Shown here: positions 1 to 64,000 of the stretch, one piece after another
Position numbering within the stretch: the first letter of the stretch is position 1
How the letters are laid out: every line of letters starts with the position of its first letter
Assembly (NCBI GenBank): GCA_022414725.1
Contig: CM039462.1
Location: 34,897,004 to 34,961,003, forward strand
Direction: 5' to 3'
Length of the DNA: 64,000 bases
Source of the DNA: Microglena sp. YARC
Lineage: Eukaryota; Chlorophyta; Chlorophyceae; Chlamydomonadales; Chlamydomonadaceae
Position numbers and translations under genes: made by a program
The notes under the pieces: generated by a model
Databases searched by the model: none
What the model was told of the DNA's origin: nothing
The model's input: only the letters and a program-made list of their open reading frames with translations

Positions 1-80
1 CATATCATACGATACAGTTTGTATGATTTCATATGATCTCATACTGGCCTTCGGTTTATATCATATGATATGCCGGTCCC
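1..80 (-). mobile_element. MITE with TA target site, truncated at window edge
   Basis: The terminal inverted repeat reads TGCCGGTCCC at 71-80 and is followed by TA at 81-82. It lies next to ATATCATATGA-type sequence. The same end occurs at 10971-11148, 37206-37355, 49719-49746 and 57120-57439. This copy is in reverse orientation and its other end is outside the window. No coding capacity is seen. Confidence 0.7.
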
Positions 81-138
81 TAACTATGAGGCAAATAAGT
101 TCAACTTTTGATTGCTGCTAGCGGTTTCGGAGCAATGG

Positions 139-240
139 GTGGTGGTGTGTGTGTGTGTGTGGGGGGGGGGGGGATGTGGGGGGATGTTTGGGTGGTGGTG
201 TAGGGGGGGGGGGGGGGGGGGGGGGGGGAGGGGGGAATAA
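139..240. repeat. GT microsatellite and G homopolymers
   Basis: A GT run at about 146-160 leads into a G tract, and a second G tract of about 25 nt ends near 228. From 240 to about 800 I see no supportable gene. A GCC-rich stretch at 500-585 and one copy of the CCAGGGTGGGTTTTGTT minisatellite (about 385-420) are the only notable items. Confidence 0.8.
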
Positions 241-804
241 GGGCAAAACAAACTTCATAGCATGGGTGTCAAATAATACTTCTTGATGACCCCCTGGCTG
301 GTAGCGCCACTTGTTATGCCTTGCAATGGGGAGTGAAATTAAGGGAACCTAATCGTTTGATTACTCTGGGGAAGACTACCAGGGTGGGTTTTGTTGTGTT
401 TTGCCAGGGTGGGTTTTGTTCAGGGATTTTTTTTTTCAAATCTGAAAGTGACTTTTTGCTAGCTTTTTTGGTTTTAGTCCTCCTCCAGAACAGCCTCCAT
501 ATAGCTATTTCTGGGCGGCCCAAAGGCGCTGCCCAGGGGGCAGCGCCTTGAGCTGGGGGGTGGGGGACTGGGGGGAGGGGGGGGTCATGGGGAATCATGC
601 ATGATACATCTTCGCATTGTTACAGCTTACTTGCTTCCTTTGAAAGTTATTACCTACTGAAAACACCCCTATAAATTAGGCGGAATTGCCTCAAATAACC
701 AAGTCAGTTACTCAGTTTGTCAGAAACTTTGTCATCATCTAGTGACATACATGCATAGCACTGCTATGCTAGCGGATAAGTAGCTTAGGTGCAGCCTAGC
801 TGAG

Positions 805-1422
805 CTACTTGCTGTATCTGCCGCGCCCAGTGGCAGCACCATGCCAGGCCTCCATAGCTTGGTCATATGGGAAGTCCTGCATTTTCCAGAAGCGTTGCAA
901 ATAGACCAGGCCACACACATTCAAGTGCTTCTCTAGCAGCCTGCTGCGCTTGTCGTTCCGGATCCACTTCATGATTGAGAATACCCTCTCATCTTCACAC
1001 GAGCCAGGCACTTGAACCAAGATTAACTGAGCAAGTTTGATGAACTCGGACATGGCACCACGAGATAACTCGCCCCCACGGCACAACTCTCGCCAGAAGG
1101 TTCTTGTCTCATCAGGGTCAACCGTGTCGTCATCCTCGACTGCTGCCTCAGCATCCTCTGCAATCTCCTCCCCACCTTCTCCATCATCACTACTGTCATC
1201 ACCATCAGAGACAGTCTCAGCAGCTGGGTTCGCAATTGCAGACTTCAAAGGAGCAGCAAGGGCCAGCGCTCCCTTGAAGAAGTAGTCTGTCTGTCTGTCC
1301 AGCATCTCAAGAGACAGCAGACCAAGACTGAGACCTCTCTTCGCCTTCTTGGGAACGGGCGAGTCTGAATGTGAATCTGAAGGCGAGTCTTGAGGCGGCA
1401 TGCTCGAGAACTTCAAACACAA
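805..1422 (-). CDS. hAT-type transposase C-terminal dimerisation domain, short or truncated protein
   Basis: A 205-residue frame. The first methionine is at codon 1; MPPQDS at codon 8 is an equally good start. Seen: a Ser/Asp-rich N-terminus, a basic nuclear-localisation-like stretch PKKAKRG near residue 25, and a strongly acidic linker (about 65-105, many D and E). The C-terminal ~95 residues match the hAT C-terminal dimerisation region, with the signature CEDERVFSIMKWIRNDKRSR followed by LLEKHLNVCGLVYLQ. The DDE/RNase H catalytic core and the BED zinc finger of complete hAT transposases are missing. It is therefore a decayed element, the last exon of a larger gene, or a domesticated dimerisation module. 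No terminal inverted repeats were found around it. A hAT-type MITE lies at 61684-61879, so the superfamily is present in this genome. Confidence 0.7.
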   Translation of the reverse strand: MCLKFSSMPPQDSPSDSHSDSPVPKKAKRGLSLGLLSLEMLDRQTDYFFKGALALAAPLKSAIANPAAETVSDGDDSSDDGEGGEEIAEDAEAAVEDDDTVDPDETRTFWRELCRGGELSRGAMSEFIKLAQLILVQVPGSCEDERVFSIMKWIRNDKRSRLLEKHLNVCGLVYLQRFWKMQDFPYDQAMEAWHGAATGRGRYSK

Positions 1423-1799
1423 CAGGATGGCCAGCCATCAAGCTAGCTAATGAAGTACGGTTTGGGTTAAGGGGTCGAGGATTCGAGAAATTCGAGTCGA
1501 GATTGAATGAGGGAAATAAGCTGTGAAGTTGGTCGGAGCTATTCTTGGTGTCGAGGTGCACGAGGTTATTTATGGTGACCTGGCGACCTGCCAGCTAGGT
1601 CTTTCCAGGTTCAGGAATCAGAAGTACTGGAGTCTGTGTCGAACTGTCGAATTGGGTTCTCTGTAGCGATTTGTGTCGAATTGGGTTCTTTCTAGCGATT
1701 TGGGTCTGGGTGCAGGAATCTCAAATCGGATCTCATATAGCGATTTGCTCGCCCAAAACGGGGTCAAAACTAGCGATCGCTATATATATCGGGAAAAAA

Positions 1800-2056
1800 A
1801 ATCACTGGTTTTGTTGTGTTTTGCCAGGGTGGGTTTTGTTGTGTTTTGCCAGGGTGAATTTTTTTGTTTTTTGCCAGGTGAATTTGTTGTTTTTTGCCAG
1901 GGTGGGTTTGTTGTTTTTTGCCTGGGTGGGTTTCTTTTTTTGCCTTGGTGCGTTTTGTTGTTTTTTGCCAGGGTGGGTTTGTTGCTCTTTGCCAGGGTGG
2001 GTTTCATTTTTTGCCTTGGTGCGTTTTGTTGTTTTTTGCCAGGGTGGGGTTTTGAT
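1800..2056. repeat. Minisatellite, unit like TTTTGCCAGGGTGGGTTTG
   Basis: About nine imperfect units of 24-34 bp, each with TTTTGCC(A/T)(G)GGTG. The open frames on both strands here are products of the stop-poor unit. A single unit also sits at 385-420. Confidence 0.85.
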
Positions 2057-2129
2057 TTTTACAGACCGCAAAGTGCACCTGAGCTCGAACTTACCGCACG
2101 ACAGTGACCATGGATGAATAGTAGAAGGA

Positions 2130-2302
2130 ACTCTACTACGCCACATTCTTGACAGCGCGGTTTTTCAGATACAGAGGGGGGGTAGAATGAACTAAGAGTA
2201 CACCACATTCTTGAGTGCAGAGTTGCAATCACCTAGTGTAGACATGTCCAGTGTAGAACGAACTATACTACGCCACATTCTTGACAGCGCGTTTTTTCTG
2301 AT

Positions 2303-2333
<31 letters not shown>

Positions 2334-2455
2334 TAGAAGGAACTAGAGTACACCACATTCTTGAGTTGCAGAGTGCAATCACCTAGGTGTAGACATGTCC
2401 AGTGGTAGAACAAACTATTACTACGCCACATTCTTGACAGCGCGTCTTTTCAGAT

Positions 2456-2488
<33 letters not shown>

Positions 2489-2745
2489 TAGAAGGAACTA
2501 GAGTACACCACATTCTTGAGTGCAGAGTGCAATCACCTAGGTGTAGACATGTCAGTGGTAGAACGAACTATACTACGGCCACATTCTTGACAGCGCGGTT
2601 TTTCAGATACGGAGGGGGGGGGGGGGGGGGGGGGGGAGGGGGTAGAAGGAACTAGAGTACACGACATTCTTGAGTGCAGAATACAATTGCATAGGTGTAG
2701 ACATGTTCAGTGGTAGAAGGAACTATACTATGCCACATTCTTGAC
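2130..2745. repeat. Tandem repeat of about 150 bp, four units, each holding a G tract
   Basis: Units carry CGCCACATTCTTGACAGCGCG, GATACGGA followed by 10-30 G, then ACACCACATTCTTGAG and AATCACCTAGGTGTAGACATG. Unit starts are near 2140, 2280, 2430 and 2575. The non-G part is nearly identical between units and the G run varies in length. Confidence 0.85.
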
Positions 2746-2754
2746 AGCTTTTTT

Positions 2755-3040
2755 GTCTTATATATTCATGTAGGCCATGTTGAGTAGTACTCGGGCTACT
2801 GAAGCCAGCCTCGGAATTTTTTGAGTAGGAATCCCAATGTTTTTTATTTCAGATTTATGTAGGCCAGGTTTTAAGCTGGCCTACTTCAAAGTAGTACTTG
2901 GGCTTCTGAAGCCACCCCCAAGATTGTTCGTGTGTATGAATCGCAGTGCTTTTTATTTCAGATTTATGTAGGCCAGGTTTTAAGCTGGCCTACTTCAAAG
3001 TAGTACATGGGCTACTGAAGCCAGTCTTAGGATTGGTGGG
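2755..3040. repeat. Tandem repeat of about 115 bp, three units, one diverged
   Basis: Each unit contains ATGTAGGCCAGGTTTTAAGC and GGCTACTGAAGCCA. The 5' unit (2765-2820) is diverged and lacks part of the core. From 3040 to 3138 there is only a G/T-rich spacer. Confidence 0.75.
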
Positions 3041-3137
3041 GGCGGGGGGATGGGTGGGTGTGTGGGTGGGGGGTAGAATGAAGTAGAATACAATCACATA
3101 GGTATAGACAGTCTACAGACATGTCCACACCTATTCA

Positions 3138-3412
3138 TATATCATACTTTATGTATGTTATAGTATATCATACTTTATATATGTTATAGTATAGCATACT
3201 TTATATATGTTATAGTATAGCATACTTTATATATGTTATAGTATAGCATACTTTATATATGTTATAGTATAGCATACTTTATATATGTTATAGTATAGCA
3301 TACTTTATATATGTTATAGTATAGCATACTTTATATATGTTATAGTATAGCATACTTTATATATGTTATAGTATAGCATACTTCATATATGTTATATGTT
3401 ATAGTATATATC
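3138..3412. repeat. 26-bp AT-rich tandem repeat
   Basis: About ten copies of CATACTTTATATATGTTATA plus GTATAG, almost perfect in the middle and changed at both edges. Confidence 0.9.
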
Positions 3413-3439
3413 TGGATGCTTAACACCCAAGGTCACAAT

Positions 3440-3915
3440 GCATTTTGGACTTCAGCCTCAGCCTCAGCCTCCTCTCCCTGATATGATAATACTGATATTT
3501 ATGAAGTCATATTGACATACATAATGTATATAGTGATATTGATATTATGTAGTGGCGTTTGGGACCTCATCCTCAGCCTCAGCCTCCTCTGCCTGATATG
3601 ATCATACTGATATTTATGTAGTCATATGGACATACATAATGTATATAGTGATCATGATATGTATGTAGTGATATTGATGTTATGTAGTCCAATTGATATA
3701 CATAATGTATGTGCTGATATTGACATACGTAATGTATATACTGATCATGATATGTACGTAGTGATATTGGTATTTTGTAGTCCAATTGATATACATAATG
3801 TATGTGCTGATATTGACATACGTAATGTTTATACTGATGTTGATATGTACGTTGTGATATTGATATTATGTAGTGGCGTTTGGGACCTCAGCCTCAGCAT
3901 CCTCTGCCTGATATG
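3440..3915 (-). repeat. Tandem units containing the acceptor and first codons of the 4133-4325 exon family
   Basis: Three places (about 3455, 3565, 3885) read, on the minus strand, ATATCAG then GCAGAGGAGGCTGAGGC, the acceptor and A-E-E-A-E-A start shared with the exon at 4133-4325. Between them lie two ~100-bp AT-rich units (3665-3850) with ATACATAATGTATGT. They look like decayed splice-acceptor copies in a different intron context. Confidence 0.6.
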
Positions 3916-3988
3916 ATAATACAGATATTATGTAGTCATATTGATATACATAATATATATAGTGATATACATAATACATATAGTGATA

Positions 3989-3996
3989 TTGATACA

Positions 3997-4034
<38 letters not shown>

Positions 4035-4040
4035 TGTATA

Positions 4041-4084
<44 letters not shown>

Positions 4085-4126
4085 TATATATAATATATAT
4101 ATATTATATATATATATATATATAAT
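3989..4126. repeat. TA microsatellite
   Basis: Nearly pure (TA)n interrupted by AATATA. It begins directly downstream of the donor of the 4133-4325 exon on the minus strand, inside its following intron. Confidence 0.95.
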
Positions 4127-4132
4127 GTATAC

Positions 4133-4325
4133 CTGTTGGCCAATTTTGCAATGCGATAGTCGACACAATTGACGAACTGCTCTCCCCAGCGGAGCAAGGA
4201 AGCATTGTCTTGAGCCATCCCCTGGGGCATGACTGGCAGCGGCAAGGGGTCGGACCTGCCACGACTGTGCTTGTTTACCGCCTCCTCGACATGAGACCTC
4301 AGCATCTGCCTCAAGCCTCCTCTGC
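4133..4325 (-). CDS. Internal exon, unknown protein
   Basis: On the minus strand the acceptor is CACCCTTCAG directly before 4325 and the donor is GCCAACAG then GTATAC after 4133. The frame gives an acidic start (AEEAEADAEVHVEEAV by array consensus), then NKHSRGRSDPLPLPV and RWGEQFVNCVDYRIAKLANR. Relative to the copies of its own start in the array at 4326-5545, the exon has two extra single bases (near 4290 and 4313). Removing both gives 191 nt and one open frame, so they are probable sequence errors or a decayed exon. I do not recognise the protein. The exon lies outside the duplicated block, so no second copy can be compared. Confidence 0.55.
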
Positions 4326-5545
4326 CTGAAGGGTGAGTTAAGGGGAGTGGGGGTTGGGGGGGTGGGTGGGGTGGCCATCTGCCTCAGCCTCCTCTGGGGT
4401 GCCTGAAGGTGTGGGTTGGGGAGTGGGGGTGGGGGTGGGGTTGGGTTGGCCATCTGCCTCAGCCTCCTCTGCCTGAAGGGTGGGTTGGGGGAGTGGGGGT
4501 GGGGGGGTGGGGTGGGGGGTGGCCATCTGCCTCAGCCTCCTCTGCCTGAAGGGTGGGTTGGGGGAGTGGGTGTGTGGTGAGTTGAGGGGTTGGGGTGGGG
4601 TGGGCCACCTGCCTCAGCCTCCTCTGCCTGAGGGGTGGGATGGTGGGTGGGTGGGGTGGGGGTGGATGGGGGATGGGGGGTGGGGTGGGGTGGGGGGCTT
4701 GTTTACCGCCTCCTCGACATGGACCTCAGCATCTGCCTCAGCCTCCTTTGCCTGAAGGGTGGGGTTGGGGCGTGGGTGGGGTGGGGTGGGTGGGGGTAGG
4801 GGTTGAGGGGTTGGGGTTGAGGGTGGGTTGGGGTTGGGGGGTTGGGGTGGGCCATCTGCCGCAGCCTCCTCTGCCTGAGGGGTGGGGTGGTGGTGGGGTG
4901 GGGTGGGGGTGGATTGGGAAGATGGAGGGTGGGGGAGATGGGGTGGGGGGGCTTGTTTTACCGCCTCCTCTACATGGACCTTCAGCATCTGCCTTCAGCC
5001 TCCTCTGCCTGAAGGGTGGGTTGGGTTGGGGCGTGGGGTGGGGTGGGGTAGGTAGGGGTTGGGGGTTGGGGGTTGAGGGTGGGTTGGGGTTGGGGGTTGG
5101 GGGAAGGGTGGGGCATTGCCGCAGCCTCCTCTGCCTGAGGGGTGGGTTGGGGTTGGGGGGTAGGGTTGGGCTTGGGGGTGGTTGAGGGGTGGGTTGGGGT
5201 GGGATGGGGTTGGGGGTTGAGGTTGCGGGTTGGGTTGGGGGTTGGGTGGGGTAGGGTTGGTAGGGTGGGGTGGAACATCCGCCTCAGTCTCCTCTGACTG
5301 AGGAGTGGGTTTGGGGGTGAGATGGGTTGGGAGGTGGGATTGTGGGGCGGGGGGGGGTTGTGGGGTGGGGGCAGGGGGTGGGTTAGGGGGTTGGGGTGGG
5401 TTGGGGGGGGGGGGTAGGGTGGGGTGAGGCATTCTGCCTTAGCCTCCTCTGCCAGAGGGATGGGTTGGAGGTGGAGTGGGTTGGGGTGGGAGGTGGGGTG
5501 TGGTAGGGTGGGTAGGGTGGGGTGGGGCATCCGCCTCAGCCTCCT
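4326..5545 (-). repeat. G-rich minisatellite made of the splice acceptor and first codons of the 4133-4325 exon
   Basis: About 12 units of 65-160 bp. On the minus strand each has a C-rich tract, CACCCTTCAG, then GCAGAGGAGGCTGAGGCAGA, the exon's first codons. Unit cores are near 4389, 4468, 4546, 4620, 4743, 4867, 5001, 5128, 5290, 5446 and 5542. Units near 4715 and 4955 keep more of the exon (AEVHVEEAV). The spacers are GGGTTGGGG-type, so the plus strand is dense in potential G-quadruplexes. Confidence 0.8.
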
Positions 5546-6480
5546 CTGACTGATGCACAGATGTGGTGGTGTGGTGGTGGTGATCGTGGTTTTGGGGTGG
5601 GGTAGGGGAGGGGGGAGGCGAGATGGTGGTGGAGGGCAAAACACATTGTCAAACACATAGGTTACATTCAAGGGGGTGGGTAAGACATAAGCTATGCACT
5701 CTCTTGCTGGTGGTGGTGGTGGGTGGTGGTGGTGGTGATCGTGGTTTTGGGGGTGAATTGGGGGGGGGGGGGGGGGGGGAGGCCGAGATGGTGGTGGAGG
5801 GTTAAAACACATTGTCAATCATATAGGTTACATTCAAAGAGGGTGAGTAAGACATTAGCTATGCACTCTCTTGCTGGTGGTGGTGGTGGTGGCGGTGGTT
5901 GTGGTCGTGAAGGCAGAGCTGGTGGTGGAGGGCAAAACACATAGTCAAACATATAGGTTACAATCAAAGAGGGTGAGTGAGACATAAGCTATGCACTCTC
6001 GTGCTGGTGGTGGTGCTGGTGGTGGTGAAGGCAGAGATGGTGGTGGAGGGCAAAACACCTTGTCAAACACATAGGTAACAATCAAAGAGGGTAAGTGAGA
6101 AGTAAGCTATGCACTCTCTTGCTGCTGGTGGTGGTGGTGGCGGTGGTGGTGAAGGCAGAGATGGTGGTGGAGGGTGAAAAACATTGTCAAATACGTAGGT
6201 AACAATCAAAGAGGGTGAGTGAGACATAAGCTATGCACTCTCTTGATGCTGGTGGTGGTGCTGCTGCTGAAGGCAGAGATGGTGGTGGAGGGCAAAAAAC
6301 ATTGTCAAATACATAGGTTACATTCAAATAGGGCGAGTGAGACATAAGCTATGCACTCTCTTGCTGCTGGTGGTGGTGGTGCTGCTGAAGGCAGAGATGG
6401 TGGTGCAGGGTGAAGCTTTTCATTGTCCAACACATAGGTTACATTCAAAGATGGTGAGTAGGACATTGTCAAACACATAC
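5546..6480. repeat. Tandem repeat of 115-165 bp, about seven units
   Basis: Each unit has GACATAAGCTATGCACTCTC, a GGT/GGC run, GGCAGAGATGGTGGTGGAGG, GCAAAACACATTGTCAAA and CAATCAAAGAGGGTGAGTGA. Cores lie near 5692, 5857, 5987, 6107, 6230, 6349 and 6504. The triplet run varies most. No exon is convincingly tied to it. Confidence 0.85.
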
Positions 6481-6867
6481 ACACACATCCAAGTAAGACA
6501 TGCACTATGCACTCTCCTGGTGGCGGTGGTGGTGGCGATGGTGGTGGCGATGGTGGTGGTGGAAATGATGGTGGTGGTGGTGGTGGTGGTCAAGGTGTGG
6601 TGGTGGTGGTGGTGTGTGGTGGTGGCGGAGGGCAAAACACATTGGCAACACACACACATCCAAGTAAGACATGCGCTATGCACACTACCTGATGCTCAGA
6701 TCCACCACAGGAACCCCACTCACTACCCTGCCCCACTCGGGTGTGGTGGTGATGGTGGTGGTCAAGGGTGTGGTTTGGTGGTGGTGGTGGTGGTGGTGGA
6801 GGTGGAGGGCAAAAAACATTGTCAACACACACACACATCCAAGTAAAACATGCCATATGCACACTAC
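6481..6867 (-). repeat. Partial tandem copies of the 3' end and donor of the 6868-7068 exon
   Basis: At 6690-6735 the minus strand repeats GTGGTGGATCTGAGCATCAG followed by GTAGTGTGCATA, the exon's last codons and donor. The neighbouring intron start with TTACTTGGATGTGTGTGT occurs three times (about 6480, 6650, 6830). GGT triplet runs separate them. Confidence 0.7.
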
Positions 6868-7068
6868 CTGATGCTCAGATCCACCACACGAGCCCCACTC
6901 ACTGCCCCGCCCCGCTTGGGTGTGAGCAGAACCAGGCGTGAAGGTGCTGTCTGTTGCAAGGCTGAGGGAGGCTTTCAAGCCCCGGGTGACGCGCAGGAGG
7001 AGGGAGGCGGAGGCTTCAAAGAGGGGGTCGTGGGTGCCGACAGAGCCAAGGATCAATAGGCAGGTGTC
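6868..7068 (-). CDS. Internal exon, unknown protein, 67 codons
   Basis: On the minus strand the acceptor is CATCCTCTGCCCCAG ending at 7069 and the donor is GAGCATCAG then GTAGTG after 6868. The exon is exactly 201 nt, in phase 0 at both ends, with one clean frame: DTCLLILGSVGTHDPLFEAS near the start, then LLLRVTRGLKASLSLATD and STFTPGSAHTQAGRG. The first half alternates hydrophobic and small residues like a folded domain; the end is Gly/Ser-rich. I do not recognise the family. Its noisy second copy is near 18960-19140. Both boundaries are echoed by tandem copies: 3' side at 6690-6735, 5' side at 7150-7200. Confidence 0.6.
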
Positions 7069-7420
7069 CTGGGGCAGAGGATGGGTGAGTGGTGGATGGT
7101 CGAGGGGAGTTTGGGGTGGGGGCTTCGAAGAGGGGGGCTTAGAGGATTGTGACGGAGCCAGGGATCAATAAAGCAGGGTGTCAAGCAGAATGGTTGGAGG
7201 GAAGAGGGGGGGGGAGGGGGGGGCAGCACTCGGTGTGGGTGTGTCGGTGTGGGTTTTGAATGGTGCTGTTGGGGGGTAAGGTTGGGGTTGGGTTGGGTTG
7301 GGGGTTGGGGTTGGGGGTTGGGGGGGGGGGGAGGGGGGTACGTTGGGGTTGGGGTTGGGGCTGGGGTGGGGAGGGGGTTGGGAGGGGGTGCGTTGCGGGT
7401 GGGTTGGTACTCTACAGGCT
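7069..7420 (-). repeat. Degenerate copy of the exon acceptor region and G-rich spacer
   Basis: Around 7130-7200 the minus strand resembles the start of the 6868-7068 exon (TTTATTGATCCCTGGCTCCG). The rest is GGGTTGGGGTTGGGG sequence with strong G-quadruplex potential. No further gene is seen. Confidence 0.5.
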
Positions 7421-7588
7421 GAATACTCACCACCATTGTTGGGTGTAAGGTTGGGGGGGGGGGGGGGGTCCTCTACAGGCTGAATACTCACCACCATGTT
7501 GGGTGTAAGGTTGGGGGGGGGGGGGGGGGGGGGGGGAAGACAGGGGTCCTCTACAGGCTGAATACTCACCACCATGTTGGGTGTTAGG

Positions 7589-7619
<31 letters not shown>

Positions 7620-8161
7620 TCCTCTACAGGCTGAATACTCACCACCATGTTGGGTGTAAGGTTGGGGGGGGGGGTCCTCTACAGGCTGAATACTCACCCA
7701 CCATGTTGGGTGTAAGGTTGGGGGGGGGGGGGGGGGGGGGGTCCTCTACAGGCTGAATACTCACCACCATGTTGGGTGTAAGGTTGGGGGGGGGGGGGGG
7801 GGGGTCCTCTACAGCGGAATACTCACCCACCATGTTGGGTGTGTAAGGTTGGGGGGGGGGGGGGGGGGGGGGCGTACTCTACAGGCTGAATACTCACCAC
7901 CATTGTTGGGTGTAAGGTTGGGGGGGGGGGGGGGGGGGGGGGGGGGGTACTCTCAGGCTGAATACTCACCACCATGTTGGGTGTAGGTTGGGTTGGGGTT
8001 GGGGGGGGGTACTCTACAGGCTGAATACTCACCACCATGTTGGGTGTAAGGTTGATGGGGGGGGGGGGGGGGGGGGGGGGTACTCTACAGGCTGAATACT
8101 CACCACCATGTTGGGTGTAAGGTTAGGGGGGGGGGGGGTACTCTACAGGCTGAATACTCAC
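7405..8161 (-). repeat. Array of about 12 splice-donor units from the 8162-8416 exon
   Basis: Each unit, on the minus strand, reads CCAACATGGTG then GTGAGTATTCAGCCTGTAGA, the last exon bases plus intron start of the adjacent exon, followed by a C tract of 7-30 nt. Period is 57-77 bp, set by the C tract. The non-homopolymer part is nearly invariant. Confidence 0.85.
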
Positions 8162-8416
8162 CACCATGTTGGGTTACTGGCCAAGAGTTTCTGTGGGAAG
8201 TCTGCAGCACTCCCATGCATGAGCTTCTGTTAATGCAGGACCACAAATGCGGGGGTCCTGCATGTACTTCGCCGGAGGCGAATGTGATGAGCTCGTGCAA
8301 GTGCTGCTCCTCTTCTGCGCTGATGGGGGGCTTGCAAAGCATCCAGTCTGTGGGACTTGCAATGAGGTGAACAGCCATGGCAACTCCATCCACGCCTCCT
8401 GGTGCTGCTGCTGTTC
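8162..8416 (-). CDS. Internal exon, unknown protein, about 85 codons
   Basis: The acceptor is a strong pyrimidine tract ending CTTTCTTTCTGAGCAG before 8416; the donor is ACATGGTG then GTGAGTATTC. The frame I prefer is open throughout and gives GGVDGVAMAVHLIASPTDWM, CKPPISAEEEQHLHELITFA and SGEVHAGPPHLWS, ending SWPVTQHG. A second frame (EQQQHQEAWMELPWLFTSLQ) is open until a TAA 12 bases before the donor, so the frame is not certain. No family recognised. Five or more copies of the acceptor half lie upstream (8417-9230) and about 12 of the donor half downstream (7405-8161). A noisy second copy is near 20283-20515. Confidence 0.5.
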
Positions 8417-9230
8417 CTGCTCAGAAAGAAAGACAAGTGCTAATTGGTGCCTGTATGGCACAGTCCAGGGGTAGGCCAGATAGGCTAAAGGGACTTGGGA
8501 TGAGGTGAACAGCCATGGCAACTCCATCCACACCTCCTGGTGCTGCTGTTGGTCCTGCTCAGAACGATAGACATGTAAGAATTGGTATAGTGCTCAATCT
8601 AGTAATCAATCATTGATCTGAAGAATCAAACATGCTGCTGTTCCTGCTCGGAACGATAAACATGTGAAAATTGGTATAGTGTTCAATCTAGTAATCAATC
8701 ATTGATCTGATGAATTAAACATGTTGCTGTTCCTGCTCAGAAATATTGACAAGTCAGAATGTGTGTATGTATGTTATTGTCCAGGAGTAGGCCAGATAGG
8801 CTAAAGGGACTTGGCATGAGGTCAGCAGGCATGGCAACTCCATCCACGCCTCCTGGGGCTGACGTTGTTCCTGCTCAGAAAGATATGTGATAATTGGTGT
8901 ATGTATGTTACAGTCAAGGGGTAGGCCAGATAGGCTAAAGGGACTTGGGATGAGGTGAACAGCCATGGCAACTCCGTCCACTCCTCCTGGGGCTGCCGCT
9001 GTTCCTGCTCAGGAAGAAAGACAAGTGAAAATTGGTAATTGTATGTTACAGTCAAGGGGTAGGCCAGATAGGCTAAAGGGACTTGCAACAAGGTGGACAG
9101 GCATGGCAACTCCGTCCAAGCTTCCTGGGACTACTGCTGTTCCTGCTCAGAAAGAAAGAAATGTGATAAATGGTACAATGCTCAATCTAGTAATCAAGGG
9201 TGAGATAATAAGAGTCTTGAAGCTGTTGAA
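8417..9230 (-). repeat. Array of splice-acceptor units from the 8162-8416 exon
   Basis: Full copies lie near 8512-8562, 8828-8880, 8962-9012 and 9103-9152, with partial copies near 8640 and 8725. On the minus strand each has TTTCTTTCTGAGCAGGAACA then GGAGTTGCCATGGCTG and CAAGTCCC. Spacers share GGGGTAGGCCAGATAGGCTA. Unit length is about 130 bp. Confidence 0.8.
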
Positions 9231-9269
9231 TAGTCTATTCAGGGTGCACCAAGATAGACAAATCTCGAT

Positions 9270-9450
9270 GTTTGGACCCCCAACTGCCCTGGGGTCAACC
9301 ACCAACCGATGTTTTGACACCTAGCTGCCCTGGGGTCAACCACCAACCAACAACCAAATTTTGGACCCCTACCTGCCCTGGGCTCAACCACCAACCACCA
9401 ACCAACTTTTGGACCCCTAGCTGCCCTGGGCTCAACCACCAACCAGCTGC
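9270..9450. repeat. Minisatellite, CTGCCCTGGGCTCAACCACC units
   Basis: Four to five units of 33-48 bp, each starting TTTGGACCCC(T/C)A and ending in CCAACCAAC copies. Confidence 0.85.
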
Positions 9451-9504
9451 TGAATAGTTTTGTTGATATAAATAAATCTGTTTAATAATTAATGATCAAA
9501 TAGA

Positions 9505-9527
9505 TGAGATAGATAGATAGAAGATAG

Positions 9528-9565
<38 letters not shown>

Positions 9566-9686
9566 CATAGATAGAGAAGATAGATAGAGAGATAGATAGA
9601 TAGATAGATAGATAGAAATAGATAGATAGATAGATTAGATAGATAGATTTAGATAGATAGATTGATAGATAGATAGATAGATAGAT

Positions 9687-9743
<57 letters not shown>

Positions 9744-9964
9744 AGAAGATAGATAGATAGATATGATAGATTAGTATGATAGATAGATAGATAGATATGT
9801 ATAGATAGATAGATAGATAGATAGGATTGAATAGATTACGATTGATATAGATTGATAGATTGATAGATTGATAGATTGATAGATTGATAGATTGATAGAT
9901 GATAGATTGATCAGATTGATAGATATGATGATAGATGATAGATTGATAGATTGATAGAATAGAT

Positions 9965-10027
<63 letters not shown>

Positions 10028-10029
10028 CG

Positions 10030-10069
<40 letters not shown>

Positions 10070-10079
10070 AGATAGATAG

Positions 10080-10112
<33 letters not shown>

Positions 10113-10115
10113 CAC
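9505..10115. repeat. GATA microsatellite of about 600 bp with GATT variants
   Basis: (GATA)n with a central block of TTGATAGA units (9830-9960). Open frames of Ile-Tyr-Leu-Ser type on the minus strand come only from this repeat. Confidence 0.95.
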
Positions 10116-10349
10116 GAATATCAGATAATTGATAGTATGATAATCACTGAATGATTTAATACCAATGATGCGGGCTTGATTGGACGGGGTTATGTATGTG
10201 TTTCTACTACACTTTAAGTTGAAGCTGTAACAGTTCCCCATGCAATTTGAAGAAAGATGACCTTTTATATTCCAATCTCTCTCCTCCCCCTCAATCAATT
10301 TTGGGGTATTACCGGTAATACCCGGCAACCCCAGCACAAACAATATATT

Positions 10350-10960
10350 GATTGCATAGCAACCAGTGATCCAGTCCATATAGCTATACATATATATTAT
10401 ATAATAATCAAATCCAGTCTTTCTGATCCAGTCCTCAATAATGTATATGTTACAATTACAATACAATAACAATAACTAATGAGGATATTATTTAATGAAA
10501 CTTAAAATTACAATACAAATACAATTACAACACAATACAATACAATGATATGATATTAATGAACTAAAATTACAAATACCAATACCAATACAATACAATA
10601 CAATACAATTACAATACAATACAATACAATACAATACAAATGATATGATACAATATAACTGACTGAAAAGCAACCAGTGATCCAGTCTATGGGCCCTTCT
10701 TTTTTTTTGCTACACAGGAGTGAAAAATGCGGCTGGACGCCACAATCCGCCTACGGCTCAAAACTGTTGGCGCAAAAGATTTAAAAAATAATGATGATAA
10801 TAATTTATAAAAATGATTGCGGGCAATACAACTGACTGCACAGGAACCAGTGATCCAGTCTGCGGCCATTTTTTGATTTTGGTGCACAGGAGTGAAAAAA
10901 AGCGGCTAACGCACAATCAGCTAGGCTCAACTGTTGGCAGAAATGATACCTCCTGGGCTA
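10350..10960. repeat. Dispersed triplicated motif and AATAC microsatellites
   Basis: The motif AACCAGTGATCCAGTC occurs near 10360, 10670 and 10846. Two ~100-bp units (10690-10780, 10855-10950) share CACAGGAGTGAAAAA, GCGGCT and CGCACAATC. Between them lie ATACAATACA-type microsatellites (10440-10660). No supported gene. Confidence 0.7.
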
Positions 10961-10970
10961 CATATATATA

Positions 10971-11148
10971 GGGATCGGCATATCATATGAGTTCGACAAA
11001 GGCCAAGTTATGGTATTAATGATATCATACAAATTGCATCATATGGTATTCTTATATTAAATGGTAACTTATGGCCTAGTCAGACTGCCGGCATCTCTAT
11101 AATATTGTATGATACATGATATCATTATGATGCCATGTTGCCGTTCCC
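10971..11148 (+). mobile_element. MITE with TA duplication, complete copy
   Basis: The element begins GGGATCGGCATATCATATGA and ends TGCCGTTCCC, with TA on both sides (10969-10970 and 11149-11150). It is 178 bp, AT-rich and non-coding. A TA target and short terminal repeats suggest mobilisation by a Tc1/mariner-type or other TA-inserting transposase; the superfamily is not proven. Confidence 0.8.
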
Positions 11149-11487
11149 TACATAATATTCTAACAGCTCTAATGTCAACTCTTGATCAAATTCGGTCAAA
11201 ACCAGTCAAAAACACTGCCACCTAGACACTGCCACCTCACCTGGATTGACCACCTTCCTCTCGCACCTCATCTTGGTCACCAAGGCCCTGCGTCACGTTG
11301 GACAGCCTGTCACCCTGACCCTTCCCACTCTGGAGGGGTTCCCTTTGCTCCGGGGAAGAAGCCAACCCATGGGTCGCTGCACAGGTGGTCTGGCGCGAGA
11401 CTAGCGGGCGGGGTAGCATTTGCTAGGGGGCCTGCAGCAGTGGTTGTTGGCATTTGGCCCAGGCGAAGTCACCTTCAAGGTGCCGAT

Positions 11488-11753
11488 TTATTGCGGGGGC
11501 TTTTGCGTTGATGCTGTTGATGACTGCTTGCTGTTAAGCTGGTTGATGGCTGCTGCTGTCGCATCCTGGGTACGATATGCTGTGCATGTTTGTTGATGGT
11601 CGGATCCATGTGTGACGATAGCACGGTGCTGACGCTGCTGCTTGCTGTTGATTGTCATGCCATGCGCTGCTTGCAGGGACGAAACGGGAGGCATGGACTG
11701 AGATCGACATGGGAGCCCTTGATGTTGTGCTAGAGAGCTGCTGATGTGTGCAC
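11488..11753 (-). CDS. Candidate terminal exon, Gln/Ser-rich tail
   Basis: The minus-strand acceptor is TTTGCCTCTGACCTGGACAG just before 11753. The longest frame gives TGAHISSSLAQHQGLP, then a Gln/Ser/Thr/Ala-rich stretch and a TAA at 11488-11490. Another frame, in phase with the 12345-12455 exon, is open for about 70 codons and is also Gln/Ser-rich. The polypyrimidine acceptor is the best evidence; the frame and function are open. Low-complexity composition means an open frame here is weak proof of coding. Confidence 0.3.
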
Positions 11754-11919
11754 CTGTCCAGGTCAGAGGCAAATGTCGAAAGTGTGGCCGTTGCATTGCG
11801 AGTCCGATGGCAGCAAGTATGGCTGATCTGTAGCAGTCGATGGCTAGGTGAGAGGTTGTCAGGCCCGGCCTACCTTTTCAGGTCATTCAGAACAATCGTC
11901 CCAATCCCTAGCCTGGACC

Positions 11920-12017
11920 ATTGCCTTTCCCACATGGTGATTGCCCGCGAGCTTGGACAGTAGCAGTCAAAGCTGATGACATGTCACTTTGCAAGCCGTT
12001 TTCGAATTTGAAGAATC
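11920..12017 (-). CDS. Candidate small exon behind a C-rich acceptor
   Basis: The minus-strand acceptor has a long C-rich tract ending CACCCCACACAG before 12017, followed by a frame starting FFKFENGLQSDMSSALTATV and closing at a TAG about 100 nt on. The noisy second copy near 24127 keeps a similar FFKFE start. The 3' boundary is not resolved and the product is unknown. Confidence 0.3.
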
Positions 12018-12129
12018 CTGTGTGGGGTGTGTGGTGGGGGGGGGGAGGGGTTTCTGCCTACCCATATATCACAAACCGAACAGGGTGGGGTGGCGGATGG
12101 GGAGGTTGGGGAGGGGGGGGGTGGGGGGG

Positions 12130-12344
12130 GGGGGGGGCTACCCATATACAACCAACCGAAACCAGCCTACCCATTATACACAACCCGTACCAACCTACCC
12201 ACTATACCAACCAACGAACAGCCTACCCATATACCAAGCAACCGAACAGCCTACCCATATACCAACCAACAGAACAGCCTACCCACTATACCAACCAAAC
12301 CGAAAACAGCCTACCCATATACCAACCAACTGAAACAGGCCTAC
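12130..12344 (-). repeat. Array of about eight splice-donor units next to the 12345-12455 exon
   Basis: The minus-strand unit is GTAGGCTGTTCGGTTGGTTG plus GTATATGG, about 28 bp. It starts exactly at the exon's donor (CATCCTAG then GTAGGC), so the array is the first ~28 bp of the intron repeated. A G tract (12106-12138 on the plus strand) closes it. Confidence 0.8.
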
Positions 12345-12455
12345 CTAGGATGGACGAGACATTTCTGTCCTGGAAATCCTGATGCTCCAACCAAACCATG
12401 CTTCATTTGAACTCCAAGCTTGGAACGCTCTTTGGCGCACTTATCCAGGAGTGGC
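12345..12455 (-). CDS. Internal exon, unknown protein, 37 codons
   Basis: The acceptor is CTCTTGCTTATACTTGCAG before 12455 and the donor is CATCCTAG then GTAGGC after 12345. The frame carries one base in and two bases out (111 nt) and reads PLLDKCAKERSKLGVQMKHG then LVGASGFPGQKCLVHPR. Both splice sites are strong, composition is non-repetitive, and the exon survives, with indels, in the noisy second copy near 24447-24573. The protein is not recognised. Confidence 0.6.
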
Positions 12456-13020
12456 CTGCAAGTATAAGCAAGAGGGTGCATGGGTGGGGTGCACAAGTGG
12501 GGTGGGTACGGCATGGGTGGATTGGATTGGCATTGAATTGGTTGATTGGGTTGGGTTGGATTGGAGCCCCAATATTTCAGTAGTACTGGAACCATAATTG
12601 TGTCAGCTTCCAGGTGCACTATGTTGCTTCATGTTTGGCGATGGGAGCAAGCCAGCGGGACGCCACCTAGAAGCTGCCTGCTTGTAGCGAAAATAAAATC
12701 TATGCCTGGCTTCAGATGCTATGGGTTGGCTGCTTGGGGTGTATATGCGCCTTGGCTTCTGGCTGGCTTGGCTTGGCTTTGGCTTGGCTTGAGCTGCAGC
12801 GCTACAGTATCCCCCCCTTACCATTTGGTGGGGTTGGCCGTTTGATTGGATTGGAAACATGGTCTATTTTCAGCCTTTAAGCTGCTCTCCCGTCTGCAGG
12901 TGGCTGTGAAAACATGAAGAGTCTCCCGCACATCAACACGAAGGTGATGTCTGCGGATTCCACTACGTGAATCATCAGAACTGATAGCGCTATAACTCAC
13001 AACCCCTAACTTTGTCTAGT
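12456..13020. other. Intergenic or intronic sequence with pentamer runs
   Basis: Holds GGATTGGATT/GGGTTGGGTT runs (12515-12570) and GGCTTGGCTT runs (12745-12795). No exon with two good splice sites was found. Confidence 0.5.
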
Positions 13021-13035
13021 GCCAGGCAGGCCTCG

Positions 13036-13149
13036 TGGTCAAGTCTAAAACCATGGACAGCTCGCTGTCGTTTGCCCTTGGTAGGAGGATTACCTTCGGT
13101 ATATGCAGTTCGCCTCCAACCTCCCCGCGAAGTTATTTAGTTCGAATCC
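13036..13149 (+). promoter_or_regulatory. tRNA-like unit with near-consensus polymerase III A and B boxes
   Basis: TGGTCAAGTCT at 13036-13046 matches the A-box TRGYNNARNNG at 10 of 11 positions. AGTTCGAATCC at 13139-13149 matches the B-box GGTTCGANTCC at 10 of 11. Spacing is about 100 bp. I could not fold a convincing tRNA cloverleaf, so this may be a tRNA relic, a SINE head or chance. Confidence 0.25.
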
Positions 13150-15554
13150 TAGAGAAAAGGTTTACACATGAGCACGTAGCCATACCTTACAGGTGGAGTA
13201 GACATGAGTTAGGACACAAGACCAGACACACACCACACTCCTGACTCAGAAGCAATCCCTTAGTCTAAGTTTTATGACATGCCAGCGTAGGTATGGCATT
13301 GGCTTGGCTTCAGAACTGTTGCCTTATGGTTCCATGACCTAGACTCACCGTAGTTTTTCATCAGACACAGCAGCGAAGCGACGTCATCTAGGAGGGGAAA
13401 GTGCCCCTCGCGAATTCTTTGGTAGCTGGCTGGCTGGGCAGCAGGCTAGCATAGATGGCCTCCGTTAAGGCTTAAGTTCTGCGGAAATAGTCTGCGAAAG
13501 CCGGTGGATTCATGCAGCGCGACGATTGTCGCTGCCGCGTGGTTAAGATGCATGGCAACAGAAAATAGATATAAATTAATGCAGGTTGAGAAAAGCAAGG
13601 AGCGACATGGGATAGGCGGAGGGGGTCAAGGATGGAGGTGGAGGTGGAATGGCCTAGGACATGGACGGCTGGCAAAATAGTATCGCTGCGAGGGAAGTTT
13701 CTCAACTATAACAGAAGTTAATCAATTGCGAAGGCCGCAGGGGACATCGCGCATCTTGACCTTGGCCTCCAAGGCGCTACGCGACGGAAGGGGTCCTCTT
13801 CGCCCCTCTGCCGACTCGCCTCACTGTTCCTGGTCCCGCAATTCAAATTCGAACCCTCTGATTCGAACTGCCAGCTGCGCCGAGCCTGGGGGCGGACCTG
13901 GGGGCGGAGGGGGGGCGAGGGGGCGTACACCATCACCCATAAGTCCATAACCCATTCACTCACTCCAGGTGAGAGGGGAACACGTGTGAGACCCCGAGTG
14001 GACCCCCCAGTTGGGCAGGTCAGTAACCGACCTACTCATGCCAGCGTAAATTCCTGTCACATTTATTTGCCATTAACTTCATTATTTAATTCAGCTTTAG
14101 TTTAGTGTTTCAGTCCTTCCTAGTTGGTCAACCCTCTTGTATGGCAGACCTATGCATTGACTGATCGAAAATAGTTGGAAATCGGGAAACCGCTGTTGCG
14201 AAAGCAGTTGGCAGTATTCAAAATGCTTGTAAGAACCGGTGGATTTCTGACAAGAAAATGCCCCGAACAGTGGTTGGGAAATCTGTCAATGCAGGGTCTC
14301 ATACAGGAATGAAAGCTCAAGATTTTCACCCCAGACAATTGCCGTTTACGTACACAAAACAGCTCCAAGTGAGTCCAGCCGTGCCCCGCCCCCCCACCCA
14401 CACCCACCCACACACTCAAACTCTCATATGAATCAGCCTGCGTGACCAGTCACTCAAGGCTGCTTTCCCTGACTCACTGAGACTGCCAGAAGCAAGAAAT
14501 GAGAGAGCACAAGCAAGAGACCGAAGAGGCTAGACCAGGTATGGGTACCAGCTAATAGTGATGAACGTCGAGAAGTAGTTACGAAGAGGAATCAGAAGTC
14601 CCATATATACTCATGATCATGAACAGATCAGCATGCAGTTATAATAACTCCGATATACAGTTCAACTCGCATTGGCGTTCTTAAAGTACGACATACCTGA
14701 AGTGCAAGTTGACAGTGCTGAAGCAACGTGTACAATGCTGAACTGACCGTTCGTAACACAATGCAAGTTTGTAGAATGTTCATATGGTCCAGTGCGTTGC
14801 TCTAAGCCACTAGCAACACTCAAGGGAGTGAGCCTTCAAAGTAGGATACGTCCATTTGACCATATGATGGTATATCACACATTAATAATAGACAGGGCTA
14901 CTGCTGAACGAGAAACACATGCATCCAAGAACGGTAGCACTCAAACCCCGCAGCCCTAATGGTTGATGATTGTCGGGCAAGTAACCCGCGAGAGCCCTAT
15001 GCAAGTTTGTAAAATCTGGCTTTAGTCCGCTGGCAATCCATTCTCGGTGCCAAACCTGTCGCTCCGATAGCCAACCCTCTCTGCAATGTTTCAGCGCCGC
15101 TTGCGACACGCTAAGGATTGTCTCTTGGCTACTCCCCTGTTCCTGCGTTCAAGTAGAAGGCTCGTCACAACAACAGAGTGGCTTGGCCACTACCCCACCC
15201 ACTATGTTCAGACAGACAGCCTGATGTCCCTGGATTGTCTATTATCCTACGTCCGTGGCACCACATCCATTTCACCATAATGGTAGAGCTATCCCAGCTG
15301 ACATGCTCCTTTACTATCACATATTGCTCGGCTACCTATCAAATATGCACGCAGCATGTTGTCCTAGACGAGCCGGGAAGTATTGAGCCAGCCAGCGCTC
15401 CCCACTGGGGGAGGAAAGGGAAGAAGGGAAGGGGAGGGAAAGGAGGAGGAGGGAGAGGGAAGGGAAGGGTAGGAAGGATCCCTTACTCCTATCACTTTAC
15501 CGGCCATTGGACCATCAATATTGTGGGTGGAGGCCATATGTTGCTTGGGAAGTG
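13150..15554. other. Low-repeat region without a supported gene
   Basis: Contains minus-strand open stretches near 13718-13963 and 14150-14419 with ordinary composition, but I could not pair acceptor and donor sites with confidence. A purine-rich tract (GGGAAGGGGAGGGAAAGGAG) lies at 15405-15475, just before the gap. The whole region recurs in noisy form at about 25260-27608. Confidence 0.4.
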
Positions 15555-16554
15555 NNNNNNNNNNNNNNNNNNNNNNNNNNNNNNNNNNNNNNNNNNNNNN
15601 NNNNNNNNNNNNNNNNNNNNNNNNNNNNNNNNNNNNNNNNNNNNNNNNNNNNNNNNNNNNNNNNNNNNNNNNNNNNNNNNNNNNNNNNNNNNNNNNNNNN
15701 NNNNNNNNNNNNNNNNNNNNNNNNNNNNNNNNNNNNNNNNNNNNNNNNNNNNNNNNNNNNNNNNNNNNNNNNNNNNNNNNNNNNNNNNNNNNNNNNNNNN
15801 NNNNNNNNNNNNNNNNNNNNNNNNNNNNNNNNNNNNNNNNNNNNNNNNNNNNNNNNNNNNNNNNNNNNNNNNNNNNNNNNNNNNNNNNNNNNNNNNNNNN
15901 NNNNNNNNNNNNNNNNNNNNNNNNNNNNNNNNNNNNNNNNNNNNNNNNNNNNNNNNNNNNNNNNNNNNNNNNNNNNNNNNNNNNNNNNNNNNNNNNNNNN
16001 NNNNNNNNNNNNNNNNNNNNNNNNNNNNNNNNNNNNNNNNNNNNNNNNNNNNNNNNNNNNNNNNNNNNNNNNNNNNNNNNNNNNNNNNNNNNNNNNNNNN
16101 NNNNNNNNNNNNNNNNNNNNNNNNNNNNNNNNNNNNNNNNNNNNNNNNNNNNNNNNNNNNNNNNNNNNNNNNNNNNNNNNNNNNNNNNNNNNNNNNNNNN
16201 NNNNNNNNNNNNNNNNNNNNNNNNNNNNNNNNNNNNNNNNNNNNNNNNNNNNNNNNNNNNNNNNNNNNNNNNNNNNNNNNNNNNNNNNNNNNNNNNNNNN
16301 NNNNNNNNNNNNNNNNNNNNNNNNNNNNNNNNNNNNNNNNNNNNNNNNNNNNNNNNNNNNNNNNNNNNNNNNNNNNNNNNNNNNNNNNNNNNNNNNNNNN
16401 NNNNNNNNNNNNNNNNNNNNNNNNNNNNNNNNNNNNNNNNNNNNNNNNNNNNNNNNNNNNNNNNNNNNNNNNNNNNNNNNNNNNNNNNNNNNNNNNNNNN
16501 NNNNNNNNNNNNNNNNNNNNNNNNNNNNNNNNNNNNNNNNNNNNNNNNNNNNNN
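15555..16554. other. Assembly gap, exactly 1000 N
   Basis: A round-number run of N. The sequence left of it (to 15554) is continued in the noisy copy by 27609 onward, and the sequence right of it starts at the equivalent of 4645. The real gap may be negative, i.e. an unmerged overlap of about 10.9 kb. Confidence 0.95.
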
Positions 16555-19500
16555 GGGAATGGATTGGAGGGAGGGGGTGGGTGGAGGTGGGGGGCTTGTT
16601 ACCGCCTCATCGACATGGACCTCCAGAGCATCTGCACTCAGCCCTCCTTTGCTGAAGGGTGGTTGGGGCGTGGGTGGGGATGGGGGTGGTGGGGTAGGGG
16701 TTTGGGTTGGGGTTGGGTGGGTGGGGTTGGGGTGGAGGTGGGCATATACACTGCGCACCTCCAAGTGCCTGAGGGTGGGTGGTGTGGTGTGGGGTGGGGG
16801 TGGAATTTATGGAGAGATTGGAGGGTTGGCGGTCGGGGATGGGGGCTTGTTTACCGCCTCACTTCTACAGGCCTCAGCATCATGCTCAGCCCTCCTTCTG
16901 CTGCAAGGGTGGGTTGGGTTGGGGCGTGGGTGGGGTGGGTGGGGGGTAGGGGTGGGTTGGGGCTTTGAAGAGAGTTTGGGTTGGGTTGGGGAGTTGGGGG
17001 AAGGAGTTGGAGGACTGCCGCAGCATCCTCTGCCGGAGGGGTGAGGATTGGGAGTGGCGGCGTAGGGTTGGGGTTGGGGGGTGGGTGTGAAGGGGTGAGT
17101 TGGGGGATGGATGGGTTGGGGGTAGAGGTCTGCAGGGTTGGTTGGGGGTTGGGGTGGGGTGGTGGGGAAATAGGGTGGGTGGACATACCGCCTCGTCATC
17201 CTCTGGACCTGGGAGATGGGTTTTGGGAGGTGAGATGGGTTGAGGAGGTGGGATTGTGGGGCGGGGGTGGGTCTGTGGGTGGGGCAGGGGTGGTATAGGG
17301 GGTTGGGGAGTGGTTGGGGTGGGGCAGGTAGGAGGATGGGGTGACCGGCATCTGCCTTAGCCTCCTCGGCCAGAGGGATGGAGTTGAGAGGGTGAAGATG
17401 GGTGGAGTTTGGGGTGGGATGAATGGCTTGGGGAATGTGGTTAGATGGGGTAGAGTGGAGTGGGGCATCCGCCTCAAGCCTCCCTTAGGACTGATGTCCA
17501 CCAGATGGGGTGGTCCAGGTGGTGGTGGTTGATCGGGTTTTGGGGGTGGGATTAGGGAGGGGAGGGCGGGAGATGTGGTGGAGGGCAAACACATTGTCAA
17601 ACACACATTAGGTAATTCAGGGGGGTGGGATCAAGGACATAAGCTATGCACTCTCTGCTTGGTTGGGGTCTGTGGGGTGAGGTGGTGGTGAACTCGTGGT
17701 TTTGGGGGTTGAATCTGGGGGGGGGGGGGGGGGGGGCAGGGAGCCGAATGGTGGTGAGGAGGGTAAACACAATCTGTCACATAAGTTACATCTCAAAGAC
17801 GCAAGAGCTAAACGAATGAAAACACAAGAGATATGAGTTACAGACCATTGCAGTGCACTCTCTTTGGCTGGTGTGTGGTGGTGGTGCGCGGGGTGGTTGT
17901 GGTCCGTGAAGGCAGAGCTGGGTGGTTGAGAGGTGCAAAACACAATAGATCAACAATATTAGTTACAATCAAAGAGGGGAGGGACTAGCTATGACCGCTC
18001 AGCCGTGCTGTCGGTGAGTGCTGGTAGGGGTAAGGCAAGAGTGTGGTGAGGCACAAAACTACCTGTCAAACACCATAGGTAACAATCAAAGAGGTAAAGT
18101 GAGAAGTAAGTCATGCACTCTCTCTGCTGCTAGTCGGTGGTGGTGAGAAAAGGTGCGGATAGCACTGTGTGAAGGCCAGAGAATGTGGTGGGGGTGAAAA
18201 ACATATGTCAAATACGTAGGGAACACAATCAAAGAGGGTGAGAGAGACATAAGCTATGCACTCTCTATGCTCGTCGGTCGGTGCTTGCTGACTGAAGCAG
18301 AGATGGTGAGTGGAGGGCAAAAACATTGTCAATACCACTAGGTTTACATTTCAAACCCCATTACGGGCGGGTGGCATAAGCTTGCCATCCTCTTGCTGCT
18401 GGTGGTGTGGTGCTTGAAGGCAGAGAATTGGTGGTGCAGGTCTGATTGAAGCTTTTCATTTGTCCAACACATAGGGTACACTTCAAGATGTGAGCTAATA
18501 GGACAGTATGTCCACAACCACATACAACCACATCATCCAAGTAAAGACATGCACTATGCCTCTCTGGTGGCGGTGGTGGTGGATGGTGACAGAAGAAACC
18601 TCGCGGTGGCGATGTCCGGTGGTGGAACATGATGGTGGGTAGTGGGTAGCGTCAGGGCCAATGTGGTCGGTGGTGGTGGTGCGTGGTGTGGATGGCGGAG
18701 GGCAAAACACTTGGACAACACCACACATCCCAAGTAAGACATGCGCTATGCACACTTCCCTGATGCTCAGATCCACCACAGGAACCACTCACTACTGCCC
18801 ATCGGAGTGTGGTGGTACATGGTGGGTGTACAAGGCTCCAATGTGTGGTGGTGGTAGGTGTGAGTGGGGTGGTGAGGTGGCGAAGGGCAACAAAAACATC
18901 TGTCAACACACACACAACATCCAAGTAAGACATGCCATATGCACACTACGTTGCTGCAGATCCACCACACGAGCCCCACTCACTGCCCGCCCCGCTGGGT
19001 GGGTCGAGCAGAAACCAGGCGTTTGAGGTGCTGTCGTGCAAGGATGAGGAGGCTTTCAGCCCGGGTCCGCGCAGGAGGAGGGAGGCGGAGGCTTTTCAAA
19101 GAGGGGGTCGGGGTGGCCGACAGATCCAAGGATCAATAGGAGGGTGGTCCCGGGCACGAGGATGGTGAGTGGTGACAAATGGGTCGAGGGGAGTTTGGGT
19201 GGGGGGTTCGAAGGGGGGGCTTAGGGATGATGACGGGGAGCCAGGGAATCATAAGCCAGGTGTTCAAGCAGAATGGTGGAGGAGAGGGTGGGGGGAAGGC
19301 AGGGCAGCACTCGGTGTGGTGTTCGAGTGGTGGGTTTGAGAATGTCGTTGTGTGGGGTAAGGTGGGGTTGGTTGGGTTGGGGGTTGGGGTTGGGGTTGGG
19401 GGGGAGGGGGGGTACGTTGGGAGGTGGGGTTGGGGTGCCACCAAAACGGTGGGGGGGGGAGGGGGGTTGGGAGGGGGTGCGGTCTGGGTGGGTTGGTGAC

Positions 19501-22145
19501 TCTACAGAATGATACTCCACCACCCATGGTTGGGTTGTAAGGACTTGGGGGGGGGGGTGGACGTCCTCATTTACAGAGCAAACCTGACATTACTAGCACC
19601 ATGTTGGTGTAAGGAGCTATGGGGGGGGGTGGGGGGTGGGGGGGGTCCTCACAAGGCTGAATTACTCACACATTGGGTGTTAGCCAGTTGGGGGGGCGGG
19701 GGGGGGGGGGGGGGGGGGGTCCTCTAACAGGCTGAATACTGCACACCATGTTGGCGGTGTAAGGGTTGGGGGGGGGGGTCCTCTACAGGTCTGAATTTAC
19801 TCACCACCATGTTGGGTGTAGGTTGGGGGGGGGGGGTGAGGGGGGGGGTCCTCTACAGGCTGAATCTACTCACACCATGTTGGTCGTTCAAGGTTCGGGG
19901 GGGGGGGGCGGGGTCCTCTTACAGGCGGAATATCCACCATGTCTGGGTGTAAGGTTAGCGGGGGGGGGGGGGGGGGGGGGGTACTTTACAGGCGAATACT
20001 CACACCATGTTGGGTGTAAGTTGAGGGGGGGGGGGGGGGCGGGGGGGGGTACTCTACGGCTGAATACTCACCACCAATGTTGGTGTAAGGTGGGTTGGGA
20101 GTTTGGGGGGGGGGGTACCTCTACAGGCTGAATACTCACCACATGTTGGTGACTGTAAGGTTGAGGGGGGGGGGGGGGGGGGGGCGGGGGGTACTCTAAC
20201 AGGTCTGAATCTCCCACCATGTTGGTGTAAGGTTGAGTGGGGGGGGGGGTACTCTACAGCTGAATTTATCACCACCCATGTTGGGTGTACTGGCCAAGAT
20301 TCTCGGTGGGAAGTCCTGCAGCACTCCCATGATGAGCTCGGTTAATGAGGACCACAAATGCGGGGTCTCTGCATGTAGCTTCAGCGTTTGAATGAGCTCG
20401 TCAAGTGTGCTTCCTCTTCTGCGGCTGATGGGGGGCTTGCAAAGATCCGTCTGTGGGACTTGCAATGAGGTGAACAAGCCATGGCAACTCATCCACGCCT
20501 CTGGTGCTGCGCTGTTTCCTGCTCAGAAAGAAAGACAAGTGCTAATTGGTGCCTTGATATGACACAGTCCAGGGTAGGCCGATAGCTTAAAAGGGACTTG
20601 GGATGAGGTGAACAGCCATGGCAACCTCCATCACACACTCCTGGTGCCGCTGTTGGTCCTGCTGCCAGAACGATAGACATCGTAAGAATTGGCTATAGTG
20701 CTCAATCTAGTAATCAATCATTGTCTGAAGGGAATCAAACATGCTGCTTTCCTGCTCCGGAAACGATTAAAAGTGAAATTGGTATTAGTGTTCAATCTAG
20801 TAATCAATCATTGATCTGATTGAATTAAAAGTTGTGCTGTTCCTGCTTCAGAAATATTGAATCAAGTCAGATGTTGGTATTTGTTATTGTTCCAAGGGTA
20901 GGGGCCAGATAAGGCTTTAAGGGATTGGCAGAAGGTCAGCAGGCAATGGCAACTCCATCCACGCCCTCCTGGGTCGCTGCGTTGTTCTCTGTCAGGGAAG
21001 ATTATGTGTAATTGGTGTATGTATGTTACAGTCAAGGGTTTTAGGGCAGATAGGCTAAAGGGACTTGGGATTGAGGTGAACAAGCCTCGGCACTCCGTTC
21101 ACACTCCTCCTGGGGCTGCCGCTGTTCCTGCTCAGGAAGAAAGACAAGTTGAAATTAGGTATTGTAGTTTACAGTCAAGGGGTAGGCCAGATAGGCTAAA
21201 GGGAAACTTTTGGGGGCAACAAGGTTGGGGACAGGCATGGCAACTCCGTCCAAGCTTCCTTTGGACCTACTTGCTGTTCTGCCTCAGAAAGAAAGAAATG
21301 TGCATAAATGGTTACAATGCTTCCACCATCTGTAATCAAGGGTGAGATATAAGAGTCTTGAAGCCTGTTGAATAGTCTATTCAGGGCTGCACCAAGATAG
21401 ACAAATCTCGATCGTCTGGACCCCCAACTGCCCTTGGGGTCAAACCACAACCGATGTTTTTGACACCTAGCTGCCCTGGGTGTCAACCACCAACAACAAC
21501 AAATTTTGGACCTACCTACCCATGGGTTCAACCACCAACCACCACCAAACTTTGGACCCCTAGCTGCCCTAGGGCTCAACCACAACCAGTGCTGAATAGT
21601 TTTGTTTATATAATAAATCTGTAATAATATGATCAATAGATAGATAGATAGATAGATAGACTAGATAGATAGATAGTAGATAGGATAGATAGATAGTAGA
21701 TAGATAGATAGATAGGACAGATAGATTAGAATAGATAGATAGATTAGATAGATAGATAGATAAGTAATAGATAGATAGATATGAATAGGATAGATAGATT
21801 TGATAGATAGATAGATTAGTAGATAGATAGATAGGATGATAGATAGATAGATAGATAGGATAGATAGAACTAGAATAGTAGATAGATAGATAGATGATAG
21901 ATAGACTAAGATAGATAAGTAGATAGATAGAGATAGATAGATAGATAGTAGTATAGATAGAGGCAGATGACTAGATTATAGTTGATAGAATTGATAGATT
22001 GCATAGATTGATAGATTGATAAGATTGATAGATTGATAGATTGATAGACTTGATAGATTGATAGATTGATTAGATTGGATAGATTGAATTAGACTGATTA
22101 GATAAGATAGATAGATTAGATTAGATAGATAGATAGATAGATAGC

Positions 22146-22186
<41 letters not shown>

Positions 22187-25100
22187 ATAGACTAGATAGA
22201 AGATAGATAGATGATAGATAGAATAGATAGATTAGATAGGATAGAATAATCATGAAGTCATCAATATTGATATGATGAATAACAAATGATTGCGGGTCTT
22301 GTTGGACGGTATGTAATGTGTTCTACTACACTTTAAGTTGAAGCTTGTAACAGTCCCCATGCAATTTGAAAAGATGACCTTTTTTATCCAATCTTCCTTA
22401 ATCAATTTTGGGGGTATTACCGGCTTTAATGAACCCGGCAAAGCCAGCAAAAACAATTATAATTGATTGCTAGCAACCAGGTCGATCAGTCCATTATATA
22501 TACCATTTATATATATATATAATTCAATCCAGGTCTGATCAAGTTCGCTCCAATAATGTATATGTTACAATTTACAAATAAATACAATACTAATGAGATA
22601 TTATTTAATTGAACTAAAAAAAAATTTAAAAACCCCCCATCAAATAAAAAAAAAACAAAATTTACAACACACCATACAATACTAATGATATGATATTATT
22701 GAACTAAAATATAATTACAATACAATACAAACAATACAAACAATACATTACCAATACCAATAACATACAATACAATACAAATGATATGATACAATTAAAC
22801 TGACTGGAAAAGCACACCAGTGATACCAGCTCTATGGGCCCTTCTTTTTTTTTTGTTACACAGGATGAAAAATGCGGCTGAACGCACAATCCGCCTGGCT
22901 CACTGTTTGGCGCAAAGATAAAATAATGATGATAATAATATATAAAAATGATTGCGGCAATACAATGACTGCACAGGAACCAGTGATCCAGTCTCGGCCA
23001 TTTTGATTTGGTGCAGCAGGAGGGTGAAAAAAAGCGGCTAACGCACAATCAGACTCAGGCTTCAATGTTCGGCAGAATGATTACTCTCCTGCGGCTACAT
23101 ATATATAGGGGTATCGGCGATATCATATTGATGTTGACAAGGCAAGTATGGTATTATATGAATCTAACAAATTCATCATATGGTATTTTATATAAATTGG
23201 GTAACTTTGGCCTGTCAGGGACTGCGGCATCTATATATTGAATGATGACATGATATTCATTATGATGCCATGTTGACCGTTCCCGTACATACATATTCCT
23301 CAACAGCTCTAATGTCAACTTCTTGATCAAATTCGAGGTCAAAACCAGTCAAAACAACGCCAACCTAGAACATGCCACCTCACCTGACTTGACCACCTTC
23401 CTCTCACCCTCATCATTGGTCACCAAGGCTCTAGGCGTCACTTTGAGCCTGTCACCTGAACCCTTCCCACTCTGAGGGGTTTCCTTGCTCGGGGGAGAGC
23501 CAAAACATGGTCGGCTGCACAGGTTGGCAATGGGCAGGACGTAGGGGGCGGGTTAGCATTTGTAGGGGGCCTGCAGGCAGGGGTTTTGTTGCATGGGCCC
23601 AGGACGAGTCACCTTCAAGTGCCGATTTATGGGGGCTTTGTGCTGTTGAGCTGTTGATGCTGCTGCTGTTAGCTGTTGATGCTGCTGTGTCGATCCCTGG
23701 TACTGATTATGCTGTGCATGTTGGTATGGTCGGTCCATGTGGTGACGGATTAGCACTGGTGCTTGACGCTGCTTGCTGCTGTTTGATGTCATCGCCATGC
23801 GCTGCTGCAGGACTGAACGGAGGCATGGACTTGAGATGACAGGGAGCCCTTATGTTTTGCTTAGAGCTGCTTGATGTGTCACCTGTCCAGGTTGCAGAGG
23901 CAATGTCGAAAGTGTGGCCGTAGCCATTGGATTGTGCCGATGGCAGCAAGTATGGCGTGAATCTGTAGAGTCGCATGGCTAGGTGGGAGGTTGTCAGCCC
24001 GGCTACTTTTCAGGCATTTCAGAACACGTATCCCAAGGTGGACCCATTGCCTTCCCAACATGTGGCTCGCCGCGAGCTGGACAGTGCAGTAAAGCTGATG
24101 TGTCACTTTGAAAGCGTTTTTCGAATTTGAAGAATCCGTGTGGTGTGTGGGGTGTGGGGGGGAGGGGGGTTTCTGCTACCCATATATCAACCAACCCGAA
24201 CAGGGTGGGGTGGGAAATGGGGAGGTGGGGAGGGGGGTGGGGGGGGGGGGGGGGCTTACCACTATCCACAACCACAGCCTACCCTTATTACCAACCAAAC
24301 CGTACAACCTACCATATACCAACCAACCGAAACAGCCTACATATACCAAGCAACCGAACAGGCTTACCCCTATACCAACCAACAGAACACCTACATATAC
24401 CAACCAACCGACAAGCCTACCATATTTACCAACCAACTGAACAGCCTACCGTAGGATGTTGACCGAGAACATTTCGCCTGGAAACTGATGCTCCGAACCA
24501 AAACCATTGCTTCCTTGAACCAAGCTCTGGAACGCTCTTGTTTGCGCACTTCTCCAGGTGAGTGGCCTGCAAGTATAAGCAGAGGGTTGCCATGTGGTGG
24601 GTGCACAAGTGGGGTGGGTACAGCATGGGGTGGATTGGATTGATTGAATTTGGGTTTGTTGGATTGGGTTGGGTTTGGATTGGGAGCCCCAATATTTCGT
24701 AGTACTGGAAACCATAATTTGTGTCGCTTCCGAGGATCCACTATGTTGCTTCATGTGTGACCTGTGGTAGCAAGCCAGGGAGCCACCTAGAAGCTGCTTT
24801 GCTTGAGCGGAAAATATAAAATCTATGTGGCTCAGATGCATGGGTTGGTCTTTGTCTTGGGCGTGGTTATGGCTTTGGCTTGGCTGGCTTGGCTTGGCTT
24901 GGCTTGGCTTGACTGCAGGTACAGTTCCCCCTACCATTGGTGAGGTTGGTTTGATTGGATTGAAACATGGTCTATCAGCCTTTTGAGCTGCTCTCCGTTG
25001 CAGTGGTGTGAAACATGAAGGTCTCCCAGCACATCAAACACGAGGTGATGTGGGATCCACTACGTGGGGTCATTCAGAACTGAGTTAGCGTATAACTCAC

Positions 25101-27608
25101 AACCCTAACTGTCTAGTTGCAGGACAGGCCTCGTTTGGTCAAGGTTAACACCATGGGACAGCCTGCGTCGTTTTGCCTTGGTAGGGGATTACCTGGTATA
25201 TGGAGTCGCCTCCAACCTCCCGGAAGTTATTTAGGTTCGAATCCCGTAGAGAAAAAGGTACACAATGAGCACGTAGCCCATACCTTACAGTGTGGAGTAA
25301 CATGAGTAGGACAACAAGACCAGTACACAGCACACACTCCTGACTGCGAAAGCAAGATCCCTTAGGTCTAAGTTTTATGGACATGCCCAGTAGGGTATAT
25401 GGCTGGCTTGGCCTTCAGGAACTGTTGCCTTATGGGTTCATGACCTAAAGCTCACCGAGTTTTTCAGGAACACAGCAGCGAGCGACGTCATCTAGGAGGG
25501 GAAAGTGCTCGGCTCTTGTGGTAGCTGGCTTGGTGGCAGTGCAGGCTAGATAGATGCTCCGTTTTAAGGCAAGTTCTTTGGATTAGTTCGCGAAAGCCGG
25601 GGATTCATGCAGCGCGACGATGTCCGCTGCGCGTTGGTGTTAAGATGCATGGCAACAGATGATATAAATTAATAGCAGGTTGAGAAAAGCAGGAGCGACA
25701 TGGATTAGGCGGGAGGGGGTCAAGATGGAGGTGGGAGGTGGTGTATAGACATGGACGCTGCAAATAGTTCGTCTGAGAGGAAGTTCTCAACTATTGCGCA
25801 GAAGTTAATCAATGCGGAAGGCGCAGGGGGGACGATGCCGCATGACTTGGCTCCAAGGCGCTACGGACGGACAGGGGTCTCTTCGCCTCCTCCGCTTTCG
25901 CTCATGTTCCTGTCGAATTCAAATTCGAAACCCTTGATTCGAACTGCAGTTGCCGCCGAGCCTGGGGCGGGCTGGGGGCGGGGGGGGGGGGCGGGAAGGG
26001 GGGGACACCATCACCTAAGTCCATACCCATTCAGTCACTTCCGGTATTAGGGGTGAGGGAGGGGGGACACGTGGAGACCCGAGGGACCCCACCCAGTTGG
26101 GCAGGTCAGTTTAACCGAACTACTCATGCAGGTAATACCTGTCACACAATTATTTTGCATTACTTCATTATTTAATTCAGCTTATGTTTAGTGTTCAGTC
26201 CTTCTTAGTTGGTTAACCCTTTGATGCACCTATGCATTGAAACCTGATCGAGAATGTTGGAAATCGGGAAACCGAGTTGGCCGAAAGCCGGTTGGGCAGT
26301 TTCAAATGCTTGTAAGAACGCGTTGGGATTCTGCGGAAATGCCCCGAACAGTGGTTGGGAAATCTGTCAATGCGGTTTATATCAGGAATGAAAGTCAGGA
26401 TTTTCACCCCAGAAATGGGACCCCGTACGGTTACACAAAAACGCCAGTGGATTCCAGCGCTTGCCCCGCCCACCCACCCACACCCACCAACAACACTCAA
26501 CTTCTCAATATGAATCAGCCTGCGTGACCAGTCACTCAAGGCTGCTTCCCTGGACTCCTGGAATGGCCAGAAGCAAAGGAATGAGAGAGCCACAAGCAAG
26601 GAGGACGAAGAGGTAGACCAGGTATAGTGGTACCAGCTATAGTGATGAAGTCGGAAAGGTGGTAGTTACAGAGGAATCAAAGATCCTATATACTCATGAT
26701 ATGAACAGATCAAGCATGAGTTATAATAACTCCGATTATACAGGTCAACTCGGCATGGCCGTTTTAAAGTACGACATACCTGAAGTGCAAGTGAAGTGCC
26801 TGAGCAACGTGCTACAATGCTAGCAACTACCTCGGGTAACACATGCAAGTGTAGAATGTTCAATGGTTCAGTGGTGCTCTAAGCCACTTAGCAACTAGGG
26901 AGTGAGCCTTCAAGTGGATACGTCCATTTGACCATATGATGGTATATCCACATTTATATAGACAGGGCTATGTGAACGAGAAACACATGCATCAAGAAGG
27001 TAGCACTCAACCCCGCAGCCCTATGGTTGAATTGATTGTCGGCAAGTAACCCCAACCCTATGCAAGTTGTAAATCCATGGCTTTAGTCCGCTGCAATCGA
27101 TCTCTGGTGCCACCTGTCGCTCCGATAAGCCACCCCTCTGCCAATTTTCAGCGCCGCTTGCGACACGCTAAGGATTTGTCCTTCTTGGCTATCCCCTGTT
27201 CCTGCGTTCAAGTAGAAGGCTCGTCACAACAACAGAGTGCTTGGCCCACTTAGCCCACCCACTATGTTCAGGACAGACAGCTATGGCCCTGATTGTCTAT
27301 TGATCCTACGTCGTGGCACCACATTCCATTTCACATACATGGTAGAGGCTGATCTCAGCTGAATGCTCCGTTACTATCACATATGCTCGGCTCTTCAAAT
27401 ATGCACGGCAGCATGTTGTCCTAGACGAGCCGGGGAAGTACTTGAGCACGCAGCGCTCACTGGGGGGAGGAAGGGAAGAAGGGAAGGGGGGAGGGAAGGG
27501 AGGAGCGCAGTGACAGGGGAAGGAAGGTGAGGAAGGATCCCTATCCTATCACTTAGCCGGCCATTGACCTCATATTGTGCGGTGGAGGGCATGATGTTGC
27601 TTGGCGAG
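16555..27608 (+). other. Error-rich second version of 4645-15554, probable false duplication
   Basis: Every landmark recurs in the same order: acceptor array, exon like 6868-7068 (near 18960-19140), donor array (19500-20280), exon like 8162-8416 (near 20283-20515), GATA block (21637-22250), TA-MITE (23107-23285), exon like 12345-12455 (near 24447-24573), and purine tract (27465-27535). Differences are mostly single-base insertions and deletions, roughly one per 8-10 bases, spread over exons, unique sequence and repeats alike. That is the profile of uncorrected long reads and not of a diverged paralogue. Exons inside it should not be counted as pseudogenes. Confidence 0.85.
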
Positions 27609-29353
27609 TGGCGCGTTGTGTAGTGGTAGGCACGTCCCATGGTGGTGGTGGTTAGTAGTGGCCACCTTGCTTGTTCGGTAGTGGTCGGTAGGTGGTGGGA
27701 AGCTGCCATGTAAATTTGCTTTTCATTGTGTTGGCGGCCGTTGGTCATCATCTTGTATGTGATGGTAGGTGGTGGTGGTGGTAGGCACCATCGTTGGTCG
27801 GTCTCGGTAGTAGTCGGTAGGCACGTCCTTTGGTGCAGGTGGAGGAGTGGTGGTCACCTTCTTGGGTGGTGTGGTGATCCCTGGTGGGAGTGGTAGTGTG
27901 CTGGGAGTAGTGTGGATGGTCCCTTGGTGGCAGTGGTGGGCACGTCCCTTCGTGGGCAGTTAGTTGGTGGTGGTGGTGGTGGTTGGTGATGGGTAGGACT
28001 GGTGGTCACCTTGCTTGGTGGTGTGGTGGTGGGAAACCTATCAGGAGAATGTTATTTTCACATATATCACTGTGTGCGGCTGTGATCATCACCTTGTAGG
28101 TGGTGGTAGTAGACTCTGGCATCTTGCCAGTTTGGAGATGGATTATTTACTGTGGGCGGCCGTTGACCATCATTTTGTATGTGACGGTAGGTGGTGGTGG
28201 TGGTAGGTGGACAACCTTTGCTTTGCAAGGGCATCTGCCAGTTTTCGAGTATCGAACAATTCTACTGTGTGCGGCGTTGACCATCATCTTGTATGTTGAT
28301 GGTACGTGGTGGTGGTGTTATTTAGGTGGGCAAACTTTGATTTGCAGGGGCATCTGCCAGTTTGTGTATCCAACAATTCACTGTGTGCGGCCGTTGACCA
28401 TCATCTTGTATGTGATGGTACGTGGTGGTCTGTTGGTGGGCAACTTTGTGGCAGGGGCATCTGCCAGTTTGTGATCCAACAATTCACTGAGTGCGGGCCG
28501 TTTTGACCATTTCATCTTGTATGTGTGGTAAGGTCGTGGAGGTGGGTAGTGGTAGGCACTCGCTTGGTGGTGGTGGTGTAGTATAGTGGTAGGCACGTCT
28601 TTGGTGGCGGTGGAGTTAGGATAAGAAGTGGTGACGGTCACCTTGCTTGGTGGTGGTGGTCGGTCGTGTGGGAACCTGCCAGGAGACTGTTATTTTCACA
28701 TATATTCACTGTGTGCGGCTGTTGATCATCACCTTGTAGGTGGTGGTAAGTAGTGGTGGTGGTAGGTGGGCTAACTTTGCATCTGCCAGTTTGAGATTCA
28801 AATTATTTACTGTGGGCGGCCGTTGACCATCATTTTGTATGTGATGGTAGGTGGTGGTGGTGGTAGGTGATGGTGGTAGTAGTTGAGTGAGGGCATCTGC
28901 CAGTTTGAGTATCAAACTATTCACTGTCACAATGTGGGCGGCCGTTGATCATCATCTTGTATGTGATGGTAGGTGGTGGTGGCGGTAGGTGGGCAAACTT
29001 TGCTGGGCAAGGACATCTGCCAGTTTGAGTATCTAACTATTCACTGTGGGCGGCCGTTGACCATCATCTTGTATGTGATGGTAGGTCGTGGAGGTGGTGG
29101 TGGTGGTGGTAGGCAAGTCCTTCGGTGGCCGTGGTGGTAGGAGTGGTGGTCACCTTGCTTGCTTGTGGTGATCTGGTGGTGGTGGGAACCTGCCAGGATA
29201 ATGTTTTGCAAGGGCAATTGCCAGTTTGAGTTTCGAACTATTCACTGTGGCGGCGTTTTGACCATCATCTTGTATGTGATGGCAGGTGGTGGTGGTGGTA
29301 GGTGGGCTAACTTTGCTTTGAAAGGACATCTGCCAGTTTGAGATTCAAATTAT
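27609..29353 (-). repeat. Array of copies of the tail of the last PHPT-like exon
   Basis: Eight or more units of 100-150 bp. On the minus strand each ends in CATACAAGATGATGGTCAAC and GGCCGCCCACAG plus a stop, the end of the 29354-29596 exon. A CCACCACCTACC run and a Leu-Ala-Asp-Ala-like stretch precede it. Bases 27609 to about 28650 still look error-rich; from about 28800 the units are clean and nearly identical. Confidence 0.75.
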
Positions 29354-29596
29354 TTACTGTGGGCGGCCGTTGACCATCATCTTGTATGTGATGGGTAGGT
29401 GCTTCTTTGCAAGGGCCCCAGCCAGGTTGAGAATCTCCGAAGGCTGAGTGGTGTGGTGCCTGCAGTCTTGAGAGCGAACATAGCCAGAGTGGAGAGATAG
29501 ACAGTTGCCCCCATCCTTACTCCACTCCATCAAGCCGCCCCCCATCAATTGCATTGACTCAACCGGCAGTTTGTACTTAAATGCCACTTGGTTAAT
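29354..29596 (-). CDS. Terminal exon of a Janus/Ocnus (PHPT1-like) protein
   Basis: The acceptor is AGCTGCTCCCCTCCAG before 29596; the stop is TAA at 29354-29356. The 80 codons start INQVAFKYKLPVESMQLMGG and continue GGLMEW, SLHSGYVRSQDC and end ITYKMMVNGRPQ. In the Janus/Ocnus family (14-kDa phosphohistidine phosphatase) the C-terminal half has a GGG turn, a beta strand with a GY motif and a C-terminal strand. Spacing and pattern here agree, which I judge by eye. The junction to the 30213-30484 exon is in phase 0. The end of this exon is multiplied downstream (27609-29353), so the true 3' end of the transcript could use another copy of the same tail. Confidence 0.65.
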   Translation of the reverse strand: MNQVAFKYKLPVESMQLMGGGLMEWSKDGGNCLSLHSGYVRSQDCRHHTTQPSEILNLAGALAKKHLPITYKMMVNGRPQ

Positions 29597-29841
29597 CTGG
29601 AGGGGAGCAGCTGAATACCTGAGCCGGGAAGCAGTGGTGAGCTGTGAGAGGGTTTGTGGTGGGTGTTGTGGTAGTGCGTGTTAGTGAGAGAGTAAGTGGG
29701 TGGGTGAGTGAGTGACTGCCTGGATGAATTTACAGTCTTCCCCTGTCGGCCCAGGCAGCAGCCCCCCCCCCACCCCCAATCTACCCAGACACACCACCCC
29801 TCCCCACCACACCGCCAGTCCCTCACAATCAGCAGCCTCAC

Positions 29842-29911
29842 CATCTTTTTCACATTGGCTACAAGGCCATCTTCAGAGTAGTTGCTATGCCCCTCACTAG
29901 GATCTGTTGCT

Positions 29912-29998
<87 letters not shown>

Positions 29999-30006
29999 CC
30001 CCCCCC

Positions 30007-30037
<31 letters not shown>

Positions 30038-30145
30038 ACCGTATGCCCCCCACTCCCACCAGCAGCCTCACCGTTTTGTTGATATCGGCCACAAGGCCAT
30101 CCTCAGAACAGTTGTTATGTCCCTTCACCAGTATCTGTTGCTTGC
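29842..30145 (-). pseudogene. Two tandem copies of the donor half of the 30213-30484 exon
   Basis: Copy 30072-30145 differs from the exon at two bases over 74: one synonymous (Ile), one Val to Ile. It keeps the donor AAAACG then GTGAGG. Copy 29842-29911 is more diverged and has a one-base deletion that breaks the frame, but also keeps GTGAGG. Neither has a proper acceptor; C/G homopolymers replace it. Inclusion of the first copy as an alternative exon cannot be excluded. Confidence 0.6.
29913..30023. repeat. C homopolymer of 111 bases with one T
   Basis: 83 C, T at 29996, then 27 C, followed by a short CA run. A shorter C tract sits at 30146-30160 in the sister unit. Both lie where the exon copies lose similarity. 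Confidence 0.95.
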
Positions 30146-30212
30146 CCCCCCCCCCCCCCCACCCCCCCCCACCACCACAACCGTATGCCCCCACTCCCAC
30201 CAGCAGCCTCAC

Positions 30213-30484
30213 CGTTTTGTTGACATCGGCCACAAGGCCATCCTCAGAACAGTTGTTATGTCCCTTCACCAGAATCTGTTGCTTGCCTCCGCGCCCATGT
30301 ACCTTAACCAGCACAAAACAGAACGGCCCCCCCAGTCATCCAATTCAACTGTCTCCATTCGGTTCCCGACCCAGTCGTCACTGCTGCCATGCGCCGTGAG
30401 GTCACGCCACTTCGTCTCTGCTTGACGTTCCAGTTCCTGCTGTTGTATCAGAAGCTCATTCGCCCGTCGGTTTAGATCATTCAC
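30213..30484 (-). CDS. Internal exon: coiled coil plus first half of a Janus/Ocnus (PHPT1-like) domain
   Basis: The acceptor is CATTGTCTTTTCAG before 30484; the donor is AACAAAACG then GTGAGG. The frame begins VNDLNRRANELLIQQQELER (amphipathic, coiled-coil-like), passes through METVELDDWGG, then reads PFCFVLVKVHGRGG, KQQILVKGHNN and EDGLVADVNKT. The last part fits the first beta strands and helix of the PHPT1 fold. The two parts are in frames differing by one base at a run of seven C (30327-30333). An eighth base gives 273 nt, phase 0 to phase 0, so a homopolymer error or a real frameshift lies there. In my alignment the catalytic histidine of PHPT1 (before Ala-Asp in the family) is Val here, so phosphatase activity is doubtful. 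Confidence 0.6.
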
Positions 30485-30489
30485 CTGAA

Positions 30490-33400
30490 AAGACAATGAC
30501 ACACATTTGTTTTTGTAGTTAGATTTACCATGACACACAATGTGTATATTTATTTACAGATATATTTACAAAGATGTATATGATGTGTGACGCACACAAG
30601 ATGAGATATTTATGTGTAGTTATATTACGAGACACACAAGATTTATATGCTGTGTATATTATGACAACACCAGATGTAGTTATATTTTACGATGACACAC
30701 AAGATGTATATGTATTGCTGTAGTTATATTTACGATGACACACAAGATGAATATTTTATGTGTTAGTTATATTAAACGATACAAGATGTATATTGATGTT
30801 ATATTTACGATGAACACAAGATGTATATTTATGTGTTAGTTTATATTTTAGTATATTTATGACAACACAAGTAGTATATTTGACACACAAGATGTATATT
30901 TAAATTGTAGGTTAATATTTACTTTACAAGATGTATATGTATGACCACAACAAAAAATGTATATTCATGGTGTAGTTATATTTACGATGACACACAAGAT
31001 GTATATTAGGTGGTAGTTTTTTATGTGTAGATCTGTGACACACCACGATGTAATTCGATGTGTAGTTCATATTTAAGAGACACACAAGATGTATATGTAA
31101 TGTTAGTTATATTTACGATGACACACAACAGATGTATATTTCATGTGTAGTTATATTTACGATGTTATATTTTACACACACAAGATGTATATTTAGGTGT
31201 AGTTATATTACAGATGAACACACAAGATGTGACACACAATGTATAATTGATGTGTAGTTATATTTACGATGACACACAAGAATGTATTATGTATGTGTTG
31301 TTATGTTGCATTTAACGATCGACACACAAGATGACACACAAATTATATTGATGTGTAGTTATATTTACGATGGACACACAAGATGTATATCATAGTGTAG
31401 TTATACTTACGATGACACACAAGATGTATATTAATGTGTAGTATATATTTACGATGACACAAGATGTATATGTATGTGCAGTTATATTTACGATGACACA
31501 CCTAAGATGTAAGATGTGTGTATATTGATGTGTTAGCTATATTTAAACGATGACACACAAGATGTATATTATGTGTAGTTATATTTACGATGATACACAT
31601 GTATATTTATTGTAGTTATATTTGCGATGACGTTAGTTATATTTACGATGACACACAAATGTATGTGTAGTTCATATTTACAATCGTTATATTTACGATG
31701 ACACACAAGATGTTATATTGATGTGATAGTATATATTTACGATGATGTATATTGATGTGTAGTTTATATTTACGATGACACACAAGATGTATATTTATGT
31801 GTAGTTATATTTTACCGATGACACACAAGATGTATATTTATGTGTTATATTTAGATCTATATTCTATATTTTACAAGATGATGTGTTACGTAACACAAGA
31901 TGCTTATATTTGTATATTCAAATGTGTAGTTATATTTACGATGACACACAAGATGTATATTTTTATGTGCAGTTATATTTACGATGACAACACAGAAGAT
32001 ATCGTATATTTATTGATCGTAGTTATATTTAACGACCACCTGAAACCTATTTATGAGTTATATTTATGTGAGACCGATGACCGATGACACACAAGATTTT
32101 GACACATCCTCGGCCACAAATGTGTAGTTATATTCACCGACACACGATGTATACACACAAGATGTATGTGTAGTTCATATTTACGATGACAAAGATATAA
32201 CAAGAATGTGATATTATATTTATGGTAGTATATGACGAACCATGACAATGTTAGTATTTACGAATGACACAAAGATGATATATTACACTATGTGTAGTTT
32301 ATATATTACGACACACACAGATGTATATTTATGTTCATATATTACACTGTATTATATTGACACACAAGATGTCACATAGGTATGTGTAGTTATATTTAAC
32401 GATGACACCACAAGCAATGTGTAGTATTATTACGATGACACACAAATGTTAATGTGTGTAGTTATATTTACGATGACACACAAATGATGTTAGGTGTAGT
32501 TATATTTACGATGACACACAAGATGTATATTTTTGTGTAGTTATATTTACGATGACACACAAAGATGTAATATGTATGTGTAGTTATATTTACGATGACA
32601 CACAAGATGTATATTATGTGTAGTTATATTTACGATGACACACAAGATGTATATTTATGTGTAGTTATATTTTGACAGCACTGTGTAGTTATATTTACGA
32701 TGACACACAAGATGTATATTATGTGTAGTTATATTTACGATGACACACAAGATGTATATGTATGTGTAGTTATATTTACGATGACACACAAGATGTATAT
32801 TTATGTGTAGTTATATTAACACCCGATGACAACAGATGTATATTTATGTGTAGTTATATTTACGATGACACACCCCAAGATGTATATTTATGTGTAGTAT
32901 ATTTACCAATGACACACAAGATGTATATTATGTGTAGTTATATTTACGATGACACACAAGATGTATATTTATGTGTAGTTATATTTACGATGACACACAA
33001 GATGTATATTTATGTGTAGTTATATTTACGATGACACACAAGATGTATATGTATGTGTAGTTATATTTACGATGACACACAAGATGTATATTTATGTGTA
33101 GTTATATTTACGATGACACACAAGATGTATATTTATGTGTAGTTATATTTACGATGACACACAAGATGTATATTTATGTGTAGTTATATTTACGATGACA
33201 CACAAGATGTATATTTTATGTGTAGTTATATTTACGATGACACACAAGATGTATATTATGTGTAGTTATATTTACGATGACACACAAGATGTATATTCAT
33301 GTGTAGTTATATTTACGATGACACACAAGATTGTATATTTATGTGTAGTTATATTTACGATGACACACAAGATGTATATTTATGTGTAGTTATATTTACG

Positions 33401-36260
33401 ATGACACACAAGATGTATATTTATGTGTAGTTATATTTACGATGACACACAAAGTATATTTATGTATAATTTAATGTGTAGTTATATTTACGATGACACA
33501 CAAGATGTATATTTATGTGTAGTTATATTTACGATGACACACAAGATGTATATTTTATGTGTAGTTATATTTACGATGACACACAAGATGTATATTTATG
33601 TGTAGTTATATTTACGATGACACACAAGATGTCTATTTATGTGTAGTTATATTTACGATGACACACAAGATGTATATTTTATGTGTAGTTATATTTACGA
33701 TGACACACAAGATGTATATTTATGTGTAGTTATATTTACGATGACACACAAGATGTATATTTATGTGTAGTTATATTTACGATGACACACAAGATGTATA
33801 TTTATGTGTAGTTATATTTACGATGACACACAAGATGTATATTTATGTGTAGTTATATTTACGATGACACACAAGATGTATATTTATGTGTAGTTATATT
33901 TACGATGACACACAAGATGTATAATGTATGTGTAGTTATATTTACGATGACACACAAGATGTATATTTATGTGTAGTTATATTTACGATGACACACAAGA
34001 TGTATATTTATGTGTAGTTATATTTACGATGACACACAAGATGTATATTTATGTGTAGTTATATTTACGATGACACACAAGATGTATATTATGTGTAGTT
34101 ATATTTACGATGACACACAAGATGTATATTTATGTGTAGTTATATTTACGATGACACACAAGATGTATATTTATGTGTAGTTTATATTTACGATGACACA
34201 CAAGATGTATATTTATGTGTAGTTATATTTACGATGACACACAAGATGTATATGTATGTGTAGTTATAATTTACGATGACACACAAATGTAATTTTATAG
34301 TTATATTTATGTGTAGTTATATTTACGATGACACACAAGATGTATATTCATGTGTAGTTATATTTACGATGACACACAAGATGTATATTTATGTGTAGTT
34401 ATATTTACGATGACACACAAGATGTATATTTATGTGTAGTTATATTTACGATGACACACAAGATGTTATATTTATGTGTAAGTTATATTTACGATGACAC
34501 ACAAGATGTATATTTATGTGTAGTTATATTTACGATGACACACAAGATGTATATTTATGTGTAGTTATATTTACGATGACACACAAGATGTATATTTATG
34601 TGTAGTTATATTTACGATGACACACAAGATGTATATTTATGTGTAGTTATATTTACGATGACACACAAGATGTATATTTATGTGTAGTTATATTTACAAT
34701 GACACACAAGATGTATATTTATGTGTAGTTATATTTACGATGACACACAAGATGTATATTTATGTGTAGTTATATTTACGATGACACACAAGATGTATAT
34801 TTATGTGTAGTTATATTTACGATGACACACAAGATGTATATTTATGTGTAGTTATATTTACGATGACACACAAGATGTATATTTATGTGTAGTTATATTT
34901 ACGATGACACACAAGATGTATATTTATGTGTAGTTATATTTACGATGACACACAAGATGTATATTCATGTGTAGTTATATTTACGATGACACACAAGATG
35001 TATATTCATGTGTAGTTATATTTACGATGACACACAAGATGTATATTTATGTGTAGTTATATTTACGATACGTATTATGTGTGACGATGACACACAAGAT
35101 GTATATGTATGTGTAGTTATATTTACGATGACACACAAGATGTATGTATATTTATGTGTAGTTATATTTACGATGACACACAATGTGGAGTTATATTTAC
35201 GATGACACACAAGATGTATATTTTATGTGTAGTTATATTTACGATGACACACAAGATGTAATATTCATGTGTAGATGTATATTTATGTGTAGTTATATTT
35301 ACGATGACACACAGAGATGTGTGTATATTGATGTGTAGTTTATATTTACGATGACACACAAGATGTATATTTATGTGTAGTTATATTTACGATGACACAC
35401 AAGATGTATATTTATGTGTAGTTATATTTACGATGACACACTATGTATGTGTAGTTATATTTACGATGAACACACATTTTATGTGTAGTTATATTTTACG
35501 ATGACACACAAGATGTATATTTATGTGTAGTTATATTTACGATGACACACAAGATGTATATTTATGTGTAGTTATATTTACGATGACACACAAGATGTAT
35601 ATGTATGTGTAGTTATATTTACGATGACACACAAAATGTATATTTATGTGTAGTTATATTTACGATGACACACAAGATGTATATTTATGTGTAGTTATAT
35701 TTACGATGACACACAAGATGTATATTTATGTGTAGTTATATTTACGATGACACACAAGATGTATATTTAGGTGTAGTTATATTTACGATGACACACAAGA
35801 TGTATATGTATGTGTAGTTATATTTACGATGACACACAAGATGTATATTTATGTGTAGTTATATTTACGATGACACACAATATGTATATTCATGTACAGT
35901 TATATTGACGATGACACACAAGATGTATATTCATGTGTAGTTATATTTACGATGACACACAAGATGTATATTTATGTGTAGTTATATTTACGATGACACA
36001 CAAGATGTATATTTATGTGTAGTTATATTTACGATGACACACAAGATGTATATTGATGTGTAGTTATATTGACGATGACACACAAGATGTATATTTATGT
36101 GTAGTTATATTTACGATGACACACAAGATGTATATTTATGTGTAGTTATATTTACGATGACACACAAGATGTATATTTATGTGTAGTTATATTTACGATG
36201 ACACACAAGATGTATATTTATGTATAGCTATATTTACGATGACACACAATTTGTATTTAT
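30490..36260. repeat. 41-bp satellite array, about 140 units
   Basis: Unit: TGTGTAGTTATATTTACGAT then GACACACAAGATGTATATTTA. From about 32700 to 36200 the units are almost identical; from 30540 to 32700 they are full of indels and substitutions. The array abuts the acceptor of the 30213-30484 exon. The intron just before that acceptor (TGACACAC, GTAGTTAGATTTAC) is itself a diverged unit, so the satellite grew from the intron end. Open frames in it are by-products. Confidence 0.95.
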
Positions 36261-36439
36261 ATTATATGTATATTAACGATGACGCATAATTATTATAATT
36301 ATGTATTTATATATATAAGACGACACACATATTGAAGATATATGTATAGTTATATTTACGATGACTTAAAGATTTACGTTCATTTATAGTTGTATTTACG
36401 ATGACACACAGCATTTCAGTTTCCTTGTTAGCTTGAGGG

Positions 36440-36925
36440 CAATAACAATAGTTTGTTTTTTGCTTGTCTGCATTTTTGTTTGTCTGAGTCTTTGTATCTT
36501 CGCTTATTTTTTGTTTGCTTGCTTGTTTGCTTGTTTGTCTGTATCTTTGTATCTTTGTTTATTTTTTGTTTGCTAGTTTGTACGTATGTTATTTTTTTGT
36601 TTAGTTGTTGCGTCTTTCTACTTGTTTGCTTGCTTGTTTGTGCGTGTCTTCGTACCTTTGTTTATTTTTGTTTGTCTTTCTGCTTGTTTGTCTGTGTCTT
36701 CGTGTCTTTCTATTTTTGTCAATTTTTGGTTTGTCTGTCTCTCTGCCTGCTTGTTTGTCTTAGTCTTTCAGCCTTAGTATCTTTGTTTATATTTTGTTTG
36801 TTTGTTTGTCTGTCTGTCTGTCTGCTTGTTTGTCTGTGTCTTTCACTCTTAGTATCTTTGTTTATTTTGTATTTGTCTGTCTGCCTGTGTCTTTCTATCT
36901 TTGTTAATTATTTGCTTGTTTAATT
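36440..36925. repeat. T-rich minisatellite (TTTGTTTGTCTG/TCTTTGTTTATTTT)
   Basis: About ten imperfect units of 40-50 bp mixing TGTTTGTCTG and GTATCTTTGTTTATTTT. The Cys/Leu/Phe/Val-rich open frame across it is compositional. Confidence 0.8.
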
Positions 36926-36939
36926 GTGTGCTTTGCAAC

Positions 36940-37195
36940 TCATACTTGAACGAGACTTATGAACTTGAACAAGACAGAACTAAACACATCTCAGGTTGTA
37001 CTATACTTGCACTTGAACGAGATCCAACAAGACAGAACTACGCAAATATCACGCTGTAATGTACTTGAACTTGAACGAGACACAACAAGACAGAGCTAAA
37101 CAAATCTCACGCTGTAATGTACTTGTACTTGAACGAGATCCAACAAGACAGAACTAAACAAATCTCACGTTTGCACAATACTTGAACGTGTTCAA
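36940..37195. repeat. Tandem repeat of about 65 bp, four units
   Basis: Unit contains CTTGAACGAGA, CAACAAGACAGAACTAAACA and AATCTCACGCTGTAATGTA. Confidence 0.85.
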
Positions 37196-37205
37196 AACAT
37201 AACTA

Positions 37206-37355
37206 GGGAACGGCATTGTGCTATTATATGATATCATGTCATCATATGATGACGGCAGTCTGACTAGGCTAAAGTTACCATTTAAATACACATCGTATGG
37301 TGCAACTTGTACGATATCAAACTCACCTGTGGCCAACATCATATATGCCGATCCC
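37206..37355 (-). mobile_element. MITE with TA target, reverse copy
   Basis: Begins GGGAACGGCA after TA (37204-37205) and ends TATGCCGATCCC. Internal motif CAGTCTGACTAGGC is shared with the copies at 10971 and 57120. 150 bp, no coding capacity. The right-hand TA is changed to AT. Confidence 0.75.
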
Positions 37356-37439
37356 ATATAACATAACAAGGCAAGACATAACAAGGCAAGACCCATGCTT
37401 GAAGTAGATTTGAACTGGAACTAGACAACAAGTCCTTTG

Positions 37440-37680
37440 CAGGTTCGCAAGCGACGCGGAAAATTGGCGGCGTGTGTTGGCAACGGAACGAAAGGTGGCA
37501 ACGATGGAGCTGACCGAAGCGAGTATGTTACACGACCGTTGACATGTCAGGCTTCAATTTTTCGGTTGGCAGACAAACGGACAAATGGGTGAACATGGGG
37601 GCTCCCGCCCCCTTGAAGAGGGGGCTCCGCCAAAATACATGCTTGGCAGCACAACAGCATAAGAATAATAAGACAAAAGT
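37440..37680 (+). repeat. Interspersed repeat ending in a GC-rich hairpin
   Basis: Shares GCGACGC, TTGGCGG, GTGTTGGC, GACAAA and ACAAATGGG with 62040-62215 in the same order. It ends GGGGGCTCCCGCCCCC plus a mirrored GGGGGCTCCGCC. Similar hairpins occur at 59265-59310 and 63935-64000. Confidence 0.5.
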
Positions 37681-37800
37681 TGTTATTGAAGTAGACTGGA
37701 GCTAGACAAAAAACAACAGAAACATCTCTTGCTCCTACACAACTACAGAAAATATTACAACTTGGTGTCTGTGGGGCAAGCCCCTTTCAGTGATGTACAT

Positions 37801-38022
37801 TGGTCTAGTGGTAGACTAAATCGCTTGAGGACAAAGAGTTGGTGGACAAAGAGTTGGTGGTTGGTGGACAAAGAGTTGGTGGACAAAGAGTTGGTGGTTG
37901 GTGGTTGGTGGACAAAGAGTTGGTGGTTGATGGTTGGTGGACAAAGAGTTGGTGGTTGGTGGTTGGTGGACAAAGAGTTGGTGGTTGGTGGACAAAGAGT
38001 TGGTGGTTGGTGGTTCGATTCC
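37801..38022 (+). promoter_or_regulatory. Polymerase III A and B boxes separated by a minisatellite (tRNA-like)
   Basis: TGGTCTAGTGG at 37801-37811 fits the A-box consensus fully and sits in a D-arm-like stem GTCT-AGTGGT-AGAC. GGTTCGATTCC at 38012-38022 fits the B-box fully. Between them are about nine GACAAAGAGTTGGTGGTTGG units. Acceptor-stem complementarity is not found, so it is not called a functional tRNA; it may be a tRNA relic or SINE head interrupted by the repeat. Confidence 0.5.
37834..38010. repeat. Minisatellite GACAAAGAGTTGGTGGTTGG
   Basis: About nine units of 14-28 bp (with and without extra TTGGTGG), clean and unmutated. Confidence 0.9.
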
Positions 38023-38149
38023 CCCTACGGTCGCTCTTAGCGTTGCAGGTCGTTGTCAACCGCGATGGTAGCTTGTCCAGCTGAGGTAGAAGACCGCTCT
38101 CTACCCGCGTACGACGGGTTCCCTCAACACCACGCCCCACCAGGCGTTA

Positions 38150-39300
38150 TCATGACCTCTCTGTGGGGCAATGGGGCATACGATTAATGGGGAATACAAC
38201 CCTGCCAGGTCTGTATCGTACCTCTTTTGTAGCTTCTCCTAAAGAGCTCTGGCTGAGCAGTTTAGAATTTTGGCTCCTCAAGCTCCCTGTCATGTCGCCC
38301 TCAAGTAGCAGGCTCCCAAATTTGAAACTATTCTGGCTGCCTTCTAATTCTTGCGAGTTACCAGTCTGTAAGACAGAGACCTGCGAGTGGGTTGCATTGG
38401 GGGGCATGCTGATGGAGGTGGAGACAGAGATGCGGACAGAGGCTTGCATGTATGTGAATGTCTTCGTACTGGCATTGGCAGAAAGAATTTGTGTCACTAG
38501 CTTGCGAGGGTTTGCGTTGGTTGTAATGGTGGCAGTCACTGTCCAGCCGCCCACCCTCCCAGTGGTGGTTGTCATCCCCTGCACGTGGGTAACGTTGGAG
38601 GTTGGGTTGCATCGGGGGGCATGGAGATGGAGGTGGAGACAGAGATGCGGACAAAGGCTTGCATATATGTGAATGCCTTGGTGCTGGCATTGGCAGAAAG
38701 AATTTGTGTCACTTGAGAAAAGGTTCTGACTCAGCTTGCGAGGGTTGGTGTTGGTGTTGGTCGTGGTGGTGGTCGTAATGGTGGTGGTCACTGCCCAGCT
38801 GCCCACCCTCCCAGTACTGGTAGTCATCCCCTGCAAGTGGGTAACGTTGCAGGTTGGGTCGCATCGGGGGGCGTGGTGATAGAGGTGGAGACAGAGATGT
38901 GGACAGAGGCTTGCATGTATGCGAATGTCTTCGTGCTGGCATTGGCAGAAAGAATTTGTGTCACTTGAGGAAAGGTTCTGACTCAGCTTGCGAGGGTTGG
39001 TGTTGGTCGTGGTGTTGGTGTTGGTCGTAATGGTGGTGGTCACTGTCCAGCTGCCCACCCTCCCAGTGGTGGTTGTCATCCCCTGCAAGTGGGTAATGTT
39101 GGAGGTTGGGTCGCATCGGGGGGCATGGTGATAGAGGAGGAGACAGAGATATGGACAGAGGCTTGCATGTATGTGAATGTCTTGGTGCTGGCATTGGCAT
39201 AAATAATTTGTGTCACTGGCTTGCGACCAATGGTGGTTGTCATCCCCTGCAAGTGGGCTGCATCGGACGAAGGTCATTTTCGACAGGGCTAGCATCCTCG
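38150..39300. repeat. Tandem repeat of about 240 bp, four to five units
   Basis: Units share GACAGAGGCTTGCATGTATG, GGCATTGGCAGAAAGAATTT, CTTGCGAGGGTTGGTG, CCACCCTCCCAGTGGTGG and CCCCTGCAAGTGGGT. On the minus strand each has CCCACTTGCAG then GGGATGACAACC, which looks like an acceptor with following codons. A 381-codon minus-strand frame spans all units; see rejected list. Confidence 0.8.
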
Positions 39301-39329
39301 CTGAGTTAGAACCTGTTCTGACCGCTTAG

Positions 39330-40140
39330 TCATCTGAGTAATGTACAACAGAACCTGTAAGTGGGTTGCATTGGAGGTTGGGCCGCATTGGAGGACACGG
39401 TGATGAAGGTGAAGACAAGAGATGCGGATAGAGGCTTGCAAGTGGGCCGCATTGGACGTTGGTTATATACAACAGGGCTAGCATCCATGCTGAGTTAGAA
39501 CCTGTTCCGAACGCTTTCTAAGTCATCTGAGTTATGTACAACAGAACCTGTGAGTGGGTTGCATTGGAGGTTGGGCCGCATTGGAGGAAATGGTGATAAA
39601 GGTGGAGACAAGAGATACGGACAGAGGCTTGCAAGTGGGCCGCATTGGACGTTGGTTATTTACGATAGGGCTAGCTCCCCTTCTGATTCAGAACCTGATC
39701 TGACCGCCTTCTTAGTCTTGTGAGTTTCGTGAAACAGAACCTGCAAGTGGGTTGAATTGGAGGGCATGGTGATGGAGGTGGAGACAGAGATATGGACAGA
39801 GGCTTGCAAGTGGGCCGCACTGGACGTAGGTTATTTAGGACAGGGATAGCGCCCAAGCTGAGCCAGAACCTGCTCTGAACGCCTTCTTAGTCTTGCGAGT
39901 TACCAGTCTGTAAGACAGAGACCTGCGGGTGGGTTGCATTGGAGGTTGGGTAGCATTGGAGGTTGGGTCGCATTGGAGGTTGGGTCGCATTGGAGGGCAT
40001 GGTGATGGCGGTGGAGACAGATATAGACAGAGGCTTGCAAGTGGGCTGCATCGGACGTTGGTTATTTACGACAGGGCTAGCCCATACGCTGAGTCAGAAC
40101 CTGTTTTTGCCGCCTTCTGAGTTACGTAAAACATAACCTG
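39330..40140. repeat. Diverged extension of the 240-bp array
   Basis: Five units of 150-190 bp with GGCTTGCAAGTGGGCCGCAT, GACGTTGGTTATTTA, ACAGGGCTAGC and GAGTTAGAACCTG. Confidence 0.75.
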
Positions 40141-40400
40141 TGAGTACATAAGTTCTCTGAGTTACGTAAAACATAACCTGTGAGTACGTAAGACTCCTGA
40201 GTTTTGTAAAACAGAACCTGTGGGTGAGTTACGTAAAACAGAACCTGTGGGTGAGTTATGTAAAACAGAACCTGTGGGTGAGTTTCGTAAAACAGAACCT
40301 GTGGGTGAGTTACGTAAATCAGAACCTGTGGGTGAGTTATGTAAAACAGAACCTGTGAGTGTGTAAGTCTTCTGAGTTACGTAAAACAAAACCTGTGAAT
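40140..40400. repeat. 27-bp tandem repeat GAGTTACGTAAAACAGAACC
   Basis: About eight units with TGTGGGT between, very regular between 40200 and 40350. It is followed by a 17-bp repeat GAGGTTAGGTCGCATTG at 40400-40535. Confidence 0.9.
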
Positions 40401-40667
40401 GGGTTGCATCAGATTAGGTCGCATTGGAGGTTAGGTCGCATGGGAGGTTAGGTAGCATTAGAGGTTAGGTCGCATTGGAGGTTAGGTCGCATTAGAGGTT
40501 AGGTCACATTGGAGGTTAGGTCACGTTGGAGGATATGGGTGATGGAGAGGCTAGCAAGTGGGCCGCCTTGGAGCAATGTTTTTTTTTCAAGAAATTGCAG
40601 GCCATTTTGGTAGCCACAAGTGGCGACCACAGGCTCATCCTAGGACGTTGCGGTTGCACCGTCTGTA

Positions 40668-40740
40668 GAGCGCAAGCGCTCGGCGCGAAGCGCCGCTATT
40701 TTTTAGGGGGGTACGGGAGGCGTAGCCCCCCCGGGTTTTA
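40668..40740. repeat. Cluster of short perfect hairpins, organelle-like
   Basis: GAGCGCAAGCGCTC at 40668-40681 and GGCGCGAAGCGCC at 40682-40694 are two abutting stem-loops, followed by a G-run/C-run stem (about 40705-40733). Such small GC palindromes are typical of volvocalean organelle DNA; whether these were transferred is inference. Confidence 0.55.
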
Positions 40741-40744
40741 TTTG

Positions 40745-41640
40745 GGGGCTTAAAAAACATGCATGCCATTGCACATGGATGCCATAAGTTACACTGGTTT
40801 GTGACAACTTTGTCAATCCTCTAATTGTACAGAACAGACAACACTAGTCTAGTACTACAACCTAGCCCGGTAAACCTAAAATCCATACCAAACTCACTAT
40901 TAATTTATCATCAATACACATTCCTTGTGCATCATAAGAAAAGGGTCTGCTTGATCATGTCACATCATGCAAAATGTGATATGATCAACTGTGGTGTCAG
41001 CATTTGGGGGGGGAGGGGGGTCTTCAAGAAAACATGCATTTTATTTTACACACGTCTGTTTTTCCAAGCATGTACACACATACACACACAATAACTACCC
41101 TCATCACACCTGTCTCCTCTCTTGGTGCAACCTCTGCCGGTATGGCCTAGACCTCAGCCTAAGCAATTTCTTTAAGGCAGGGCCTAGCCATCAACACAGG
41201 GGTTGAGGGGGAGGGGGCCACGCCCAAGGTCCGACTTCGCCCATGAAGTCGACGACTAGAGATAGTGGTGGTGCTTTGGTAGGACGTTGGAAGAGGGGTG
41301 GGTGGTGCGTATAGACTCGAACAGTCGCATGGCTGTTCTAACGGGTTTCAAAGGAGTAGCAGCGACTGGCTTGAAGACGCTCGACAAACGAGCAGCGCAG
41401 GCACGTGCGGTTTAGAACGACAAATTTCGCTCATGCCTTATGCCGTTGCAACAATGAACCAATTAACCACCAGTCAAACAGAGTAACTTCAGGTCCTCAG
41501 GAGTCGAGTAGTTCATGACTCGAATTGTACATCTGTATTGTCTGGGGGTGGGCCCATGCATGATCCCTGGGGTCACTTTTACAGTGAGTGGGTAACTTCC
41601 ACCAGGGACAGGCCTGAGCTAGCTACCTGGGCTGGGCCTG
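40745..41640. other. Low-repeat segment, no secure gene
   Basis: A 28-codon plus-strand frame at 41329-41415 (MAVLTGFKGVAATGLKTLDK, then RAAQARAV and a stop) has the hydroxylated/basic look of a targeting peptide and ends beside a possible donor CAC then GTGCGG. It could be a first exon, but nothing downstream confirms it. Confidence 0.25.
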
Positions 41641-41810
41641 TGCGACCCAGGAGCGACCCAGGTGCGACCCAGGGCACAAATCACTGACCTGAGGGTAGCC
41701 ATCGTGGCGACCAAAGGCCCATTTCGACCGAATTTCGCACACCTGAGGGTCGCACGGGGTGGCGACCGCGCGCCACAATGTGCGACCGGTCGCACAAATA
41801 AAAAACACTG
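41640..41810. repeat. GCGACC-rich interspersed block
   Basis: Repeated GCGACCCAGG and GGTCGCAC motifs, partly palindromic (GCGACCGGTCGC at 41783-41794). No coding sense. Confidence 0.5.
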
Positions 41811-41834
41811 CCTTGGAGTTTGTTTAGAAGCTGA

Positions 41835-42190
41835 GTGGTTTTGTTCAGATTTTGTTCATATTTTGTTCAGATTGGTTTTGTACAGATTTTGTTCAGAGTT
41901 TGTTCAGATTGGTTTTGTTCAGATTGGTTATGTTCAGATTTTGTTCAGAGTTTGTTCAGATTGGTTTTGTTCAGATTGGTTTTGTTCAGATTTTGTTCAG
42001 ATTTTGTTCAGATTGGTTTTGTTCAGATTGGTTTTGTTCAGATTTTGTTCAGATTGGTTTTGTTCAGATTGGTTTTGTTCAGATTGGTTTTGTTCAGATT
42101 TTGTTCAGAGTTTGTTCAGATTGGTTTTGTTCAGATTTTGTTCAGATAGGTTTTGTTCAGAGTTTGTTCAGAGTTTGTTTAGAAGCTGAG
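41835..42190. repeat. Minisatellite of TTTTGTTCAGATTGG units
   Basis: About 28 units of 11 and 17 bp (TTTTGTTCAGA, with TTGG or GTTTG). The Phe/Cys/Ser/Asp frame over it is a by-product. A 150-bp stretch at 42215-42340 (ACAGACCTGTGAGTGGTGCA) recurs at 43040-43170. Confidence 0.9.
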
Positions 42191-42514
42191 TGGTTTTGTT
42201 CAAGTTTTGCAGTCGATGGAAGTAGTTTCTAACCAAACAAGTGTACTATGCATGCACCTTATCGATGCACAGACCTGTGAGTGGTGCAAATTGGAGGTTG
42301 TTTATAAGCTGAATTTTTTTGTTCAGATTTTGTAGATGCTCAAGGAGGTTTGCCCTAGTGCAAGCGAACGGGCTGGGCCCCTCAATCTCACGCCTCGTGA
42401 CAAGGCGTACCATTTATTTATGTAATGGTACTGCAGCTCGAGGGGGGGGGGGCAAGAATAAAGTTGGAAGACCGCATGTTCGGAAGTTGTTATTCCAACC
42501 CCTGGACCCCCCCC

Positions 42515-42516
42515 CC

Positions 42517-42550
<34 letters not shown>
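42515..42550. repeat. C tract and CA microsatellite
   Basis: About ten C followed by (CA) x 17. A GT run lies at 42918-42941. From 42560 to 43180 no gene is seen. Confidence 0.9.
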
Positions 42551-42551
<1 letters not shown>

Positions 42552-43189
42552 GAGGCTTCATATCTGGACACCTGGACGGTATTACATAGTGAAAGGGGGG
42601 TCCTTGAGCATCATCTCTTCAAGAACTTTCCAACCATAAAAAATAAAAATAAACGTTTGGAAAAAGTTATCAAGTTTTAGTATGTTGACAACTTTCTTGG
42701 GTAGCTCAGAAGTCCGCGCCCTTGGAAGAGATCACCCAGGTATAAAAAGGACTGGAGGCGTTATTTATTTATCTGTCTATATGACTATATATCATTATCA
42801 TCATCATTATCATGGATTAATTGACTCAAATTGTATTTAGGAGCCTGAGGGTCTGCTCGGGTGTGGTGTGGGTGTGTGTGGGTGATGGTTTGTGTGTGGG
42901 GTGGGTGGGAAGGAGGGTGTGTGTGTGTGTGTGTGTGTGTGGTGGGTCTAGACCCCAGGCTCGACTGCTTAAGGAACCTCGCCAGGGACCAGAATTCGGA
43001 ACGCAGATATCTGTTTTCTTGCCCCCCCCTCGCTGCAGCTAGTTTTTAACCAAACAAATTGCTATGCATGCAACTTCCCTGATGCACAGACCTGTGAGTG
43101 GTGCACATTGGAGGTTGTTTAGAAGCTGAATAATTATCACGTTGTGTAGATGCTGCAGATAGTTTTAACCAAACAAGTTTGCAATGCAG

Positions 43190-43830
43190 TACTCCATCCT
43201 GCTCCTGTCCCTGCATAACTGTACTGCACACATGTACTCACCTGCATGTTCCATCCTACTCCTGCCCCTGCACAAAGGTACTGCACACATGCCCCTGCAT
43301 AACTGTACTGCACACATGTCCTCATCTGCATGTTCCATCCTACTCCTGCCCCTGCACAAAGGTACTGCACACATGCCCCTGCATAACTGTACTGCACACA
43401 TGTACTCACCTCCATGTTCCATCCTGCTCCTGCCCCTGCATAACTGTACTGCACACATGTACTCACCTCCATGTTCCATCCTGCTCCTGCCCCTGCACCA
43501 AGGTACTGCACACATGCCCCTGCATAAATGTACTGCACACATATACCCACCTGCATGTTCCATTCTGCTCCTGCCCCTGCGGACATGTACTGCATAACTG
43601 TACTGCACACATGTACCCACCTGCATGTTTCATTCTGCTCCTGCCCCTGCGCACATGTACTGCATAACTGTACTGCACACATGTACCCACCTGCATGTTC
43701 CATCCAGCTCCTGCCCCTGCGCACATGTACTGCATAACTGTACTGCACATATGTACCCACCTGCATGTTCCATTCTGCTCCTGCCCCTGCGCACATGTAC
43801 TACATGACTGTACTGCACACATGTACCCAC
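43190..43830 (-). repeat. Array of donor-side copies of the 43831-44124 exon, 70-bp unit
   Basis: Minus-strand unit: GGGGCAGGAGCTGGATGGAA then CATGCAG and donor-like GTGGGTACATGTGTGCAGTA. The five units nearest the exon have period 70 exactly; further ones vary from 45 to 95 bp. Each unit has AG before and GT after a 26-nt core, like a miniature exon. Confidence 0.85.
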
Positions 43831-44124
43831 CTGCATGTTCCATCCAGCTCCTGCCCCTGCGCACAGGTACTGCAAGGCGTCCTCTGTCTTATCTTTTGGC
43901 AAACTCGACTGCTCTGTATCCAACGCGCGGTTCTGTTCTGCATGCCAGCGACGTTGAAAACGCCACCGCCATGCTGCATCTCGAACCTCTTCGTGTGAGG
44001 GGTCTCCCCCATTGCCCGCCTTGGCCTCAGCCTCTTCAAGCTGCTGCTGGTGCAGCTGAAGGGCCTGAGACACTAGGGTACCGGCTGAGGCCAACGAGGG
44101 TAGGGGCTGATCGTCGTCGTCATC
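43831..44124 (-). CDS. Internal exon of the PHPT-like gene: acidic start, coiled coil
   Basis: The acceptor is CCTCAAATACTCAG before 44124 and the donor is AACATGCAG then GTGGGTAC. 98 codons, phase 0 at both ends, open throughout. The sequence begins DDDDDQPLPSLASAGTLVSQ, then a Gln/Glu-rich helix ALQLHQQQLEEAEAKAG, a basic/aromatic stretch AAWRWRFQRRWHAEQNR, and SLPKDKTEDALQYL. Linking it to the 30213-30484 exon needs a 13-kb intron full of satellites; the evidence is matching phase, same strand, similar coiled-coil character and absence of other exons between. The link is an inference. Two decayed copies of its first codons lie upstream near 44180-44225 and 44270-44325. Confidence 0.55.
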
Positions 44125-44345
44125 CTGAGTATTTGAGGGTGTTTAGGGGGTGGGGTGGGGGGTGAAGGTGAACCGACTGAGGCCAACGAGGGTAGGGGCT
44201 GATCGTCGTCGTCATCCTGAGTATTTCAGGGTGTTTGGGTGGGGTGGGGTGGGTAGAGGGGTTCGGGTTGAGGGCTGAGAAAGGTTGGGGCTGATTGTTG
44301 TCGTTGTTTTGAGTACATGAGGGTGTTTGGGGGGCGGGGGGGGGG
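44125..44345 (-). repeat. Two acceptor-side copies of the 43831-44124 exon
   Basis: Near 44223 the minus strand repeats AAATACTCAG then GATGACGACGACGATCAGCC exactly. Near 44320 a diverged copy (ACTCAAAACAACGACAACAA) occurs. A G tract (44330-44354) follows. Confidence 0.8.
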
Positions 44346-44429
44346 GGGGGGGGGACATGCATGTGGCTTGCATGGGGGCATAAATGGAGCTAGCAAGGGG
44401 TGCACTCGAGTCTTGCATGGAAACTCCAA

Positions 44430-44800
44430 TCCGCCACCTTAACTTATCCATAAACCTATTGCCCCATCTCCTGGACAATGACCACCAACCTACACCTTCA
44501 CTTACCCATAAACCTATTGTCCCATCTCCTGGACAATGACCACCAACCTACACCTTAACGGTAAACATCCACCCAAGACCTACAACTGATCCTCTCACCT
44601 GCTGGGCACTGGCCTCTTACTAAAACCCCAACCCCCCGAAGTCCTAAACCCTAAACTTCCACCAAGACCCTCAACTGATCTTCTCAACCCCTGGGCACTG
44701 GTCGCCTGCTTCAACCCTAACCCTAAACCATGTACCTCCACCCACGACCCTAACCTTATTATCATGACACCTAGGCACTGGTTAACCACCTTGACCACCT
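44430..44800. repeat. Tandem duplication of about 65 bp and CCCTAA-like stretches
   Basis: CCCATCTCCTGGACAATGAC with CACCAACCTACACCTT occurs twice (44460-44570). AACCCTAAACC motifs follow but without a regular telomere period. Confidence 0.7.
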
Positions 44801-44802
44801 TA

Positions 44803-45325
44803 ACCCAAGCCCCTTAACCACCTTAACCCTACACCTTCACCCAAGCCCCTTAACCACCTTAACCCTACACCTTCACCCAAGCCCCTTAACCACCTTAACC
44901 CTGCACCTTCACCCAAGCCCCTTAACCACCTTAACCCTACACCTTCACCCAAGCCCCTTAACCACCTTCACCCTACACCTTCACCAAAGCCCCTTAACCA
45001 CCTTAACCCTACACCTTCACCCAAGCCCCTTAACCACCTTAACCCTACACCTTCACCCAAGCCCCTTAACCACCTTAACCCTACACCTTCACCCAAGCAC
45101 CTTAACCACCTTAACCCTACACCTTCACCCAAGCCCCTTAACTACCTTAACCCTACACCTTCACCCAAGCCCCTTAACACCTTAACCCTACACCTTCACC
45201 CAAGCCCCTTAACCACCTTAACCCTACACCTTCACCCTAGCCCCTTAACCACCTTAACCCTACACCTTCACCCAAGCCCCTTAACCACCTTAACCCTACA
45301 CCTTCACCCAAGCCCCTTAACCATC
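44803..45325 (-). repeat. 36-bp minisatellite, about 14 units
   Basis: Unit: CCCCTTAACCACCTTAACCC then TACACCTTCACCCAAG. It begins 14 bases inside the intron after the nearest donor (GCTCAGGAG then GTGAGG at 45331), so it is intron-start sequence multiplied. Two units have single changes and one lacks a base. Confidence 0.95.
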
Positions 45326-45905
45326 CTCACCTCCTGAGCATCGGCGAGCATTGTTCTGCCCTCGTCCACAGTTTCTAAACTGAGGAGCCTAACTTGGCGC
45401 TTGGACCATGTGCCCACTGCCATGTTCGACCCTAACCATCCTCACCTCATGAGCATCGGCGAGCATTGTTCTGCCCTCCTCCACAGTTTCTAAACTAAGG
45501 AGCCGAACTTAACGCTTAGACCCTGTGCCCATTGCCATGTTCGACCCTAACCATCCTCACCCCCTGAGCATCGGCAAGCATTGTTCCGCCCTCGTCCACA
45601 GTTTCTAAACTAAGGAGCCGAACTTAACGCTTAGACCCTGTGCCCATTGCCATGTTCGACCCTAACCATCCTCACCCCCTGAGCATCGGCAAGCGTTGTT
45701 CCGCCCTCGTCCACAGTTTCTAAACTAAGGAGCCGAACTTGGCGCTTGGACCATGTGCCCACTGCCATGTTTGACCCTAACCATTCTCACCCCCTGAGCA
45801 TCGGCAAGCATTGTTCCGCCCTCGTCCACAGTTTCTAAACTAGGGAGCCGAACTGAACGCTTAGACCCTGTGCCCATTGCCATGTTCAACCCTAACCATC
45901 CTCAC
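45326..45905 (-). repeat. Array of donor-side copies of the 45906-46040 exon, about 118-bp unit
   Basis: Five further copies of exon plus donor, cores near 45338, 45456, 45564, 45680 and 45795. On the minus strand each keeps CAAGCGCCAAGTT or a CTAAGCG variant, CTTAGTTTAGAAACTGTGGA, CGAGGGC and GCTCAGGAG/GGG then GTGAG. Any of the copies could supply the donor actually used. Confidence 0.85.
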
Positions 45906-46040
45906 CTCCTGAGCATCGGCAAGCATTGTTCCGCCCTCGTCCACAGTTTCTAAACTAAGGAGCCGAACTTGGCGCTTGGACCATGTGCCCATTGCCATGT
46001 TCGCCGTCTTGTCCTCCGGACTCAGCACCTTCAAAGACAT
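45906..46040 (-). CDS. First (or internal) exon of the PHPT-like gene
   Basis: ATG at 46038-46040 on the minus strand opens MSLKVLSPEDKTANMAMGTW, then SKRQVRLLSLETVDEGGTML and ADAQE, ending at the donor GCTCAGGAG then GTGAGG. That is exactly 45 codons, phase 0, matching the acidic start of the next exon. Alternatively an acceptor TCTTTGAAG before 46028 makes it an internal exon in phase with the 48291-48624 exon; its pyrimidine tract is weak. Its first codons (VLSPEDKTA) are repeated upstream at about 46140 and 46260. Confidence 0.5.
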
Positions 46041-46345
46041 TACAGTACAAAATTAGTTCTGGATCTATAAAAAAATAAAAATAATGAAAAAAGCCATTGC
46101 TGTGTTTGACGTCTTGTCTTCCGGACTCAGCACCTTCAAAGACATTACAGTACAAAATTAGTTCTGGGTCCAAAATAAAAAATAAAAAATCCAGAAAATG
46201 TAAAAAAGTCATTGCCATGTCCGCCGTCTTGTCCTCCGGACTCAGCACCTTCAAAGACATAACAGTACAAAATTAATTCTGGGTCCAAAATAAAAAAAGA
46301 GATTCCAGAAAATGTCATTTTTTTATTTTGTTTCAGCCAGGTTTC
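46041..46345 (-). repeat. Two upstream copies of the start of the 45906-46040 exon
   Basis: The minus strand repeats TAATGTCTTTGAAG, GTGCTGAGTCCGGA and GACAAGACG at about 46140 and 46260, each preceded by TTGGACCCAGAACTAATTTT. Period about 110-120 bp. Confidence 0.8.
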
Positions 46346-46450
46346 AGCCTCCATTTCTATTTAACTGGGGTCCAATCGGATGAGGTCGATGTTGAAAAAG
46401 ATTTTTTTAAACGACTTGTTCACTTTAACATTTTTCCTGCGTTTTTTTTA

Positions 46451-46692
46451 CTGCCGAAGACGGCGAGCAGCCAAATTGCTGGCTGGAGCCATGTAACCAA
46501 GTTCAAGTCAATTTTGCTCACCAATCAACAGAAGAGCACACGGCTGGAGGACCCATCCAGGAGTTTTGGGTGTGTGCATATCTTGGGCAAATATCCAGTA
46601 GGTTTGGGTGTGTGCATATCTTAGCTGAACTTGGTCTTGAACTCGGTTACATGGCTCCAGCCAGCAATTTGGCTGCTCGCCGTCTTTGGCAG
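46451..46692. repeat. Inverted repeat, 56-bp arms
   Basis: Arm 46451-46506 and the reverse complement of 46637-46692 differ at only a few positions: both contain GCGAGCAGCCAAATTGCTGG and CTGGAGCCATGTAACC. The 130-bp loop holds two copies of GGGTGTGTGCATATCTT. A transcript would fold into a long stem. Confidence 0.85.
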
Positions 46693-46699
46693 TACAAGC

Positions 46700-47225
46700 A
46701 ATATTATTCAACAAGTACAATCAGGAGGCCCGTCTGGAGGGTCGTCGACCGGCACGGTAACTGGTATCTAGATGCGATGTCGGCTTGAGCATCGTATACT
46801 TACGATCCGGTTCCCTTAATCCCACTGGGCACGTCCATGGAGGTCATTGTGACAATTCTTGGATGTTTAAATTTTCATTTTTATTTTATTTTCGATTTTT
46901 AATCAGGGGGGGGCAGGAAGACAGATTTTGAACCGCATGTTCAATACAGTGTCCGATTCAGATGGGAGTTGGAGTTGTGGAAGGTTCATACCAAAGGATG
47001 GGGAGAAAAAAGTTGAAACAAGTTTTTACCCCCCCCCCCCCCCCCCCCCCCACTCCACCAAATACGGGGTAAACAATCCTCACACCCACCCACTTTCCGT
47101 GGAAGCAATATGACTAATGACTAACTGCAGTGGCTAGGACAGAAAAACGCCCCCAAAATACATTTTGTTCAACCTTAATTTCTGTTTAATTTGGATCCAA
47201 TCGGAAAAAGCTGATTTTGCTCATG
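46700..47225. other. No supported gene
   Basis: A/T-rich sequence, a C tract at 47030-47050, and the first diverged unit of the following array. Nothing else supportable. Confidence 0.5.
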
Positions 47226-48120
47226 AAACACAATACCTTATGTGGATGCCTTTTTAATAATGGCTGGCTGCAGTGGCTTTGACAGCCGGTATGTTTGCTT
47301 CAAATGAACCCCTCTTGATACTAAATCCAAAATTAAATTCCAGAAAAAGAAAAAAAAGAAAAGTTCCAACCTTCATATCTGTTGAATTTGGGTCCCAGTA
47401 GAAAAAGGCGATTTTGTTCATGAAACACAATACCTTGTGGAAGCCGTTTGGCCTTTGGCTGAGTGCAATGGATTGAACGGCCGGTATGTTTGCTTCAAAC
47501 GAAACCCTCTAGATACTAAATCCAAAATTAAATTCCAGAAAAAGAAAAAAAGAAAAGTTCCAACCTTCATTTCTGTTGAATTTGGGTCCAAGTAGAAAAG
47601 GCGATTCTGTTCATGAAACACAATACCTTGTGGAAGCCGTTTGGCCTTTGGCTGACAGCAATGGATTGAACGGCCGGTATATTTGCTTCAAACGAAACCC
47701 TCTAGATACTAAATCCAAAATTAAATTCCAGAAAAATAAAAAAATAAAAGTTCCAACCTTCATTTCTGTTTAATTTGGGTCCGATATGAAAAAGCCAATT
47801 TTGCTAACGAAACACAATACCTTGTGGAAGCCGTTTGACCTTTGGCTGACTGCAATGGATTGAACAGCCGGTATGTTCGCTTCAAACAAACCCCTCTTGA
47901 TACTAAGTTCAAAATGAAATCAAAAGTCAAATTCCAGAAAAATGAAAAAAATGGTTCCGACATTCATTTCTGTTTAATTTGGGTCGAATCAGAAACAGCT
48001 GATTCACGAAACACAATACCTTGTGGAAGCCGTTTGGCCTTTGGCTGACTGCAATGGATTGAACACCCGGTATGGTCCCTTCAAACAAACTCCTTTTGAA
48101 TCTAAATTCAAAATTTAATT
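47226..48120 (-). repeat. Five donor-side copies of the 48291-48624 exon, about 195-bp unit
   Basis: Minus-strand copies end near 47233, 47431, 47625, 47818 and 48018. Four of five keep a ~75-nt stretch without indels or stops, reading FEANIPAVQSIAVSQRPNGF or close variants then HK and the donor GTATTGTG. Between them lie AAATTCCAGAAAAA-type pyrimidine-rich (minus strand) spacers and TTAATTTGGGTCC. Confidence 0.8.
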
Positions 48121-48290
48121 CCAGAAAATAAGAAAAATGTTATGACCTTAATTTCATGTTTTGGGTCCAATCTGAAAAATGCGATTTTGTTCAAGAAAGA
48201 AAAACGCCTGGAGGGGCGTGGTGTTAAGGGGACCTTCCTGTACGCCGCAGCTGGGGAAAGTCACCATTGGGGGTTCACGAAACACAATAC

Positions 48291-48624
48291 CTTGTTAAAG
48301 CCGTTTGACCTTTGGCTGACTGCAATGGCTTGGACGGCCGGTATGTTTGCTTCAAACGAAACCCTTCTCCTGAAGCTGTAGGGCATGATGGGTATTTGTG
48401 GAGGGGGCGCTAGCTGCTTCGTTGAAGCTGTGGTGGTCGAAGCGGGCGTAGAGTTTGTAGATGAGTGATTGTGCAGTGACTCTCCGCTGTTCGAGTTTCG
48501 TAAGCTGGGTAAGGGAGAAGTACGCTGGCCGCTTTTCGACACCCGCATCCCAGAGTACGATTGCGCCAATGGCGGTGGCTTACGGGACCAAGAGCCAGCT
48601 GTCTCCTGACAATTCGGCCCAAAC
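48291..48624 (-). CDS. Probable exon, Ser/Pro/Thr-rich region, maybe upstream part of the PHPT-like gene
   Basis: The acceptor is CTTCCTACTTTGCAG before 48624; the donor is GGCTTTAACAAG then GTATTG after 48291. 334 nt: one base completes a split codon, then 111 codons to phase 0. It reads RFGPNCQETAGSWSRKPPP, LAQSYSGMRVSKSGQRTS, a Ser/Thr/Pro/Asn-rich middle, then QIPIMPYSFRRRVSFEANIP. It is low-complexity and probably disordered, but without repeats inside. It joins the 45906-46028 exon in phase 0. Whether both belong to one transcript is inference. Confidence 0.5.
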
Positions 48625-49775
48625 CTGCAAAGTAGGAAGATTCCACAGATGAATAAAGTTACATGCTTGCATGAGAGATTGAAGTGTGGAATATAATAAG
48701 CATTGCAAGCTTCGTGTTGACTGTTAGCTCGACCTTGCCAAGAAGGAAGGTTCCACTGTTCATTATTGTTACATGCGTGCATGACCAATTGAAATGTGAA
48801 ATATGAAAAGCGTTGTACGATGTGTATTGACTGTTGGCCTGAACCTGCAAAGTAGGAAGGTTCCACAGTTCAGCATTGTTACATGCTTGCATGAACGTAT
48901 GAAGTATGACAGCCATTAATGAGTTTAATTCACACGACTAATACGCCTTGAACATTTAAACCAGGGATATTTTTTTCCGGAATATATCCTGATCGGAATA
49001 CGAGACCCCGTTTTTGCCAAAATTGCCGGAATAAGAAACCTATTTTTTTCGTTTTACTGAAATTGACTAAAATTGACCCAAATAGACCCAAATCGGAATA
49101 AGAATCCTGTTTTGGGAGGAAAATATGGAGGAATACAATAAAAAGGAACAAGATTTCCTCTTTTTTATTTGAAAAAGTATCCCTGATATAAACCACTCCA
49201 TCAAAAACGTGTTGTGTGATTCATACGGATACATGTCTCACAAACAAAGCTTGAAGGTTTCACATGAATTATTGTCACATGCTTACATGAGCTATTGAAA
49301 TGTGAGTATATGAAAATATGAAACACATTGTATGATGCATACATGCCGCACATGCAACATAGGAAGGTCTACCAGTTCATCATTATTATATGCTTATTAT
49401 TTTGTTATTATAATATATAATTATTTTACATTATTTTATTATGCTTATATTATTATTATTATTATTATATGCGTGCTTGAAATGTGAGTATATGAAAATG
49501 CAAAACACATTGCATGATACATACATGCCGCACATGCAACGTAGCAAGGTTGACCAGTTCATCATTATTATGTGCTAATTATTATTATTATATTATTATA
49601 ATATATCATTATTTTACATTATTTCATTATGCTTATTATTGTATGCGGGATTGAAATGTGATAATATGAAACTATGAAACACATTGTATGATGCATGCTG
49701 ATACACGGCTCATCTGTAGGGATCGGCAATATGATATCATGTCATTGTTGTATGCTTACATGAGCCATTGAGATG
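48625..49775 (-). repeat. Array of acceptor-side copies of the 48291-48624 exon, decaying with distance
   Basis: Minus-strand copies of GGAACCTTCCTACTTTGCAG and CTCATGCAAGCATGTAAC-like sequence lie near 48739 and 48851, and weaker ones near 49250, 49365 and 49550, out to 49775. The far copies carry ATTATT microsatellite expansions (49385-49460, 49565-49640). An unrelated AT-rich insert lies at 48955-49195. Confidence 0.7.
49719..49746 (+). mobile_element. Solo end of the TA-MITE
   Basis: TA (49717-49718) followed by GGGATCGGCAATATGATATC, then repeat sequence resumes. Only about 28 bases of one end remain. Confidence 0.6.
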
Positions 49776-49789
49776 TAGTACAAACATAC

Positions 49790-52700
49790 CCAGGCAAATG
49801 CACCCATGCACCCAGACATATGCAGCTATGCACCCACGTAAATGCACCCAATCGCGCCGACGCAAATGCACCCACCCAAACGCACTGATGAACCCAGGCA
49901 ATGCACCCAACCGCACCCACGCAAATGCATCCAAACACACCCACAAAAATGCACCCAACAGCACCCACGCAAATGCACCCAGGCAAATGCACCCACACGA
50001 ATGCACCCAGGCAAATGCACCCACACAAATGCACCCAGGCAAATGCACCCACACGAATGCACCCAGGCAAATGCACCCACACAAATGCACCCAGGCAAAT
50101 GCACCCACACGAATGCACCCAGGCAAATGCTACCACACAAATGCACCCAGGCAAATGCACCCACAAGAATGCACCCAGGCAAATGCACCCACACAAATGC
50201 ACCCAGGCAAATGCACCCACACGAATGCACCCAGGCAAATGCACCCACACAAATGCACCCAGGCAAATGCACCCACACGAATGCACCCAGGCAAATGCAC
50301 CCACACAAATGCACCCAGGCAAATGCACCCACACGAATGCACCCAGGCAAATGCACCCACACAAATGCACCCAGGCAAATGCACCCACACGAATGCACCC
50401 AGGCAAATGCACCCACACAAATGCACCCAGGCAAATGCACCCACAACGAATGCACCCAGGCAAATGCACCCACACAAATGCACCCAGGCAAATGCACCCA
50501 CACGAATGCACCAGGCAAATGCACCCACACAAATGCACCCAGGCAAATGCACCCACACGAATGCACCCAGGCAAATGCACCCACACAAATGCACCCAGGC
50601 AAATGCACCCACACGAATGCACCCAGGCAAATGCACCCACACAAATGCACCCAGGCAAATGCACCCACACGAATGCACCCAGGCAAATGCTACCACACAA
50701 ATGCACCCAGGCAAATGCACCCACAAGAATGCACCCAGGCAAATGCACCCACACAAATGCACCCAGGCAAATGCACCCACACGAATGCACCCAGGCAAAT
50801 GCACCCACACAAATGCACCCAGGCAAATGCACCCACACGAATGCACCCAGGCAAATGCACCCACACAAATGCACCCAGGCAAATGCACCCACACGAATGC
50901 ACCCAGGCAAATGCACCCACACAAATGCACCCAGGCAAATGCACCCACACGAATGCACCCAGGCAAATGCACCCACACAAATGCACCCAGGCAAATGCAC
51001 CCACACAAATACTCCCAGGCAAATGCACCGACACAAATGCACCCAGGCAAATGCATCCAAACGCGCCCACACGAATGCACCCAGGCAAATGCACCCACAC
51101 AAATGCACCCAGGCAAATGCATCCAAACGCGCCCACACAAATGCACCCACGCAAATGCACCCACACAAATGCACCCACGAAAATGCACCCAAACGCACCC
51201 AGGCAAATGCACCCACACAAATGCACCAAGGCAAATGCATCCAAATGCGCCCAAACAAATGCACCCACGCAAATGCACCCAGACAAATGCACCCAGGCAA
51301 ATGCAGCCGAACGCGCCCACACAAATGCACCCACGCAAATGCGCCCAAACAAATGCACCCAGGCAAATGCATCCAAAGGCGCCAACAAAAATGCACCCAC
51401 GCAAATGCATCCAAACGCCGCCAGGAAAATGCACCCACACAAATGCACCCAGGCAAATGCATCCAAACGCGCCCACAAAAATGCACCCACGCAAATGCAC
51501 CCAAACGCACCCAGGCAAATGCACCCACACAAATGCACCTAGGCAAATGCATCCAAACGCGCCCGGTCAAATGCACCCACGCAAATACACCCAAACGCAC
51601 CCAGGCAAATGCACCCACGCAAATGCACCCAAACGCACCCAGGCAAATGCACCCACACAAAAGCACCCAGGCAAATGCATCCAAACGCGCCCACAAAAAT
51701 GCACCCACGCGAATGCACCCAAAAGCACCCAGGCAAATGAATCCAACGCGCCCACAAAAATGCACCCACACAAATGCATCCAAACACCGCCAGGCAAATG
51801 TACCCATACAAATGCGCCCAGGCAAATGCATCCAAACGCGCCCAAAATAATGCTCCCACGCAAATGCATCCAAACGCCGCCAGGAAAATGCACCCACACA
51901 AATGCACCCAGGCAAATGTATCCAAACGCGCCCACAAATGCACCCACGCAAAATGCCCAAACGCACCCAAGCAAATGCAACCCACACAAAAGCACCCAGG
52001 CAAATGCATCCAAAACGCGCCCACAAATGAAACTACGAATGCACAAAAGCACCAGGCATGCATCCACCAATGCACCCAAACGCACCCCAAATGCATGCCC
52101 ACAAAAATGCACCCAGGCAAATACAAATGCACCCACGCAAATGCATAGGCATATGCACCCACACAAATGCACCCAGGCAAATGCATCCAAAACACACAAA
52201 TCAAAAAAAATCCAAATCGCGCCCAAATGCAAATGCACCAGGAAATGCACCACACACAATGCACCCAGCAAATGCATGCACCGCGACCACAAAAATAGGC
52301 AAATGCACCACACCGACCCCGCAAATCACATACCCACCACCTGCAATGCACCCAACACCGGCACGCCCAATCCAAAAATTGCCACGCAATGCCGCGCCAC
52401 AACAAATGGAATGTCACGCGAAATGCACACAAAAGCCACCCAGGCAAATGCATCCCAAATGCCGCCCGACACAAAGGCACGCAAATGCACCCAAACGCCC
52501 AGGAAATCATCCAAACGCGCCACAAAAATGCACCCAGCAAATGCACCAAGCATCAAACGCGCACCCACACAAATGCACCCACGCAAAGGCAAATGCACCC
52601 CAGCACCCTAACACACCAGGCATATGCATCCAAACGCTGCCCACAAAAATGGCACCCACATCGAATGCCACACCAAAGCCACCCAGCAACAATGCCAGCA

Positions 52701-55700
52701 AAACGCGCCACACAATGCACCCACGCAAATACACCCAAACGAATCACCCAGCCACCCAGAAAATGCACCCACACAAATGTTACACCCAGGCAAATGCATC
52801 CAAACGCAAAAATGCACCACCCACACAAATGCACCCAAACGCACCCAGCGCACCCACAACACTATCACCCACGCATGCAGGCCAAACAATATGCACCCAC
52901 AACGCCCAGGCAAATGCAAATGCACCCACGCAAATGCACCCATATAACGCACCCAGGCAAATGCATTCCCACACAAATGCAACGCAAATGCACCAGGAAA
53001 ATGTCAACCAAACGCACCCAGGGCCCACACAAATGCACCCACGCAAATGCACCCAAACGCACCCAGGCAAATGCACCCACACAAATGCACCCAGGCAAAT
53101 GCATCCAAACGCGCCCACAAAAATCACCCACGCGAAATGCATCACAAAAGCACCAGTGCAAATGCTCCATCCAAATGCGCCTACACAATGCACCCACGCA
53201 AATGCACCCAAACGCACCCAGGAAAATCACCCACACAAATGCACGCCAGGCAAATGCATCCACCGCGCCCAACAGTGTGGTGTTGATTTGGAGGCGCCCA
53301 CACAAATGCACCACACACACCACAAATGCAAACACACCCAGTTGGTTGATTTAACGCACACACCAGGGCAGGCAAATCAATGCGCCCCCACGCAAATGCA
53401 CACCAAAGCACAGGCAAATGCAACCGCACCCAAAACAAATGCAATCACACAAATGCAAACGCGCCCACATTGCCCCAATATGCACCCACGGAATAAAACG
53501 CAGGAAAAATCCCAAACGCACGCAAAGTGCAAAATGCACGCCACGCAAATGCACCCAAACGCACAGGCAAATGCACCCACCAAATGCATGCCCAAACGCG
53601 CCCACAAAATGCACCCACCCAAACACAACGCGCCTGACTAAAAATTGCACCATGCAACTGCACCACTACAAAAAAATCCAAAAGCACCACACAAATGCCT
53701 CCCACGCAAATGCACCCAAACGCACCCAGGAAAATGCACCCACACAAATGCACCCAGGCAAATGCATCCAAACGCGCCCACACAAATGCACCCACGCAAA
53801 CACACCAAACGCACCCAGGCAAAATGCACCCACCCGCAAATGGCACCCAAAATTGCCCAATATGCCAGGCAAATGCACCCACACAAATGCAACCCACAAA
53901 GCACCCAAACGCGAATGCATGCACCCAAACGCACGCCAGGGCAAATGCACACCAATGCATCCAGGCAAATGCAAATTTGCACACAACAAGCACCCAGGCA
54001 AGATACATCCGAAGACACACAAATGCACCCAGCGCACCCCAAACGCACCCAGGAAAATGCACCACACAAATGCACCCAGGGCAAAATGCATCAAACGCGC
54101 CCACACAAATGCACCCACCACGTCAACACACCCAACAATATGCACCTCCACCAAATGCATCCCAACGCACCCAGGCTAATCACCCACACCAAATGCACGC
54201 ACCCAGGCAAAATGCAAATGCACCCAAACGCACAGGCGCACCCACACAAATGCACCCACGCAAATGCACCCAAACGCACCAGGCAAAATGCATCTGCATG
54301 CATTGCCCAAACGCGTCCCACTAAATTGCACCCAGGCAAATGCACCCAAACCGCCCATGCAAATTGCACCCCACAAATGCAAACGCGCCCACACAAATGC
54401 ACCAGTGCAAATGCATTCCAAACGCGCCCACAAAAATGGCACCCCGCAAATGCACCCAAAGCACGGCAATGACCCAGGCAAATGCACCCACGCAAATGCA
54501 ACCCAGGGCAAATGCATCCAAACGGCCCCACTGACAAAATGCACCCACACAAATACACCCAAACGCACCCAGGGCAAATGCACCCAGGCAAATGCATCCA
54601 AACGCGCCCACACAAATGCACCCACGCAAATACACCCAAACACACCCAGGCAAATGCACCCACGCAAATGCACCCAAACGCACCCAGGCAAATGCACCCA
54701 CACAAATGCACCCAGGCAAATGCATCCAAACGCGCCCACAAAAATGCACCCACGCAAATACACCCAAACGCACCCAGGCAAATGCACCCAGGCAAATGCA
54801 TCCAAACGCGCCCACAAAAATGCACCCACGCAAATGCACCCAAACGCGCCCAGGCAAATGCACCCACACAAATGCACCCACGCAAATGCATCCAAACTCC
54901 CCAAAAAATGCACCCACGCAAATACACCCAAACACACCCAGGCAAATGCACCCACACAAATGCACCCAGGCAAATGCATCCAAACGCGCCCACACAAATG
55001 CACCCACGGCAAAATACACCCAAAACGCACCCCAGGCAAATGCACTCATGCAAATGCACCCAAACGCACCCAGGCAAATGCACCCACACAAATGCACCCA
55101 GGCAAATGCCACCAAACGCGCCCACACAAATGCACCCACGCAAATACACCCAAACGTACCCAGGCAAATGCACCCACACAAATGCACCCAGGCAAATGCA
55201 TCCAAACACGCCCACACAAATGCACCCACGCGAATGCACCCAAAAGCACCCAGGCAAATGCATCCAAACGCGTCCACAAAAATGCACCCACGCAAATGCA
55301 TCCAAATGCCGCCAGGCAAATGCACCCACACAAATGCACCCAGGCAAATGCATCCAAACGCGCCCACAAAAATGCACCCACGCAAATGCACCCATTGCAC
55401 CACGCAATGCCCAGGCAAATGCACCCACACAAATGCACCCACGTGTGCAAATGCATCCAAACTGCACCCACGGCAAACAGCACCCCCAAAAAAATGCACC
55501 CACGCAAATGCACCCAAACGCACCCAGGCAAATGCACCCACACAAATGCACCCAGGCAAATGCATCCAAACGCGCCCACACAAATGCACCCACGCAAACA
55601 CACCCAAACGCACCCAGGCAAATGCACCCACGCAAATGCACCCAAACGCACCCAGGCAAATGCACCCACACAAATGCACCCAGGCAAATGCATCCAAACG

Positions 55701-55878
55701 CGCCCACACAAATGCACCCACGCAAATACACCCAAACGCACCCAGGCAAATGCACCCAAACGCACCCAGGCAAATGCACCCACACAAATGCACCCAGGCA
55801 AATGCATCCAAACGCGCCCACGAAAATGCACCCACGCAAATGCACCCAAACGCACCCAGGCAAATGCACCCACTCACC
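49790..55878. repeat. 14-bp satellite (AAATGCACCCAGGC / AAATGCACCCACAC), about 430 monomers
   Basis: Monomers alternate as AAATGCACCCAGGC, AAATGCACCCACAC, with CACACGA and CACACAA variants giving a 56-bp higher-order unit at 49980-51010. A 560-bp block is duplicated there (TACCACACAA variant at 50131 and 50691). From 51040 the monomers change to CATCCAAACGCGCCCAC mixes with 42-bp and longer units. 51950-54540 is heavily disrupted by indels; 54550-55875 is clean again. The monomer lacks stops in all frames, so open frames up to 947 codons exist on both strands and are not genes. Confidence 0.95.
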
Positions 55879-55914
55879 ACTGCCATTAAATAAATTAATG
55901 ATGCACCTTATTAC

Positions 55915-56140
55915 GAGACGTGAGGTAGAGGGGTGCCGCCTTTTGGGGTTAATGCACCACTAACTTTATATTCCTCATTTTTTTTGTTGGAGCCCCCCCT
56001 TCTGGTGGGGCGGGGAGCTCCCAGGGTCACCATGTTGTCCATTCGACCATCCGACCCCCCGAGACGAAGCCTGACAGCTCCGATAAAACTCTCTGCCAAT
56101 TTCCCCGTCGCTTGCGACGCTTCCTAAGACTTTTTCATAC
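55915..56140 (+). repeat. Interspersed repeat with GC-rich hairpin end
   Basis: GTGCCGCCTTTTGGGG and GGAGCCCCCCCTTCTGG...GGGGAGCTCCC resemble the window end (63935-64000) and 59265-59310. No gene. Confidence 0.45.
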
Positions 56141-56154
56141 CTCCACCCCAGGGA

Positions 56155-56950
56155 TTTTGTAACAGCTATGTTTATTTTGTAACAGATTTTGTAACAGCTA
56201 TGTTTATTTTGTAACAGATTTTGTAACAGCTATGTTATTTTGTAACAGCTATGTTATTTTGTAACAGATTTTGTAACAGCTATGTTTATTTTGTAACAGC
56301 TATATTTTGTAACAGCTATGTTTATTTTGTAACAGCTGTGTTTATTTTGTAACAGATTTTGTAACAGCTATGTTATTTTGTAACAACTATGTTTATTTTG
56401 TAACAGCTATGTTTATTTTGTAACAGTTTTTGAAACAGCTATGTTTATTTTGTAACAGCTATATTTTGTAACAGCTATGTTTATTTTGTAACAGATTTTG
56501 TAACAGCTATGTTTATTTTGTAACAGATTTTGTATCAGCTATGTTTATTTTGTAACAGCTATGTTTATTTTGTAACAGATTTTGTAACAGCTATGTTTAT
56601 TTTGTAACAGCTATATTTTGTAACAGCTACGTTTATTTTGTAACAGATTTTGTAACAGCTATGTTTATTTTGTAACAGCTATGTTTATTTTGTAACAGAT
56701 TTTGTAACAGCTATGTTTATTTTGTAACAGCTATATTTTGTAACAGCTATGTTTATTTTGTAACAGATTTTGTAACAGCTATGTTTATTTTGTAACAGCT
56801 ATATTTTGTAACAGCTATGTTTATTTTGTAACAGCTATGCTTATTTTGTAACAGCTATATTTTGTAACAGCTATGCTTATTTTGTAACAGCTATATTTTG
56901 TAACAGCTATGTTTATTTTGTAACAGCTATATTTTGTAACAGCTATGTTT
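56155..56950. repeat. 20/14-bp tandem repeat TTTATTTTGTAACAGCTATG
   Basis: About 45 units; 20-bp units alternate with 14-bp units (ATTTTGTAACAG plus AT or CT). Few point changes. It is followed by ordinary sequence to 57119 without a gene. Confidence 0.95.
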
Positions 56951-57119
56951 AGAGATCGCTCCTGATGACCCCATTTGGGCCCAAATTGCCGCTATAACAA
57001 TTTGTTGAAATGTGTTTGCACTTAATGGCCCTAGAAAACTGTAAATAGCTATACACACATAAATGTTTCATATACCTTGTAGATAGATAGATAAGTAGAA
57101 AGATATGCCTCATATGTAA

Positions 57120-57439
57120 GGACCAACCGGCATATCATATGATGTTGACCAAAGGCGAGCATGATATCATATGATTTTGAATGTAAATGGTGACTTCAGC
57201 CTAGTCAGACTGCCGGCCTCGTATGATATCAAATGATGACATGATATCATATGACGGCATGATATCATATGATGGCATGATATCAAATGATGACATGATA
57301 TCATATGATGGCATGATATCAAATGATGACATGATATCATATGATGGCATGATATCAAATGATGACATGATATATGATGGCATGATATCAAATGATGACA
57401 TGATATCATATGATGACATGATATCAAATTGCCGTTCCC
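57120..57439 (+). mobile_element. TA-MITE with an expanded palindromic core
   Basis: Left end GACCAACCGGCATATCATAT is diverged; right end TGCCGTTCCC is followed by TA (57440-57441). The shared internal motif CCTAGTCAGACTGCCGGC is at 57201-57218. From 57222 to 57428 a 36-bp unit made of two near-identical 18-bp halves (GATGGCATGATATCAAAT, GATGACATGATATCATAT) repeats about five to six times, so this copy is nearly twice the length of the one at 10971. Confidence 0.75.
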
Positions 57440-57873
57440 TACTCACATGGGATGCCACTCACTCGGCTAACATCGGCCCCCCACACCTGTGCACCATACA
57501 TCCCTGGGCTGCTCAGACCGTGCGATATGTATGTATGCTGCAGTGTACGTGTGTGTGCTTGTCTTGGGAAAACGCTGGCCTGGCTATGACTAGCTACCGC
57601 TTTACATATGTCTGGTGGTGACCTCTTGCACAGTAATATAGCTGTAGGTCAATTAGAAGGTGAACGTAAAGTAACTCTAGGTTGCATTGACTTAAAGCGT
57701 GATAACTACGTTGGTTACGATATCTCACACACCACGCCAGCAGCAGCACTACACAGACACCTGCAACATGTAACCATTCCAGGGAATCTCCAGTACAACT
57801 TGTGCTGAGCAATACGCCCCTCCACATGCTACCCCACCTTCCGTCACCTCCCCCCCAAAATTGTCATTCTCAC
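57440..57873. other. Single-copy segment, no secure gene
   Basis: A 66-codon plus-strand frame (57608-57808; [20 protein letters not shown], then [18 protein letters not shown]) has normal composition, but no splice sites or family resemblance support it. Confidence 0.25.
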
Positions 57874-58139
57874 CAGGCACTGTTCCAAAGAGCCTCCACA
57901 TCAGGCCACATTCCGGGTGTGTCTAAATCTCCATGTGGCGGAGGGAGGTAGCGTCCGGACGCCCCCCTGCTGTACAGCGACGAATGCCGATATGAACCCG
58001 GGCTGTCCGGCCCCGGGAAAGGCCTTCCATCCCAGGAGTAGCGCAACGGGTGTTGCTGCTGCTGCCATCGATTCTGTACGTAGGGTTGGTGGTGGTGGCT
58101 AGCATCGCCATAGGCTGAGGATATGTCCCTGGCTGGCAT
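57874..58139 (-). CDS. Probable exon, Gln/Pro/Arg-rich, unknown protein
   Basis: The donor is AACAGTGCCTG then GTGAGAATG. The frame contains DISSAYGDASHHHQPYVQNR, WQQQQHPLRYSWDGRPF and LDTPGMWPDVEALWNSAW. There is an in-frame stop about 24 bases before the ATG at 58137-58139, so the exon starts at that ATG or at a nearby acceptor (TCTTCTAACGCAG at about 58160-58172 would put it in another frame). Function unknown; the sequence reads like a disordered, Gln-rich region. Confidence 0.4.
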
Positions 58140-58159
58140 GCGGCCCCAGTTGACGCAAG

Positions 58160-58420
58160 GTTACGAGAGCAAGTCCTGCGTTAGAAGACCTGGACAAGAC
58201 TTCAAACTGTCTAATCCGCTTAGTATGCTCCCTGCTTTCCGTTGGTACCGCACGGGGGGGCTTGGACTTGGAAGACGGTGAGCAGCCCAGACTTGGCTGA
58301 CAAACCATGTAACAATACAATACAATCCTGGGTTAGAATCCGGATGCTTAGAATCCCTGCTTTCCGTGGGTATCGCACGGGGGGGCGAATCTTATTCTGC
58401 AGACGGTCGGACGCCTTAAG
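58160..58420 (-). repeat. Tandem duplication of about 120 bp
   Basis: CCTGCTTTCCGT(T/G)GGTA(C/T)CGCACGGGGGG occurs at about 58229 and 58357, and CCTG(C/G)GTTAGAA at 58176 and 58328. Probably junction copies of a neighbouring exon. Confidence 0.6.
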
Positions 58421-59595
58421 GCGTCTAGAACCATGCAAGGATTATTCTTACGCGCAGCCAGGCAGAGGAGGAGGGGAGATGTGAGGGATGGGCGGAGAGG
58501 GGGGGGGAGGAGAGTGGTATTTAGCGCAGAAGGCTGAACTCGCGTGACGGTGTGTCGGTCTCTAACGATGGCCTGATGGTGGTGGTGGTTGGTGACAATA
58601 CCATGGTGGGGTGGCGTGGACTGAATGGAGAGTGTTTTTTCGTCCTCCTTTCAAGTGAGTAATTGGGCGAGCTCGACGTTGATCGAAACAGAATAAGAAG
58701 TAGCTGCAAATCGTGCGGCACGGGATAATTATGCTGACTCCGATGATTGTGTTGACTAGCCTGGGCTTCGGTGCCAGGGGCGTGAGCCAGAGAGGGGGAG
58801 CTTGAGCTTGAGCTTGAGACTGCTGCGTAATATGGATGGCAGAAGAGTAGGGATTGTGCAAGGGAAATTGGCGCAGCAGGGGAGAAGGCGCAGGGTAGGG
58901 TACACGCGAGAGGGAGCTGTGCCTCGGTCGTGGATGGTTGTGGGCGGAAAAGAAAAAAAGGAAAGTTGCTAAGGGGGTTGTGAGGTTTATTGGATTTGTC
59001 CGTTCTTGACGAGCAGAGACGTGCAGAGCGTGCGTCTCCGTGAAATCAAGGATGCGGGGTGCGTTCAGAAGAAGAACGGAGTCTCGGCTTTCACTTGGGG
59101 GGCGGAGATTCCTGCGTATATTCCAATTAGGTTAAACCCCTAAAACCAACCTACGCCTACGGCCACACCGCTACGGCCAACTCGAGCCCCCAGATTCACC
59201 CCACTCCATACAACGGGGAGCCCATAGATTCACCCTAGGGGTTCCCCCCGGGGATTCCCGTGGGTTCCCGCCCCCCAGAAGGGGGGGCTCCGCTCGGCTC
59301 CGCCAAAAATTACCAGCAGGACAGGAGGAGCCCAGGCCTCAATTGGTTCAGTCATGCCGATCGATTTTTTCTGTGAACAGGGCTGTAATCGCATGTAACA
59401 TGGCGAAAGTCTGAGTTACTTTTCATGTCATCCTGAGCACCTCATTGAGGGGGGGTGGGGGGGGGGGGGGGGTCACCCCTCATTTGGTTTTTTAAAAACT
59501 TTTTACTAAGACCTCCAAATTACATTCTGAGACCACCCGTAAGAAGGTCTTGGTAGGGGTAGTCTATTAACACCACTTTGGACCTCGTGCAATAA
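58421..59595. other. Mostly single-copy, no supported gene
   Basis: Purine-rich stretches (58455-58515), G tract 59450-59472, and a GC-rich palindromic block at 59225-59310 (GGGTTCCCCCCGGGG, GGGGGGCTCCGC). Confidence 0.4.
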
Positions 59596-59604
59596 GTATT
59601 TAGC

Positions 59605-59624
59605 CCCCCCCCCCCCCCCCCCAC

Positions 59625-59676
<52 letters not shown>

Positions 59677-59712
59677 ACACACAACACACCACACACACAC
59701 ACACACACACAC
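59605..59712. repeat. C tract and CA microsatellite
   Basis: About 17 C then nearly 90 bases of (CA)n with a few ACC interruptions. Confidence 0.95.
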
Positions 59713-60104
59713 CAAAAACCAGCCCAGCCCAGCACAGCACAGCACAGAGTCTGAGTGGGTGAATGGCTGGGGATGGGTTGATAATATGGAAGGGTGAAAA
59801 GGGTGGGAGATATTGGTGAGTATAGGTGGGTGAATGGGTGAATGGGCATGGGTGTGGTGGGTGGGTGGGTGGGTGGGTGACTGGATGTATGTCCCACAAC
59901 TCGCCATGCAAATGTGAGCCCCCTGCAAAGGTGAAGGGTGACTAGTTGACTACGGTACTTTGGCAACCCAGCGGGAGTGCAGAACTGATTTTTGACTCAC
60001 ACAATCCCTATGTGGGAATTCCGAGGATGCCATTATGTGCGCCATATTGTAACCCCTAGAATCCATGCGGTATCTAAGTTTTTCCAAAAATGGGTTATTT
60101 CTAT

Positions 60105-60147
<43 letters not shown>
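60105..60147. repeat. G homopolymer, about 41 bases
   Basis: Almost pure G between two single-copy flanks; the frames across it are not meaningful. Confidence 0.95.
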
Positions 60148-60391
60148 GGGGTTAGTCCATCCCAGGCTTTTAGGCATGGGGAGACCTGGGGAGACCTATC
60201 TTTTTTTCTCCTCCCGAGCTGGAGATCAAAGAAGCAGCAAGCTGCGAACCCGTCATTATCCAGGGTGACGGGCAGGGGGCCCTATTGACGGGGGTGTTCC
60301 AAACTTTCAACAAACCCGACAGATCAATCCAACCAAGCTCCTTTCTCTGTACATAACAGATAACCTAAAGACATAGAATTGCAGTGGTGAC

Positions 60392-61192
60392 TTGCTTGCC
60401 ATGACAGCTGTCAGCTCTGCCATGAGGATCCGCTATCAAGCTAAGGTATGCGCTCCGAAACCCAGCGAGTACACAGTCCCAGAAAGAATGACAGATCAGC
60501 CGGTGTATACCGGAGGTACCGACATGTACCGCGGTAGCAGCAGTTGCTCCCAGCCTCGGCCACAACCAAAGCGCTGCACCCCTCTTCCCCTAAATTCATG
60601 ATCGATCCATATCCGAATCTTGTCTAATACAAGCGACAGCAGACACAGGTAGATACTTTCACACACGTGTTCTCCTATTCAGAGCGCTACTGGTGCCGAT
60701 GTATTTTCTTACGTAGTTGCAATGACGATTCTTCGGATTGTGATTAATGAATCAGCTTATTCCATTCCGTTCTCTGGACTTCGAACGCTGGGGGGAAGCG
60801 CGTTGCCCCCCCTCATCCCCTCACCTACCCACCCGTCCTTCCGCTGCCCACCCCAACGCCCACAGGCGAGGGGTGGCCCCCACCCACCCACACATAAAAC
60901 CCACAACCAAGGGCAGTCTCGATTCACACGCGAATCTAGCAACCCACGAAACAAGCGATACATAAGAATAGACTTAGGCAACGAAAGTTGGGCAGCGCAC
61001 CAATTTCTGCTGGTCTTCGAGAGTCTTTACTTGGTAGGGCTTTCATGCCCTACTTACACCTTCCTGTTGGCACTCTTTTTAGCTACTCATGGCAGCTTCT
61101 ACCCACCTCCGTCTCTCATTCACTGGGCCAGGCTCAAAGCTGTCAGCTTCATTGGAATGTCCATCATGTCAGCTTTAATACACACTAGCTAG
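60392..61192 (+). other. Possible plus-strand coding fragments, unresolved
   Basis: 60392-60601 reads MTAVSSAMRIRYQAK before a donor-like GCTAAG then GTATGC; 60722-61192 is open for 156 codons with a Pro/His-rich first half and a hydrophobic segment (FLLVFESLYLVGLSCPTYTF). No pairing of splice sites or family match was found. It may be chance. Confidence 0.2.
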
Positions 61193-61330
61193 ATTCAGGT
61201 TTGGCCCAAGGGTGGGGGAAAAGTGCTGCCTAGAAGCTGCTACGCGTAGCCCCGAAAAGAAACAGTGCCTGATAGTCGTAGCTGGCCTTCCTCTTCCAAT
61301 TATCCACCTCTATAATAAACAGTTCGCCTA

Positions 61331-61386
61331 ATTACGATATAGTGGTCGGCCCTAGCTTGCACTAGGGCCGACCACTATATTGTAAT
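61331..61386. repeat. Perfect 25-bp-stem hairpin with 6-nt loop
   Basis: Arms 61331-61355 and 61362-61386 (ATTACGATATAGTGGTCGGC...) are complementary at 24 of 25 positions. The one exception would be a G-U pair in plus-strand RNA. Loop CTTGCA. It is not followed by a T tract, so not a terminator. Confidence 0.9.
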
Positions 61387-61683
61387 CCACCTCTATCTAG
61401 CCCATGCACCCCGGTTGGTCATAGCTGTCTTCCAATCCTTCTGCCCTGCCCCCTTTGCCTCTCTTCTTGGCTACTGGATAGATCTTCACATATGTATGTT
61501 TCAGTCGTCACTAGTCTAGTTTCACTCAAGCACCTCTTGGATTGCATCTTTGCATAGGCCTATGCATTTGCATTTGCATCCTGCGTGTTTTAGTTACCTT
61601 TTCCTGTATTCCTGTTGTTTGATCATTTACGTGTACAGTTCAGCCCAGGGGCTGCAACTTTGGAAACGGGGAGCACTTCTAGG

Positions 61684-61879
61684 CAGGGTACTTTAAATGG
61701 CCAAATTTGGCCAGCGCTTAAGCGCACTTGAAAACAAAAAAACTGCGCTTTGTAGTTGAAATAGCGCAAAAATTGCTTGCTGCGCCCACAGGGGGTTGCA
61801 AAAAACTGCGCTTAAAGCGCACAGGGGATCAAAAAGTCAGCGCTCAAAAGCTCAAAAGCGCGCGCTTTGAATTACCCTG
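61684..61879. mobile_element. hAT-type MITE, 196 bp, with perfect 8-bp target-site duplication
   Basis: Flanked on both sides by CTTCTAGG (61676-61683 and 61880-61887). Terminal inverted repeats are CAGGGTACTTTAAA and CAGGGTAATTCAAA (reverse complement of the right end). The inside is full of GCGCTT/AAGCGC motifs. An 8-bp duplication and CAGGG ends are hAT hallmarks. No coding capacity. Confidence 0.85.
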
Positions 61880-62034
61880 CTTCTAGGCATTGTTTCCCTT
61901 AAGAACGATTAATCGGTCAAATGCCGGTTATCATTGTTTTCATTGTTTTCATTGTCATAAAGTGCAGACCCAGGAATCTGGCAAGGTCGATTATGAATGT
62001 TTAAGTCCAAAAATCTTGGAAACAACTCCTAGGC

Positions 62035-62225
62035 GTGTTCAAAGCGACGCAAAACATTGGCGGAGAGTGTTGGCTGTCGGAGGTTTGGAAGGGTGAAGCA
62101 TGGGTTTACAACAGGGCCAGGGGACAGTTAGGCCCGGGGTTGGACCGTGACGGACAAACAAAGATGCATACAATGGGACAAATGGGGCTCCCGCGCCCAG
62201 AAGGGGGGCCTCACCAACCTCACCA
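62035..62225 (+). repeat. Interspersed repeat related to 37440-37680
   Basis: Same order of GCGACGC, TTGGCGG, GTGTTGGC, GACAAAC, ACAAATGGGGCTCCCGC. It ends in the G/C-rich hairpin. Confidence 0.5.
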
Positions 62226-62339
62226 GCTTCTAACCCATCAGAAGGCCACTGCATAACCTTCAGATTGACTCGCTGGTCGGCACTGGCCGAGTAATGCAAT
62301 TCTGCCAACAGCCTTAGTTATTTAGGCAAACCCTGACAA

Positions 62340-63112
62340 AACCAAACCAGGCCAGACCACCCCAAGACAGCCCAAAACACCCCACCCTAAAACCTGTGGC
62401 TGTCTTAGCCGCCCCTAACCAAACCAATCCGGACCAGACCACCCCAAGACAGCCCAAAACACCCCACCCGATAACACCCCACCCAAAGCACCCCACCCGA
62501 TAACACCCCATCCTAAAACACCCCACCCAAAACTCCCCACCCTATAACACCCCACCCCAAGTCTCCCCACCCTATAACACCCCGGCTCAGCACACCCCGG
62601 CCCAGCACACCCCACCCTATAACACCCCACCCTATAACACCTCACCCCAAAACACCCCACCTAAAACACCCCATCCTATAACACCCCACCCCAAAACACC
62701 CCACCCTATAAAACCCACCCTATAACACCCCACCCCAAAACACCCCACCCTTTAACACCCCACCCCAAAAACACCCCACCCTATAACACCCCCACCCCAA
62801 AACACCCCAGCCCAGAACACCCCACCTAAAACACCCCACCCCAAAACACTCCACCCCAAAACACCCCACCCCAAATCTCCCCACCCTAAAACACCCCACC
62901 CCAAAACACTTTACCCTATAACACCCCACCCCAAAACACCCCACCCTATAACCCCACCCCAGAACACCCCAACTAAAACACCCCACCCTATAACACCCCC
63001 ACCCCAAAACACCCCACCCTATAACACCCCACCCTAAAACACCCCACCCTATAACACCCCACCCCAAAACACCCCACCCCAAAACACCCCACCCTATAAC
63101 ACCCCCACCCTA
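62340..63112. repeat. 14/28-bp repeat ACACCCCACCCTATAA / ACACCCCACCCCAAA
   Basis: About 50 short units built from AACACCCCACCC followed by TATA or CCAA. The minus strand gives Gly/Val/Cys/Phe-rich frames that are by-products. Confidence 0.9.
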
Positions 63113-63114
63113 AA

Positions 63115-63210
63115 GCATCCAGCTACCCAAGCCCGAACCCACGACCGTACAATCGCCCCCCTTGCAGCAGAAATTACAACTGGCACCAACTCTCTGTGCC
63201 ACCCCAATCA
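63115..63210 (-). other. Unit with tRNA-like motifs, repeated three more times
   Basis: The minus strand has GGTGGCACAGAGAGTTGGTG, then about 50 bases later GTGGGTTCGGGC. The first part recurs near 63605, 63775 and 63895 (GGTGGCACAGACAGTTGGGG and similar) with a CTGCAAGG/CTACAAGG stretch. Resembles A and B boxes loosely; could be a SINE-like unit. Confidence 0.25.
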
Positions 63211-63512
63211 CACCTAACCAGACGATACTAGACCACCCCAATCACACCTAACCAGACTATACTAGACCACCCCAATCACACCTAACCAGACTATACTAGA
63301 CCACCCCAATCACACCTAACCAGACGATACTAGACCACCCCAATCACACCTAACCAGACTATACTAGACCACCCCAATCACACCTAACCAGACTATACTA
63401 GACCACCCCAATCACACCTAACCAGACTATACTAGACCACCCCAATCACACCTAACCAGACTATACTAGACCACCCCAATCACACCTAACCAGACTATAC
63501 TAGACCACCCTT
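63200..63512. repeat. 34-bp tandem repeat ACCCCAATCACACCTAACCA
   Basis: About nine units ending GACTATACTAGACC, two with GACGATAC; otherwise perfect. Confidence 0.95.
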
Positions 63513-63934
63513 AAACTGCCCAAAACACACCACCCCAAAACACCCCACCCAAACTCCCTTGCAGAAGAACCATGTAGACATGGCCGCAGCATTAGGTCCC
63601 CAACTGCCTGTGCCACCCCAAACCGCCCCTTACCACCCCTAACCACCCCAAACCGGACCAGACCAGACTAGACCACCCCAAAACAGCCCAAAACGCCCCA
63701 CCATAAAACACCCCACCCCAAAACCCCTTGTAGAAGAAAGTAGAAATGGCAGCAGCACCAGGTCCCCAACTGTCTGTGCCACCCCAAACCAGACTATACC
63801 ACGCCAAAACAGCCCAAAACAGCCCTCCCTAAAACACCCCACCCCAGAACTCCTTGCAGAAGAACCAAGTACAAATGGCCGCAGCACCAGGTCCCCAACT
63901 CATAACACCAGTGGCAGTTGCCAAGAATTGGTAG

Positions 63935-64000
63935 GTTATGGGCGTGCCTTCTTTTGGGCGTAGCCCCCCCATCTGGGCGGTGGGAGCCCCCAAGGTCATG
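63935..64000 (+). repeat. Interspersed GC-rich hairpin repeat, cut by window end
   Basis: GGGCGTGCCTTCTTTTGGGC and GTAGCCCCCCCATC...GGGAGCCCCC, similar to 55935-56030 and 40700-40750. Confidence 0.45.

Follow-up and report, generated by a model that had tools for sequence, protein, structure and literature searches.

In the green alga Microglena sp. YARC, the ends of exons recur in the adjoining introns, acceptor heads upstream and donor tails downstream, and the reading that best fits our data is that these copies probably stem from local tandem duplication that is roughly blind to position and is filtered by selection. We describe the copies in the window (the whole 64,000-nucleotide stretch of DNA that was analysed) and then in a sample of introns from elsewhere in the genome.

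The preliminary description listed nine minus-strand exon ends in the window, each flanked by an array made of its own sequence. Based on a search with a 40-mer centred on each boundary (allowing up to 9 edits and reaching 2.5 kb in each direction), this holds for seven of the nine, which have between 1 and 11 copies downstream (one at 6868 and at 30213, four at 48291, five at 29354 and at 45906, eight at 43831 and eleven at 8162); on the exon side, the same search found no copies. At the other two boundaries the claim failed, as no copy was found within these limits at 4133, where an AT microsatellite comes next, or at 12345, where the array beyond is made of intron sequence only. The best matches to a 24-mer taken from the exon alone differ by 9 and 8 edits at 4133 and 12345, respectively, and by 6 edits at 8162, where the exon part of the copies is short. 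On the acceptor side, nine hand-picked sites were searched, and upstream copies are clear at four of them: 46028 (two copies), 44124 (two, one weak), 38380 (four, three weak), and 8416 (four, one weak). Acceptor 48623 has one weak upstream copy with 8 edits, and acceptors 30484, 29596, 8347, and 12455 have none within 2.5 kb at up to 9 edits to the 40-mer. The features are collected in Table 1.

Table 1. Predicted exons, and partial copies of their ends, in the window
Feature	Positions	Strand	Copies and basis
Exon B, gene 1	45906..46028	-	Donor from the organism's own gene model P0001; acceptor by eye; GTW..R motif common to homologues
Exon C, gene 1	43831..44124	-	Donor 43830 in all three alignments; acceptor 44125 in P0001 and P0002
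Exon D, gene 1, with apparent frameshift in a G run	30213..30484	-	P0002 and P0004 alignments
Exon E, last exon of gene 1, PHPT/Ocnus-like end	29354..29596	-	Acceptor in all three alignments
Donor-tail array after putative exon A, unit ~195 bp	47400..48290	-	48021, 47823, 47629, 47436; 5 to 6 edits
Donor-tail array after exon B, unit ~115 bp	45320..45905	-	45792, 45676, 45561, 45446, 45334; 2 to 5 edits
Donor-tail array after exon C (last codons, GT, intron start)	43200..43880	-	43761, 43691, 43621, 43551, 43467, 43410, 43326, 43242; 0 to 5 edits from the 40-mer at 43831
Single donor-tail copy after exon D	30050..30212	-	30072, 1 edit; junction 30212 from homologue and own-gene-model alignments
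Array of last codons, probable stop codon, and following sequence after exon E (not a donor)	28130..29353	-	29242, 29041, 28807, 28378, 28148; 0 to 8 edits
Donor-tail array after putative exon end 8162, with G/C runs	7406..8161	-	11 copies, 8104 to 7431; 4 to 8 edits; TRF rows
Single donor-tail copy after putative exon end 6868	6670..6867	-	6689, 2 edits
Acceptor-head copies upstream of exon B	46029..46270	-	46248, 46133; 1 edit each
Acceptor-head copies upstream of exon C	44125..44330	-	44216 (1 edit), 44308 (8 edits)
Copies of exon C2 acceptor (first base 38380)	39330..39940	-	39922 (1 edit) and three weak copies, 8 to 9 edits
Acceptor-head array upstream of putative exon at 8416	8417..9200	-	9142, 9004, 8870, 8554; 3 to 9 edits

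In gene 1, green-algal homologues, one of which (P0002) contains PF05005, support exons B to E, and the same alignments gave no homologue support for exon A (48291). Boundary 29354 is probably a stop codon (GRPQ followed by TAA) and not a donor, because homologue P0004 terminates near this position. A second putative gene, between 4 and 12 kb, had no homologue at an E value of 0.001 in one search, and its exons (4133, 6868, 8162, and 12345) are regarded as putative. The organism's own model, P0001, diverges from the homologues at two points, past exon C and past exon E, which is a warning that gene predictors can go astray here.

The genome that we sampled comprises 568 Mb. Splice sites were placed by protein alignment and are to be taken as predicted positions. 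From the kinesin alignments, 103 of 115 introns were kept (introns shorter than 180 bp were excluded, as were the two from L042, a near-duplicate gene), and with five introns from the window they make up a set of 108 introns with 216 junction sides. The fate of exon heads and tails was followed in 56 exons, 52 from kinesin genes outside the window and four from within it, after 18 of 74 internal exons, each shorter than 90 nt, had been set aside. Heads recur in the upstream intron of 29 of the 56 exons and in the downstream intron of none; tails recur in the downstream intron of 27 and in the upstream intron of none. Thus, the polarity first proposed for the window held in every one of the sampled exons. 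Overall, 95 of the 216 junction sides (44%) have a copy of their own in the intron. The pattern thus reaches beyond the window, to distant genes with the same arrangement of heads and tails, and the suggestion that a process rather than a single repeat family lies behind it is supported; the partial repeats tabulated for this comparison were selected by eye.

After removal of low-complexity 40-mers, 2310 of 4384 intron 40-mers have a local copy, compared with 5 of 4562 in locally shuffled introns, which excludes chance as the source of the copies. Local repeats make up about half of the intron sequence that was sampled, and 229 TRF arrays with a period of at least 20 lie in or touch the 108 introns, their units head to tail as in minisatellites. 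We considered whether collapsed or unpolished long reads could have made these repeats. The assembly does have unpolished patches: beside a gap of 1000 N, the alignment of two stretches of the window spans 7264 columns and contains 266 mismatches and 720 gap openings. However, 1814 of the 2310 copied 40-mers differ from their copy by 1 to 8 edits, both members of a near-identical pair of kinesin genes have the same four-unit acceptor array, and misassembly would not give a strict polarity, so that an artefact of this kind is very improbable.

According to the preliminary description, the arrays are seeded by splice junctions. As stated, this finds no support, since copying is no commoner at junctions than at interior GT and AG sites of the same introns (94 of 210, with 91.4 expected; ratio 1.03, 0.88-1.18). 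Nor are splice sites preferred over random intron positions as starting points of arrays: edges fall within 0-6 nt at 5 of 93 junction arrays and at 41 of 754 control points. Because such interior control sites over-represent high-copy arrays, the test was recast with family weights and with collapsed introns, and the result changed. With each TRF array counted once in collapsed introns, 44 arrays span a junction (21 at donors and 23 at acceptors), compared with 23.6 under blind placement, an excess of 1.86-fold (1.48-2.29). The family-weighted ratio is 1.57-2.10 at 1 to 10 edits, and coverage of the collapsed introns is 0.44 at the junction and declines to 0.15-0.21 by 150-400 bp, a gradient that would be exaggerated if, as is possible, the collapse step skips far low-complexity positions.

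These values count against position-blind duplication, as does the near/far ratio of 1.71 (1.35-2.15, at 8 edits) in introns with a collapsed length of 400-700 bp. Also against it, 22 of the 93 arrays at junctions end before they reach the exon, compared with 84 of 754 controls. The excess could instead be due to a hotspot linked to the junction, where the DNA of the splice site or its nascent transcripts (through R-loops, pausing, or breaks) would raise duplication about two-fold within ~100 bp and introns would grow partly from their ends. We think this unlikely. Apart from the parity with interior sites, the family-weighted ratio at 0 edits is 0.85 (0.28-1.71), and the 30 introns with a collapsed length of at most 400 bp show no excess at their ends (near/far ratio 0.87-1.14, with wide intervals). 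The near/far ratio climbs in longer introns, the interiors of which hold more dispersed sequence. A break at the junction would moreover predict array edges there, which are absent; donor and acceptor ends behave alike; and arrays are also found in introns that lack junction copies. The proposal that introns grow from their ends is therefore at most part of the story: the excess that remains when each array is counted once speaks for it, and growth within introns speaks against it.

In the 22 introns in which neither junction is copied, 386 of 972 interior 40-mers lie in local repeats. Across the sampled introns, the share of 40-mers in local repeats differs with intron size, being 16 of 115 in introns shorter than 500 bp and 1785 of 3119 in those of at least 1200 bp. 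Because similar repeats occupy the remainder of the introns as well, the arrays may have arisen without splice sites as their cause. On the other side of the junction, coverage drops into the exon over ~100 nt, roughly as the unit lengths predict; it is higher than predicted near the junction and lower deep in the exon, and to that extent the fit tells against position-blind duplication.

The sequence of the copies bears on a further explanation, namely that selection retains the arrays for the function of their extra sites, which would either serve as splicing backups or provide AG|GT for step-wise or stochastic splicing. Compared with controls, the copies show no depletion of GT and AG. Where donors are copied, GT is kept better than its flanks by 0.064 (0.023-0.100), compared with 0.002 in controls, and AG|GT accounts for 33 of the 48 donors that have copies. 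However, AG|GT is about equally frequent in the full set of donors (67 of 108), neutral copies of a conserved reference junction would also yield a higher GT identity, and acceptor copies show no such effect (a difference between site and flank of 0.007). The identity peak at the junction is itself partly a centring effect that is present in weaker form in controls. We consequently regard selection for working sites as improbable, and more so than a hotspot.

Position-blind duplication is favoured by the parity between junctions and interior GT/AG sites, the arrays in introns without junction copies, the absence of an edge preference, the likeness of donors and acceptors, the decay into the exon, the lack of an end excess in the shortest introns, the greater repeat content of longer introns, the undepleted GT and AG of the copies, and an array of the same form at the probable stop codon at 29354. 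Under this model, segments of ~20 to 300 bp would frequently be duplicated in tandem, perhaps by replication slippage or template switching, at positions roughly blind to gene structure. Duplications within a coding exon would alter the protein and be lost. Those within an intron, or across one exon-intron junction, would leave the message unchanged if the exon-proximal splice site is used; being presumably neutral, they would persist, and some would expand. We infer that junction-spanning duplications are tolerated because the exon-proximal site still works. The expected outcome would be long introns with varied unit lengths, heads upstream and tails downstream, and copies that fade within the exon across roughly the length of one unit.

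The arrays thereby illustrate one route of intron growth, namely local duplication. If our sample is typical, the genome would, by extrapolation, hold thousands of natural tests of how the spliceosome chooses between near-identical sites. Should junctions be true two-fold hotspots, which we doubt, introns would lengthen at both ends as their splice sites were copied, and the spliceosome would have to choose, genome-wide, the exon-proximal copy among near-identical decoys. Splice-site choice would then be under a natural saturation experiment, and AG|GT sites would always be on hand for step-wise splicing and for the birth of introns.

In minisatellite-type arrays, units tens to hundreds of bp long follow one another head to tail in variable copy number. 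The algal arrays resemble them in their head-to-tail units, but differ in occupying about half of the sampled intron sequence and in systematically including exon ends. Introners (PMC9860276) are a single dispersed family of repeated sequence linked to introns genome-wide, whereas each algal intron repeats its own sequence; in a small set of 25 stretches plus the window, matches between loci cover 18216 of 148193 intron bases and, of 2160 positions sampled no farther than 50 bp from a junction, only 57, which does not amount to one family across introns. The polyubiquitin gene UBC contains tandem dual-specific AG|GT splice sites that are used and that delimit coding units, according to the account in PMC10809524; the alga also has tandem AG|GT junctions, but its copies are partial. 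Internal gene duplications (Gao and Lynch 2009, as summarized in PMC4974935) are small, lie within genes, and can include splice sites, while the copied exon ends of the alga sit in introns and, as far as tested, appear to be outside the message. Also similar is the tandem duplication across an intron-exon boundary described in the review PMC3443670, which likewise copied a polypyrimidine tract, AG, and exon start. The case outlined there is one event that made a new intron; in the alga, there are many events, at ~44% of the sampled junction sides.

The preliminary description had held that the tandem arrays beside exons are seeded by splice junctions, and had listed nine exon ends in the window. 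Junction copies, by which we mean 40-mers around an exon-intron boundary that recur nearby, were found at seven of the nine, every one of them on the downstream side, whereas the ends at 4133 and 12345 were without copies. Among nine acceptors that we chose ourselves, upstream copies were clear at four, weak at one and lacking at four.

The borders of gene 1, a minus-strand gene of the window, were placed by spliced alignment of the proteins P0001, P0002 and P0004. Its homologues are green algal, one of them named (Sanguina aurantia), and P0001, a database gene model taken as the organism's own, matches gene 1 at 100% across the aligned part. The end of gene 1 is a PHPT/Ocnus-like domain; P0002 carries PF05005.

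Features of the window and two kinesin loci elsewhere in this genome (G000); window positions unless a contig is named
Feature	Position	Strand	Remark
Gene 1 donors (first intron base)	43830, 38221, 30212	minus	P0001, P0002 and P0004 agree
Gene 1 donor (first intron base)	45905	minus	P0001
Gene 1 acceptor (last intron base)	29597	minus	P0001, P0002 and P0004 alike
Gene 1 acceptor (last intron base)	30485	minus	P0002 and P0004
Gene 1 acceptor (last intron base)	44125	minus	P0001 and P0002
Gene 1 exon A	48291	minus	without homologue support
Boundary in gene 1	29354	minus	probably the stop codon
Apparent frameshift, exon D of gene 1	about 30330	minus	within a G run; placed there by spliced alignments
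41-bp array, intron of gene 1	31330-36410		about 123 copies; adjoins exon D, whose acceptor is not part of it
Second putative gene, exons	4133, 6868, 8162, 12345		homologue search found none
Similar stretches	4663-12599 and 16560-24719		
Gap of exactly 1000 N	15555-16554		between the similar stretches
TGCATTTGCCTGGG-type array	49735-56000		long; several open frames
210-aa frame	805-1437	minus	
Kinesin locus L041	G000 C1:190.744 Mb		
Kinesin locus L042	G000 C1:190.770 Mb		

The genome comprises 568 Mb in 2390 contigs, with the window at 34.9 Mb of C1. A kinesin-family search gave 128 matches, some of which showed, by eye, the same exon pieces repeated beside exons; the sample consisted of 25 fetched stretches plus six loci from that search. 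Introns were placed, and junctions thus defined by protein alignment, with a splice-aware aligner written for this work, using kinesin motors from solved structures. We retained 103 of 115 kinesin introns and added five from the window (108 in total), so that all but the window's five come from one gene family.

Copying proved strongly polarized. Among 56 exons (52 kinesin, four window) that were ≥90 nt long and had known introns on both sides, heads (exon starts) recurred in the upstream intron of 29 and the downstream intron of none, tails (exon ends) in the downstream intron of 27 and the upstream intron of none, and middles in 4/56 upstream and 8/56 downstream. In all, 95 of 216 junction sides (≤8 edits in 40) and at least one junction in 68 of 108 introns were copied. 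Copies were found for 2310/4384 40-mers in real introns versus 5/4562 in locally shuffled ones. A PROCN-domain gene (PRP8; seven matches) has an exon head present twice more upstream of its exon, and in the 64 matches of the TCP-1 family one gene was noticed with a pair of this kind, a single tail copy downstream. L041 and L042 are near-identical kinesin genes separated by about 26 kb; over 1986 columns they differ by 25 mismatches and 17 gap columns. Since both share a four-unit acceptor-head array, that array predates the gene duplication.

Compared with GT/AG sites inside their own introns, junctions were not enriched for copies: 94 of 210 were copied with 91.4 expected (ratio 1.03, 0.88-1.18). 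Strict splice sites alone showed no enrichment (84/178 against 78.7; 1.07, 0.92-1.25), and window introns alone gave 7/10 against 6.2. This comparison treats a junction as one site and tallies interior sites once for each copy; when each family was counted only once, the junction ratio was 0.85 (0.28-1.71), 2.10 (1.46-2.88) and 1.72 (1.45-2.04) at 0, 2 and 8 edits. There were 44 junction-spanning TRF arrays, similar in number on both sides (donor 21, acceptor 23); the expectation was 23.6 from collapsed introns, in which each array is counted once (ratio 1.86, 1.48-2.29), and 13.2 from present intron lengths. Collapsed coverage fell from 0.44 at the junction to 0.40 (30-60 bp), 0.23 (100-150 bp) and 0.15 (150-200 bp), and was 0.20-0.21 at 200-400 bp and 0.09-0.13 beyond.

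This excess of arrays at junctions need not be seeding. The near/far ratio was 0.87, 0.96 and 1.14 (2, 4 and 8 edits; wide intervals) in 30 introns of collapsed length ≤400 bp, 1.71 (1.35-2.15; 8 edits) at 400-700 bp and 1.6 to 3.8 above 700 bp; 57/2160 positions within 50 bp of a junction, and 1228/6990 beyond 800 bp, matched other fetched loci. Because the ratio rises with length and the matches with distance, long introns seem to hold inserted sequence, which we infer to be young and to have had less time for duplication. Array edges did not favour splice sites, lying 0-6 nt beyond the junction in 5/93 cases versus 41/754 control points. Arrays ended before the exon at 22/93 junctions versus 84/754 controls. 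In the 22 introns where neither junction was copied, 386/972 40-mers still lay in local repeats.

These patterns are most simply explained by local duplication in tandem that is blind, or almost blind, to position, combined with purifying selection on exons. Duplication would strike positions almost indiscriminately, and one spanning a junction would leave the exon contiguous and one splice site intact; the exon-proximal site would then have to win over near-identical neighbours, a choice that we infer. Blind duplication with exon selection predicts the polarity of heads and tails, a spread of unit lengths, a decay of copies into the exon over about one unit length, and a link between intron length and array content. 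The decay fits roughly, coverage being above prediction near the junction and below it deep in the exon. Local repeats held 16/115 40-mers in introns <500 bp and 1785/3119 in those ≥1200 bp. Relative to flanks, donor copies had not lost GT (+0.064, 0.023-0.100; control +0.002), nor acceptor copies AG (+0.007, -0.052 to 0.060; control -0.013).

The two similar stretches flanking the N gap align at 81-84%, the larger piece with 720 gap openings and 266 mismatches, and look like an unmerged, unpolished contig overlap, not a biological duplication. As the assembly has such unpolished patches, divergence is unusable as a clock. Frames across the TGCATTTGCCTGGG-type array, open on both strands for up to 958 codons, are probably spurious. 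The 210-aa frame resembles the end of a hAT-type transposase; a Pfam search of it returned no family at E 0.1.

The median intron here is 1034 bp (n=108, all ≥180 bp), versus means of 720-823 bp, varying with the annotation, in a snow alga (PMC11228838), values that are not like-for-like. A literature search, with most subscription journals outside its scope, turned up no genome described as bearing arrays at a large fraction of its splice sites. Already known are a single duplication crossing an intron-exon boundary (PMC4974935), the formation of introns by tandem duplication (PMC3443670) and, in UBC, dual-specific splice sites arranged as a tandem array (PMC10809524).
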